Shown: positions 1 to 64,000 of the stretch, piece after piece
Layout of the letters: every line of letters starts with the position of its first letter
How positions within the stretch are numbered: the first letter of the stretch is position 1
Assembly (NCBI GenBank): GCA_921293015.1
Contig: OV121087.1
Span: forward strand, 36,687,235-36,751,234
DNA from: Phorcus lineatus
Lineage: Eukaryota > Mollusca > Gastropoda > Trochida > Trochidae
Direction of reading: 5' to 3'
Length of the DNA stretch: 64,000 bases
Made by a program: the position numbers and the translations under genes
The notes under the pieces: model-generated
What the model was told of the DNA's origin: nothing
The model's database searches: none
What the model saw: only the letters and a program-made list of their open reading frames with translations

Positions 1-1855
1 CAAGGATTTTTATAATAAAGGGTTGAGAAACTCGATCAAAGGCCTTTTCTTGATCAATTGATATTATATAAGCTTCATCCAAATCATCAGACAATTCAAT
101 GACATCTCTTAAAGAATGAATATTGTCAGCAATATCACGTCCAGGAATGCCACAAGTTTGATCAGAGGAGATGATTGTTTCCATAACATGCTTCAAACGT
201 GAAGCGAGGACTTTTGAAATTAATTTGCAGTCAACATTTAAAAGGGAAATAGGTCTAAAGTTTTTTATGTCCTTTCTGTCTCCTCTCTTTTTATAAAATA
301 AGCTGATTACACCCTTTTTCATTGAACGTGATAATTGCTGCTCAACAAAAACATTATCAATAATATGAATAAAAATAGGTTTTAAAATGTCCCAAAAATG
401 TACATAAAATTCGACAGTGAGTCCGTCATTACCTGGACTTTTACGACGCTTCATTGCGTGCAGAGCTGTTGTAAGCTCGTCTTCACTGATGTTATTATCT
501 AGCACTGTCTTATCTTCCTCTGAGAGGACATCTTGTAATAAAAGTAATAATTCATTTTGCTTATTGATATCTAAATCTTCTGCTTTATACAAATCGGAAT
601 AAAATTTGAAGGCGTGATCTAAAATATCTTCAGTTTTATTTGTAATTCCTTTATCTGTGATAAGTTCTTTAATACAATTTGATTCTTGTTTCGCCTTTTC
701 TAAATTCAAAAAGAAGGAAGTATGCTTATCTGATTCTAGAGCCCATTGAGCTTTAGATCTTAAGATTGCACCATCACATCTGCTTTTTTCAAAAATTTCT
801 AATTCAGCTTCCAAATTTTTAATGAGGGATATATCTCGTGATGGATTTTTGGAAAGTTTATCATATTCTAATCTTAACCTACGCTGTAAATCAAAGTGCT
901 GTGCTTTTTCTGCTTTTCTCTTTTTGCACGAGAAATAAATACTAGATTTTTTAAGTTTATATTTTAAGTTGTCCCACCACACAAGTGGTTCAGATAAATA
1001 CAATGGGCATGATATACTGTCATTGATTAAATCTTTGATGATATTTGAATATACAGGATCCGACAGGATTTGATTGTTTATGACCCACATGCCAGGTCCA
1101 CGTTCTACTTTAGAAAAATCAAATTTCACAAAATTGATGGAGTGATCACTTATGGAAGAATATTGAATATATGCATGTGTAGCAAACGGAATTAGAGATT
1201 TTGAAATTAAAGATAGGTCAATTCGACTTTGTTTAATCACTCCATTTACGATTTGCTTTCTTGTAAATTCCCTCCTGTCTGGATTTCTGTATCTCCAAAT
1301 ATCACATAAGTTATAGTCATCCACAATTTTACAAAGTTTGTGACTACTTCTTGAATTAAAAGTTTTAATATTTACATTCTTATCGAGGAAAACGTCAAGT
1401 AATTCATTATAATCTCCAGGAGCAATAATATGATCCCCAGTAAGGTAAGTTATAAATTCATTATAAAAATCGATTCTATCCAGAGTGATATTTGGAGCAT
1501 AAACATTAATACATGAGAAAAATTCATTTTCAATAGTAAATGATACTTTCAACAATCGTCCATTACTATCACATTTTTCAAAATGAGTTTCATATTGAAA
1601 AGATGGTGAAAATAAGATAGCAATACCTTTTCTTTTTTCTTCAGAACAATTGTTGAAAAATATCTTACCGGGCCATTTGTGTGAATACTGGTTGATAAAG
1701 TCATCGTTCCAAAATGTTTCCTGAAGGAAAATAATGTCGGCACGAGAGTCCTTTGCCTTTTCAAAAACACAATCCATCTTTGATATGTCTCTTAGTCCAT
1801 TGACGTTCCAGGATAAGATTAACATGAGAAGAAGAAAGTTAACACTTGTATCCAT
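1..1855 (-). CDS. LINE ORF2, APE endonuclease plus reverse transcriptase (partial)
   Basis: Open for 618 codons from the ATG at 1855 to the window edge, so the C-terminal part is missing. The N-terminal apurinic/apyrimidinic-type endonuclease shows its motif series in order: LSWNVNGLRD, FLQETFW (catalytic Glu), VYAPN, APGDYNELLD (catalytic Asp/Asn; GDYN replaces the commoner GDFN), SRIDLSLIS and SDHSINFV (catalytic Asp-His). The reverse transcriptase begins with KSPGNDGLTVEFY, then KNFRPISLLNVDCKLISKVL and motif A, ISIDQEKAFDRV. The catalytic ADD box lies beyond the edge. This enzyme would nick target DNA and copy the element RNA in place. ORF1 stop and ORF2 start overlap as TGATG, suggesting coupled termination-reinitiation. 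Confidence 0.92.
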   Translation of the reverse strand, partial: MDTSVNFLLLMLILSWNVNGLRDISKMDCVFEKAKDSRADIIFLQETFWNDDFINQYSHKWPGKIFFNNCSEEKRKGIAILFSPSFQYETHFEKCDSNGRLLKVSFTIENEFFSCINVYAPNITLDRIDFYNEFITYLTGDHIIAPGDYNELLDVFLDKNVNIKTFNSRSSHKLCKIVDDYNLCDIWRYRNPDRREFTRKQIVNGVIKQSRIDLSLISKSLIPFATHAYIQYSSISDHSINFVKFDFSKVERGPGMWVINNQILSDPVYSNIIKDLINDSISCPLYLSEPLVWWDNLKYKLKKSSIYFSCKKRKAEKAQHFDLQRRLRLEYDKLSKNPSRDISLIKNLEAELEIFEKSRCDGAILRSKAQWALESDKHTSFFLNLEKAKQESNCIKELITDKGITNKTEDILDHAFKFYSDLYKAEDLDINKQNELLLLLQDVLSEEDKTVLDNNISEDELTTALHAMKRRKSPGNDGLTVEFYVHFWDILKPIFIHIIDNVFVEQQLSRSMKKGVISLFYKKRGDRKDIKNFRPISLLNVDCKLISKVLASRLKHVMETIISSDQTCGIPGRDIADNIHSLRDVIELSDDLDEAYIISIDQEKAFDRVSQPFIIKIL

Positions 1856-2979
1856 CACTTAAATAAAAGGTTATCAGCAATGTCTCTCTTCACATTAGCT
1901 CTTTCTTCTTTCTTCTTCTTCAGTTCAGATTTTCTTGTCTCTCTGAGCTTATTCTTTAGCTTGTTTTTCAGTAGCACTGTTTCTGACAGCTTAGTCTGCC
2001 GTCTCCTGGACCCCTTGCTGTGAACAGTTGACCACCCATGAGCAGTGTTATTTTCTTCTCTTTTGAACGTCTCCTCTTGTGTCATAGGCCCGATGAAAGA
2101 CGCAACTGATTCCTTCTCCTCGTGCAGCTCGGGTTCGTCACACTTTCTATCTTCACTTTCCTCGTGTTCGTCGTCTGAGTGTGTATCAGTGTCATCACTT
2201 AAGTGTTCATCACGCATTTCTTGTTCATCGTGCACAGGTTTTGAAGCATTCAGAGGAGGAAAGTCGGCCTTGTATTCGTTCCATGCATTTTGAAAATCTT
2301 CTTCCTTAGATTCGTGATAATCACAGTCACAATTTTCCTCGAATTCCCCACATTCCTCACATTTCATCCCTTTACAATCTTTTGCCATGTGTCCTAACTC
2401 CTGACACTTGAAGCACTTGGTATTAGGGCAGTTCTTTACTTCATGGTCAGTCTCCCCGCACTTAAAGCAAACCTTCACTTGGTTATTGTGAATAACCCTG
2501 AAGTACTTGCGTCCTTCACACGTTACAAACCCAACAGAATATGGTAACGACTTGAGGTTCTCAGGGAATTTAACACGCACATATCTGGTACCATCTGATA
2601 CATCTGTGCCCTTAAACATCCGATGTTTGATGGGACTTTCAAGTGTAACGCCCTTGGATAACAAAAACCTCTCAATCTCCATGTCTTCTATGTAGGGTGG
2701 CAAGTGCATAAATGAAACTACAACAGTTTCCGATACCAGAAGTCTAGATCTTATTCTGCACTTCTCGATCTCAATCTCTTCGTTTTCCACTAGTGTCCTA
2801 GCTTCCTCCACACTCGGTAGAGTCACATCGTAACAATCACCACTCTTGGGAACAACCGCATATACATCTGACACAACTCGGAGTAAAGCATTTATCAGGA
2901 GCGTTCCCGTAACAATCTTACGATCTTCAACATTTACCTCAACTGTGCACTCTTTCTTGTACCTTCTCTTGTCCGCCAT
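1855..2979 (-). CDS. LINE ORF1 protein, CCHC zinc-knuckle nucleic-acid-binding
   Basis: A 374-residue ORF1 protein, expected to bind the element's RNA in a ribonucleoprotein particle. I chose the ATG at 2979 because AAGATGG is a strong eukaryotic start context; an in-frame ATG at 3027 would add 16 residues. After an N-terminal region of about 165 residues that may hold an RRM-like fold (inferred), there are two perfect CX2CX4HX4C knuckles, CFKCGETDHEVKNC and CFKCQELGHMAKDC, at roughly residues 170-206. A third, degenerate Cys cluster (CEECGEFEENC) follows. Next comes a long Asp/Glu-rich stretch (about residues 245-305) and a Lys/Arg-rich C-terminus that could act in RNA binding or nuclear entry. 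The stop codon overlaps the start of ORF2. No frameshift or internal stop was seen. Confidence 0.9.
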   Translation of the reverse strand: MADKRRYKKECTVEVNVEDRKIVTGTLLINALLRVVSDVYAVVPKSGDCYDVTLPSVEEARTLVENEEIEIEKCRIRSRLLVSETVVVSFMHLPPYIEDMEIERFLLSKGVTLESPIKHRMFKGTDVSDGTRYVRVKFPENLKSLPYSVGFVTCEGRKYFRVIHNNQVKVCFKCGETDHEVKNCPNTKCFKCQELGHMAKDCKGMKCEECGEFEENCDCDYHESKEEDFQNAWNEYKADFPPLNASKPVHDEQEMRDEHLSDDTDTHSDDEHEESEDRKCDEPELHEEKESVASFIGPMTQEETFKREENNTAHGWSTVHSKGSRRRQTKLSETVLLKNKLKNKLRETRKSELKKKKEERANVKRDIADNLLFK

Positions 2980-3214
2980 CTTGGTATTCTCGTTCAACAT
3001 GTCACAACACAGGTGAAAATCGCACACTAAGCTGCACTAAAGTGCAGATTTAGCAGAATACTTGATCACAAACGTATCACATCCTTCAGATAAGTAAAAT
3101 CCAGTTCATGAAATTACAATTCACAGTCAGAGTCAAAGTCGAAAATCGCAAGTTAGGAGAGCAGAAAAACACGTCCTCACTCAACGATCCACTAGGTGGC
3201 GCCTCACGTCTGCC
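2980..3214 (-). other. LINE 5' UTR
   Basis: Sequence between the array junction and the ORF1 start. It contains a perfect 7-bp hairpin, CTGCACT-AA-AGTGCAG, at 3032-3047 and a CTCF-like site at 3189-3203. LINE 5' UTRs normally carry the internal promoter; I see no specific promoter element other than these. Confidence 0.6.
3189..3203 (+). promoter_or_regulatory. CTCF core consensus match
   Basis: CCACTAGGTGGCGCC matches the published CTCF core CCASYAGRKGGCRSY at all 15 positions. It lies inside the LINE 5' UTR, 30 bp from the 3' end of the first tRNA gene, which is the boundary of the array. That it binds CTCF or insulates is inferred from sequence only. Confidence 0.5.
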
Positions 3215-3244
3215 ACTTTTACAAAAGTGTATGTAGCAGAGCGT

Positions 3245-3255
3245 GGTTTCGATCC
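3245..3255 (-). promoter_or_regulatory. Internal B box of tRNA-iMet (copy 1; repeated in every unit)
   Basis: GGATCGAAACC on the minus strand is the initiator form of the B box (general consensus GGTTCGANTCC). It overlaps the T loop that carries A54 and A60. The truncated copy 127 keeps this box but lacks the A box. Confidence 0.85.
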
Positions 3256-3287
3256 ACGGACCTCTGGGTTATGGGCCCAGCACGCTT

Positions 3288-3298
3288 CCACTGCGCCA
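3288..3298 (-). promoter_or_regulatory. Internal A box of tRNA-iMet (copy 1; repeated in every unit)
   Basis: TGGCGCAGTGG on the minus strand fits the eukaryotic A-box consensus TRGYNNARNGG bound by TFIIIC. It recurs at the same offset in all full-length copies except where variant copies are described. Confidence 0.85.
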
Positions 3299-3541
3299 CT
3301 CTGCTCCTCTCTTTCATTAGGCGCAAAACAAAGCCTAGACCATTAAAAATCAACTATTTCTCTTACAATGGGCAACTGCTTCCTTACTTAGTCCAAATTT
3401 CATTGAAGTTATTGTTCCCTTTATTCTTGTTGACTAATCATTTTCATTCAAGTCTTTTTTTGGCGAATTTGGATTATATACTTTGAGATAGGTTTTTGTC
3501 TGGCGAATTTCAAGACTAATTTCATGTTTGCAAAGATTGAA

Positions 3542-3557
3542 AAATACTTTTACAAAA
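3542..3557 (-). terminator. RNA polymerase III terminator, duplicated T-run (copy 2; repeated in every unit)
   Basis: Seven nucleotides after the tRNA 3' end (trailer CATACAC) the minus strand reads TTTT. A short hairpin, ACTTTT-GT-AAAAGT, contains this run, and a second run of five or six T follows. T4 or longer is the standard Pol III stop, so each unit has a primary and a back-up terminator. Copy 1 has only the first. Confidence 0.75.
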
Positions 3558-6500
3558 GTGTATGTAGCAGAGCGTGGTTTCGATCCACGGACCTCTGGGT
3601 TATGGGCCCAGCACGCTTCCACTGCGCCACTCTGCTCCTCTCTTTCATTAGGCGCAAAACAAAGCCTAGACCATTAAAAATCAACTATTTCTCTTACAAT
3701 GGGCAACTGCTTCCTTACTTAGTCCAAATTTCATTGAAGTTATTGTTCCCTTTATTCTTGTTGACTAATCATTTTCATTCAAGTCTTTTTTTGGCGAATT
3801 TGGATTATATACTTTGAGATAGGTTTTTGTCTGGCGAATTTCAAGACTAATTTCATGTTTGCAAAGATTAAAAAATACTTTTACAAAAGTGTATGTAGCA
3901 GAGCGTGGTTTCGATCCACGGACCTCTGGGTTATGGGCCCAGCACGCTTCCACTGCGCCACTCTGCTCCTCTCTTTCATTAGGTGCAAAACAAAGCCTAG
4001 ACCATTAAAAATCAACTATTTCTCTTACAATGGGCAACTGCTTCCTTACTTAGTCCAAATTTCATTGAAGTTATTGTTCCCTTTATTCTTGTTGACTAAT
4101 CATTTTCATTCAAGTCTTTTTTTGGCGAATTTGGATTATATACTTTGAGATAGGTTTTTGTCTGGCGAATTTCAAGACTAATTTCATGTTTGCAAAGATT
4201 AAAAAATACTTTTACAAAAGTGTATGTAGCAGAGCGTGGTTTCGATCCACGGACCTCTGGGTTATGGGCCCAGCACGCTTCCACTGCGCCACTCTGCTCC
4301 TCTCTTTCATTAGGCGCAAAACAAAGCCTAGACCATTAAAAATCAACTATTTCTCTTACAATGGGCAACTGCTTCCTTACTTAGTCCAAATTTCATTGAA
4401 GTTATTGTTCCCTTTATTCTTGTTGACTAATCATTTTCATTCAAGTCTTTTTTTGGCGAATTTGGATTATATACTTTGAGATAGGTTTTTGTCTGGCGAA
4501 TTTCAAGACTAATTTCATGTTTGCAAAGATTGAAAAATACTTTTACAAAAGTGTATGTAGCAGAGCGTGGTTTCGATCCACGGACCTCTGGGTTATGGGC
4601 CCAGCACGCTTCCACTGCGCCACTCTGCTCCTCTCTTTCATTAGGCGCAAAACAAAGCCTAGACCATTAAAAATCAACTATTTCTCTTACAATGGGCAAC
4701 TGCTTCCTTACTTAGTCCAAATTTCATTGAAGTTATTGTTCCCTTTATTCTTGTTGACTAATCATTTTCATTCAAGTCTTTTTTTGGCGAATTTGGATTA
4801 TATACTTTGAGATAGGTTTTTGTCTGGCGAATTTCAAGACTAATTTCATGTTTGCAAAGATTAAAAAATACTTTTACAAAAGTGTATGTAGCAGAGCGTG
4901 GTTTCGATCCACGGACCTCTGGGTTATGGGCCCAGCACGCTTCCACTGCGCCACTCTGCTCCTCTCTTTCATTAGGTGCAAAACAAAGCCTAGACCATTA
5001 AAAATCAACTATTTCTCTTACAATGGGCAACTGCTTCCTTACTTAGTCCAAATTTCATTGAAGTTATTGTTCCCTTTATTCTTGTTGACTAATCATTTTC
5101 ATTCAAGTCTTTTTTTGGCGAATTTGGATTATATACTTTGAGATAGGTTTTTGTCTGGCGAATTTCAAGACTAATTTCATGTTTGCAAAGATTAAAAAAT
5201 ACTTTTACAAAAGTGTATGTAGCAGAGCGTGGTTTCGATCCACGGACCTCTGGGTTATGGGCCCAGCACGCTTCCACTGCGCCACTCTGCTCCTCTCTTT
5301 CATTAGGCGCAAAACAAAGCCTAGACCATTAAAAATCAACTATTTCTCTTACAATGGGCAACTGCTTCCTTACTTAGTCCAAATTTCATTGAAGTTATTG
5401 TTCCCTTTATTCTTGTTGACTAATCATTTTCATTCAAGTCTTTTTTTGGCGAATTTGGATTATATACTTTGAGATAGGTTTTTGTCTGGCGAATTTCAAG
5501 ACTAATTTCATGTTTGCAAAGATTAAAAAATACTTTTACAAAAGTGTATGTAGCAGAGCGTGGTTTCGATCCACGGACCTCTGGGTTATGGGCCCAGCAC
5601 GCTTCCACTGCGCCACTCTGCTCCTCTCTTTCATTAGGCGCAAAACAAAGCCTAGACCATTAAAAATCAACTATTTCTCTTACAATGGGCAACTGCTTCC
5701 TTACTTAGTCCAAATTTCATTGAAGTTATTGTTCCCTTTATTCTTGTTGACTAATCATTTTCATTCAAGTCTTTTTTTGGCGAATTTGGATTATATACTT
5801 TGAGATAGGTTTTTGTCTGGCGAATTTCAAGACTAATTTCATGTTTGCAAAGATTAAAAAATACTTTTACAAAAGTGTATGTAGCAGAGCGTGGTTTCGA
5901 TCCACGGACCTCTGGGTTATGGGCCCAGCACGCTTCCACTGCGCCACTCTGCTCCTCTCTTTCATTAGGCGCAAAACAAAGCCTAGACCATTAAAAATCA
6001 ACTATTTCTCTTACAATGGGCAACTGTTTCTTTACTTAGTCCAAATTTCATTGAAGTTATTGTTCCCTTTATTCTTGTTGACTAATCATTTTCATTCAAG
6101 TCTTTTTTTGGCGAATTTGGATTATATACTTTGAGATAGGTTTTTGTCTGGCGAATTTCAAGACTAATTTCATGTTTGCAAAGATTAAAAAATACTTTTA
6201 CAAAAGTGTATGTAGCAGAGCGTGGTTTCGATCCACGGACCTCTGGGTTATGGGCCCAGCACGCTTCCACTGCGCCACTCTGCTCCTCTCTTTCATTAGG
6301 CGCAAAACAAAGCCTAGACCATTAAAAATCAACTATTTCTCTTACAATGGGCAACTGCTTCCTTACTTAGTCCAAATTTCATTGAAGTTATTGTTCCCTT
6401 TATTCTTGTTGACTAATCATTTTCATTCAAGTCTTTTTTTGGCGAATTTGGATTATATACTTTGAGATAGGTTTTTGTCTGGCGAATTTCAAGACTAATT

Positions 6501-9500
6501 TCATGTTTGCAAAGATTAAAAAATACTTTTACAAAAGTGTATGTAGCAGAGCGTGGTTTCGATCCACGGACCTCTGGGTTATGGGCCCAGCACGCTTCCA
6601 CTGCGCCACTCTGCTCCTCTCTTTCATTAGGTGCAAAACAAAGCCTAGACCATTAAAAATCAACTATTTCTCTTACAATGGGCAACTGCTTCCTTACTTA
6701 GTCCAAATTTCATTGAAGTTATTGTTCCCTTTATTCTTGTTGACTAATCATTTTCATTCAAGTCTTTTTTTGGCGAATTTGGATTATATACTTTGAGATA
6801 GGTTTTTGTCTGGCGAATTTCAAGACTAATTTCATGTTTGCAAAGATTAAAAAATACTTTTACAAAAGTGTATGTAGCAGAGCGTGGTTTCGATCCACGG
6901 ACCTCTGGGTTATGGGCCCAGCACGCTTCCACTGCGCCACTCTGCTCCTCTCTTTCATTAGGCGCAAAACAAAGCCTAGACCATTAAAAATCAACTATTT
7001 CTCTTACAATGGGCAACTGCTTCCTTACTTAGTCCAAATTTCATTGAAGTTATTGTTCCCTTTATTCTTGTTGACTAATCATTTTCATTCAAGTCTTTTT
7101 TTGGCGAATTTGGATTATATACTTTGAGATAGGTTTTTGTCTGGCGAATTTCAAGACTAATTTCATGTTTGCAAAGATTGAAAAATACTTTTACAAAAGT
7201 GTATGTAGCAGAGCGTGGTTTCGATCCACGGACCTCTGGGTTATGGGCCCAGCACGCTTCCACTGCGCCACTCTGCTCCTCTCTTTCATTAGGCGCAAAA
7301 CAAAGCCTAGACCATTAAAAATCAACTATTTCTCTTACAATGGGCAACTGCTTCCTTACTTAGTCCAAATTTCATTGAAGTTATTGTTCCCTTTATTCTT
7401 GTTGACTAATCATTTTCATTCAAGTCTTTTTTTGGCGAATTTGGATTATATACTTTGAGATAGGTTTTTGTCTGGCGAATTTCAAGACTAATTTCATGTT
7501 TGCAAAGATTAAAAAATACTTTTACAAAAGTGTATGTAGCAGAGCGTGGTTTCGATCCACGGACCTCTGGGTTATGGGCCCAGCACGCTTCCACTGCGCC
7601 ACTCTGCTCCTCTCTTTCATTAGGTGCAAAACAAAGCCTAGACCATTAAAAATCAACTATTTCTCTTACAATGGGCAACTGCTTCCTTACTTAGTCCAAA
7701 TTTCATTGAAGTTATTGTTCCCTTTATTCTTGTTGACTAATCATTTTCATTCAAGTCTTTTTTTGGCGAATTTGGATTATATACTTTGAGATAGGTTTTT
7801 GTCTGGCGAATTTCAAGACTAATTTCATGTTTGCAAAGATTAAAAAATACTTTTACAAAAGTGTATGTAGCAGAGCGTGGTTTCGATCCACGGACCTCTG
7901 GGTTATGGGCCCAGCACGCTTCCACTGCGCCACTCTGCTCCTCTCTTTCATTAGGCGCAAAACAAAGCCTAGACCATTAAAAATCAACTATTTCTCTTAC
8001 AATGGGCAACTGCTTCCTTACTTAGTCCAAATTTCATTGAAGTTATTGTTCCCTTTATTCTTGTTGACTAATCATTTTCATTCAAGTCTTTTTTTGGCGA
8101 ATTTGGATTATATACTTTGAGATAGGTTTTTGTCTGGCGAATTTCAAGACTAATTTCATGTTTGCAAAGATTAAAAAATACTTTTACAAAAGTGTATGTA
8201 GCAGAGCGTGGTTTCGATCCACGGACCTCTGGGTTATGGGCCCAGCACGCTTCCACTGCGCCACTCTGCTCCTCTCTTTCATTAGGCGCAAAACAAAGCC
8301 TAGACCATTAAAAATCAACTATTTCTCTTACAATGGGCAACTGCTTCCTTACTTAGTCCAAATTTCATTGAAGTTATTGTTCCCTTTATTCTTGTTGACT
8401 AATCATTTTCATTCAAGTCTTTTTTTGGCGAATTTGGATTATATACTTTGAGATAGGTTTTTGTCTGGCGAATTTCAAGACTAATTTCATGTTTGCAAAG
8501 ATTAAAAAATACTTTTACAAAAGTGTATGTAGCAGAGCGTGGTTTCGATCCACGGACCTCTGGGTTATGGGCCCAGCACGCTTCCACTGCGCCACTCTGC
8601 TCCTCTCTTTCATTAGGCGCAAAACAAAGCCTAGACCATTAAAAATCAACTATTTCTCTTACAATGGGCAACTGTTTCTTTACTTAGTCCAAATTTCATT
8701 GAAGTTATTGTTCCCTTTATTCTTGTTGACTAATCATTTTCATTCAAGTCTTTTTTTGGCGAATTTGGATTATATACTTTGAGATAGGTTTTTGTCTGGC
8801 GAATTTCAAGACTAATTTCATGTTTGCAAAGATTAAAAAATACTTTTACAAAAGTGTATGTAGCAGAGCGTGGTTTCGATCCACGGACCTCTGGGTTATG
8901 GGCCCAGCACGCTTCCACTGCGCCACTCTGCTCCTCTCTTTCATTAGGCGCAAAACAAAGCCTAGACCATTAAAAATCAACTATTTCTCTTACAATGGGC
9001 AACTGCTTCCTTACTTAGTCCAAATTTCATTGAAGTTATTGTTCCCTTTATTCTTGTTGACTAATCATTTTCATTCAAGTCTTTTTTTGGCGAATTTGGA
9101 TTATATACTTTGAGATAGGTTTTTGTCTGGCGAATTTCAAGACTAATTTCATGTTTGCAAAGATTGAAAAATACTTTTACAAAAGTGTATGTAGCAGAGC
9201 GTGGTTTCGATCCACGGACCTCTGGGTTATGGGCCCAGCACGCTTCCACTGCGCCACTCTGCTCCTCTCTTTCATTAGGCGCAAAACAAAGCCTAGACCA
9301 TTAAAAATCAACTATTTCTCTTACAATGGGCAACTGCTTCCTTACTTAGTCCAAATTTCATTGAAGTTATTGTTCCCTTTATTCTTGTTGACTAATCATT
9401 TTCATTCAAGTCTTTTTTTGGCGAATTTGGATTATATACTTTGAGATAGGTTTTTGTCTGGCGAATTTCAAGACTAATTTCATGTTTGCAAAGATTAAAA

Positions 9501-11177
9501 AATACTTTTACAAAAGTGTATGTAGCAGAGCGTGGTTTCGATCCACGGACCTCTGGGTTATGGGCCCAGCACGCTTCCACTGCGCCACTCTGCTCCTCTC
9601 TTTCATTAGGTGCAAAACAAAGCCTAGACCATTAAAAATCAACTATTTCTCTTACAATGGGCAACTGCTTCCTTACTTAGTCCAAATTTCATTGAAGTTA
9701 TTGTTCCCTTTATTCTTGTTGACTAATCATTTTCATTCAAGTCTTTTTTTGGCGAATTTGGATTATATACTTTGAGATAGGTTTTTGTCTGGCGAATTTC
9801 AAGACTAATTTCATGTTTGCAAAGATTAAAAAATACTTTTACAAAAGTGTATGTAGCAGAGCGTGGTTTCGATCCACGGACCTCTGGGTTATGGGCCCAG
9901 CACGCTTCCACTGCGCCACTCTGCTCCTCTCTTTCATTAGGCGCAAAACAAAGCCTAGACCATTAAAAATCAACTATTTCTCTTACAATGGGCAACTGCT
10001 TCCTTACTTAGTCCAAATTTCATTGAAGTTATTGTTCCCTTTATTCTTGTTGACTAATCATTTTCATTCAAGTCTTTTTTTGGCGAATTTGGATTATATA
10101 CTTTGAGATAGGTTTTTGTCTGGCGAATTTCAAGACTAATTTCATGTTTGCAAAGATTAAAAAATACTTTTACAAAAGTGTATGTAGCAGAGCGTGGTTT
10201 CGATCCACGGACCTCTGGGTTATGGGCCCAGCACGCTTCCACTGCGCCACTCTGCTCCTCTCTTTCATTAGGTGCAAAACAAAGCCTAGACCATTAAAAA
10301 TCAACTATTTCTCTTACAATGGGCAACTGCTTCCTTACTTAGTCCAAATTTCATTGAAGTTATTGTTCCCTTTATTCTTGTTGACTAATCATTTTCATTC
10401 AAGTCTTTTTTTGGCGAATTTGGATTATATACTTTGAGATAGGTTTTTGTCTGGCGAATTTCAAGACTAATTTCATGTTTGCAAAGATTAAAAAATACTT
10501 TTACAAAAGTGTATGTAGCAGAGCGTGGTTTCGATCCACGGACCTCTGGGTTATGGGCCCAGCACGCTTCCACTGCGCCACTCTGCTCCTCTCTTTCATT
10601 AGGTGCAAAACAAAGCCTAGACCATTAAAAATCAACTATTTCTCTTACAATGGGCAACTGCTTCCTTACTTAGTCCAAATTTCATTGAAGTTATTGTTCC
10701 CTTTATTCTTGTTGACTAATCATTTTCATTCAAGTCTTTTTTTGGCGAATTTGGATTATATACTTTGAGATAGGTTTTTGTCTGGCGAATTTCAAGACTA
10801 ATTTCATGTTTGCAAAGATTAAAAAATACTTTTACAAAAGTGTATGTAGCAGAGCGTGGTTTCGATCCACGGACCTCTGGGTTATGGGCCCAGCACGCTT
10901 CCACTGCGCCACTCTGCTCCTCTCTTTCATAAGGCGCAAAACAAAGCCTAGACCATTAAAAATCAACTATTTCTCTTACAATGGGCAACTGCTTCCTTAC
11001 TTAGTCCAAATTTCATTGAAGTTATTGTTCCCTTTATTCTTGTTGACTAATCATTTTCATTCAAGTCTTTTTTTGGCGAATTTGGATTATATACTTTGAG
11101 ATAGGTTTTTGTCTGGCGAATTTCAAGACTAATTTCATGTTTGCAAAGATTAAAAAATACTTTTACAAAAGTGTATG

Positions 11178-11249
11178 TAGCAGAGCGTGGTTTCGATCCA
11201 CGGACCTCTGGGTTATGGGCCCAGCACGCTTCCAGTGCGCCACTCTGCT
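11178..11249 (-). tRNA. tRNA-iMet copy 25, G15 to C
   Basis: One substitution at 11235 changes G15 to C. This breaks the G15:C48 Levitt pair that joins the D and variable regions and also alters the A box. The gene may be weakened, but all stems are intact. Confidence 0.85.
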
Positions 11250-12832
11250 CCTCTCTTTCATTAGGCGCAAAACAAAGCCTAGACCATTAAAAATCAACTA
11301 TTTCTCTTACAATGGGCAACTGTTTCTTTACTTAGTCCAAATTTCATTGAAGTTATTGTTCCCTTTATTCTTGTTGACTAATCATTTTCATTCAAGTCTT
11401 TTTTTGGCGAATTTGGATTATATACTTTGAGATAGGTTTTTGTCTGGCGAATTTCAAGACTAATTTCATGTTTGCAAAGATTAAAAAATACTTTTACAAA
11501 AGTGTATGTAGCAGAGCGTGGTTTCGATCCACGGACCTCTGGGTTATGGGCCCAGCACGCTTCCACTGCGCCACTCTGCTCCTCTCTTTCATTAGGCGCA
11601 AAACAAAGCCTAGACCATTAAAAATCAACTATTTCTCTTACAATGGGCAACTGCTTCCTTACTTAGTCCAAATTTCATTGAAGTTATTGTTCCCTTTATT
11701 CTTGTTGACTAATCATTTTCATTCAAGTCTTTTTTTGGCGAATTTGGATTATATACTTTGAGATAGGTTTTTGTCTGGCGAATTTCAAGACTAATTTCAT
11801 GTTTGCAAAGATTAAAAAATACTTTTACAAAAGTGTATGTAGCAGAGCGTGGTTTCGATCCACGGACCTCTGGGTTATGGGCCCAGCACGCTTCCACTGC
11901 GCCACTCTGCTCCTCTCTTTCATTAGGCGCAAAACAAAGCCTAGACCATTAAAAATCAACTATTTCTCTTACAAGGGGCAACTGCTTCCTTACTTAGTCC
12001 AAATTTCATTGAAGTTATTGTTCCCTTTATTCTTGTTGACTAATCATTTTCATTCAAGTCTTTTTTTGGCGAATTTGGATTATATACTTTGAGATAGGTT
12101 TTTGTCTGGCGAATTTCAAGACTAATTTCATGTTTGCAAAGATTAAAAAATACTTTTACAAAAGTGTATGTAGCAGAGCGTGGTTTCGATCCACGGACCT
12201 CTGGGTTATGGGCCCAGCACGCTTCCACTGCGCCACTCTGCTCCTCTCTTTCATTAGGCGCAAAACAAAGCCTAGACCATTAAAAATCAACTATTTCTCT
12301 TACAATGGGCAACTGTTTCTTTACTTAGTCCAAATTTCATTGAAGTTATTGTTCCCTTTATTCTTGTTGACTAATCATTTTCATTCAAGTCTTTTTTTGG
12401 CGAATTTGGATTATATACTTTGAGATAGGTTTTTGTCTGGCGAATTTCAAGACTAATTTCATGTTTGCAAAGATTAAAAAATACTTTTACAAAAGTGTAT
12501 GTAGCAGAGCGTGGTTTCGATCCACGGACCTCTGGGTTATGGGCCCAGCACGCTTCCACTGCGCCACTCTGCTCCTCTCTTCCATTAGGCGCAAAACAAA
12601 GCCTAGACCATTAAAAATCAACTATTTCTCTTACAAGGGGCAACTGCTTCCTTACTTAGTCCAAATTTCATTGAAGTTATTGTTCCCTTTATTCTTGTTG
12701 ACTAATCATTTTCATTCAAGTCTTTTTTTGGCGAATTTGGATTATATACTTTGAGATAGGTTTTTGTCTGGCGAATTTCAAGACTAATTTCATGTTTGCA
12801 AAGATTAAAAAATACTTTTACAAAAGTGTATG

Positions 12833-12904
12833 TAGCAGAGCGTGGTTTCGATCCACGGACCTCTGGGTTATTGGCCCAGCACGCTTCCACTGCGCCACTC
12901 TGCT
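12833..12904 (-). tRNA. tRNA-iMet copy 30 with anticodon changed from CAU to AAU
   Basis: A single change at 12872 turns C34 into A, so the anticodon reads AAU, which would pair with the isoleucine codon AUU. The initiator body (A1:U72, G:C anticodon pairs, A54/A60) is otherwise intact. Methionyl-tRNA synthetase depends strongly on the CAU anticodon, so this copy is probably not charged with methionine. Whether it is expressed is unknown. Confidence 0.85.
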
Positions 12905-13825
12905 CCTCTCTTTCATTAGGCGCAAAACAAAGCCTAGACCATTAAAAATCAACTATTTCTCTTACAATGGGCAACTGTTTCTTTACTTAGTCCAAATTTC
13001 ATTGAAGTTATTGTTCCCTTTATTCTTGTTGACTAATCATTTTCATTCAAGTCTTTTTTTGGCGAATTTGGATTATATACTTTGAGATAGGTTTTTGTCT
13101 GGCGAATTTCAAGACTAATTTCATGTTTGCAAAGATTGAAAAATACTTTTACAAAAGTGTATGTAGCAGAGCGTGGTTTCGATCCACGGACCTCTGGGTT
13201 ATGGGCCCAGCACGCTTCCACTGCGCCACTCTGCTCCTCTCTTTCATTAGGTGCAAAACAAAGCCTAGACCATTAAAAATCAACTATTTCTCTTACAATG
13301 GGCAACTGCTTCCTTACTTAGTCCAAATTTCATTGAAGTTATTGTTCCCTTTATTCTTGTTGACTAATCATTTTCATTCAAGTCTTTTTTTGGCGAATTT
13401 GGATTATATACTTTGAGATAGGTTTTTGTCTGGCGAATTTCAAGACTAATTTCATGTTTGCAAAGATTAAAAAATACTTTTACAAAAGTGTATGTAGCAG
13501 AGCGTGGTTTCGATCCACGGACCTCTGGGTTATGGGCCCAGCACGCTTCCACTGCGCCACTCTGCTCCTCTCTTTCATTAGGCGCAAAACAAAGCCTAGA
13601 CCATTAAAAATCAACTATTTCTCTTACAATGGGCAACTGCTTCCTTACTTAGTCCAAATTTCATTGAAGTTATTGTTCCCTTTATTCTTGTTGACTAATC
13701 ATTTTCATTCAAGTCTTTTTTTGGCGAATTTGGATTATATACTTTGAGATAGGTTTTTGTCTGGCGAATTTCAAGACTAATTTCATGTTTGCAAAGATTG
13801 AAAAATACTTTTACAAAAGTGTATG

Positions 13826-13897
13826 TAGCAGAGCGTGGTTTCGATCCACGGACCTCTGGGTTATGGGCATAGCACGCTTCCACTGCGCCACTCTGCT
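13826..13897 (-). pseudogene. tRNA-iMet copy 33, anticodon stem broken
   Basis: Two adjacent changes at 13869 and 13870 turn G30 into T and G29 into A. They destroy two of the three G:C pairs that the ribosome inspects in initiator tRNAs (29:41 and 30:40). This copy is likely non-functional as an initiator. Confidence 0.75.
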
Positions 13898-16473
13898 CCT
13901 CTCTTTCATTAGGCGCAAAACAAAGCCTAGACCATTAAAAATCAACTATTTCTCTTACAATGGGCAACTGCTTCCTTACTTAGTCCAAATTTCATTGAAG
14001 TTATTGTTCCCTTTATTCTTGTTGACTAATCATTTTCATTCAAGTCTTTTTTTGGCGAATTTGGATTATATACTTTGAGATAGGTTTTTGTCTGGCGAAT
14101 TTCAAGACTAATTTCATGTTTGCAAAGATTAAAAAATACTTTTACAAAAGTGTATGTAGCAGAGCGTGGTTTCGATCCACGGACCTCTGGGTTATGGGCC
14201 CAGCACGCTTCCACTGCGCCACTCTGCTCCTCTCTTTCATTAGGCGCAAAACAAAGCCTAGACCATTAAAAATCAACTATTTCTCTTACAAGGGGCAACT
14301 GCTTCCTTACTTAGTCCAAATTTCATTGAAGTTATTGTTCCCTTTATTCTTGTTGACTAATCATTTTCATTCAAGTCTTTTTTTGGCGAATTTGGATTAT
14401 ATACTTTGAGATAGGTTTTTGTCTGGCGAATTTCAAGACTAATTTCATGTTTGCAAAGATTAAAAAATACTTTTACAAAAGTGTATGTAGCAGAGCGTGG
14501 TTTCGATCCACGGACCTCTGGGTTATGGGCCCAGCACGCTTCCACTGCGCCACTCTGCTCCTCTCTTTCATTAGGCGCAAAACAAAGCCTAGACCATTAA
14601 AAATCAACTATTTCTCTTACAATGGGCAACTGCTTCCTTACTTAGTCCAAATTTCATTGAAGTTATTGTTCCCTTTATTCTTGTTGACTAATCATTTTCA
14701 TTCAAGTCTTTTTTTGGCGAATTTGGATTATATACTTTGAGATAGGTTTTTGTCTGGCGAATTTCAAGACTAATTTCATGTTTGCAAAGATTGAAAAATA
14801 CTTTTACAAAAGTGTATGTAGCAGAGCGTGGTTTCGATCCACGGACCTCTGGGTTATGGGCCCAGCACGCTTCCACTGCGCCACTCTGCTCCTCTCTTTC
14901 ATTAGGCGCAAAACAAAGCCTAGACCATTAAAAATCAACTATTTCTCTTACAATGGGCAACTGCTTCCTTACTTAGTCCAAATTTCATTGAAGTTATTGT
15001 TCCCTTTATTCTTGTTGACTAATCATTTTCATTCAAGTCTTTTTTTGGCGAATTTGGATTATATACTTTGAGATAGGTTTTTGTCTGGCGAATTTCAAGA
15101 CTAATTTCATGTTTGCAAAGATTGAAAAATACTTTTACAAAAGTGTATGTAGCAGAGCGTGGTTTCGATCCACGGACCTCTGGGTTATGGGCCCAGCACG
15201 CTTCCACTGCGCCACTCTGCTCCTCTCTTTCATTAGGTGCAAAACAAAGCCTAGACCATTAAAAATCAACTATTTCTCTTACAATGGGCAACTGCTTCCT
15301 TACTTAGTCCAAATTTCATTGAAGTTATTGTTCCCTTTATTCTTGTTGACTAATCATTTTCATTCAAGTCTTTTTTTGGCGAATTTGGATTATATACTTT
15401 GAGATAGGTTTTTGTCTGGCGAATTTCAAGACTAATTTCATGTTTGCAAAGATTAAAAAATACTTTTACAAAAGTGTATGTAGCAGAGCGTGGTTTCGAT
15501 CCACGGACCTCTGGGTTATGGGCCCAGCACGCTTCCACTGCGCCACTCTGCTCCTCTCTTTCATTAGGCGCAAAACAAAGCCTAGACCATTAAAAATCAA
15601 CTATTTCTCTTACAATGGGCAACTGCTTCCTTACTTAGTCCAAATTTCATTGAAGTTATTGTTCCCTTTATTCTTGTTGACTAATCATTTTCATTCAAGT
15701 CTTTTTTTGGCGAATTTGGATTATATACTTTGAGATAGGTTTTTGTCTGGCGAATTTCAAGACTAATTTCATGTTTGCAAAGATTGAAAAATACTTTTAC
15801 AAAAGTGTATGTAGCAGAGCGTGGTTTCGATCCACGGACCTCTGGGTTATGGGCCCAGCACGCTTCCACTGCGCCACTCTGCTCCTCTCTTTCATTAGGC
15901 GCAAAACAAAGCCTAGACCATTAAAAATCAACTATTTCTCTTACAATGGGCAACTGCTTCCTTACTTAGTCCAAATTTCATTGAAGTTATTGTTCCCTTT
16001 ATTCTTGTTGACTAATCATTTTCATTCAAGTCTTTTTTTGGCGAATTTGGATTATATACTTTGAGATAGGTTTTTGTCTGGCGAATTTCAAGACTAATTT
16101 CATGTTTGCAAAGATTGAAAAATACTTTTACAAAAGTGTATGTAGCAGAGCGTGGTTTCGATCCACGGACCTCTGGGTTATGGGCCCAGCACGCTTCCAC
16201 TGCGCCACTCTGCTCCTCTCTTTCATTAGGTGCAAAACAAAGCCTAGACCATTAAAAATCAACTATTTCTCTTACAATGGGCAACTGCTTCCTTACTTAG
16301 TCCAAATTTCATTGAAGTTATTGTTCCCTTTATTCTTGTTGACTAATCATTTTCATTCAAGTCTTTTTTTGGCGAATTTGGATTATATACTTTGAGATAG
16401 GTTTTTGTCTGGCGAATTTCAAGACTAATTTCATGTTTGCAAAGATTAAAAAATACTTTTACAAAAGTGTATG

Positions 16474-16545
16474 TAGCAGAGTGTGGTTTCGATCCACGGA
16501 CCTCTGGGTTATGGGCCCAGCACGCTTCCACTGCGCCACTCTGCT
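16474..16545 (-). tRNA. tRNA-iMet copy 41, G65 to A
   Basis: The change at 16482 makes a C49/A65 mismatch at the base of the T stem; everything else matches the consensus. Confidence 0.8.
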
Positions 16546-18790
16546 CCTCTCTTTCATTAGGCGCAAAACAAAGCCTAGACCATTAAAAATCAACTATTTC
16601 TCTTACAATGGGCAACTGCTTCCTTACTTAGTCCAAATTTCATTGAAGTTATTGTTTCCTTTATTCTTGTTGACTAATCATTTTCATTCAAGTCTTTTTT
16701 TGGCGAATTTGGATTATATACTTTGAGATAGGTTTTTGTCTGGCGAATTTCAAGACTAATTTCATGTTTGCAAAGATTGAAAAATACTTTTACAAAAGTG
16801 TATGTAGCAGAGCGTGGTTTCGATCCACGGACCTCTGGGTTATGGGCCCAGCACGCTTCCACTGCGCCACTCTGCTCCTCTCTTTCATTAGGCGCAAAAC
16901 AAAGCCTAGACCATTAAAAATCAACTATTTCTCTTACAATGGGCAACTGCTTCCTTACTTAGTCCAAATTTCATTGAAGTTATTGTTCCCTTTATTCTTG
17001 TTGACTAATCATTTTCATTCAAGTCTTTTTTTGGCGAATTTGGATTATATACTTTGAGATAGGTTTTTGTCTGGCGAATTTCAAGACTAATTTCATGTTT
17101 GCAAAGATTAAAAAATACTTTTACAAAAGTGTATGTAGCAGAGCGTGGTTTCGATCCACGGACCTCTGGGTTATGGGCCCAGCACGCTTCCACTGCGCCA
17201 CTCTGCTCCTCTCTTTCATTAGGCGCAAAACAAAGCCTAGACCATTAAAAATCAACTATTTCTCTTACAATGGGCAACTGCTTCCTTACTTAGTCCAAAT
17301 TTCATTGAAGTTATTGTTCCCTTTATTCTTGTTGACTAATCATTTTCATTCAAGTCTTTTTTTGGCGAATTTGGATTATATACTTTGAGATAGGTTTTTG
17401 TCTGGCGAATTTCAAGACTAATTTCATGTTTGCAAAGATTAAAAAATACTTTTACAAAAGTGTATGTAGCAGAGCGTGGTTTCGATCCACGGACCTCTGG
17501 GTTATGGGCCCAGCACGCTTCCACTGCGCCACTCTGCTCTTCTCTTTCATTAGGCGCAAAACAAAGCCTAGACCATTAAAAATCAACTATTTATCTTACA
17601 ATGGGCAACTGCTTCCTTACTTAGTCCAAATTTCATTGAAGTTATTGTTCCCTTTATTCTTGTTGACTAATCATTTTCATTCAAGTCTTTTTTTGGCGAA
17701 TTTGGATTATATACTTTGAGATAGGTTTTTGTCTGGCGAATTTCAAGACTAATTTCATGTTTGCAAAGATTAAAAAATACTTTTACAAAAGTGTATGTAG
17801 CAGAGCGTGGTTTCGATCCACGGACCTCTGGGTTATGGGCCCAGCACGCTTCCACTGCGCCACTCTGCTCCTCTCTTTCATTAGGCGCAAAACAAAGCCT
17901 AGACCATTAAAAATCAACTATTTCTCTTACAATGGGCAACTGCTTCCTTACTTAGTCCAAATTTCATTGAAGTTATTGTTCCCTTTATTCTTGTTGACTA
18001 ATCATTTTCATTCAAGTCTTTTTTTGGCGAATTTGGATTATATACTTTGAGATAGGTTTTTGTCTGGCGAATTTCAAGACTAATTTCATGTTTGCAAAGA
18101 TTGAAAAATACTTTTACAAAAGTGTATGTAGCAGAGCGTGGTTTCGATCCACGGACCTCTGGGTTATGGGCCCAGCACGCTTCCACTGCGCCACTCTGCT
18201 CCTCTCTTTCATTAGGCGCAAAACAAAGCCTAGACCATTAAAAATCAACTATTTCTCTTACAATGGGCAACTGCTTCCTTACTTAGTCCAAATTTCATTG
18301 AAGTTATTGTTCCTTTTATTCTTGTTGACTAATCATTTTCATTCAAGTCTTTTTTTGGCGAATTTGGATTATATACTTTGAGATAGGTTTTTGTCTGGCG
18401 AATTTCAAGACTAATTTCATGTTTGCAAAGATTAAAAAATACTTTTACAAAAGTGTATGTAGCAGAGCGTGGTTTCGATCCACGGACCTCTGGGTTATGG
18501 GCCCAGCACGCTTCCACTGCGCCACTCTGCTCCTCTCTTTCATTAGGCGCAAAACAAAGCCTAGACCATTAAAAATCAACTATTTCTCTTACAAGGGGCA
18601 ACTGCTTCCTTACTTAGTCCAAATTTCATTGAAGTTATTGTTCCCTTTATTCTTGTTGACTAATCATTTTCATTCAAGTCTTTTTTTGGCGAATTTGGAT
18701 TATATACTTTGAGATAGGTTTTTGTCTGGCGAATTTCAAGACTAATTTCATGTTTGCAAAGATTAAAAAATACTTTTACAAAAGTGTATG

Positions 18791-18862
18791 TAGCAGAGCG
18801 TGGTTTCGATCCACGGACCTCTGGGTTATGGGCCCAGCACGCTTCCACTGCGCCGCTCTGCT
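18791..18862 (-). tRNA. tRNA-iMet copy 48, U8 to C
   Basis: The change at 18855 converts the nearly universal U8, which makes the U8:A14 reverse-Hoogsteen contact, to C. It is also the first base of the A box. The same variant occurs in copies 64, 69 and 78. Confidence 0.8.
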
Positions 18863-21800
18863 CCTCTCTTTCATTAGGCGCAAAACAAAGCCTAGACCAT
18901 TAAAAATCAACTATTTCTCTTACAAGGGGCAACTGCTTCCTTACTTAGTCCAAATTTCATTGAAGTTATTGTTCCCTTTATTCTTGTTGACTAATCATTT
19001 TCATTCAAGTCTTTTTTTGGCGAATTTGTATTATATACTTTGAGATAGGTTTTTGTCTGGCGAATTTCAAGACTAATTTCATGTTTGCAAAGATTAAAAA
19101 ATACTTTTACAAAAGTGTATGTAGCAGAGCGTGGTTTCGATCCACGGACCTCTGGGTTATGGGCCCAGCACGCTTCCACTGCGCCACTCTGCTCCTCTCT
19201 TTCATTAGGCGCAAAACAAAGCCTAGACCATTAAAAATCAACTATTTATCTTACAATGGGCAACTGCTTCCTTACTTAGTCCAAATTTCATTGAAGTTAT
19301 TGTTCCCTTTATTCTTGTTGACTAATCATTTTCATTCAAGTCTTTTTTTGGCGAATTTGGATTATATACTTTGAGATAGGTTTTTGTCTGGCGAATTTCA
19401 AGACTAATTTCATGTTTGCAAAGATTAAAAAATACTTTTACAAAAGTGTATGTAGCAGAGCGTGGTTTCGATCCACGGACCTCTGGGTTATGGGCCCAGC
19501 ACGCTTCCACTGCGCCACTCTGCTCCTCTCTTTCATTAGGCGCAAAACAAAGCCTAGACCATTAAAAATCAACTATTTCTCTTACAATGGGCAACTGCTT
19601 CCTTACTTAGTCCAAATTTCATTGAAGTTATTGTTCCCTTTATTCTTGTTGACTAATCATTTTCATTCAAGTCTTTTTTTGGCGAATTTGGATTATATAC
19701 TTTGAGATAGGTTTTTGTCTGGCGAATTTCAAGACTAATTTCATGTTTGCAAAGATTGAAAAATACTTTTACAAAAGTGTATGTAGCAGAGCGTGGTTTC
19801 GATCCACGGACCTCTGGGTTATGGGCCCAGCACGCTTCCACTGCGCCACTCTGCTCCTCTCTTTCATTAGGCGCAAAACAAAGCCTAGACCATTAAAAAT
19901 CAACTATTTCTCTTACAATGGGCAACTGCTTCCTTACTTAGTCCAAATTTCATTGAAGTTATTGTTCCCTTTATTCTTGTTGACTAATCATTTTCATTCA
20001 AGTCTTTTTTTGGCGAATTTGGATTATATACTTTGAGATAGGTTTTTGTCTGGCGAATTTCAAGACTAATTTCATGTTTGCAAAGATTAAAAAATACTTT
20101 TACAAAAGTGTATGTAGCAGAGCGTGGTTTCGATCCACGGACCTCTGGGTTATGGGCCCAGCACGCTTCCACTGCGCCACTCTGCTCCTCTCTTTCATTA
20201 GGCGCAAAACAAAGCCTAGACCATTAAAAATCAACTATTTCTCTTACAAGGGGCAACTGCTTCCTTACTTAGTCCAAATTTCATTGAAGTTATTGTTCCC
20301 TTTATTCTTGTTGACTAATCATTTTCATTCAAGTCTTTTTTTGGCGAATTTGGATTATATACTTTGAGATAGGTTTTTGTCTGGCGAATTTCAAGACTAA
20401 TTTCATGTTTGCAAAGATTAAAAAATACTTTTACAAAAGTGTATGTAGCAGAGCGTGGTTTCGATCCACGGACCTCTGGGTTATGGGCCCAGCACGCTTC
20501 CACTGCGCCACTCTGCTCCTCTCTTTCATTAGGCGCAAAACAAAGCCTAGACCATTAAAAATCAACTATTTCTCTTACAATGGGCAACTGCTTCCTTACT
20601 TAGTCCAAATTTCATTGAAGTTATTGTTCCCTTTATTCTTGTTGACTAATCATTTTCATTCAAGTCTTTTTTTGGCGAATTTGGATTATATACTTTGAGA
20701 TAGGTTTTTGTCTGGCGAATTTCAAGACTAATTTCATGTTTGCAAAGATTGAAAAATACTTTTACAAAAGTGTATGTAGCAGAGCGTGGTTTCGATCCAC
20801 GGACCTCTGGGTTATGGGCCCAGCACGCTTCCACTGCGCCACTCTGCTCCTCTCTTTCATTAGGTGCAAAACAAAGCCTAGACCATTAAAAATCAACTAT
20901 TTCTCTTACAATGGGCAACTGCTTCCTTACTTAGTCCAAATTTCATTGAAGTTATTGTTCCCTTTATTCTTGTTGACTAATCATTTTCATTCAAGTCTTT
21001 TTTTGGCGAATTTGGATTATATACTTTGAGATAGGTTTTTGTCTGGCGAATTTCAAGACTAATTTCATGTTTGCAAAGATTAAAAAATACTTTTACAAAA
21101 GTGTATGTAGCAGAGCGTGGTTTCGATCCACGGACCTCTGGGTTATGGGCCCAGCACGCTTCCACTGCGCCACTCTGCTCCTCTCTTTCATTAGGCGCAA
21201 AACAAAGCCTAGACCATTAAAAATCAACTATTTCTCTTACAATGGGCAACTGCTTCCTTACTTAGTCCAAATTTCATTGAAGTTATTGTTCCCTTTATTC
21301 TTGTTGACTAATCATTTTCATTCAAGTCTTTTTTTGGCGAATTTGGATTATATACTTTGAGATAGGTTTTTGTCTGGCGAATTTCAAGACTAATTTCATG
21401 TTTGCAAAGATTGAAAAATACTTTTACAAAAGTGTATGTAGCAGAGCGTGGTTTCGATCCACGGACCTCTGGGTTATGGGCCCAGCACGCTTCCACTGCG
21501 CCACTCTGCTCCTCTCTTTCATTAGGCGCAAAACAAAGCCTAGACCATTAAAAATCAACTATTTCTCTTACAATGGGCAACTGCTTCCTTACTTAGTCCA
21601 AATTTCATTGAAGTTATTGTTCCCTTTATTCTTGTTGACTAATCATTTTCATTCAAGTCTTTTTTTGGCGAATTTGGATTATATACTTTGAGATAGGTTT
21701 TTGTCTGGCGAATTTCAAGACTAATTTCATGTTTGCAAAGATTGAAAAATACTTTTACAAAAGTGTATGTAGCAGAGCGTGGTTTCGATCCACGGACCTC

Positions 21801-22100
21801 TGGGTTATGGGCCCAGCACGCTTCCACTGCGCCACTCTGCTCCTCTCTTTCATTAGGCGCAAAACAAAGCCTAGACCATTAAAAATCAACTATTTCTCTT
21901 ACAATGGGCAACTGCTTCCTTACTTAGTCCAAATTTCATTGAAGTTATTGTTCCCTTTATTCTTGTTGACTAATCATTTTCATTCAAGTCTTTTTTTGGC
22001 GAATTTGGATTATATACTTTGAGACAGGTTTTTGTCTGGCGAATTTCAAGACTAATTTCATGTTTGCAAAGATTAAAAAATACTTTTACAAAAGTGTATG

Positions 22101-22172
22101 TAGCAGAGCGTGGTTTCGATCGACGGACCTCTGGGTTATGGGCCCAGCACGCTTCCACTGCGCCACTCTGCT
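22101..22172 (-). tRNA. tRNA-iMet copy 58, G52 to C
   Basis: The change at 22122 produces a C52/C62 clash in the T stem and lies in the B box. Reduced transcription or folding is likely. Confidence 0.8.
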
Positions 22173-24086
22173 CCTCTCTTTCATTAGGCGCAAAACAAAG
22201 CCTAGACCATTAAAAATCAACTATTTCTCTTACAATGGGCAACTGTTTCTTTACTTAGTCCAAATTTCATTGAAGTTATTGTTCCCTTTATTCTTGTTGA
22301 CTAATCATTTTCATTCAAGTCTTTTTTTGGCGAATTTGGATTATATACTTTGAGATAGGTTTTTGTCTGGCGAATTTCAAGACTAATTTCATGTTTGCAA
22401 AGATTAAAAAATACTTTTACAAAAGTGTATGTAGCAGAGCGTGGTTTCGATCCACGGACCTCTGGGTTATGGGCCCAGCACGCTTCCACTGCGCCACTCT
22501 GCTCCTCTCTTTCATTAGGCGCAAAACAAAGCCTAGACCATTAAAAATCAACTATTTCTCTTACAAGGGGCAACTGCTTCCTTACTTAGTCCAAATTTCA
22601 TTGAAGTTATTGTTCCCTTTATTCTTGTTGACTAATCATTTTCATTCAAGTCTTTTTTTGGCGAATTTGGATTATATACTTTGAGATAGGTTTTTGTCTG
22701 GCGAATTTCAAGACTAATTTCATGTTTGCAAAGATTAAAAAATACTTTTACAAAAGTGTATGTAGCAGAGCGTGGTTTCGATCCACGGACCTCTGGGTTA
22801 TGGGCCCAGCACGCTTCCACTGCGCCACTCTGCTCCTCTCTTTCATTAGGCGCAAAACAAAGCCTAGACCATTAAAAATCAACTATTTATCTTACAATGG
22901 GCAACTGCTTCCTTACTTAGTCCAAATTTCATTGAAGTTATTGTTCCCTTTATTCTTGTTGACTAATCATTTTCATTCAAGTCTTTTTTTGGCGAATTTG
23001 GATTATATACTTTGAGATAGGTTTTTGTCTGGCGAATTTCAAGACTAATTTCATGTTTGCAAAGATTAAAAAATACTTTTACAAAAGTGTATGTAGCAGA
23101 GCGTGGTTTCGATCCACGGACCTCTGGGTTATGGGCCCAGCACGCTTCCACTGCGCCACTCTGCTCCTCTCTTTCATTAGGCGCAAAACAAAGCCTAGAC
23201 CATTAAAAATCAACTATTTCTCTTACAATGGGCAACTGCTTCCTTACTTAGTCCAAATTTCATTGAAGTTATTGTTCCCTTTATTCTTGTTGACTAATCA
23301 TTTTCATTCAAGTCTTTTTTTGGCGAATTTGGATTATATACTTTGAGATAGGTTTTTGTCTGGCGAATTTCAAGACTAATTTCATGTTTGCAAAGATTGA
23401 AAAATACTTTTACAAAAGTGTATGTAGCAGAGCGTGGTTTCGATCCACGGACCTCTGGGTTATGGGCCCAGCACGCTTCCACTGCGCCACTCTGCTCCTC
23501 TCTTTCATTAGGCGCAAAACAAAGCCTAGACCATTAAAAATCAACTATTTCTCTTACAATGGGCAACTGCTTCCTTACTTAGTCCAAATTTCATTGAAGT
23601 TATTGTTCCCTTTATTCTTGTTGACTAATCATTTTCATTCAAGTCTTTTTTTGGCGAATTTGGATTATATACTTTGAGATAGGTTTTTGTCTGGCGAATT
23701 TCAAGACTAATTTCATGTTTGCAAAGATTAAAAAATACTTTTACAAAAGTGTATGTAGCAGAGCGTGGTTTCGATCCACGGACCTCTGGGTTATGGGCCC
23801 AGCACGCTTCCACTGCGCCACTCTGCTCCTCTCTTTCATTAGGCGCAAAACAAAGCCTAGACCATTAAAAATCAACTATTTCTCTTACAAGGGGCAACTG
23901 CTTCCTTACTTAGTCCAAATTTCATTGAAGTTATTGTTCCCTTTATTCTTGTTGACTAATCATTTTCATTCAAGTCTTTTTTTGGCGAATTTGGATTATA
24001 TACTTTGAGATAGGTTTTTGTCTGGCGAATTTCAAGACTAATTTCATGTTTGCAAAGATTAAAAAATACTTTTACAAAAGTGTATG

Positions 24087-24158
24087 TAGCAGAGCGTGGT
24101 TTCGATCCACGGACCTCTGGGTTATGGGCCCAGCACGCTTCCACTGCGCCGCTCTGCT
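24087..24158 (-). tRNA. tRNA-iMet copy 64, U8 to C
   Basis: Carries the shared U8C variant, in a unit that also has the TTACAAGGGG spacer marker. It is the second of the four U8C copies. Confidence 0.8.
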
Positions 24159-25741
24159 CCTCTCTTTCATTAGGCGCAAAACAAAGCCTAGACCATTAAA
24201 AATCAACTATTTCTCTTACAAGGGGCAACTGCTTCCTTACTTAGTCCAAATTTCATTGAAGTTATTGTTCCCTTTATTCTTGTTGACTAATCATTTTCAT
24301 TCAAGTCTTTTTTTGGCGAATTTGGATTATATACTTTGAGATAGGTTTTTGTCTGGCGAATTTCAAGACTAATTTCATGTTTGCAAAGATTAAAAAATAC
24401 TTTTACAAAAGTGTATGTAGCAGAGCGTGGTTTCGATCCACGGACCTCTGGGTTATGGGCCCAGCACGCTTCCACTGCGCCACTCTGCTCCTCTCTTTCA
24501 TTAGGCGCAAAACAAAGCCTAGACCATTAAAAATCAACTATTTCTCTTACAAGGGGCAACTGCTTCCTTACTTAGTCCAAATTTCATTGAAGTTATTGTT
24601 CCCTTTATTCTTGTTGACTAATCATTTTCATTCAAGTCTTTTTTTGGCGAATTTGGATTATATACTTTGAGATAGGTTTTTGTCTGGCGAATTTCAAGAC
24701 TAATTTCATGTTTGCAAAGATTAAAAAATACTTTTACAAAAGTGTATGTAGCAGAGCGTGGTTTCGATCCACGGACCTCTGGGTTATGGGCCCAGCACGC
24801 TTCCACTGCGCCACTCTGCTCCTCTCTTTCATTAGGCGCAAAACAAAGCCTAGACCATTAAAAATCAACTATTTCTCTTACAATGGGCAACTGCTTCCTT
24901 ACTTAGTCCAAATTTCATTGAAGTTATTGTTCCCTTTATTCTTGTTGACTAATCATTTTCATTCAAGTCTTTTTTTGGCGAATTTGGATTATATACTTTG
25001 AGATAGGTTTTTGTCTGGCGAATTTCAAGACTAATTTCATGTTTGCAAAGATTGAAAAATACTTTTACAAAAGTGTATGTAGCAGAGCGTGGTTTCGATC
25101 CACGGACCTCTGGGTTATGGGCCCAGCACGCTTCCACTGCGCCACTCTGCTCCTCTCTTTCATTAGGCGCAAAACAAAGCCTAGACCATTAAAAATCAAC
25201 TATTTCTCTTACAATGGGCAACTGCTTCCTTACTTAGTCCAAATTTCATTGAAGTTATTGTTCCCTTTATTCTTGTTGACTAATCATTTTCATTCAAGTC
25301 TTTTTTTGGCGAATTTGGATTATATACTTTGAGATAGGTTTTTGTCTGGCGAATTTCAAGACTAATTTCATGTTTGCAAAGATTAAAAAATACTTTTACA
25401 AAAGTGTATGTAGCAGAGCGTGGTTTCGATCCACGGACCTCTGGGTTATGGGCCCAGCACGCTTCCACTGCGCCACTCTGCTCCTCTCTTTCATTAGGCG
25501 CAAAACAAAGCCTAGACCATTAAAAATCAACTATTTCTCTTACAATGGGCAACTGCTTCCTTACTTAGTCCAAATTTCATTGAAGTTATTGTTCCCTTTA
25601 TTCTTGTTGACTAATCATTTTCATTCAAGTCTTTTTTTGGCGAATTTGGATTATATACTTTGAGATAGGTTTTTGTCTGGCGAATTTCAAGACTAATTTC
25701 ATGTTTGCAAAGATTAAAAAATACTTTTACAAAAGTGTATG

Positions 25742-25813
25742 TAGCAGAGCGTGGTTTCGATCCACGGACCTCTGGGTTATGGGCCCAGCACGCTTCCACT
25801 GCGCCGCTCTGCT
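25742..25813 (-). tRNA. tRNA-iMet copy 69, U8 to C
   Basis: Third U8C copy, five units from copy 64 and in the same spacer-marker background, consistent with block duplication. Confidence 0.8.
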
Positions 25814-28719
25814 CCTCTCTTTCATTAGGCGCAAAACAAAGCCTAGACCATTAAAAATCAACTATTTCTCTTACAAGGGGCAACTGCTTCCTTACTTAGT
25901 CCAAATTTCATTGAAGTTATTGTTCCCTTTATTCTTGTTGACTAATCATTTTCATTCAAGTCTTTTTTTGGCGAATTTGGATTATATACTTTGAGATAGG
26001 TTTTTGTCTGGCGAATTTCAAGACTAATTTCATGTTTGCAAAGATTAAAAAATACTTTTACAAAAGTGTATGTAGCAGAGCGTGGTTTCGATCCACGGAC
26101 CTCTGGGTTATGGGCCCAGCACGCTTCCACTGCGCCACTCTGCTCCTCTCTTTCATTAGGCGCAAAACAAAGCCTAGACCATTAAAAATCAACTATTTCT
26201 CTTACAAGGGGCAACTGCTTCCTTACTTAGTCCAAATTTCATTGAAGTTATTGTTCCCTTTATTCTTGTTGACTAATCATTTTCATTCAAGTCTTTTTTT
26301 GGCGAATTTGGATTATATACTTTGAGATAGGTTTTTGTCTGGCGAATTTCAAGACTAATTTCATGTTTGCAAAGATTAAAAAATACTTTTACAAAAGTGT
26401 ATGTAGCAGAGCGTGGTTTCGATCCACGGACCTCTGGGTTATGGGCCCAGCACGCTTCCACTGCGCCACTCTGCTCCTCTCTTTCATTAGGCGCAAAACA
26501 AAGCCTAGACCATTAAAAATCAACTATTTATCTTACAATGGGCAACTGCTTCCTTACTTAGTCCAAATTTCATTGAAGTTATTGTTCCCTTTATTCTTGT
26601 TGACTAATCATTTTCATTCAAGTCTTTTTTTGGCGAATTTGGATTATATACTTTGAGATAGGTTTTTGTCTGGCGAATTTCAAGACTAATTTCATGTTTG
26701 CAAAGATTAAAAAATACTTTTACAAAAGTGTATGTAGCAGAGCGTGGTTTCGATCCACGGACCTCTGGGTTATGGGCCCAGCACGCTTCCACTGCGCCAC
26801 TCTGCTCCTCTCTTTCATTAGGCGCAAAACAAAGCCTAGACCATTAAAAATCAACTATTTCTCTTACAATGGGCAACTGCTTCCTTACTTAGTCCAAATT
26901 TCATTGAAGTTATTGTTCCCTTTATTCTTGTTGACTAATCATTTTCATTCAAGTCTTTTTTTGGCGAATTTGGATTATATACTTTGAGATAGGTTTTTGT
27001 CTGGCGAATTTCAAGACTAATTTCATGTTTGCAAAGATTGAAAAATACTTTTACAAAAGTGTATGTAGCAGAGCGTGGTTTCGATCCACGGACCTCTGGG
27101 TTATGGGCCCAGCACGCTTCCACTGCGCCACTCTGCTCCTCTCTTTCATTAGGCGCAAAACAAAGCCTAGACCATTAAAAATCAACTATTTCTCTTACAA
27201 TGGGCAACTGCTTCCTTACTTAGTCCAAATTTCATTGAAGTTATTGTTCCCTTTATTCTTGTTGACTAATCATTTTCATTCAAGTCTTTTTTGGCGAATT
27301 TGGATTATATACTTTGAGATAGGTTTTTGTCTGGCGAATTTCAAGACTAATTTCATGTTTGCAAAGATTAAAAAATACTTTTACAAAAGTGTATGTAGCA
27401 GAGCGTGGTTTCGATCCACGGACCTCTGGGTTATGGGCCCAGCACGCTTCCACTGCGCCACTCTGCTCCTCTCTTTCATTAGGCGCAAAACAAAGCCTAG
27501 ACCATTAAAAATCAACTATTTCTCTTACAAGGGGCAACTGCTTCCTTACTTAGTCCAAATTTCATTGAAGTTATTGTTCCCTTTATTCTTGTTGACTAAT
27601 CATTTTCATTCAAGTCTTTTTTTGGCGAATTTGGATTATATACTTTGAGATAGGTTTTTGTCTGGCGAATTTCAAGACTAATTTCATGTTTGCAAAGATT
27701 GAAAAATACTTTTACAAAAGTGTATGTAGCAGAGCGTGGTTTCGATCCACGGACCTCTGGGTTATGGGCCCAGCACGCTTCCACTGCGCCACTCTGCTCC
27801 TCTCTTTCATTAGGCGCAAAACAAAGCCTAGACCATTAAAAATCAACTATTTCTCTTACAATGGGCAACTGCTTCCTTACTTAGTCCAAATTTCATTGAA
27901 GTTATTGTTCCCTTTATTCTTGTTGACTAATCATTTTCATTCAAGTCTTTTTTTGGCGAATTTGGATTATATACTTTGAGATAGGTTTTTGTCTGGCGAA
28001 TTTCAAGACTAATTTCATGTTTGCAAAGATTGAAAAATACTTTTACAAAAGTGTATGTAGCAGAGCGTGGTTTCGATCCACGGACCTCTGGGTTATGGGC
28101 CCAGCACGCTTCCACTGCGCCACTCTGCTCCTCTCTTTCATTAGGCGCAAAACAAAGCCTAGACCATTAAAAATCAACTATTTCTCTTACAATGGGCAAC
28201 TGCTTCCTTACTTAGTCCAAATTTCATTGAAGTTATTGTTCCCTTTATTCTTGTTGACTAATCATTTTCATTCAAGTCTTTTTTTGGCGAATTTGGATTA
28301 TATACTTTGAGATAGGTTTTTGTCTGGCGAATTTCAAGACTAATTTCATGTTTGCAAAGATTAAAAAATACTTTTACAAAAGTGTATGTAGCAGAGCGTG
28401 GTTTCGATCCACGGACCTCTGGGTTATGGGCCCAGCACGCTTCCACTGCGCCACTCTGCTCCTCTCTTTCATTAGGCGCAAAACAAAGCCTAGACCATTA
28501 AAAATCAACTATTTCTCTTACAAGGGGCAACTGCTTCCTTACTTAGTCCAAATTTCATTGAAGTTATTGTTCCCTTTATTCTTGTTGACTAATCATTTTC
28601 ATTCAAGTCTTTTTTTGGCGAATTTGGATTATATACTTTGAGATAGGTTTTTGTCTGGCGAATTTCAAGACTAATTTCATGTTTGCAAAGATTAAAAAAT
28701 ACTTTTACAAAAGTGTATG

Positions 28720-28791
28720 TAGCAGAGCGTGGTTTCGATCCACGGACCTCTGGGTTATGGGCCCAGCACGCTTCCACTGCGCCGCTCTGCT
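28720..28791 (-). tRNA. tRNA-iMet copy 78, U8 to C
   Basis: Fourth U8C copy, again flanked by TTACAAGGGG-type spacers. Confidence 0.8.
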
Positions 28792-31700
28792 CCTCTCTTT
28801 CATTAGGCGCAAAACAAAGCCTAGACCATTAAAAATCAACTATTTCTCTTACAAGGGGCAACTGCTTCCTTACTTAGTCCAAATTTCATTGAAGTTATTG
28901 TTCCCTTTATTCTTGTTGACTAATCATTTTCATTCAAGTCTTTTTTTGGCGAATTTGGATTATATACTTTGAGATAGGTTTTTGTCTGGCGAATTTCAAG
29001 ACTAATTTCATGTTTGCAAAGATTAAAAAATACTTTTACAAAAGTGTATGTAGCAGAGCGTGGTTTCGATCCACGGACCTCTGGGTTATGGGCCCAGCAC
29101 GCTTCCACTGCGCCACTCTGCTCCTCTCTTTCATTAGGCGCAAAACAAAGCCTAGACCATTAAAAATCAACTATTTCTCTTACAAGGGGCAACTGCTTCC
29201 TTACTTAGTCCAAATTTCATTGAAGTTATTGTTCCCTTTATTCGTGTTGACTAATCATTTTCATTCAAGTCTTTTTTTGGCGAATTTGGATTATATACTT
29301 TGAGATAGGTTTTTGTCTGGCGAATTTCAAGACTAATTTCATGTTTGCAAAGATTAAAAAATACTTTTACAAAAGTGTATGTAGCAGAGCGTGGTTTCGA
29401 TCCACGGACCTCTGGGTTATGGGCCCAGCACGCTTCCACTGCGCCACTCTGCTCCTCTCTTTCATTAGGCGCAAAACAAAGCCTAGACCATTAAAAATCA
29501 ACTATTTCTCTTACAATGGGCAACTGCTTCCTTACTTAGTCCAAATTTCATTGAAGTTATTGTTCCCTTTATTCTTGTTGACTAATCATTTTCATTCAAG
29601 TCTTTTTTTGGCGAATTTGGATTATATACTTTGAGATAGGTTTTTGTCTGGCGAATTTCAAGACTAATTTCATGTTTGCAAAGATTGAAAAATACTTTTA
29701 CAAAAGTGTATGTAGCAGAGCGTGGTTTCGATCCACGGACCTCTGGGTTATGGGCCCAGCACGCTTCCACTGCGCCACTCTGCTCCTCTCTTTCATTAGG
29801 CGCAAAACAAAGCCTAGACCATTAAAAATCAACTATTTCTCTTACAATGGGCAACTGCTTCCTTACTTAGTCCAAATTTCATTGAAGTTATTGTTCCCTT
29901 TATTCTTGTTGACTAATCATTTTCATTCAAGTCTTTTTTTGGCGAATTTGGATTATATACTTTGAGATAGGTTTTTGTCTGGCGAATTTCAAGACTAATT
30001 TCATGTTTGCAAAGATTAAAAAATACTTTTACAAAAGTGTATGTAGCAGAGCGTGGTTTCGATCCACGGACCTCTGGGTTATGGGCCCAGCACGCTTCCA
30101 CTGCGCCACTCTGCTCCTCTCTTTCATTAGGCGCAAAACAAAGCCTAGACCATTAAAAATCAACTATTTCTCTTACAAGGGGCAACTGCTTCCTTACTTA
30201 GTCCAAATTTCATTGAAGTTATTGTTCCCTTTATTCTTGTTGACTAATCATTTTCATTCAAGTCTTTTTTTGGCGAATTTGGATTATATACTTTGAGATA
30301 GGTTTTTGTCTGGCGAATTTCAAGACTAATTTCATGTTTGCAAAGATTAAAAAATACTTTTACAAAAGTGTATGTAGCAGAGCGTGGTTTCGATCCACGG
30401 ACCTCTGGGTTATGGGCCCAGCACGCTTCCACTGCGCCACTCTGCTCCTCTCTTTCATTAGGCGCAAAACAAAGCCTAGACCATTAAAAATCAACTATTT
30501 CTCTTACAAGGGGCAACTGCTTCCTTACTTAGTCCAAATTTCATTGAAGTTATTGTTCCCTTTATTCTTGTTGACTAATCATTTTCATTCAAGTCTTTTT
30601 TTGGCGAATTTGGATTATATACTTTGAGATAGGTTTTTGTCTGGCGAATTTCAAGACTAATTTCATGTTTGCAAAGATTAAAAAATACTTTTACAAAAGT
30701 GTATGTAGCAGAGCGTGGTTTCGATCCACGGACCTCTGGGTTATGGGCCCAGCACGCTTCCACTGCGCCACTCTGCTCCTCTCTTTCATTAGGCGCAAAA
30801 CAAAGCCTAGACCATTAAAAATCAACTATTTATCTTACAATGGGCAACTGCTTCCTTACTTAGTCCAAATTTCATTGAAGTTATTGTTCCCTTTATTCTT
30901 GTTGACTAATCATTTTCATTCAAGTCTTTTTTTGGCGAATTTGGATTATATACTTTGAGATAGGTTTTTGTCTGGCGAATTTCAAGACTAATTTCATGTT
31001 TGCAAAGATTAAAAAATACTTTTACAAAAGTGTATGTAGCAGAGCGTGGTTTCGATCCACGGACCTCTGGGTTATGGGCCCAGCACGCTTCCACTGCGCC
31101 ACTCTGCTCCTCTCTTTCATTAGGCGCAAAACAAAGCCTAGACCATTAAAAATCAACTATTTCTCTTACAATGGGCAACTGCTTCCTTACTTAGTCCAAA
31201 TTTCATTGAAGTTATTGTTCCCTTTATTCTTGTTGACTAATCATTTTCATTCAAGTCTTTTTTTGGCGAATTTGGATTATATACTTTGAGATAGGTTTTT
31301 GTCTGGCGAATTTCAAGACTAATTTCATGTTTGCAAAGATTGAAAAATACTTTTACAAAAGTGTATGTAGCAGAGCGTGGTTTCGATCCACGGACCTCTG
31401 GGTTATGGGCCCAGCACGCTTCCACTGCGCCACTCTGCTCCTCTCTTTCATTAGGCGCAAAACAAAGCCTAGACCATTAAAAATCAACTATTTCTCTTAC
31501 AATGGGCAACTGCTTCCTTACTTAGTCCAAATTTCATTGAAGTTATTGTTCCCTTTATTCTTGTTGACTAATCATTTTCATTCAAGTCTTTTTTGGCGAA
31601 TTTGGATTATATACTTTGAGATAGGTTTTTGTCTGGCGAATTTCAAGACTAATTTCATGTTTGCAAAGATTAAAAAATACTTTTACAAAAGTGTATGTAG

Positions 31701-32690
31701 CAGAGCGTGGTTTCGATCCACGGACCTCTGGGTTATGGGCCCAGCACGCTTCCACTGCGCCACTCTGCTCCTCTCTTTCATTAGGCGCAAAACAAAGCCT
31801 AGACCATTAAAAATCAACTATTTCTCTTACAAGGGGCAACTGCTTCCTTACTTAGTCCAAATTTCATTGAAGTTATTGTTCCCTTTATTCTTGTTGACTA
31901 ATCATTTTCATTCAAGTCTTTTTTTGGCGAATTTGGATTATATACTTTGAGATAGGTTTTTGTCTGGCGAATTTCAAGACTAATTTCATGTTTGCAAAGA
32001 TTAAAAAATACTTTTACAAAAGTGTATGTAGCAGAGCGTGGTTTCGATCCACGGACCTCTGGGTTATGGGCCCAGCACGCTTCCACTGCGCCACTCTGCT
32101 CCTCTCTTTCATTAGGCGCAAAACAAAGCCTAGACCATTAAAAATCAACTATTTATCTTACAATGGGCAACTGCTTCCTTACTTAGTCCAAATTTCATTG
32201 AAGTTATTGTTCCCTTTATTCTTGTTGACTAATCATTTTCATTCAAGTCTTTTTTTGGCGAATTTGGATTATATACTTTGAGATAGGTTTTTGTCTGGCG
32301 AATTTCAAGACTAATTTCATGTTTGCAAAGATTAAAAAATACTTTTACAAAAGTGTATGTAGCAGAGCGTGGTTTCGATCCACGGACCTCTGGGTTATGG
32401 GCCCAGCACGCTTCCACTGCGCCACTCTGCTCCTCTCTTTCATTAGGCGCAAAACAAAGCCTAGACCATTAAAAATCAACTATTTCTCTTACAATGGGCA
32501 ACTGCTTCCTTACTTAGTCCAAATTTCATTGAAGTTATTGTTCCCTTTATTCTTGTTGACTAATCATTTTCATTCAAGTCTTTTTTTGGCGAATTTGGAT
32601 TATATACTTTGAGATAGGTTTTTGTCTGGCGAATTTCAAGACTAATTTCATGTTTGCAAAGATTGAAAAATACTTTTACAAAAGTGTATG

Positions 32691-32762
32691 TAGCAGAGCG
32701 TGGTTTCGATCCAGGGACCTCTGGGTTATGGGCCCAGCACGCTTCCACTGCGCCACTCTGCT
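32691..32762 (-). tRNA. tRNA-iMet copy 90, G50 to C
   Basis: The change at 32714 makes a C50/C64 clash in the T stem. The unit also belongs to the four-unit higher-order block with a shortened T-run in its spacer. Confidence 0.8.
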
Positions 32763-35667
32763 CCTCTCTTTCATTAGGCGCAAAACAAAGCCTAGACCAT
32801 TAAAAATCAACTATTTCTCTTACAATGGGCAACTGCTTCCTTACTTAGTCCAAATTTCATTGAAGTTATTGTTCCCTTTATTCTTGTTGACTAATCATTT
32901 TCATTCAAGTCTTTTTTGGCGAATTTGGATTATATACTTTGAGATAGGTTTTTGTCTGGCGAATTTCAAGACTAATTTCATGTTTGCAAAGATTAAAAAA
33001 TACTTTTACAAAAGTGTATGTAGCAGAGCGTGGTTTCGATCCACGGACCTCTGGGTTATGGGCCCAGCACGCTTCCACTGCGCCACTCTGCTCCTCTCTT
33101 TCATTAGGCGCAAAACAAAGCCTAGACCATTAAAAATCAACTATTTCTCTTACAAGGGGCAACTGCTTCCTTACTTAGTCCAAATTTCATTGAAGTTATT
33201 GTTCCCTTTATTCTTGTTGACTAATCATTTTCATTCAAGTCTTTTTTTGGCGAATTTGGATTATATACTTTGAGATAGGTTTTTGTCTGGCGAATTTCAA
33301 GACTAATTTCATGTTTGCAAAGATTAAAAAATACTTTTACAAAAGTGTATGTAGCAGAGCGTGGTTTCGATCCACGGACCTCTGGGTTATGGGCCCAGCA
33401 CGCTTCCACTGCGCCACTCTGCTCCTCTCTTTCATTAGGCGCAAAACAAAGCCTAGACCATTAAAAATCAACTATTTATCTTACAATGGGCAACTGCTTC
33501 CTTACTTAGTCCAAATTTCATTGAAGTTATTGTTCCCTTTATTCTTGTTGACTAATCATTTTCATTCAAGTCTTTTTTTGGCGAATTTGGATTATATACT
33601 TTGAGATAGGTTTTTGTCTGGCGAATTTCAAGACTAATTTCATGTTTGCAAAGATTAAAAAATACTTTTACAAAAGTGTATGTAGCAGAGCGTGGTTTCG
33701 ATCCACGGACCTCTGGGTTATGGGCCCAGCACGCTTCCACTGCGCCACTCTGCTCCTCTCTTTCATTAGGCGCAAAACAAAGCCTAGACCATTAAAAATC
33801 AACTATTTCTCTTACAATGGGCAACTGCTTCCTTACTTAGTCCAAATTTCATTGAAGTTATTGTTCCCTTTATTCTTGTTGACTAATCATTTTCATTCAA
33901 GTCTTTTTTGGCGAATTTGGATTATATACTTTGAGATAGGTTTTTGTCTGGCGAATTTCAAGACTAATTTCATGTTTGCAAAGATTAAAAAATACTTTTA
34001 CAAAAGTGTATGTAGCAGAGCGTGGTTTCGATCCACGGACCTCTGGGTTATGGGCCCAGCACGCTTCCACTGCGCCACTCTGCTCCTCTCTTTCATTAGG
34101 CGCAAAACAAAGCCTAGACCATTAAAAATCAACTATTTCTCTTACAAGGGGCAACTGCTTCCTTACTTAGTCCAAATTTCATTGAAGTTATTGTTCCCTT
34201 TATTCTTGTTGACTAATCATTTTCATTCAAGTCTTTTTTTGGCGAATTTGGATTATATACTTTGAGATAGGTTTTTGTCTGGCGAATTTCAAGACTAATT
34301 TCATGTTTGCAAAGATTAAAAAATACTTTTACAAAAGTGTATGTAGCAGAGCGTGGTTTCGATCCACGGACCTCTGGGTTATGGGCCCAGCACGCTTCCA
34401 CTGCGCCACTCTGCTCCTCTCTTTCATTAGGCGCAAAACAAAGCCTAGACCATTAAAAATCAACTATTTCTCTTACAAGGGGCAACTGCTTCCTTACTTA
34501 GTCCAAATTTCATTGAAGTTATTGTTCCCTTTATTCTTGTTGACTAATCATTTTCATTCAAGTCTTTTTTTGGCGAATTTGGATTATATACTTTGAGATA
34601 GGTTTTTGTCTGGCGAATTTCAAGACTAATTTCATGTTTGCAAAGATTAAAAAATACTTTTACAAAAGTGTATGTAGCAGAGCGTGGTTTCGATCCACGG
34701 ACCTCTGGGTTATGGGCCCAGCACGCTTCCACTGCGCCACTCTGCTCCTCTCTTTCATTAGGCGCAAAACAAAGCCTAGACCATTAAAAATCAACTATTT
34801 CTCTTACAATGGGCAACTGTTTCCTTACTTAGTCCAAATTTCAATGAAGTTATTGTTCCCTTTATTCTTGTTGACTAATCATTTTCATTCAAGTCTTTTT
34901 TTGGCGAATTTGGATTATATACTTTGAGATAGGTTTTTGTCTGGCGAATTTCAAGACTAATTTCATGTTTGCAAAGATTGAAAAATACTTTTACAAAAGT
35001 ATATGTAGCAGAGCGTGGTTTCGATCCACGGACCTCTGGGTTATGGGCCCAGCACGCTTCCACTGCGCCACTCTGCTCCTCTCTTTCATTAGGCGCAAAA
35101 CAAAGCCTAGACCATTAAAAATCAACTATTTCTCTTACAAGGGGCAACTGCTTCCTTACTTAGTCCAAATTTCATTGAAGTTATTGTTCCCTTTATTCTT
35201 GTTGACTAATCATTTTCATTCAAGTCTTTTTTTGGCGAATTTGGATTATATACTTTGAGATAGGTTTTTGTCTGGCGAATTTCAAGACTAATTTCATGTT
35301 TGCAAAGATTAAAAAATACTTTTACAAAAGTGTATGTAGCAGAGCGTGGTTTCGATCCACGGACCTCTGGGTTATGGGCCCAGCACGCTTCCACTGCGCC
35401 ACTCTGCTCCTCTCTTTCATTAGGCGCAAAACAAAGCCTAGACCATTAAAAATCAACTATTTCTCTTACAATGGGCAACTGCTTCCTTACTTAGTCCAAA
35501 TTTCATTGAAGTTATTGTTCCCTTTATTCTTGTTGACTAATCATTTTCATTCAAGTCTTTTTTTGGCGAATTTGGATTATATACTTTGAGATAGTTTTTT
35601 GTCTGGCGAATTTCAAGACTAATTTCATGTTTGCAAAGATTAAAAAATACTTTTACAAAAGTGTATG

Positions 35668-35739
35668 TAGCATAGCGTGGTTTCGATTCACGGACCTCTG
35701 GGTTATGGGCCCAGCACGCTTCCACTGCGCCACTCTGCT
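35668..35739 (-). pseudogene. tRNA-iMet copy 99, acceptor- and T-stem mutations
   Basis: Two substitutions: 35673 turns C68 into A (breaks G5:C68 in the acceptor stem) and 35688 turns G53 into A (breaks the conserved G53:C61 pair). With two stems damaged this copy is probably inactive. Confidence 0.7.
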
Positions 35740-35998
35740 CCTCTCTTTCATTAGGCGCAAAACAAAGCCTAGACCATTAAAAATCAACTATTTCTCTTAC
35801 AAGGGGCAACTGCTTCCTTACTTAGTCCAAATTTCATTGAAGTTATTGTTCCCTTTATTCTTGTTGACTAATCATTTTCATTCAAGTCTTTTTTTGGCGA
35901 ATTTGGATTATATACTTTGAGATAGGTTTTTGTCTGGCGAATTTCAAGACTAATTTCATGTTTGCAAAGATTAAAAAATACTTTTACAAAAGTGTATG

Positions 35999-36070
35999 TA
36001 GCAGAGCGTGGTTTCGATTCACGGACCTCTGGGTTATGGGCCCAGCACGCTTCCACTGCGCCACTCTGCT
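35999..36070 (-). tRNA. tRNA-iMet copy 100, G53 to A
   Basis: Shares the G53A change with copies 99, 105 and 107. It breaks the conserved G53:C61 pair that closes the T loop and lies in the B box. Confidence 0.8.
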
Positions 36071-37653
36071 CCTCTCTTTCATTAGGCGCAAAACAAAGCC
36101 TAGACCATTAAAAATCAACTATTTCTCTTACAAGGGGCAACTGCTTCCTTACTTAGTCCAAATTTCATTGAAGTTATTGTTCCCTTTATTCTTGTTGACT
36201 AATCATTTTCATTCAAGTCTTTTTTTGGCGAATTTGGATTATATACTTTGAGATAGGTTTTTGTCTGGCGAATTTCAAGACTAATTTCATGTTTGCAAAG
36301 ATTAAAAAATACTTTTACAAAAGTGTATGTAGCAGAGCGTGGTTTCGATCCACGGACCTCTGGGTTATGGGCCCAGCACGCTTCCACTGCGCCACTCTGC
36401 TCCTCTCTTTCATTAGGCGCAAAACAAAGCCTAGACCATTAAAAATCAACTATTTCTCTTACAAGGGGTAACTGCTTCCTTACTTAGTCCAAATTTCATT
36501 GAAGTTATTGTTCCCTTTATTCTTGTTGACTAATCATTTTCATTCAAGTCTTTTTTTGGCGAATTTGGATTATATACTTTGAGATAGTTTTTTGTCTGGC
36601 GAATTTCAAGACTAATTTCATGTTTGCAAAGATTAAAAAATACTTTTACAAAAGTGTATGTAGCAGAGCGTGGTTTCGATCCACGGACCTCTGGGTTATG
36701 GGCCCAGCACGCTTCCACTGCGCCACTCTGCTCCTCTCTTTCATTAGGCGCAAAACAAAGCCTAGACCATTAAAAATCAACTATTTCTCTTACAATGGGC
36801 AACTGCTTCCTTACTTAGTCCAAATTTCATTGAAGTTATTGTTCCCTTTATTCTTGTTGACTAATCATTTTCATTCAAGTCTTTTTTTGGCGAATTTGGA
36901 TTATATACTTTGAGATAGGTTTTTGTCTGGCGAATTTCAAGACTAATTTCATGTTTGCAAAGATTAAAAAATACTTTTACAAAAGTGTATGTAGCAGAGC
37001 GTGGTTTCGATCCACGGACCTCTGGGTTATGGGCCCAGCACGCTTCCACTGCGCCACTCTGCTCCTCTCTTTCATTAGGCGCAAAACAAAGCCTAGACCA
37101 TTAAAAATCAACTATTTCTCTTACAATGGGCAACTGCTTCCTTACTTAGTCCAAATTTCATTGAAGTTATTGTTCCCTTTATTCTTGTTGACTAATCATT
37201 TTCATTCAAGTCTTTTTTTGGCGAATTTGGATTATATACTTTGAGATAGGTTTTTGTCTGGCGAATTTCAAGACTAATTTCATGTTTGCAAAGATTAAAA
37301 AATACTTTTACAAAAGTGTATGTAGCAGAGCGTGGTTTCGATCCACGGACCTCTGGGTTATGGGCCCAGCACGCTTCCACTGCGCCACTCTGCTCCTCTC
37401 TTTCATTAGGCGCAAAACAAAGCCTAGACCATTAAAAATCAACTATTTCTCTTACAATGGGCAACTGCTTCCTTACTTAGTCCAAATTTCATTGAAGTTA
37501 TTGTTCCCTTTATTCTTGTTGACTAATCATTTTCATTCAAGTCTTTTTTTGGCGAATTTGGATTATATACTTTGAGATAGTTTTTTGTCTGGCGAATTTC
37601 AAGACTAATTTCATGTTTGCAAAGATTAAAAAATACTTTTACAAAAGTGTATG

Positions 37654-37725
37654 TAGCAGAGCGTGGTTTCGATTCACGGACCTCTGGGTTATGGGCCCAG
37701 CACGCTTCCACTGCGCCACTCTGCT
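37654..37725 (-). tRNA. tRNA-iMet copy 105, G53 to A
   Basis: Carries the same T-stem-closing-pair variant as copy 100. The spacer just before it on the plus strand has the GATAGTTTTTTG marker, as do those preceding copies 99 and 107. Confidence 0.8.
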
Positions 37726-38315
37726 CCTCTCTTTCATTAGGCGCAAAACAAAGCCTAGACCATTAAAAATCAACTATTTCTCTTACAATGGGCAACTGCT
37801 TCCTTACTTAGTCCAAATTTCATTGAAGTTATTGTTCCCTTTATTCTTGTTGACTAATCATTTTCATTCAAGTCTTTTTTTGGCGAATTTGGATTATATA
37901 CTTTGAGATAGGTTTTTGTCTGGCGAATTTCAAGACTAATTTCATGTTTGCAAAGATTAAAAAATACTTTTACAAAAGTGTATGTAGCAGAGCGTGGTTT
38001 CGATCCACGGACCTCTGGGTTATGGGCCCAGCACGCTTCCACTGCGCCACTCTGCTCCTCTCTTTCATTAGGCGCAAAACAAAGCCTAGACCATTAAAAA
38101 TCAACTATTTCTCTTACAATGGGCAACTGCTTCCTTACTTAGTCCAAATTTCATTGAAGTTATTGTTCCCTTTATTCTTGTTGACTAATCATTTTCATTC
38201 AAGTCTTTTTTTGGCGAATTTGGATTATATACTTTGAGATAGTTTTTTGTCTGGCGAATTTCAAGACTAATTTCATGTTTGCAAAGATTAAAAAATACTT
38301 TTACAAAAGTGTATG

Positions 38316-38387
38316 TAGCAGAGCGTGGTTTCGATTCACGGACCTCTGGGTTATGGGCCCAGCACGCTTCCACTGCGCCACTCTGCT
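38316..38387 (-). tRNA. tRNA-iMet copy 107, G53 to A
   Basis: Fourth G53A copy, two units from copy 105 and in an identical spacer-marker context, so the two probably arose by a two-unit duplication. Confidence 0.8.
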
Positions 38388-41300
38388 CCTCTCTTTCATT
38401 AGGCGCAAAACAAAGCCTAGACCATTAAAAATCAACTATTTCTCTTACAATGGGCAACTGCTTCCTTACTTAGTCCAAATTTCATTGAAGTTATTGTTCC
38501 CTTTATTCTTGTTGACTAATCATTTTCATTCAAGTCTTTTTTTGGCGAATTTGGATTATATACTTTGAGATAGGTTTTTGTCTGGCGAATTTCAAGACTA
38601 ATTTCATGTTTGCAAAGATTGAAAAATACTTTTACAAAAGTGTATGTAGCAGAGCGTGGTTTCGATCCACGGACCTCTGGGTTATGGGCCCAGCACGCTT
38701 CCACTGCGCCACTCTGCTCCTCTCTTTCATTAGGCGCAAAACAAAGCCTAGACCATTAAAAATCAACTATTTCTCTTACAATGGGCAACTGCTTCCTTAC
38801 TTAGTCCAAATTTCATTGAAGTTATTGTTCCCTTTATTCTTGTTGACTAATCATTTTCATTCAAGTCTTTTTTTGGCGAATTTGGATTATACACTTTGAG
38901 ATAGGTTTTTGTCTGGCGAATTTCAAGACTAATTTCATGTTTGCAAAGATTGAAAAATACTTTTACAAAAGTGTATGTAGCAGAGCGTGGTTTCGATCCA
39001 CGGACCTCTGGGTTATGGGCCCAGCACGCTTCCACTGCGCCACTCTGCTCCTCTCTTTCATTAGGCGCAAAACAAAGCCTAGACCATTAAAAATCAACTA
39101 TTTCTCTTACAATGGGCAACTGCTTCCTTACTTAGTCCAAATTTCATTGAAGTTATTGTTCCCTTTATTCTTGTTGACTAATCATTTTCATTCAAGTTCT
39201 TTTTTTGGCGAATTTGGATTATATACTTTGAGATAGGTTTTTGTCTGGCGAATTTCAAGACTAATTTCATGTTTGCAAAGATTAAAAAATACTTTTACAA
39301 AAGTGTATGTAGCAGAGCGTGGTTTCGATCCACGGACCTCTGGGTTATGGGCCCAGCACGCTTCCACTGCGCCACTCTGCTCATCTCTTTCATTAGGCGC
39401 AAAACAAAGCCTAGACCATTAAAAATCAACTATTTCTCTTACAATGGGCAACTGTTTCTTTACTTAGTCCAAATTTCATTGAAGTTATTGTTCCCTTTAT
39501 TCTTGTTGACTAATCATTTTCATTCAAGTCTTTTTTTGGCGAATTTGGATTATATACTTTGAGATAGGTTTTTGTCTGGCGAATTTCAAGACTAATTTCA
39601 TGTTTGCAAAGATTAAAAAATACTTTTACAAAAGTGTATGTAGCAGAGCGTGGTTTCGATCCACGGACCTCTGGGTTATGGGCCCAGCACGCTTCCACTG
39701 CGCCACTCTGCTCCTCTCTTTCATTAGGCGCAAAACAAAGCCTAGACCATTAAAAATCAACTATTTCTCTTACAAGGGGCAACTGCTTCCTTACTTAGTC
39801 CAAATTTCATTGAAGTTATTGTTCCCTTTATTCTTGTTGACTAATCATTTTCATTCAAGTCTTTTTTTGGCGAATTTGGATTATATACTTTGAGATAGGT
39901 TTTTGTCTGGCGAATTTCAAGACTAATTTCATGTTTGCAAAGATTAAAAAATACTTTTACAAAAGTGTATGTAGCAGAGCGTGGTTTCGATCCACGGACC
40001 TCTGGGTTATGGGCCCAGCACGCTTCCACTGCGCCACTCTGCTCCTCTCTTTCATTAGGCGCAAAACAAAGCCTAGACCATTAAAAATCAACTATTTCTC
40101 TTACAATGGGCAACTGCTTCCTTACTTAGTCCAAATTTCATTGAAGTTATTGTTCCCTTTATTCTTGTTGACTAATCATTTTCATTCAAGTCTTTTTTTG
40201 GCGAATTTGGATTATATACTTTGAGATAGGTTTTTGTCTGGCGAATTTCAAGACTAATTTCATGTTTGCAAAGATTAAAAAATACTTTTACAAAAGTGTA
40301 TGTAGCAGAGCGTGGTTTCGATCCACGGACCTCTGGGTTATGGGCCCAGCACGCTTCCACTGCGCCACTCTGCTCCTCTCTTTCATTAGGCGCAAAACAA
40401 AGCCTAGACCATTAAAAATCAACTATTTCTCTTACAATGGGCAACTGCTTCCTTACTTAGTCCAAATTTCATTGAAGTTATTGTTCCCTTTATTCTTGTT
40501 GACTAATCATTTTCATTCAAGTTCTTTTTTTGGCGAATTTGGATTATATACTTTGAGATAGGTTTTTGTCTGGCGAATTTCAAGACTAATTTCATGTTTG
40601 CAAAGATTAAAAAATACTTTTACAAAAGTGTATGTAGCAGAGCGTGGTTTCGATCCACGGACCTCTGGGTTATGGGCCCAGCACGCTTCCACTGCGCCAC
40701 TCTGCTCATCTCTTTCATTAGGCGCAAAACAAAGCCTAGACCATTAAAAATCAACTATTTCTCTTACAATGGGCAACTGTTTCTTTACTTAGTCCAAATT
40801 TCATTGAAGTTATTGTTCCCTTTATTCTTGTTGACTAATCATTTTCATTCAAGTCTTTTTTTGGCGAATTTGGATTATATACTTTGAGATAGGTTTTTGT
40901 CTGGCGAATTTCAAGACTAATTTCATGTTTGCAAAGATTAAAAAATACTTTTACAAAAGTGTATGTAGCAGAGCGTGGTTTCGATCCACGGACCTCTGGG
41001 TTATGGGCCCAGCACGCTTCCACTGCGCCACTCTGCTCCTCTCTTTCATTAGGCGCAAAACAAAGCCTAGACCATTAAAAATCAACTATTTCTCTTACAA
41101 GGGGCAACTGCTTCCTTACTTAGTCCAAATTTCATTGAAGTTATTGTTCCCTTTATTCTTGTTGACTAATCATTTTCATTCAAGTCTTTTTTTGGCGAAT
41201 TTGGATTATATACTTTGAGATAGGTTTTTGTCTGGCGAATTTCAAGACTAATTTCATGTTTGCAAAGATTAAAAAATACTTTTACAAAAGTGTATGTAGC

Positions 41301-42621
41301 AGAGCGTGGTTTCGATCCACGGACCTCTGGGTTATGGGCCCAGCACGCTTCCACTGCGCCACTCTGCTCCTCTCTTTCATTAGGCGCAAAACAAAGCCTA
41401 GACCATTAAAAATCAACTATTTATCTTACAATGGGCAACTGCTTCCTTACTTAGTCCAAATTTCATTGAAGTTATTGTTCCCTTTATTCTTGTTGACTAA
41501 TCATTTTCATTCAAGTCTTTTTTTGGCGAATTTGGATTATATACTTTGAGATAGGTTTTTGTCTGGCGAATTTCAAGACTAATTTCATGTTTGCAAAGAT
41601 TAAAAAATACTTTTACAAAAGTGTATGTAGCAGAGCGTGGTTTCGATCCACGGACCTCTGGGTTATGGGCCCAGCACGCTTCCACTGCGCCACTCTGCTC
41701 CTCTCTTTCATTAGGCGCAAAACAAAGCCTAGACCATTAAAAATCAACTATTTCTCTTACAATGGGCAACTGCTTCCTTACTTAGTCCAAATTTCATTGA
41801 AGTTATTGTTCCCTTTATTCTTGTTGACTAATCATTTTCATTCAAGTTCTTTTTTTGGCGAATTTGGATTATATACTTTGAGATAGGTTTTTGTCTGGCG
41901 AATTTCAAGACTAATTTCATGTTTGCAAAGATTAAAAAATACTTTTACAAAAGTGTATGTAGCAGAGCGTGGTTTCGATCCACGGACCTCTGGGTTATGG
42001 GCCCAGCACGCTTCCACTGCGCCACTCTGCTCCTCTCTTTCATTAGGCGCAAAACAAAGCCTAGACCATTAAAAATCAACTATTTATCTTACATTGGGCA
42101 ACTGCTTCCTTACTTAGTCCAAATTTCATTGAAGTTATTGTTCCCTTTATTCTTGTTGACTAATCATTTTCATTCAAGTCTTTTTTTGGCGAATTTGGAT
42201 TATATACTTTAAGATAGGTTTTTGTCTGGCGAATTTCAAGACTAATTTCATGTTTGCAAAGATTAAAAAATACTTTTACAAAAGTGTATGTAGCAGAGCG
42301 TGGTTTCGATCCACGGACCTCTGGGTTATGGGCCCAGCACGCTTCCACTGCGCCACTCTGCTCCTCTCTTTCATTAGGCGCAAAACAAAGCCTAGACCAT
42401 TAAAAATCAACTATTTCTCTTACAATGGGCAACTGCTTCCTTACTTAGTCCAAATTTCATTGAAGTTATTGTTCCCTTTATTCTTGTTGACTAATCATTT
42501 TCATTCAAGTCTTTTTTTGGCGAATTTGGATTATATACTTTGAGATAGGTTTTTGTCTGGCGAATTTCAAGACTAATTTCATGTTTGCAAAGATTGAAAA
42601 ATACTTTTACAAAAGTGTATG

Positions 42622-42693
42622 TAGCAGAGCGTGGTTTCGATCCACAGACCTCTGGGTTATGGGCCCAGCACGCTTCCACTGCGCCACTCTGCT
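42622..42693 (-). tRNA. tRNA-iMet copy 120, C49 to U
   Basis: The change at 42646 turns the C49:G65 pair into a U:G wobble, so the fold should be kept. Confidence 0.85.
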
Positions 42694-42952
42694 CCTCTCT
42701 TTCATTAGGCGCAAAACAAAGCCTAGACCATTAAAAATCAACTATTTCTCTTACAATGGGCAACTGCTTCCTTACTTAGTCCAAATTTCATTGAAGTTAT
42801 TGTTCCCTTTATTCTTGTTGACTAATCATTTTCATTCAAGTCTTTTTTTGGCGAATTTGGATTATATACTTTGAGATAGTTTTTTGTCTGGCGAATTTCA
42901 AGACTAATTTCATGTTTGCAAAGATTAAAAAATACTTTTACAAAAGTGTATG

Positions 42953-43024
42953 TAGCAGAGCGTGGTTTCGATCCACGGACCTCTGGGTTATGGGCCCAGC
43001 ACGTTTCCACTGCGCCACTCTGCT
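42953..43024 (-). tRNA. tRNA-iMet copy 121, G22 to A
   Basis: The change at 43004 makes a C13/A22 mismatch at the end of the D stem. Confidence 0.8.
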
Positions 43025-44938
43025 CCTCTCTTTCATTAGGCGCAAAACAAAGCCTAGACCATTAAAAATCAACTATTTCTCTTACAAGGGGCAACTGCTT
43101 CCTTACTTAGTCCAAATTTCATTGAAGTTATTGTTCCCTTTATTCTTGTTGACTAATCATTTTCATTCAAGTCTTTTTTTGGCGAATTTGGATTATATAC
43201 TTTGAGATAGTTTTTTGTCTGGCGAATTTCAAGACTAATTTCATGTTTGCAAAGATTAAAAAATACTTTTACAAAAGTGTATGTAGCAGAGCGTGGTTTC
43301 GATCCACGGACCTCTGGGTTATGGGCCCAGCACGCTTCCACTGCGCCACTCTGCTCCTCTCTTTCATTAGGCGCAAAACAAAGCCTAGACCATTAAAAAT
43401 CAACTATTTCTCTTACAAGGGGCAACTGCTTCCTTACTTAGTCCAAATTTCATTGAAGTTATTGTTCCCTTTATTCTTGTTGACTAATCATTTTCATTCA
43501 AGTCTTTTTTTGGCGAATTTGGATTATATACTTTGAGATAGGTTTTTGTCTGGCGAATTTCAAGACTAATTTCATGTTTGCAAAGATTAAAAAATACTTT
43601 TACAAAAGTGTATGTAGCAGAGCGTGGTTTCGATCCACGGACCTCTGGGTTATGGGCCCAGCACGCTTCCACTGCGCCACTCTGCTCCTCTCTTTCATTA
43701 GGCGCAAAACAAAGCCTAGACCATTAAAAATCAACTATTTCTCTTACAATGGGCAACTGTTTCTTTACTTAGTCCAAATTTCAATGAAGTTATTGTTCCC
43801 TTTATTCTTGTTGACTAATCATTTTCATTCAAGTCTTTTTTTGGCGAATTTGGATTATATACTTTGAGATAGGTTTTTGTCTGGCGAATTTCAAGACTAA
43901 TTTCATGTTTGCAAAGATTAAAAAATACTTTTACAAAAGTATATGTAGCAGAGCGTGGTTTCGATCCACGGACCTCTGGGTTATGGGCCCAGCACGCTTC
44001 CACTGCGCCACTCTGCTCCTCTCTTTCATTAGGCGCAAAACAAAGCCTAGACCATTAAAAATCAACTATTTCTCTTACAAGGGGCAACTGCTTCCTTACT
44101 TAGTCCAAATTTCATTGAAGTTATTGTTCCCTTTATTCTTGTTGACTAATCATTTTCATTCAAGTCTTTTTTTGGCGAATTTGGATTATATACTTTGAGA
44201 TAGGTTTTTGTCTGGCGAATTTCAAGACTAATTTCATGTTTGCAAAGATTAAAAAATACTTTTACAAAAGTGTATGTAGCAGAGCGTGGTTTCGATCCAC
44301 GGACCTCTGGGTTATGGGCCCAGCACGCTTCCACTGCGCCACTCTGCTCCTCTCTTTCATTAGGCGCAAAACAAAGCCTAGACCATTAAAAATCAACTAT
44401 TTCTCTTACAAGGGGCAACTGCTTCCTTACTTAGTCCAAATTTCATTGAAGTTATTGTTCCCTTTATTCTTGTTGACTAATCATTTTCATTCAAGTCTTT
44501 TTTTGGCGAATTTGGATTATATACTTTGAGATAGGTTTTTGTCTGGCGAATTTCAAGACTAATTTCATGTTTGCAAAGATTAAAAAATACTTTTACAAAA
44601 GTGTATGTAGCAGAGCGTGGTTTCGATCCACGGACCTCTGGGTTATGGGCCCAGCACGCTTCCACTGCGCCACTCTGCTCCTCTCTTTCATTAGGCGCAA
44701 AACAAAGCCTAGACCATTAAAAATCAACTATTTCTCTTACAATGGGCAACTGCTTCCTTACTTAGTCCAAATTTCATTGAAGTTATTGTTCCCTTTATTC
44801 TTGTTGACTAATCATTTTCATTCAAGTCTTTTTTTGGCGAATTTGGATTATATACTTTGAGATAGGTTTTTGTCTGGCGAATTTCAAGACTAATTTCATG
44901 TTTGCAAAGATTAAAAAATACTTTTACAAAAGTGTATG

Positions 44939-44992
44939 TAGCAGAGCGTGGTTTCGATCCACGGACCTCTGGGTTATGGGCACAATACGCTT
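44939..44992 (-). pseudogene. tRNA-iMet copy 127, 5' end replaced by LINE
   Basis: The 3' two-thirds of the tRNA (T arm, variable region, anticodon arm) is present. Homology stops in the D loop at about 44992, where a LINE tail of seven A residues begins. Three substitutions at 44982, 44985 and 44986 alter the anticodon-stem side of the remnant. The acceptor 5' strand and most of the A box are gone, so this is a dead copy that marks the right end of the array. Confidence 0.9.
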
Positions 44993-45310
44993 TTTTTCAC
45001 TTTGATAATATTTTATTTACAGAAGTATATACAATTTAAAAATATTTTGCATTATATACAATTTAAAAGTTGTGTCCGTAGACATACACATTTAGTTGAA
45101 GTATCATATACAGATTACACCAATTGGACTTACACAATGGATGATTTAGAGTTATTTCCCTGTTGTTTTCAATTGTAATGCTATTTAAAGGAGTTATATA
45201 TCTATTATAAAAAACTGTGGATTGATTTTTTCACGATATTGAAACAAGAGCAATTTGAAATAATGTTTTACACAGTGCTTGAAAACGTTAACCAAATTTA
45301 GATGCTTATT
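44993..45310 (-). other. LINE 3' UTR with poly(A) signal
   Basis: Sequence after the ORF2 stop. On the minus strand AATAAA occurs at 45012-45017, about 15-20 nt before the terminal A7 (44991-44997). That spacing is right for the natural 3' end of the element RNA. Confidence 0.65.
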
Positions 45311-47072
45311 TTAAATGGAGGAAATAGCTCTTCTTTTTAAAACACACACTCTGTATTTAGATAGAAGAATATTTATACAATCAAAGTATTCACCTGCCTT
45401 AGCAGATTCAAATCTGAACATGAGCTATGAAATTAAATTGTTAAGTGAATACCCACTATCACGAAAGATATTCGTGAACAGATCTCTAAAAATATCAATT
45501 GTTTCGTACAATTCATCACAAAAAGCAAACATGTGAAACATGTCTTCGAGGTCTTCTTTACATACTGGACACAACTTAGTGTCAGACTTGCCATACTTAA
45601 ACATTTTGACATTTGTATAAACAATGTTATGGCAAATTTTAAAATCCATGTCTCGTTGCTCTGCAGATTTATCATTATGTAATACTAATTTTCAGACTCT
45701 TGTCCAGTTGATACCCAGGGCATATTGTTCCCAAAATGCAATTGAAGTTGGCTGGACGAAGGCTTTAGAAATGAAATATGAATAGCAAAAATGTCCATTC
45801 AAATTTTTCGTGGAGATATTATTATTATCTGAGATGATAGAAATATCTTTCATGTGTTTAAACCATTCTGGTGGTAAAGATTTTAAAATAATAGAAAAAG
45901 CACATCTTATGTTTGCGACTGAAACATCTAGATCATAATTATTAACCATCTCGATTATAGCTGACACATTTAGAAAACCAGGCACTACTTCATAACAAAT
46001 ATCAGCCAAAGTACAAATACCACACTCAATGAAAATCTTAAAATACAACACTTTCCCTTGAAACCGCACGTGCGGATTGTGAAATACTGATGGGTGCATA
46101 ATATGCTCGGGATTAGTCACGAGATCTCGTTGAGAGCACGTGACTTCTCCCACGCACGCAGAACTTCAGCATAGAAGGGGTTTAGCTTCTCAACATCACT
46201 CATATTATAAACAATACAGAAAATATTTCCCCGGAGTCCCATATTAAGGTATTTTTGGAAAAAAAACCATTGCTGAATATTTCCACAATGCTGTATTATT
46301 GCAATCAAAAAGTTCCTTTACCAATTTTAAGCGAAATGAATGAACTTTGAATTTTAAACCAGTGAGAGATAAACCAACTTGTATGAAGTGTCCTATTGTT
46401 GTTGTGCGCTTTATGAGTGCTGTTTTACCAGACCACATAAAGTTGGAAATACATGTTTCAAGCTCATTAATGAACCAATCTGGAACAGGTAAAACATAAA
46501 CGCTATACCATAATTTTGATAGCTTAAACGTATTTACAATAATTGATTTGCCCTGAAGTGTTAGCTGTCTTTACGACCACAGACCAAGCAAAGATTTAAT
46601 TTTATTTAATTTACATTTCCAATTTTTGTTTTCACACACTGATTTATCCGGACCCAAATAAATTCCCAAAATGTTTTGACAGTCAGATTTGACTGTTATT
46701 GGAAGGTCAAATTTAGGAATACTACTTTGATTTAATCTCCCCAAAGCTAACACTTCAGACTTGGTTAAATTAATCTTAGCTCCTGTAGCTAAGCAATAAT
46801 AATCAAAAGATTTAAAAGTGGCAATAACAGATTGCTTGTCACAAACAGTGACGGTGGCATCATCAGCATGTTGATACAACAAAGACTTATGGTGAGCATC
46901 AATAATAATTGGTTTGATATCGGTGTTAGCTTTTATAAGCTGATTGAGTGATTGGCTCACAATGACAAATAGTAAACTGCTAAGTGGGTCACCCTGGCGG
47001 ACCGACCTAGTTACAGGGAAGTATACAGTTAGATGGCCATTGATTTTGACACTGCTTTCTAAGCCATAATAA
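45311..47072 (-). pseudogene. LINE ORF2 pseudogene (reverse transcriptase C-terminal half)
   Basis: The fragment starts just before RT motif B (SVRQGDPLSSLLF, about 46960-47000). It continues through motif C, written LLYQHADDATV (His replaces the usual Phe/Tyr), near 46860. It then passes GAKINLTKSEVLAL, the thumb region, and a C-terminal Cys-rich motif (LCPVCKEDLEDMFHMFAFC, about 45540-45590), and ends at a TAA at 45311-45313. It is broken by in-frame stops at about 46571 (TAA), 45692 (TGA) and 45425 (TAG). Frameshifts occur at the A8 run 46259-46266 and at about 46120-46145. It cannot encode a working enzyme. Confidence 0.88.
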
Positions 47073-47103
47073 ACTAATCATTTTCATTCAAAACTTTTTT
47101 TTT
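47073..47103 (+). repeat. Remnant of the array spacer
   Basis: The 19 bases ACTAATCATTTTCATTCAA at 47073-47091 are identical to the interior of the array spacer (for example 3433-3451) and are followed by a T-run, as in the spacer. Homology then fades. The array therefore once continued to the right of the inserted LINE. Confidence 0.8.
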
Positions 47104-50100
47104 ATTCTTAAATTATAAACCTATGTCCCAAACGTTGTTTAAAGTTAATTTGTATACATAGTTGATAGTTTTTTAATATTAAGTCAGTTGGGTTTTGTTA
47201 AAGCGAAAAACCTTAAATAAGTATCTATTAACTTTTTGTCGAGAATTGAGTTTTATCTAATGCATATATTAACTAACGTCCAAGATTTAAGAAGTTTAGG
47301 TAGTAATAAGGTTTAATTGACATAGTAATTTACATGATTCGTCTGATGCGACACTTTTGTGGTAGTACAACATTGTAAATCAAAGCCCCTGATACATAAC
47401 AGATATTCCAAGCACGGTTTATTGTAGCTATTGCCGTGTTTAGGTGCTTGGGCTATTTACTCCCTGTCAATAATTTAAGATTTTATTCAATGAAATACAT
47501 CTCCTGTAGTGTAATAAACAAACTTCAGAGAGATAGATATTTTATTACAAGAATATATTACGGCAACAAGCAGCTGCCCTTCATATTATCCTGGGCAGTT
47601 AGAAGCTACATACGTACGTGTATGGTTAGGTTGACATTGGACACAAGCAATTGGAAAGGAAATGGATACTGTACAAAAGCAATACGGAATTTCAAACACA
47701 GAGAATATATAGGAAATTGTGATCTGGGACAGATAATTTTCCTGATTTTGATCTGTTCAATTTTTTGAAGAGTGATATCCTGTTTGTTATAAATGAGAGT
47801 TTGAAAGAAAGATCGCGGACATTGGATTTATGAAAATTGGTAAGTTTGTGCTGAATTTTATTTGGTCCTAGGGTTTCTTAAAGATAACATTAGGTTATGT
47901 TTTCAAACGTATGTTTTAAATAAACATCATTCAATTTGGCTTTTGTTGTACGAATGTTTTTTAATCCAGATGCCATTGGACAACGAAAACTTCTTAAGTG
48001 TTTGATTTCTGCGATATAGGATGTTTCCAATGAATATTTCTGGGATAGTATTCGTTTCGTGGAACATAACGATGGCAACGTATGGTGTGAAGTAAAGGGA
48101 CAATATACATATTGCATTACTGACTTCCGAAATTGAGAAAGAAAATTGAAAAGGGAAATTAGAAAAGGGAATGAATTCCTCTTGGGTCTTCAGTGGACAT
48201 ATTTTACCTGGCTAAATTTTACACAAGGACGGACAGCAGAGTTAGTAAATTGCAACACGATTTGTTACAATGTATCCAATTCGTGTTCAATTTTGCTTCC
48301 TCAAAGTAAAGCGAAATATCAAAGGGCACGTGTATCGTTAGTTCTAAACTGTACCACCTTCAGAAACTGTTTATAGTCTATTCACCTTACGTTTACACAA
48401 TAGAACCAGCTGATTTGTATATTTTTGCATTACCAAAAACGGATTTGTTCAGCTATGTGCAATGATACACACTATCTTAGGCCTACCAATAAGTTTCGGT
48501 TAAAAACAGCAGTTGAAAAAAGTTCGTTTAACTGCATGAGTTTTGATGTACTATCAACATTTTGAACACTATTTTATAATAAACTTGTTAATGGGTCATG
48601 TTTATAGTGCGCATCATAGAGCCAGATGCTGAAAAAGTATCTGACCTTACGTAAAATGGGCAACGGGTCATACTTAAAAATTTAGGTTTTCTATTTTCGG
48701 CACTAAGAACAGGAGAACATATTTGGTAAAACAATTTGAAAACATAGTTTAGGATGGTTGTGGGTTTTGCATATCCTACGTTATTTTCCTAAATAATATC
48801 GAAATGATAATCTTGTTAATTGTAAAACAATTTGGGATCTTTGCATTTTGATTAACAGTTTTTCAGAAATCATTTCCAAATGTTTTTATTAAAGTATATA
48901 TGAGTAAATAGTTTTGTATTGTTGTCTTCATTTATCATATTATTTTGTTCGGATAAGTGACTTCTCATAATAATCTATGTAATCGAATTTTAGAATCAGT
49001 ACTACATTTGGCTATTTAATTGTTGTTTTTAATTCTATCGACATCGATAAAGCTAATGTCCAATTTCATTTGTTTGTGACTCTCAGTATCGTACCCTCTA
49101 GGGTATTTGAAATAAAGCACATGTTTAGACAGGCAGACACTCAATTTGTGAACAATGAAAGTTGTGTAAACTGCTGATAATGATATTAATATTAATCAAA
49201 ACCTATTCGATAATTTGAACGACATTACTTTGTACATTTGCTCAACAAATAGCGTTCATTTTGATGATGGAAATCTGTAATATCAATATTTTCACTATTT
49301 TTTACATTTAGATTAAAAGCAAGTTATGTACATTATTTTTTGGATTTATCCATTGACTACGCAAAAATATAGTATTTGTGTATTCTAATTTTTTATCATA
49401 TTGGCACAACATATGTATGTCATATTTTAATGCTGTAAGTGTTCAACACCGTTGCACTAAAATGCACGTTTTAGGTATATAACACACTTGTTCTCAAAAC
49501 GAATCCTTTTCGAATCAGATACATTTTCAATGACAGGTACGTGCATTTGTAGACATAATTGATTGAAAACAGTATGTAGTGTTTAAAGTAAGTATATATT
49601 TTTCGCTTACTAATGTCATGTTGTTGGCAGCTGTTATTTATTCATTTTACAATTGAGGTTTTGTTTCAAACTTGGCAATTTTTGACTAATAAATGTATTG
49701 AAAATTTATACCCTAAAACATTATACAGTTTTCGTAGATTTATGAATCAATTTACAGTGATGTTCGTTCGTAAATTGCAATAATTCCATGACAAGAGACA
49801 TAGACATAGAATATTTACAATTATTTTCTTACGATAAGTTGATTAGTTCATTTATCTATTTATCAATTAAACCTATATCAATGTGTTGTAAACCCATGTA
49901 TGTCCTTTGTTATTTGTACAACATTGAATGTATTTTTCTGGTGTATGTTAATTTTGTTTTTGTTTATCCATCGTATTTTGTGTATTTGTATCTTCACATA
50001 AACATTTTGTTTTATTCGTATTCCATTTCGTTCAGTTCTTCATCTTTCTTATTTTCTCATAACTGTGCAAATTAAAATAGGGTATAGATGCAGTTTGAAT

Positions 50101-51190
50101 GATAATAATTTTAATAATTACTTGGTCGATAAAATTCTTATTTGTATTAAGAATAAAATTCAGAATAATATATTCATATTTTCTTTAATTAATCCTGCTA
50201 TCGACGTAAGTTTTAACATTATGAAATATCACCTTTATGTTATTCTTTTTATTATGATTAATTGTTTATATTTCGTTTTGTAACGTTGTCCAATGCATTG
50301 TCATAAACGAGTTATGTTAAATAAACACACAGTTAATTTGTCGTTAGAATATGTTTTTTTTAAATCAGTTAACTTCTTAGATCAAGATAAAAAGGAGACT
50401 TATGATAGCGATCAGTTTTTTATGAAAGATATTGGGTAAAATGTCCCTAAACGTTGATTCGTTGTCAATTTCCAATCTAATTATATGAGATTGGTTAAAT
50501 AGGAGAATTCGAAAATGGGGAACTTTTTCCAATTTCTGATCGAAATTATTATTGGTGTTCTTTTTTACAAATTTCATAGTGAAGACGCCTTCAAAACGTT
50601 TTTCTTTTTATTTATTTTAATGAGGATAACTATTATACAAAAAAATCAATTGACATAACTTTTTTATAACTTTCAAAAATGATTTTTTGAAATACATTAT
50701 CATAAGTTAAGTATCGTGTTTTCAGTACTTTTATTGATCCACTTTTTAACAGTAATGCATTCTAAAATTGTATTAGTATAACGTAGGTATAGTAATAGAT
50801 AGTTATGATATGTCTTCAACAAATAATATGATTGGGTGATTATTATTGTTGAATTTGAAATTCCTTTAAAATTACCATATTTCCCTTTCAGTTATTACTA
50901 ACAAATTAGTCACTGTACTATTCATAGTATGTACATATCAACGTTTAACCCATCCTGTGAGAGCCAGTTAGTCAACAATGGTGTTTTCATTCGAACAGTG
51001 CAGTTCGCGGTGAATGGGGTATGTAAACATCCTTACAGACAACGCGGAAACTTGTATTTATTTACAACCCACTCATGGGGCTACAAACGCCCTATCTTCA
51101 ATAAATCTACCTGATTTATGGAGGCAATAAACCTGAATCGACAGTAAGAGTCATTTTGGCCATTTCAATGTTAGCTTTTCTCCGATAAGG
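47104..51190. other. AT-rich non-coding stretch
   Basis: I see no gene with recognisable domains, no RNA gene and no clear repeat here. Open frames are short, low in complexity and without motifs. Confidence 0.5.
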
Positions 51191-51199
51191 AATTCCAAG

Positions 51200-51213
51200 A
51201 TGGCGTCCGGATC
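51200..51213 (+). other. Candidate first coding exon (very short)
   Basis: CCAAGATGGCGTCCGGATC is followed directly by GTGAGT, a consensus splice donor at 51214. The ATG context is strong (A at -3, G at +4). It would encode only M-A-S-G plus a split codon. The AAGATGGCG core also fits a YY1 site, often found at transcription starts. No downstream exon was identified, so this is a weak call. Confidence 0.25.
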
Positions 51214-51219
51214 GTGAGT

Positions 51220-53332
51220 GCGGGACTGTAACATCATGGAAGATCTTGAGATTAAAATATGACTCGATGTGACCCCTACACTCTGGATCCTGTCAATACG
51301 AAATTGACAAGTTGTATATTTCAAAGTGAGAAGACAGATAAATAAAACTTGATTTGAAAGATAACTATATATGTATACTAAATAAAATCCACTTTCGATA
51401 CATTTATAACTCGTTCAGATATTTTAGTTTCACTTAATACCAAAAACTTACATTTGAAATATTTTCTCATTTCAGAAAAGTCATTAATCATTAAAATTCA
51501 TAGTGTACAAATGATTAAAATACACTCTTTTAGAAAATCTTGTAATGCAATTTAAATCATTGGACTATGATATTATAGTATTAAGTTTTCATGCCTCCTT
51601 CTGACCTCATAACAAAATATATGAACAGTTTATCTTATTTATATTTGTTGAATGATGTGTTTCTTCACGTTTTAAGGAAAGTCAATGTTGTTTGAAAATT
51701 CCTTTTGAAAAGACACTTTAGGAGTCATAAATAAACTCCTTTATGCTTTAGTTTTTTTAGGAAGGTGGCTTTTTGTTTGTTTATTATTGTTTTGTGTTGT
51801 TTTTTTTTGGTTTGTTTTTTAGGAGTAAGGGTTGGGTTTTAGACTTTTTAATTGGGCCTTTTTGAGAGGTAATATGTATTTTATTGATGTATGTTATTCA
51901 TATTTTCATGCATCACTATTTGTTGGTTGAGAAATAAACTGTATGTCTGTCTCTATGTATTTTTTTGGTCAAGTTGTCAAGCCTTATTTTTGTAATCGTG
52001 TGTCAATCATTTGCCTTTTGTTCATCCAAAGTCAAAAACAAGGTTGTAAACTCAATGTTTTAAACTACATGTGACTGATCTTTATTATGTCTAAGGTATA
52101 GTTTGGAACATACGTTACGCAAAAGAAAATATCTAAAACTTTGTTTTATCATTTTGTAATAACATAGAAGTTTTAAACTCATAAACTCAAATATATTTAA
52201 AGAGGCTGACCTACCGGCATAAGATCCGTCATCTTGCTTTGAGGGAAAAACACGAACAAATGTCCTGTACATACACATTTTACAACATTGAAACACAAAC
52301 TGTATGTATTGAAAGAATTTCCACACATTAACAAATTATTTATGATAAGGCTAATCAACAATGATTTGTTATATCGTAGGAGGGTTTTTCACATTCGTGA
52401 ATGGCTTCACTTTTAATTCTTGTTTATTTTACTGACTGAGCGCTCTCATTTATCTATATGTCCAACTAAATTAACCAAAGTGTTGCACCCAGTAACATGT
52501 TTCAACGGGGTTATGTTATAATCATGTACTAATAATATACATGTATAAAATGGAATGTCCCCTTGAATTTCGTTTCCACAAAAACATCTCGATAGGACTG
52601 TCCTTCAAACCACCGACTTGCAGCGTTAGCGGGATCTATCTCTCTATCTAGTCTATCTCTCCTTTCTAAATGGTATCCGGAGCATATCTCTTAAACCATT
52701 CTTGATAGCTTCACTTAACTCTTTGCACCTATTTCGTCTTTCCTAGATGTGCCCTACATTTGAATCGTAGTTTTTGCGTCATTTCGTCAATTTATCTCCT
52801 ACGCTTATTATGCAAGCTTCAACAAACGTGTCCGCCATTATCCCTAGATGTGCTATTAAATGTTTATACCTATCTACAAATTTTATTTTCTGTGGCAACC
52901 ATGGAAACATGAGTACTAGTGTGATTATGAAAATTGTTTTGTCCGTTGAAGAACTCCTGAATTATACAAGGGTAGCTACAACAATCTTGATACAAATGAA
53001 AAACATATTCCCTGTTACTGTTTGACGGTAACTAATATAGATTAATTCTGTTCTGCGATATCGATAGGAACATGGCAAACATGATGAATTCGTGGGAGTC
53101 ATTTTGTCTCAAACGTTCCCTTTCCTATACATCAAATGATGATTGTTATTGTTGACTACATGTAACCATAATCAATGTAATATTTGAAAACGTTGAATTG
53201 CTTGTATCAACTCTTTATGTTCAGAGCCACAGAGTATGTCGTTGGAGTCAAATATGCCAAACTTCATAAATAGTTTTATTTTATCGAGAAGAGTTGGTTT
53301 GTTCTGAAAACCAACATCTAAGTGCTTAAACG
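51220..53332. other. AT-rich non-coding stretch with low-complexity patches
   Basis: Contains a G/T-rich tract at about 51750-51860 and a TCTA/TCTC-rich patch at about 52635-52670. No convincing gene was seen. Confidence 0.45.
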
Positions 53333-53390
53333 TTCAGTATAGTGACGATAAACAGGTTAAAGTCGTGATTTGTGATCGAAAACCGGACAA
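53333..53390 (+). repeat. Diverged dispersed repeat, copy A
   Basis: TTCAGTATAGTGACGA ... GATCGAAAACCGGACAA resembles 56724-56774 (TTCAGTATGGTGACGA ... GATCGAAAACAGGACAA) in the same order and orientation, with a length difference of about 7 bp. Its nature is unknown. Confidence 0.5.
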
Positions 53391-53413
53391 TGGCGCGCGT
53401 CAATGATTCAAAG
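53390..53413 (+). other. Candidate short first coding exon
   Basis: An ATG in good context (GACAATGG) opens eight codons (MARVNDSK) ending in AAG followed by GTAATT, a plausible splice donor. It directly follows a repeat whose other copy lacks this ATG. No downstream exon was recognised. Confidence 0.2.
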
Positions 53414-54608
53414 GTAATTTTTAAAACTGATTTACAGAAGATACAAAGACAAATATTTATTAGTAGTGTTTAGCAGGTCATCTTACTGATATGTTTGTAA
53501 ATTGCAAGCTAAATTTCGACTTCCCAACATTTATATGGCCGGGTTCTTTTTATAAATTTTAGAAAACAAGAAAATATCATATTTTGGGTATTTTAGCGAT
53601 AGATATGCAACTTTAAACGGGCGATATGAACATAACTTAGCACTTATAATATTTTGGCTCTTATTTCAGCCACAGGAAAAATCATCTAACATAAGCAGTG
53701 TCACAGTGTGTACAATAAATACTCAAATGTTAATCCCTTTATTCTTTTAACTGAGACAGATTAGATTGGATCGTGTACCTTATATTCAAAATTTACATAT
53801 CCACTATCGGGCTCGGGTTTTTTAAAAAATATTATCACATTAGGCTTCCTACGACAATTAAAAATTGTTGTTGTTTTCTCCATTTTTATAAAATTTAAGA
53901 ATCGAACCTTGCAAGCATTAATTTTTTCAAATATCAAAATATCTTCAAACTTCATGTGTCATGAATAACACATTTCCAAACATGGTAGCCTACTATATTG
54001 TTTTTGTGATAAGATTGTGATATCGTAAAATTTGAATAAATATAAATAATTTATTACCTAAGACACGCATCTACACGTATTTGTCCATTCACCGCGTCAA
54101 AAGTGCATATTTCTTCTCCACGGTATAAGGGAGATAACTCTTTAAGCGATAACAGCCACTGTGTACAAAGAACAATCATTCCGTGTAGAAATGGTGTCAT
54201 TTTACCCAACGGTCTATTGTTAAAAACACACATAAGTTTTAGTTTGTTTATTCCATGGATATAAACAGATAAATAACGCATATATTTTCTATTTTTTCAA
54301 GCAAATTATTACCATATTTGTCATTTGAAACCACTATACAAAGGGATATTTTTATGGTGACAAAATCAGAGGGTATATTCCTTTGTGCACCTGGTTGGTG
54401 TATATCATAAACCTCATTTAGTCTGAAACATGGAATTTTTGTCTGGTCATGGCCTCCAATTGTGTCAAAATATACAAACAAACAAGAAGGTAATGGGGAT
54501 ATTTTCCGTCAGGTCTGTTTTTAAAAAAACCCAAATAACCCATCCAAAGATCTAAACTGGTGATGCATTAAATTTTACTTTGAATTTATGTTAGATCAAT
54601 GTTATGAA
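53414..54608. other. AT-rich non-coding stretch
   Basis: No supported gene or repeat. Several short open frames were examined and none has a motif. Confidence 0.45.
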
Positions 54609-54670
54609 TACGGAAGGACGGACAGGGCGATGTCTAAATCCCGCGGTATTACGCACCGGTTGAATAAAAA
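54609..54670 (+). repeat. Interspersed repeat tail, copy 1
   Basis: Contains GACGGACAGGGCGA (54617-54630), then a CTAAATCCCGCGGTA section and a final AATAAAAA. The same 14-mer followed by a similar section occurs at 59836. I recognise this style of tail from interspersed repeats of marine invertebrates, but the family is not identified. Confidence 0.5.
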
Positions 54671-55577
54671 GACTCTCACAAAATTTTTTCCGAAAACTAA
54701 ATTTTTAACAAGACACCAAAGGATCGTTTACCACGATATTTAAAAAAATCATTTAACCATTCATGTGAAAGAATACACTTAGCTTTCGATTAAATGTTCC
54801 AAGCTCTATCGTAACTAATCGAAAATGTCATATTTTGAAGCAGCCGTAAAATCGTCAATCTTCACCCTTATTACTCTAAGAACCTTCTTAATACTACAGC
54901 TTTTCATGAAACGAATTGTATTATTTTAAGCATTCGTTTTCATCGATGCTTCAGTTTTTATTAGGTCTTTAAGTGTACAAAAGCACATGTCGGAAGAAAA
55001 TAATGGAAACTTGAAAAGAAATGTAACAAATTTTAATCAACACAAGGATTACTTAAATGAATGAAATAAGTCAAGTAAAAGCTTTGCTAATCCATTTCCT
55101 TACCAAGTATGCTCACACTATAAAGGCCACATGCAGTTTTCGCTTAATACGTGACACTTAATTCTACGAATACGAATTTCAAAAGTAAAAAGATATTTTG
55201 CTCTATAAATAATACTTTTCGTAAACTAAAAACTCACGGAAGAAATTTGAACATCTAAAAACACAAAAAGTGCCTTTAAGCCTACTTTTCATGAGACAAT
55301 AAGTTTACAATGAGGCTACTGTTTCACATAGCAATAATCCAAATTATAGCCCATATGGTTAAACATAAGTGGTGACATATTTTCAATATAAGAACATGTG
55401 CAATATCACTTTTGCCTAGCAACGATTGTTTCAGCGCGAATTATTGTGTTTCGTCGTCTGTGACATCAGAAAACCATTGTACGTGACATCACCGTAGCCG
55501 GCCGTCCGGCCGCAAGGGAAACAGGACGTTTTCTGAATATTTTCATGCGTTTTGAATGGAATAGAATTGGTAATAAA
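54671..55577. other. AT-rich non-coding stretch
   Basis: Nothing supported apart from a small GC-rich palindromic patch (CCGGCCGTCCGGCCG) just after 55498. Confidence 0.45.
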
Positions 55578-55716
55578 GAAATAATTACTCTGTGAAGTGT
55601 GTCATATGACTTTTACGAAACTCGTGCGAATTTGTCTTCGCTCTCGCTCGAGTAATACAAAAATTCACACTCGTGTCATAAAAGGCATATGGTACACTTC
55701 CTCAGGTTATAATCTC
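55578..55716. repeat. Imperfect foldback element
   Basis: The left arm (GAAGTGTGTCATATGAC..., from 55594) is an imperfect inverted copy of the right arm, which reads GAAGTGTACCATATGCC... on the other strand and ends at 55700. Similarity continues outward to about 55578 and 55716. The centre, CTCTCGCTCGAG, is unpaired. This looks like a non-autonomous DNA transposon or MITE. No target duplication was recognised. Confidence 0.6.
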
Positions 55717-56723
55717 TATATAAGTACTTGATACGTCGAATATTACGTAGCAGGTTTATTGTAACGGGATTTAACGCAGTGTGATGCACGATCGGTAAAG
55801 AAATAAAACACATCCTTAACAAACAACAAGCTCGTGCACGTACATCTGAATATAATGATTCCAGAAGAACAATCTAAAAAATATTACATTGACAGTTCTT
55901 TATTATGTAGTGTAAAATGATATAAAAAAAGGTGTATACATATGAATTTATGTAGAATGCCAAAATAAGAGCTTGTCGTACTTAGGGGCGAGTTCTTTTG
56001 ACGATTCAACCCCTCATGTGTGTAGGTGCAAGGTGTCTCCAAACAGGCACTAAAATTATCAGTAGACTGCAATGATGTAATGAAGCACCCTTAAAATATC
56101 TTTTTTATCCAATCGTCAAGAATAAAATCGTAAGGTATTTCAAAACTGGTTTGCAAGTGCAGTATTTTGACTGATCGAAGAAATGCAACAATTGAGTTGT
56201 TGATTAGCCAATTAATACTACACATGGGTAAAAACACGCATGTGTGGGCAATTAAACTGACTTCCCAACATGTAATTATAATGAAATACAACTGCAACAA
56301 AAGATGTATCGTGAACATTACGCACACGATAAAATTGTCGCGTTATCTTTGAAAGAGGCAAGTTAAACTTAATACAAGGCCAAACTTTAACAATATATAC
56401 ATGTATAATTAATGCAACAATCTCAACTGACTATATACAAAAACTGTCTGCGTCTCTTCTCTTTCACTTGCGACTCGACCATCTGAGGCATTACATATTT
56501 TTCTTAAACAGAAATTTAACTGAGGAGAAAATGATGATATGAAATGCTTCCGGCAGATTTGTGTGGAAACAAAAATCAAGTTCTTGTATTTAAGCCGAAT
56601 TGCATTACCGCAGTGACAACAAACGAGTTTGTTGGAGTAAACTATACAAAATAGCACCAACAGTGTCCTTTGACCGATGAGAAATGAGGAGGTGCTAAAA
56701 AGTGTCAATTCAAGGCTATTCAG
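55717..56723. other. Non-coding stretch
   Basis: A 121-codon minus-strand open frame (56409-56774) has no recognisable domain and overlaps the dispersed repeat at 56724, so I do not call it a gene. Confidence 0.4.
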
Positions 56724-56774
56724 TTCAGTATGGTGACGAGATAAATGCATTGATTTTGATCGAAAACAGGACAA
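56724..56774 (+). repeat. Diverged dispersed repeat, copy B
   Basis: Partner of 53333-53390; the two share TTCAGTAT(A/G)GTGACGA and GATCGAAAAC(C/A)GGACAA. Confidence 0.5.
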
Positions 56775-57583
56775 GAGTACCGCTTCCCCCGTACACTTCC
56801 CATCGCAGAAGGAGGGGTGGAAGTTAAAAGTGTTTGATAAGTTATTTACCTAATATTCATGTAAATGGCTTATGTCATTTCTGTTTCTGAACATGCAAAA
56901 GGCGGTGTTGAATTTGAAAACTATATCCATTTTTTCGGCGGTTATATAGGTGGAAATGTGAGATAATTTCATTTATACCAGCATACGTGGTATTTGGCAA
57001 GCCTGAAACTAAACAAAGTCCTGAAAATCTAGCTCCTTACAACACCGTGCATATGAAACATATAGCTCTGGATGTTTCTATTAGTTGTATGGCTTAAAGT
57101 CCAATCTTTAAAAACCAACCCAGTCATACTTCTAAAAAAAATATACTTGATTCGTTTTAAGTTGACGCAATGATATAGGGTACGTTCAAATGGTTATTCC
57201 AGTTAGAAAGGATAAATTACATTAAACACAATCTCAACATTCATTTGTTATAGACATTGAGGATGTTTTGTCAATCCAGAAAATGGCAAAATAGAGTCTT
57301 TAAATTTGTCTATCTTAATAGAAAATGATTTGGTACTGATTATACAATTATAGGTCTTACAGCAAACATTCCGTGTTTCATTCGCTTTACATATTTGTTC
57401 CCCAGTTTCAATATTCGTCGATTTCGAAGTTTTTGTGTTTTTGTATTAATTCATACGAGCTGTTTTATTGTTACATATTTCTTGATTGTGTTTTGCATTC
57501 AATATCAACACCAAAAGGGTTTTCCTGTATGATACCCGGTTCTTATCCTATAAATGAATAATTAAAACATAATGTAACCAACG
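56775..57583. other. AT-rich non-coding stretch
   Basis: No supported feature. Confidence 0.4.
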
Positions 57584-57691
57584 CACTGTCGTGTACTCGG
57601 CAAGGAGCAATAGAATCGGACACCTATCTCTGTCGCACTGTTTTGGTCGCCATCTTGGAACGTCCCCTCCTTATCGAGTACACGACAGTGC
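57584..57691. mobile_element. Short MITE-like element with 17-bp perfect terminal inverted repeats
   Basis: The ends GCACTGTCGTGTACTCG (57584-57600) and its exact reverse complement (57675-57691) flank about 74 bp. Pairing continues inward over AAGGAG/CTCCTT with a small bulge. AAC lies directly outside both ends and could be a 3-bp target duplication. The interior holds CCAAGATGGCG on the minus strand (YY1-like). The superfamily is not assigned. Confidence 0.6.
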
Positions 57692-57996
57692 AACGGCCCC
57701 ATGGACAGATACGCAAAATACAGTGACTTGCTTTCAGACTAACTATAACGTTATCACTTCCAATCGATTAATTACAGTCACACCAAAACCTTTTCGACTG
57801 CGAACTGTGACTATTTATAAGTATAACTTCGAGGACTGATGACAAAGATAATCTGGATAACTACTGAAGAGTTTGCAAGTTTCAGACAATCTTTAACACT
57901 GTAATATGAACTAAAACGTTATCAATCTGATATGAATAATCTTTATAACGAGAGATGTTGAAAAAGCAGGCTTTTCGAAACTCTCTACCAGGGCAT

Positions 57997-58082
57997 CCTT
58001 TCACATAGCCCCAAGGTGATCGTAAATCCTTAAGGTAACCTTAGTGCAGTGTAAACCTTAGTAAAGGTTGCCTTGTGAAAGG
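57997..58082. repeat. Foldback repeat with CCTTTCACA/TGTGAAAGG ends
   Basis: The 9-bp ends are perfectly complementary. Interior segments rich in CCTTAAGG and ACCTTAGT motifs pair imperfectly. It is probably a small palindromic transposon relic. Confidence 0.5.
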
Positions 58083-58400
58083 TCATATATCTATGTTTTT
58101 AATTTTTGGTTTTTCTATATGTTATTAAATATAACATTAAATAGCATTGCATTTTCCTAAGTAGACGTGTTTTAGTGAACTTCAACAAGCTTTTTCACTA
58201 TGATAATTCAATAATGTGATCAATATGGTTTGTTATAAGATGTTTAAAGTATATTATCATTGTAGTCCGGCAAAAACGACAAACGAAACATATTTTCTAA
58301 TATAAACCGCAAGAAAATAATAAATCGAGCATAGTTTATATGGTACACTACATGTGTGTACATAGCGTGCATGTCAATATCCTAGACATAGGCACGGGAC

Positions 58401-58426
58401 GCACGAGAAAATCAATTTTCTCGTGC
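58401..58426. repeat. Perfect 12-bp-arm hairpin
   Basis: GCACGAGAAAAT, the loop CA, then ATTTTCTCGTGC: 12 fully paired bases with a 2-nt loop. The function is unknown; it could be the fused ends of a palindromic transposon or a cruciform-forming site. Confidence 0.7.
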
Positions 58427-59600
58427 AACGAAATGAAATGAACAACCTTTCGCAGCACAAGAAATGAATGTCATTGCCGACCTAAAATGACACTACTGTT
58501 TTATCATTTCCGCAGAAAATCTGCAAATATTGAAAATATAATGATGCAGTATGTACATTCAATCTAGTTAAAACAAGATGTAAAAACGGACTTCGGGAAG
58601 GGACAGCTATTCTAACTAGATTGTATGAACATTGGGAACGCGATATTGACCGTTTTAACAACCAAAACACGTTTAATATAGGAACTAGGAATACATGTGC
58701 TTTTTGAATAACACATGAAGCTGAATAAGAAGTTATACAATTAATTAGCAGGAAAGTGATTTTTAGAGGTAAGAGATGATGGAATACGACTTGAGTTGTT
58801 ACGACGTATGGTCATGCGGAACATTTTAAAACCTCATGATCACTATTCAAATATATATTTTCAGTTTGTTTGTTGCTTCTAAAGTTTACAGTAGAGGGAA
58901 TTGAGGTTTCACCTTTTGCATGTTGCTACTTATGATGAAATTTTCCAATTTGATTCTTAAGCAACAGAAAATGTATACTTTTATGATCATATGATGAACA
59001 TATTCAGTGTTACGATGTTGGAGGGATATGCAAGTCATAGCAGCACCAAGCTCTCAGACTTGAAATATCCAAATCGCAAAAATCTTGAAAAAGTTGGGGG
59101 GTTTTCATATTGTTTCTATTAGTTTCTTTTCCATTTGCGTGGGAACACATTGCCATCATTTCTCGTAAAGCAATAATTAGACCATCTCTATATTTTATTT
59201 TTATTTTTGTCGTTTTACTGACTATTTACCATTTCCCACATTCGCAATATGAATCAAAATATATTTTGTAATATCAGTATGTGTTGTACTTACTCTGTTT
59301 ATATGAATTTATACCAATTGTATTATCTTCAGAGGGTTAAACATCTCATTACTAAGCCCCGTCGTAGATGAAATTATCAAGTATCATCGACGATCATTTT
59401 GTGTAAACATCTATAATAATTTGACGCAGGGACATTTATTCGAATAGACTAATTCAACGTGGTTCGTTCACTTTTACCTTTCTTCTTTCTTTAAACAAGA
59501 GTCATCAGAAGATAATATATCCAACCGGTCCATGATGATTCGTAATATATACCTTTGATATCATAAACTAGAAATTCTAATAAATCGATTGAGTACAAAT
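58427..59600. other. AT-rich non-coding stretch
   Basis: No supported gene, RNA or repeat. Confidence 0.4.
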
Positions 59601-59890
59601 TGAGAAAGATATGACGAGCAGATCTTGAATTCTGCTCCAGAAATGAAGCTATTCCTTTAAAGAGTCCAATTTTTATGTGTTTCCAGTTTCCCCTAATATC
59701 TAAATATCTAAAGGCACCACTTTTGTAGGTAGTTAACATACATGCAAAGTTTCAGAAAGATATGGTGAGCGGTTATTGGAGTTCTGGTCCGGAAATGAAG
59801 CTATTAATGTAAATCGAAATGATTACGGACGAACAGACGGACAGGGCGAAGACTATATCCAACAGTTTTCCATACCGTTGGGGCAGTAAC
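59601..59890 (+). repeat. Interspersed repeat with internal duplication and tail, copy 2
   Basis: Segments AGAAAGATATG...GAGC...TC(C/G)GGAAATGAAGCTATT-like at about 59604-59665 and 59755-59810 repeat at an offset of about 151 bp, with divergence. The unit ends in GACGGACAGGGCGA (59836-59849), shared with 54617-54630. This looks like a non-autonomous interspersed repeat. Confidence 0.5.
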
Positions 59891-62800
59891 GGTATTGTTC
59901 TTGTCTTAGAATTCATAATTCAAGTCAAATGATAATGAAATTATCATTCTAGAGCAACATAAAATGTTTACTTTTAGAATAGATTTCATAATGCTTAGAA
60001 CGTATTCTTGTCTTTCAATTGGTAACATTCATTTTCTCTTCGTGAGACCACTTTATATCCCTATCAAAGAACGTACATGTACTTTTGCCCATTTAAACGC
60101 ATTGGATTCCTTTTGATAAATGTTAATTTAGTTTTTTCCATCTCATATTTAAACACACTATCCCCTCTTCCTCCTAAGTTTCTGCAATTATGTTTCCTTC
60201 TTCCTCCTCTTATTCTCCAAAATCTTTTGAATCGTTTTGAAATCTTTTTTCTAAATATTTTTATTATAATTCTTCTTTCACTGTTCACTATTAATATTGT
60301 TTCCTTTTGTTCTTGTATTAGAGGATGAATTTTTTTCAAATTTCAGAAAATGATAGTCTTTATCAATCCGATGAATTAAAAAGAAATGTGGTGAGGACAT
60401 TACCAAAAGAATTATCAAGGATTTAAAAACCCTTTTCTCAATACTTATTTCCTACCCAACAGGCATCGTTTCAAAGCTCCAGATTTCAACTCCTTAAATT
60501 TGATTGACATGTATGCTCCGTAATCTTAAAATGATGTCCTTTGTTGAAATGTTTTTCATTTTAAAACCCTAAACGTCTTAAATAAAGACTTCGAGAAAAC
60601 TCGTTGAGGTTCAAAGACGGCAGGAAAATATCGCGCCAAGGGTTATATAATTCAAACTCTTATTGCAAGTAGTGACCCCCTACCCCGTCCAACAGAATAT
60701 ACCCGTATAATAGTTGTCACCTGCCTCGAAATAAACCCGTCCCCTTTTCCATTTGTTGTCGCGAGCTATTGCGGCAGTCATTCATTGAGACGCATACAGA
60801 AGTAATGGGTGAAGATAGTTGTATTTTGTCTCGCGTCTTCATTTGAAAGCCTGGCTTTGAAAATATTACACATCTTACCGATTAAATATGATTCATTGAA
60901 TTATGTTGTAGATGACATTGTTGAGTTGGTTTATTCATTGAGATTCTCATATTTATTATGGGGGAGTTGTTGCTAAATCTCATTGAATTTAATTCGAACC
61001 TAATACTCGCAGCGAGATCTCTTATTTTACCTAGATTAAAAGTTTGTTCTGAGTGATCGCATTTCGTCGTCTCAAATAGTTTCGACAGGGGTGAGATTCT
61101 ACAGTTCTAACGTCGAAAATGGCTGGAATGTATCGTCAAAGCGACGCATGACAACTCAATCACTCTTTATAGTTCTATGTCTCGCATGATTACATTTAAC
61201 GGATCAAAATATACTTGTTGGGTTGTAATGTCCATGTGCTTGAATATTTTCGCACTAGAAGTGCAAAGAAGTAGAAATTAGAGAGATTTTTTAAAGGATC
61301 ATGTTATATTTCAACAACCAAATGTATAAGTTTTTGTCAATTGTCAAAGTTGTAAGAATTAGTGATGATTTTTCATTACGACGCTATTCAGTATACATAA
61401 TACCTATATACCGTCCTCTTGGTATACCATTCATCTTACAATTGGTTTGATTGACAAGGACATCATTTATAAGTAAATAATAAATATATAAGAAATTATA
61501 CAAAGTATATCTTTTTGAAATTAAGTCAGCTATGTGTTTTTCTAAAAATGAATCGCCGTGTTTATCATCCTCATAACATGCTGGTTTTGCTAGAAAGCAT
61601 TTGTATGTATAATTCGCGTTCTCTGCTATAGACAAAAGCGTTAAACTACTCTAAACCTATAATGTCATCTGTCCCAATATAACACTAAAAAATCCCTATC
61701 CTCATTTATTACATTTACAGGTGTTTTTATTTTGGTCAAGGGGACATCAATGCTGGGAATCGTCCAGAGATCTCTCGTTACGTAGTTGTCTGGAGTTCTT
61801 ATAGTGTGTAGACACTAAACACCCCTCTCAGGAAGATTTCGTCACACGAACTCATTTATTTCAAACGTGTGACACGCATATCCAACAAAGCATAATGTCC
61901 AACCCCTTCCCTTTATAAGCTTTCAGTTAATGATTTATTGTATTATTGCCAGAATATTTTTTGTCATTGTGATATAAATCATAACTTGCACGCATAGCCT
62001 CCTCCACACACCCCTCTCATGTGTTTCGGGGGAAATGACACTTTCTAATCACGGTGGGTTGGTACGAACCTTAGTGTGTCCTTTATACCTATACCATCAG
62101 ATCAAAAGCTTTGACATCGGGCGATATTATACTCCTACAGATTACCATACTCTAATGACCGCGGCTACACGATATATCGATTCCCACCATCGAGTAACCA
62201 TTTCAAAGGCCACTTCCATGCATACCACTGACTGTTTTGAATAATTGCTCAAATATCTACCACAGCAACCTTTTCTAAGCATCGAAGCAAATTCTAAGCA
62301 ATTGTTCCTTACTCAATCATTTACCCAGCATACGTCCCCTTACCCATCTACAGACCATGTACAAGGATACATCCCGTTTGAGCAAATTAAGGATGGGGAC
62401 GGAACGTCAATCCCATCTTAGCATTTCCTTGAAATAACATAGCGATCATGAGCATACTCATCACTTACTATAAACTCCCCATGACGCTAAGTTTAACTCT
62501 CCGAAATCACCCCGTCCTAACCTTATGTCTGCCAGAGAAAATATCCCCAAAACGCGTGTTGATTACTCGGACGCGAGCTCTTTGCAGTGTTCTTTTTCGT
62601 GTAGTAGACATAACGTATTAACTCAACAAGAACCCAATACCCTTAATAGGTCGGCACGCTTTCCCCGTGCTATTGTGTCCCTGCTACTCTTTGTGCGAAG
62701 ATCTCTAGCAGCGCGTGCAACTCTTTTCGTCTTCCATATGTAACAAGTGCAGTGCGTGGAGCTCGACTCCTTGCAGTCCCCTGAATATTTCTTCCCAGAT

Positions 62801-63903
62801 TTGATTGCCGTAAATATCAATTCTAGGTAGCCTGTTTTTTTAGTTACCGAGATCCAATGTTAAAGGACTAAAATTCTACCAAATACTTTTAAAAAATGCA
62901 ACTTTTATCAAAGTGATTATTTGTTGGCAAGGTCTTGACTTGTTGAATGCGTGTCTAGACTGTACTTAAGGCGACCTATTTCATAAATAGCCAGCGCTAT
63001 CATGTTTGTAATTTATCTGGAATTCTTGCTTTGTATTCTATGGCTTGAGGCGCGAGGAATAAAATGTATTCTTCTGTACCGTCTTTTATCTGAACAGGCC
63101 TTGCATGGCGCATTGTAATGACTTTATCGTGTTGTGAAAGATCGGGATATTTTTTAAATATCACTCATTTTATTGACAGTCAGTCCGAAAACCTGTTTTT
63201 GAATACCAAATCAAGATTTCATATAATATAAATGTACTTTGTATCCTTTGAAAAATCCAAGTGTTTCACATTAAAATACTTGACACTTTTCATAACATAT
63301 ATTATATAACGATAAACATGGTTTTAAATTTTTTGATTATTTCTTATGCCAAAATATAAGAAATGTATAAACGCTTATAAGCTTAAGTTTATATCATCAG
63401 TTTGTTATATTGTAGCATCACACGTCATAAAAGCATTTATTTCTGATTTACGCTTTATAATTGTGAACAAGCCTCAGTGCTTATAGTCTCTTATAAGTCA
63501 AATGTGAATCTTTGTAACATATACAAATCATTTACTAATTAAGTGTTAATTCAAAGCACATGCTATTTGAGCCATATGAGGAGCAAACTTTGAAGTTCAT
63601 TTCAAGGTTTAAAATGGATTCTTAAACATGAGTTACAAAAAGTGTCCCAAATTCTCAACTAGTTTATCAAACACTGTAAGCTTTTAGTGAAATCACGTAA
63701 CAAAAATAACATTATCTGAATTGGTAAGAAACCGTATTATATGTCCATGATTTAAAATATGAATATTTCTTTGGGGTTTGTAAAACAAACGCTCTACTCA
63801 GTGTAACGCTGTAATAATGTAAGATGAAAGAGCTTTAACGTTTTCACATTCACATTGCTATACAGTAAGAAGTTGTTTCAAATTATCCTTGTTACTATTA
63901 CAG
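59891..63903. other. Non-coding stretch, intergenic or intronic
   Basis: Includes a pyrimidine-rich tract at about 60155-60215 and less AT-rich sequence at about 62000-62800. Short open frames such as 62525-62743 have no motifs. If the exon candidate at 63904 is real, part of this may be an intron. Confidence 0.4.
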
Positions 63904-64000
63904 ATGGGTAGTGTTGGGAAAAGTAAAAGAATTGTTCAGAAAATTATTCTGTCAAATAAGGATCCGACTATCCAAAACGCAGAATCATTGACCAGTGGAT
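63904..64000 (+). CDS. Candidate coding exon running off the right edge
   Basis: A splice-acceptor-like sequence, TTGTTACTATTACAG, ends at 63903 and is followed at once by an ATG that opens 32 codons to the window end (beginning MGSVGKSKRIVQKI). Of the other two frames, one closes at once and one closes just before the edge. The composition is more protein-like than its surroundings. I do not recognise the family. It may be a first coding exon after a 5'-UTR intron, or an internal exon. Confidence 0.4.
   Translation, partial: MGSVGKSKRIVQKIILSNKDPTIQNAESLTSG

Follow-up and report, generated by a model that had tools for sequence, protein, structure and literature searches.

The large, homogenised array of initiator tRNA-Met (iMet) genes described here is very probably one of many arrays of tandem tRNA genes that the genome of Phorcus lineatus contains and that serve as the habitat of a LINE (non-LTR retrotransposon) family, which inserts into the bodies of tRNA genes. 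Part of the array lies in a stretch of 64,000 nucleotides (the window, whose features are given by position from its first letter and are all on the minus strand). Here, 126 full 331-bp units with one iMet gene each and a partial unit 127 stand in tandem (3215-44992). A preliminary description had counted 126 same-strand initiator genes at 331-bp intervals, in agreement with TRF (3215-44992, period 331, 126.2 copies, 99% matches), Rfam RF00005 (126 matches, all on the minus strand and inside the array) and ARAGORN (125 genes, 124 with CAT and one with AAT; the copy at 35668 was missed). The spacing from copy to copy is 331 bp in 118 cases, 330 bp in four and 332 bp in three, and 110/126 gene copies of the window are identical. 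Copy 1 (3234-3305) has the reference sequence, copy 30 (12833-12904) is a variant with the anticodon AAT, and copy 33 (13826-13897) has two changes within the G run of the anticodon stem.

Initiator tRNAs carry an A1:U72 pair and a GGG/CCC anticodon stem. Eukaryotic initiators are also marked by A20, A54, A60 and the absence of nt 17 (PMC9362929). We scored A1:U72, G29-31:C39-41, A20, A54, A60 and CAT, and found all of them in 124/126 copies of the window and in 219/226 copies of the whole array; nt 17 is absent from the reference D-loop AGTGGAA, as numbered by hand. The northern probe for zebrafish iMet given in PMC11417395 has 124 matches in the window, and at such scores chance matches are of no concern. 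Box A (TGGCGCAGTGG; 3288-3298 in copy 1) and box B (GGATCGAAACC; 3245-3255) are each exact in 121/126 window copies. A T4 stretch follows within 15 nt downstream in 126/126 copies (in copy 1 the first lies at 3223-3226, 7 nt past the gene), and T5 or longer within 40 nt in 125. Judged by these sequence signals, the locus is a putative Pol III-transcribed array, and the initiator identity, single isotype, one orientation and intact Pol III signals proposed earlier are upheld.

On the chromosome, the array extends outside the window and covers C12:36634889-36732226 (~97 kb, 226 full copies); this sequence itself superseded the observation that the first 24 window copies resemble the array interior (p 0.027). 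PMC2888827 defines a homogeneous tDNA cluster as a group of tRNA genes of a single type, each no more than 1000 nt from its neighbour. The array in the window, with its 331-bp spacing, is such a cluster, and since four long LINEs exceed 1000 nt, the strict definition given there divides the whole array into five. Misassembly might have inflated the copy number of so repetitive a region, which was judged from the assembly sequence alone. This is nevertheless very improbable, as the 126 window copies comprise 37 unit haplotypes, sub-arrays carry private variants and unrelated sequence lies beyond both array edges, the right one being marked by a 29-bp remnant of array spacer (47073-47101; unit columns 219-247, 93%). 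Moreover, no exact repeat within the array of the window is longer than 2,978 bp, so that reads of more than 3 kb would be able to place all of it.

Across the whole array 196/226 gene copies are identical and 30 differ from the reference. None of 20 tRNA variants, as opposed to 17 of 65 spacer variants, has five or more carriers (one-sided Fisher p 0.006). These counts support the view that the gene part is probably under purifying selection, although the tests have modest force, and in one sliding-window control, run on the window's array, the gene did not stand out strongly. A tRNA-derived satellite or SINE would have a decayed tRNA part, conserved no better than the rest; the array does not have this appearance, because most genes are identical and gene variants occur in fewer copies than spacer variants, with the same reservation about the sliding-window control. 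Alternatively, the arrays could have grown by neutral unequal exchange and be largely silenced, with only some copies mattering. This is a possible account, to which we give somewhat less than an even chance: a tRNA cluster of Arabidopsis is silenced in most tissues (PMC12308677), authors working on Entamoeba consider that a large number of the arrayed copies could be inactive (PMC2652664), and the damaged copies among the 30 deviating ones and the weak sliding-window control point in the same direction, whereas the rarity of tRNA variants relative to spacer variants and the 215/226 copies in which both boxes are exact argue against it.

Adjacent units are no more similar than shuffled units (2.04 vs 2.07 differences), and unit haplotypes match in excess at lags 3, 5, 8, 11, 14 and 17 (max-over-lags p 0.0098), which we take as a sign of block exchange and nothing more. 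Block-wise haplotype repeats in the array were counted in favour of the explanation given at the outset. The gene plus ~20 bp is richer in variable columns (17/111 vs 18/221, one-sided p 0.037); transcription-associated mutagenesis is not claimed, because this split was picked after looking and the p value is 0.08 when density is compared for the gene by itself. Nor is a strand asymmetry of the changes claimed (p 0.11).

The preliminary description had presented the initiator-only array as exceptional. This did not hold within the genome, where evenly spaced Phe, Arg, Glu, Gln, Pro, Thr, Leu and Ile tRNA genes occur at other loci (a genome-wide search with the Rfam tRNA model, with 54 matches listed and the best 63 of 82,836 loose candidates scored, yields no tRNA count). 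The array might still amplify initiator tRNA, chiefly for oogenesis and early embryos, with dispersed copies serving the soma. The selection signal on the gene part and the coexistence of arrayed and dispersed copies would fit such a programme, as would, by analogy, the zebrafish, in which repetitive regions supply the isodecoders of the egg and early embryo, and scattered genes those of later stages (PMC11417395). However, the nine dispersed initiator genes found have the same mature sequence as the array, and thus no distinct oocyte isodecoder is seen. Since many other isotypes are likewise arrayed, an initiator-specific dose is not required as an explanation; the dose reading is therefore weakened, and we entertain it only tentatively.

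Large tRNA clusters are known from Entamoeba, zebrafish, Nematostella, Arabidopsis, maize and other plants; plant clusters may hold as many as 110 tRNA genes, and clusters of fifty or more occur in Nematostella and teleosts. Single-isotype examples in these sources are the G and H units of Entamoeba, 27 tRNA-Pro genes in Arabidopsis and 28 tRNA-Ile genes in maize (PMC2652664, PMC2888827, PMC12652284, PMC11700998). The present array differs from them in having 226 copies of the initiator alone, and a comparable initiator-only array was not found in the open-licence literature searched.

Five LINE insertions in the array (I1-I5), two of them in the window, adjoin one identical nucleotide of the tRNA gene. 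The window begins within I4, of which it holds the 5' part (1-3214; whole insertion 5,370 bp, C12:36685079-36690448) and whose 3' end, beyond the window, sits within an array tRNA gene. This part contains ORF1 with zinc knuckles (zf-CCHC; 1855-3036) and the N-terminal part of ORF2 (2-1858), with an apurinic-type endonuclease and the start of the reverse transcriptase; in the LINE, Exo_endo_phos and RVT_1 score above cut-off. The decayed and 5'-truncated I5 (44993-47072) splits the tRNA gene of unit 127, which is present by its 3' part alone (44939-44992), with three substitutions near the junction. The idea that the left and right LINEs of the window are unrelated was withdrawn, as the window has non-overlapping parts and the whole insertions are 75% identical. 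Truncated iMet pieces at C13:3080402 and C17:17224901 were rejected as LINE insertions, with no LINE match in L016-L028.

I1 and I4 are 99.9% identical, have the same 5' junction and show a 258-bp target deletion and no target duplication; duplications of 5 and 11 bp accompany I2 and I3, respectively. The near-identity of I1 and I4 and their common junction would be expected if the shared site went back to a single old insertion multiplied by array duplication and not to targeting. For the whole set this is scarcely credible, however, since I2 and I3 are 92% identical, I1 matches I2 or I3 at ~77% and I5 matches the rest at 75-80%, with differing 5' junctions, and further copies of the LINE lie in other tRNA isotypes on many contigs.

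These copies were found in genome searches for which nothing but LINE sequence served as the query, supplemented by short flanking stretches of additional copies, each search scoring the best 40 of 75 candidates. The first LINE-DNA query listed 40 matches with 38 evaluable 3' ends (L058 belongs to the same broken LINE as L042, forming its second half without a 3' end, and L039 is followed by N), and 38/38 run into tRNA genes. A second query listed 40 matches, 17 of them repeats of the first and 23 at new places; 11 of the latter were fetched, and 11/11 run into tRNA sequence. I5, absent from both lists, was added from the array comparison, and L055 and L080, whose own 3' ends are cut short, are included in the count. 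Among the matches listed and I5, 50/50 evaluable 3' ends (five array insertions included) run into tRNA genes, and in 48/50 the flank starts at ~nt 20-24, just past box A, while both tRNA-His insertions sit elsewhere, at nt 10 and 14. Because L030/L031, L033/L034, L049/L050, L051/L052 and I1/I4 resemble copies made by array duplication, the independent insertion events number fewer than 50.

The target genes comprise at least 18 anticodons and 14 amino acids by BLAST or ARAGORN, with further isotypes read by eye. LINE copies that share 99.7% identity with I3, an iMet insertion, over 792-793 bp lie inside Phe, Trp and Arg-ACG genes, suggesting that a feature common to tRNA genes is recognised. 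Outside the array, target duplications of ~10 bp (Trp) and ~12 bp (Arg-TCG) were found, and when two empty sites were reconstructed from their flanking sequence, ARAGORN identified them as tRNA-Trp and tRNA-Arg. These duplications are the two readable ones among 12 further 5' ends sought; seven had no 5' match in the guessed stretch, one ran into N, one was a weak match with a non-tRNA flank, and one showed a tRNA-Trp half with no clean duplication. Among the matches listed in this one genome, copies of different descent thus occupy a fixed position in a multicopy target, as target-specific LINEs do. Marks of target-primed reverse transcription are seen in A-rich 3' ends, the 5'-truncated I5 and duplications of 5-12 bp in four cases, with none in I1 and I4 and most other 5' ends unreadable.

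NeSL-1_TV (tRNA-Pro), LIN15_SM (tRNA-Arg) and LIN25_SM (tRNA-Glu) are LINE families reported to be specific for tRNA genes (PMC4640811), like the present LINE. Each is named for a single isotype, and they are discussed there among relatives of NeSL, a clade with a restriction-like endonuclease, whereas the present LINE has an apurinic-type endonuclease domain and hits at least 18 anticodons. The Tx1-clade elements Dewa, Mutsu and Keno of zebrafish are likewise site-specific LINEs in multicopy small-RNA genes, a likeness by target habit, but Dewa resides in the tRNA-Leu spacer and the present LINE inside the gene (PMC3706591). TRE5-A of Dictyostelium is also associated with tRNA genes but inserts near its targets via host DNA-binding proteins, and not at a fixed intragenic position (PMC3706591). 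Dada likewise inserts at specific sites within tRNA and snRNA genes (PMC3706591), but comprises DNA transposons with specific genes per family. Relative to the tRNA-targeting LINEs described in PMC4640811 and PMC3706591, from an open-licence library, which are isotype-specific or insert nearby, isotype-blind targeting of tRNA genes appears to be new. Viral contigs scanned for LINE ORF1 and for patterns of the spacer, the tRNA and the junction gave no hit, and neither did a genome-contig scan for the tRNA.

From the anatomy of the array, the insertion sites and the domains of the LINE, we infer how the two may work together. The array would grow and be homogenised locally through exchange of multi-unit blocks, while selection probably preserves most gene copies intact. 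The apurinic-type endonuclease of the LINE would nick the D-arm immediately after box A, and the poly(A) RNA of the LINE would be reverse transcribed at the nick in a target-primed manner, at times with a short target duplication. As the LINE inserts into many isotypes, it would recognise an element common to them, either the DNA of box A / D-arm or a factor that occupies it, and tandem redundancy would render its hits tolerable. We lean, with some reserve, towards a stronger form, in which what the LINE recognises is the internal Pol III promoter region as such (box A / D-arm), so that it enters nearly any tRNA gene irrespective of isotype, with tandem arrays as its obligate habitat. LINE and arrays may then have shaped each other, as insertions would create a demand for redundancy and breaks would lead to unequal exchange.

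A single lineage entering many isotypes at the same structural position would be to tRNA genes what R1/R2 are to rDNA, and the present LINE would be a natural system for testing how the endonuclease of a LINE locates a short, degenerate promoter element. Tandem tRNA arrays would be worth examining as refuges of tRNA-targeting LINEs, and the purpose of hundreds of identical tRNA genes would become directly testable.

The 126 initiator tRNA-Met (iMet) genes claimed in the preliminary description, spaced at 331 bp over positions 3215-44992, were borne out by TRF (period 331, 126.2 copies, 99%), Rfam (126 tRNA matches in the window) and ARAGORN (125 genes). All array genes in the window lie on the minus strand, and the zebrafish iMet probe given in the available part of PMC11417395 found 124 matches there. 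The gene is identical in 110 of the 126 window copies. The claim that most copies keep initiator hallmarks and Pol III signals also held, with the scored initiator features complete in 124/126, box A and box B each exact in 121/126 and a T4 terminator within 15 nt 3' of the gene in every copy.

In the 958-Mb assembly carrying the array, of which the window is C12:36687235-36751234, the repeat extends from C12:36634889, where its left edge is a degenerate unit, to 36732226, and a 29-bp remnant lies on the far side of a LINE (C12:36734307-36734335). This whole array comprises 226 full gene copies, 196 of them identical to the reference, the first copy in the window; 219 have all scored initiator features and 215 have both boxes exact. 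Elsewhere there are at least nine more iMet genes of identical sequence whose flanks are unrelated, seven of them loosely clustered at C12:44.79-44.81 Mb (L016-L018, C12:44788001-44818000) and two solitary. Two iMet 3' halves were also seen at C13:3080402 (L019), there followed by CCA, and C17:17224901 (L020); they are possibly retroposed, or else the primer-binding site of another element. Six iMet-like pieces on C15, C17, C13, C11, C1 and C9 (L023-L028), covering unit columns ~30-97 at 89-97% identity and stopping within the T arm, are possibly a tRNA-derived repeat.

The 126 window units fall into 37 haplotypes. Adjacent units are no more similar than shuffled units, although 19 different runs of four successive haplotypes are repeated, against 1.1 expected from shuffles. 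These recurrent runs, the longest exact repeat in the window's array (2,978 bp) and several spacer variants confined to single sub-arrays among all 226 units fit a change of the array through exchange of multi-unit blocks. Among the 226 units, variants with at least five carriers number 0/20 in the gene versus 17/65 in the spacer (one-sided Fisher p 0.006; Mann-Whitney p 0.016); the same comparisons restricted to the window gave p 0.027, 0.07 and 0.04. A control speaks against this: when a 72-bp frame was slid along the window's units, 37 of 331 positions (counting those that overlap the gene) matched the gene's low number of carriers per variable column, and one separate 72-bp spacer frame held 14 non-consensus cells versus 18 in the gene. 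Selection on the gene part of the unit is supported, not overwhelmingly.

Five LINE stretches break up or terminate the array: I1 (5,372 bp), I2 (5,277 bp), I3 (5,285 bp), I4 (5,370 bp; the window's left flank) and I5 (2,080 bp; adjoining the array on the right). In tRNA-sense orientation, all five have an A-rich 3' end directly 5' of AAGCG, that is, tRNA nt 20 onward. As I1 and I4 are 99.9% identical and have a common 5' junction and a 258-bp target deletion, one probably arose from the other through array duplication. Identity between I2 and I3 is 92%, and their target duplications measure 5 and 11 bp, respectively. I5 has a truncated 5' end, is decayed and shows 75-80% identity to the other insertions. 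One insertion nucleotide is common to at least four separate events. The element's ORF1 carries zinc knuckles, and the element also encodes an apurinic-type endonuclease together with a reverse transcriptase; none of the four long copies (I1-I4) has an uninterrupted ORF2. Named relatives of ORF2 come from Patella (42% identity) and Mytilus, with weaker ones from Latimeria and Telopea, and those of ORF1 from Channa and Lottia; for both ORFs the nearest relatives are unnamed entries. The host is likely to be a mollusc.

An 800-bp LINE 3' end without tRNA sequence was used as query against the genome, with 40 of 75 candidates scored. At least 40 matches were obtained and all 40 were inspected; leaving out one that was not a 3' end and one running into N, 38 were evaluable. 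By BLAST, 32 of these flanks could be assigned to intact tRNA genes within the fetched loci, L035 by an 18-nt match only (by eye Glu-TTC; cmscan 27.0 bits, under the 29-bit cut-off). For three others (L032, L044, L060) the only match is to a related gene, at 87%; these flanks were read as tRNA-Trp, which ARAGORN called for the joined flanks of L044. Those of L038 and L047 are 96/99 and 97/99 identical to an intact intron-bearing gene at the same locus, read by us as Leu-CAA and called Thr by ARAGORN, and that of L054 is by eye an intron-bearing Ile-TAT gene. On these placements and readings, all 38 evaluable 3' ends run into tRNA genes, L035 and L054 being the least firm. A second LINE query gave at least 40 matches, 23 of them new; 11 were fetched and all 11 run, by eye, into tRNA sequence; L087 was also compared with the Leu gene (78/81 identical). 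With I5 added, 50/50 evaluable 3' ends continue into tRNA, 48 of them from ~nt 20-24; both off-site cases are tRNA-His insertions (L046, L063), starting at nt 10 and 14. The targets represent 18 anticodons of 14 amino acids by BLAST/ARAGORN, or ~24 anticodons with the by-eye readings. One of the counted LINE copies (L055) lacks ~400 bp of its 3' end, yet adjoins a tRNA-Pro gene at ~nt 23, and two LINEs in Arg-ACG genes (L033 and L034, C19:30446127 and 30451553) have 3' ends 5,426 bp apart.

Target duplications were sought at 12 LINE 5' ends besides those of I2 and I3. In two cases the matching 5' tRNA half was present, with a duplication of ~10 bp for Trp and ~12 bp for Arg-TCG, and each empty site was called a tRNA gene. 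A third end adjoined half of a tRNA-Trp, with no clean duplication. In seven cases no 5' match fell within the fetched stretch, one more end ran into N, and the last matched weakly and was flanked by non-tRNA sequence. Phe, Trp and Arg-ACG genes carry copies that are 99.7% identical to I3 across 792-793 bp; therefore, one recent lineage enters different isotypes. In most aligned targets the cut is preceded by the last bases of box A, GG and 1-3 bases, and the LINE enzyme may recognise this sequence directly or through a factor bound there.

The LINE loci also reveal other evenly spaced tRNA genes, seen over ~1.5 kb of flank per locus: Phe (407 bp), Glu (377), Arg-TCT (312), Arg-TCG (250), Pro (351) and Leu-TAA (362), as well as mixed tRNA units. 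Across L030-L037 and L041-L056, the evenly spaced genes comprise Phe, Arg, Glu, Gln, Pro, Thr, Leu and Ile, with fewer His and Ala copies seen. The LINE positions themselves, taken from both LINE queries, lie in stretches of more than 100 kb (e.g., C37:13.34-13.48 and C5:33.43-33.54 Mb). A long tRNA gene region at C32:44644752-44751586 (G000), which has the best-scoring tRNAs among those listed, contains LINE copies too. Tandem tRNA arrays, including single-isotype ones, are described for Entamoeba, plants and animals in the parts available of PMC2652664, PMC12652284, PMC11700998 and PMC2888827. The initiator-only array is real and large as first described, and ordinary in kind for this genome. 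Whether it provides an initiator-tRNA dose or is silent redundancy we rate about equally; in the accessible portions of the respective reports, zebrafish egg tRNAs originate in repetitive regions (PMC11417395), and an Arabidopsis tRNA cluster is silent in most tissues and active in root cap cells (PMC12308677).

Known site-specific LINEs, as far as the available text of the sources describes them, include NeSL-1_TV, LIN15_SM and LIN25_SM, targeting tRNA-Pro, -Arg and -Glu genes (PMC4640811), and Dewa, targeting a tRNA-Leu spacer, while TRE5-A inserts near its targets (both PMC3706591). The present LINE has the same mode of working and their defining features, but, going by those partial descriptions, it differs from them: it is isotype-blind, and its endonuclease is of another type. 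Sequence alone lends good support to its being a new form of site-specific LINE.
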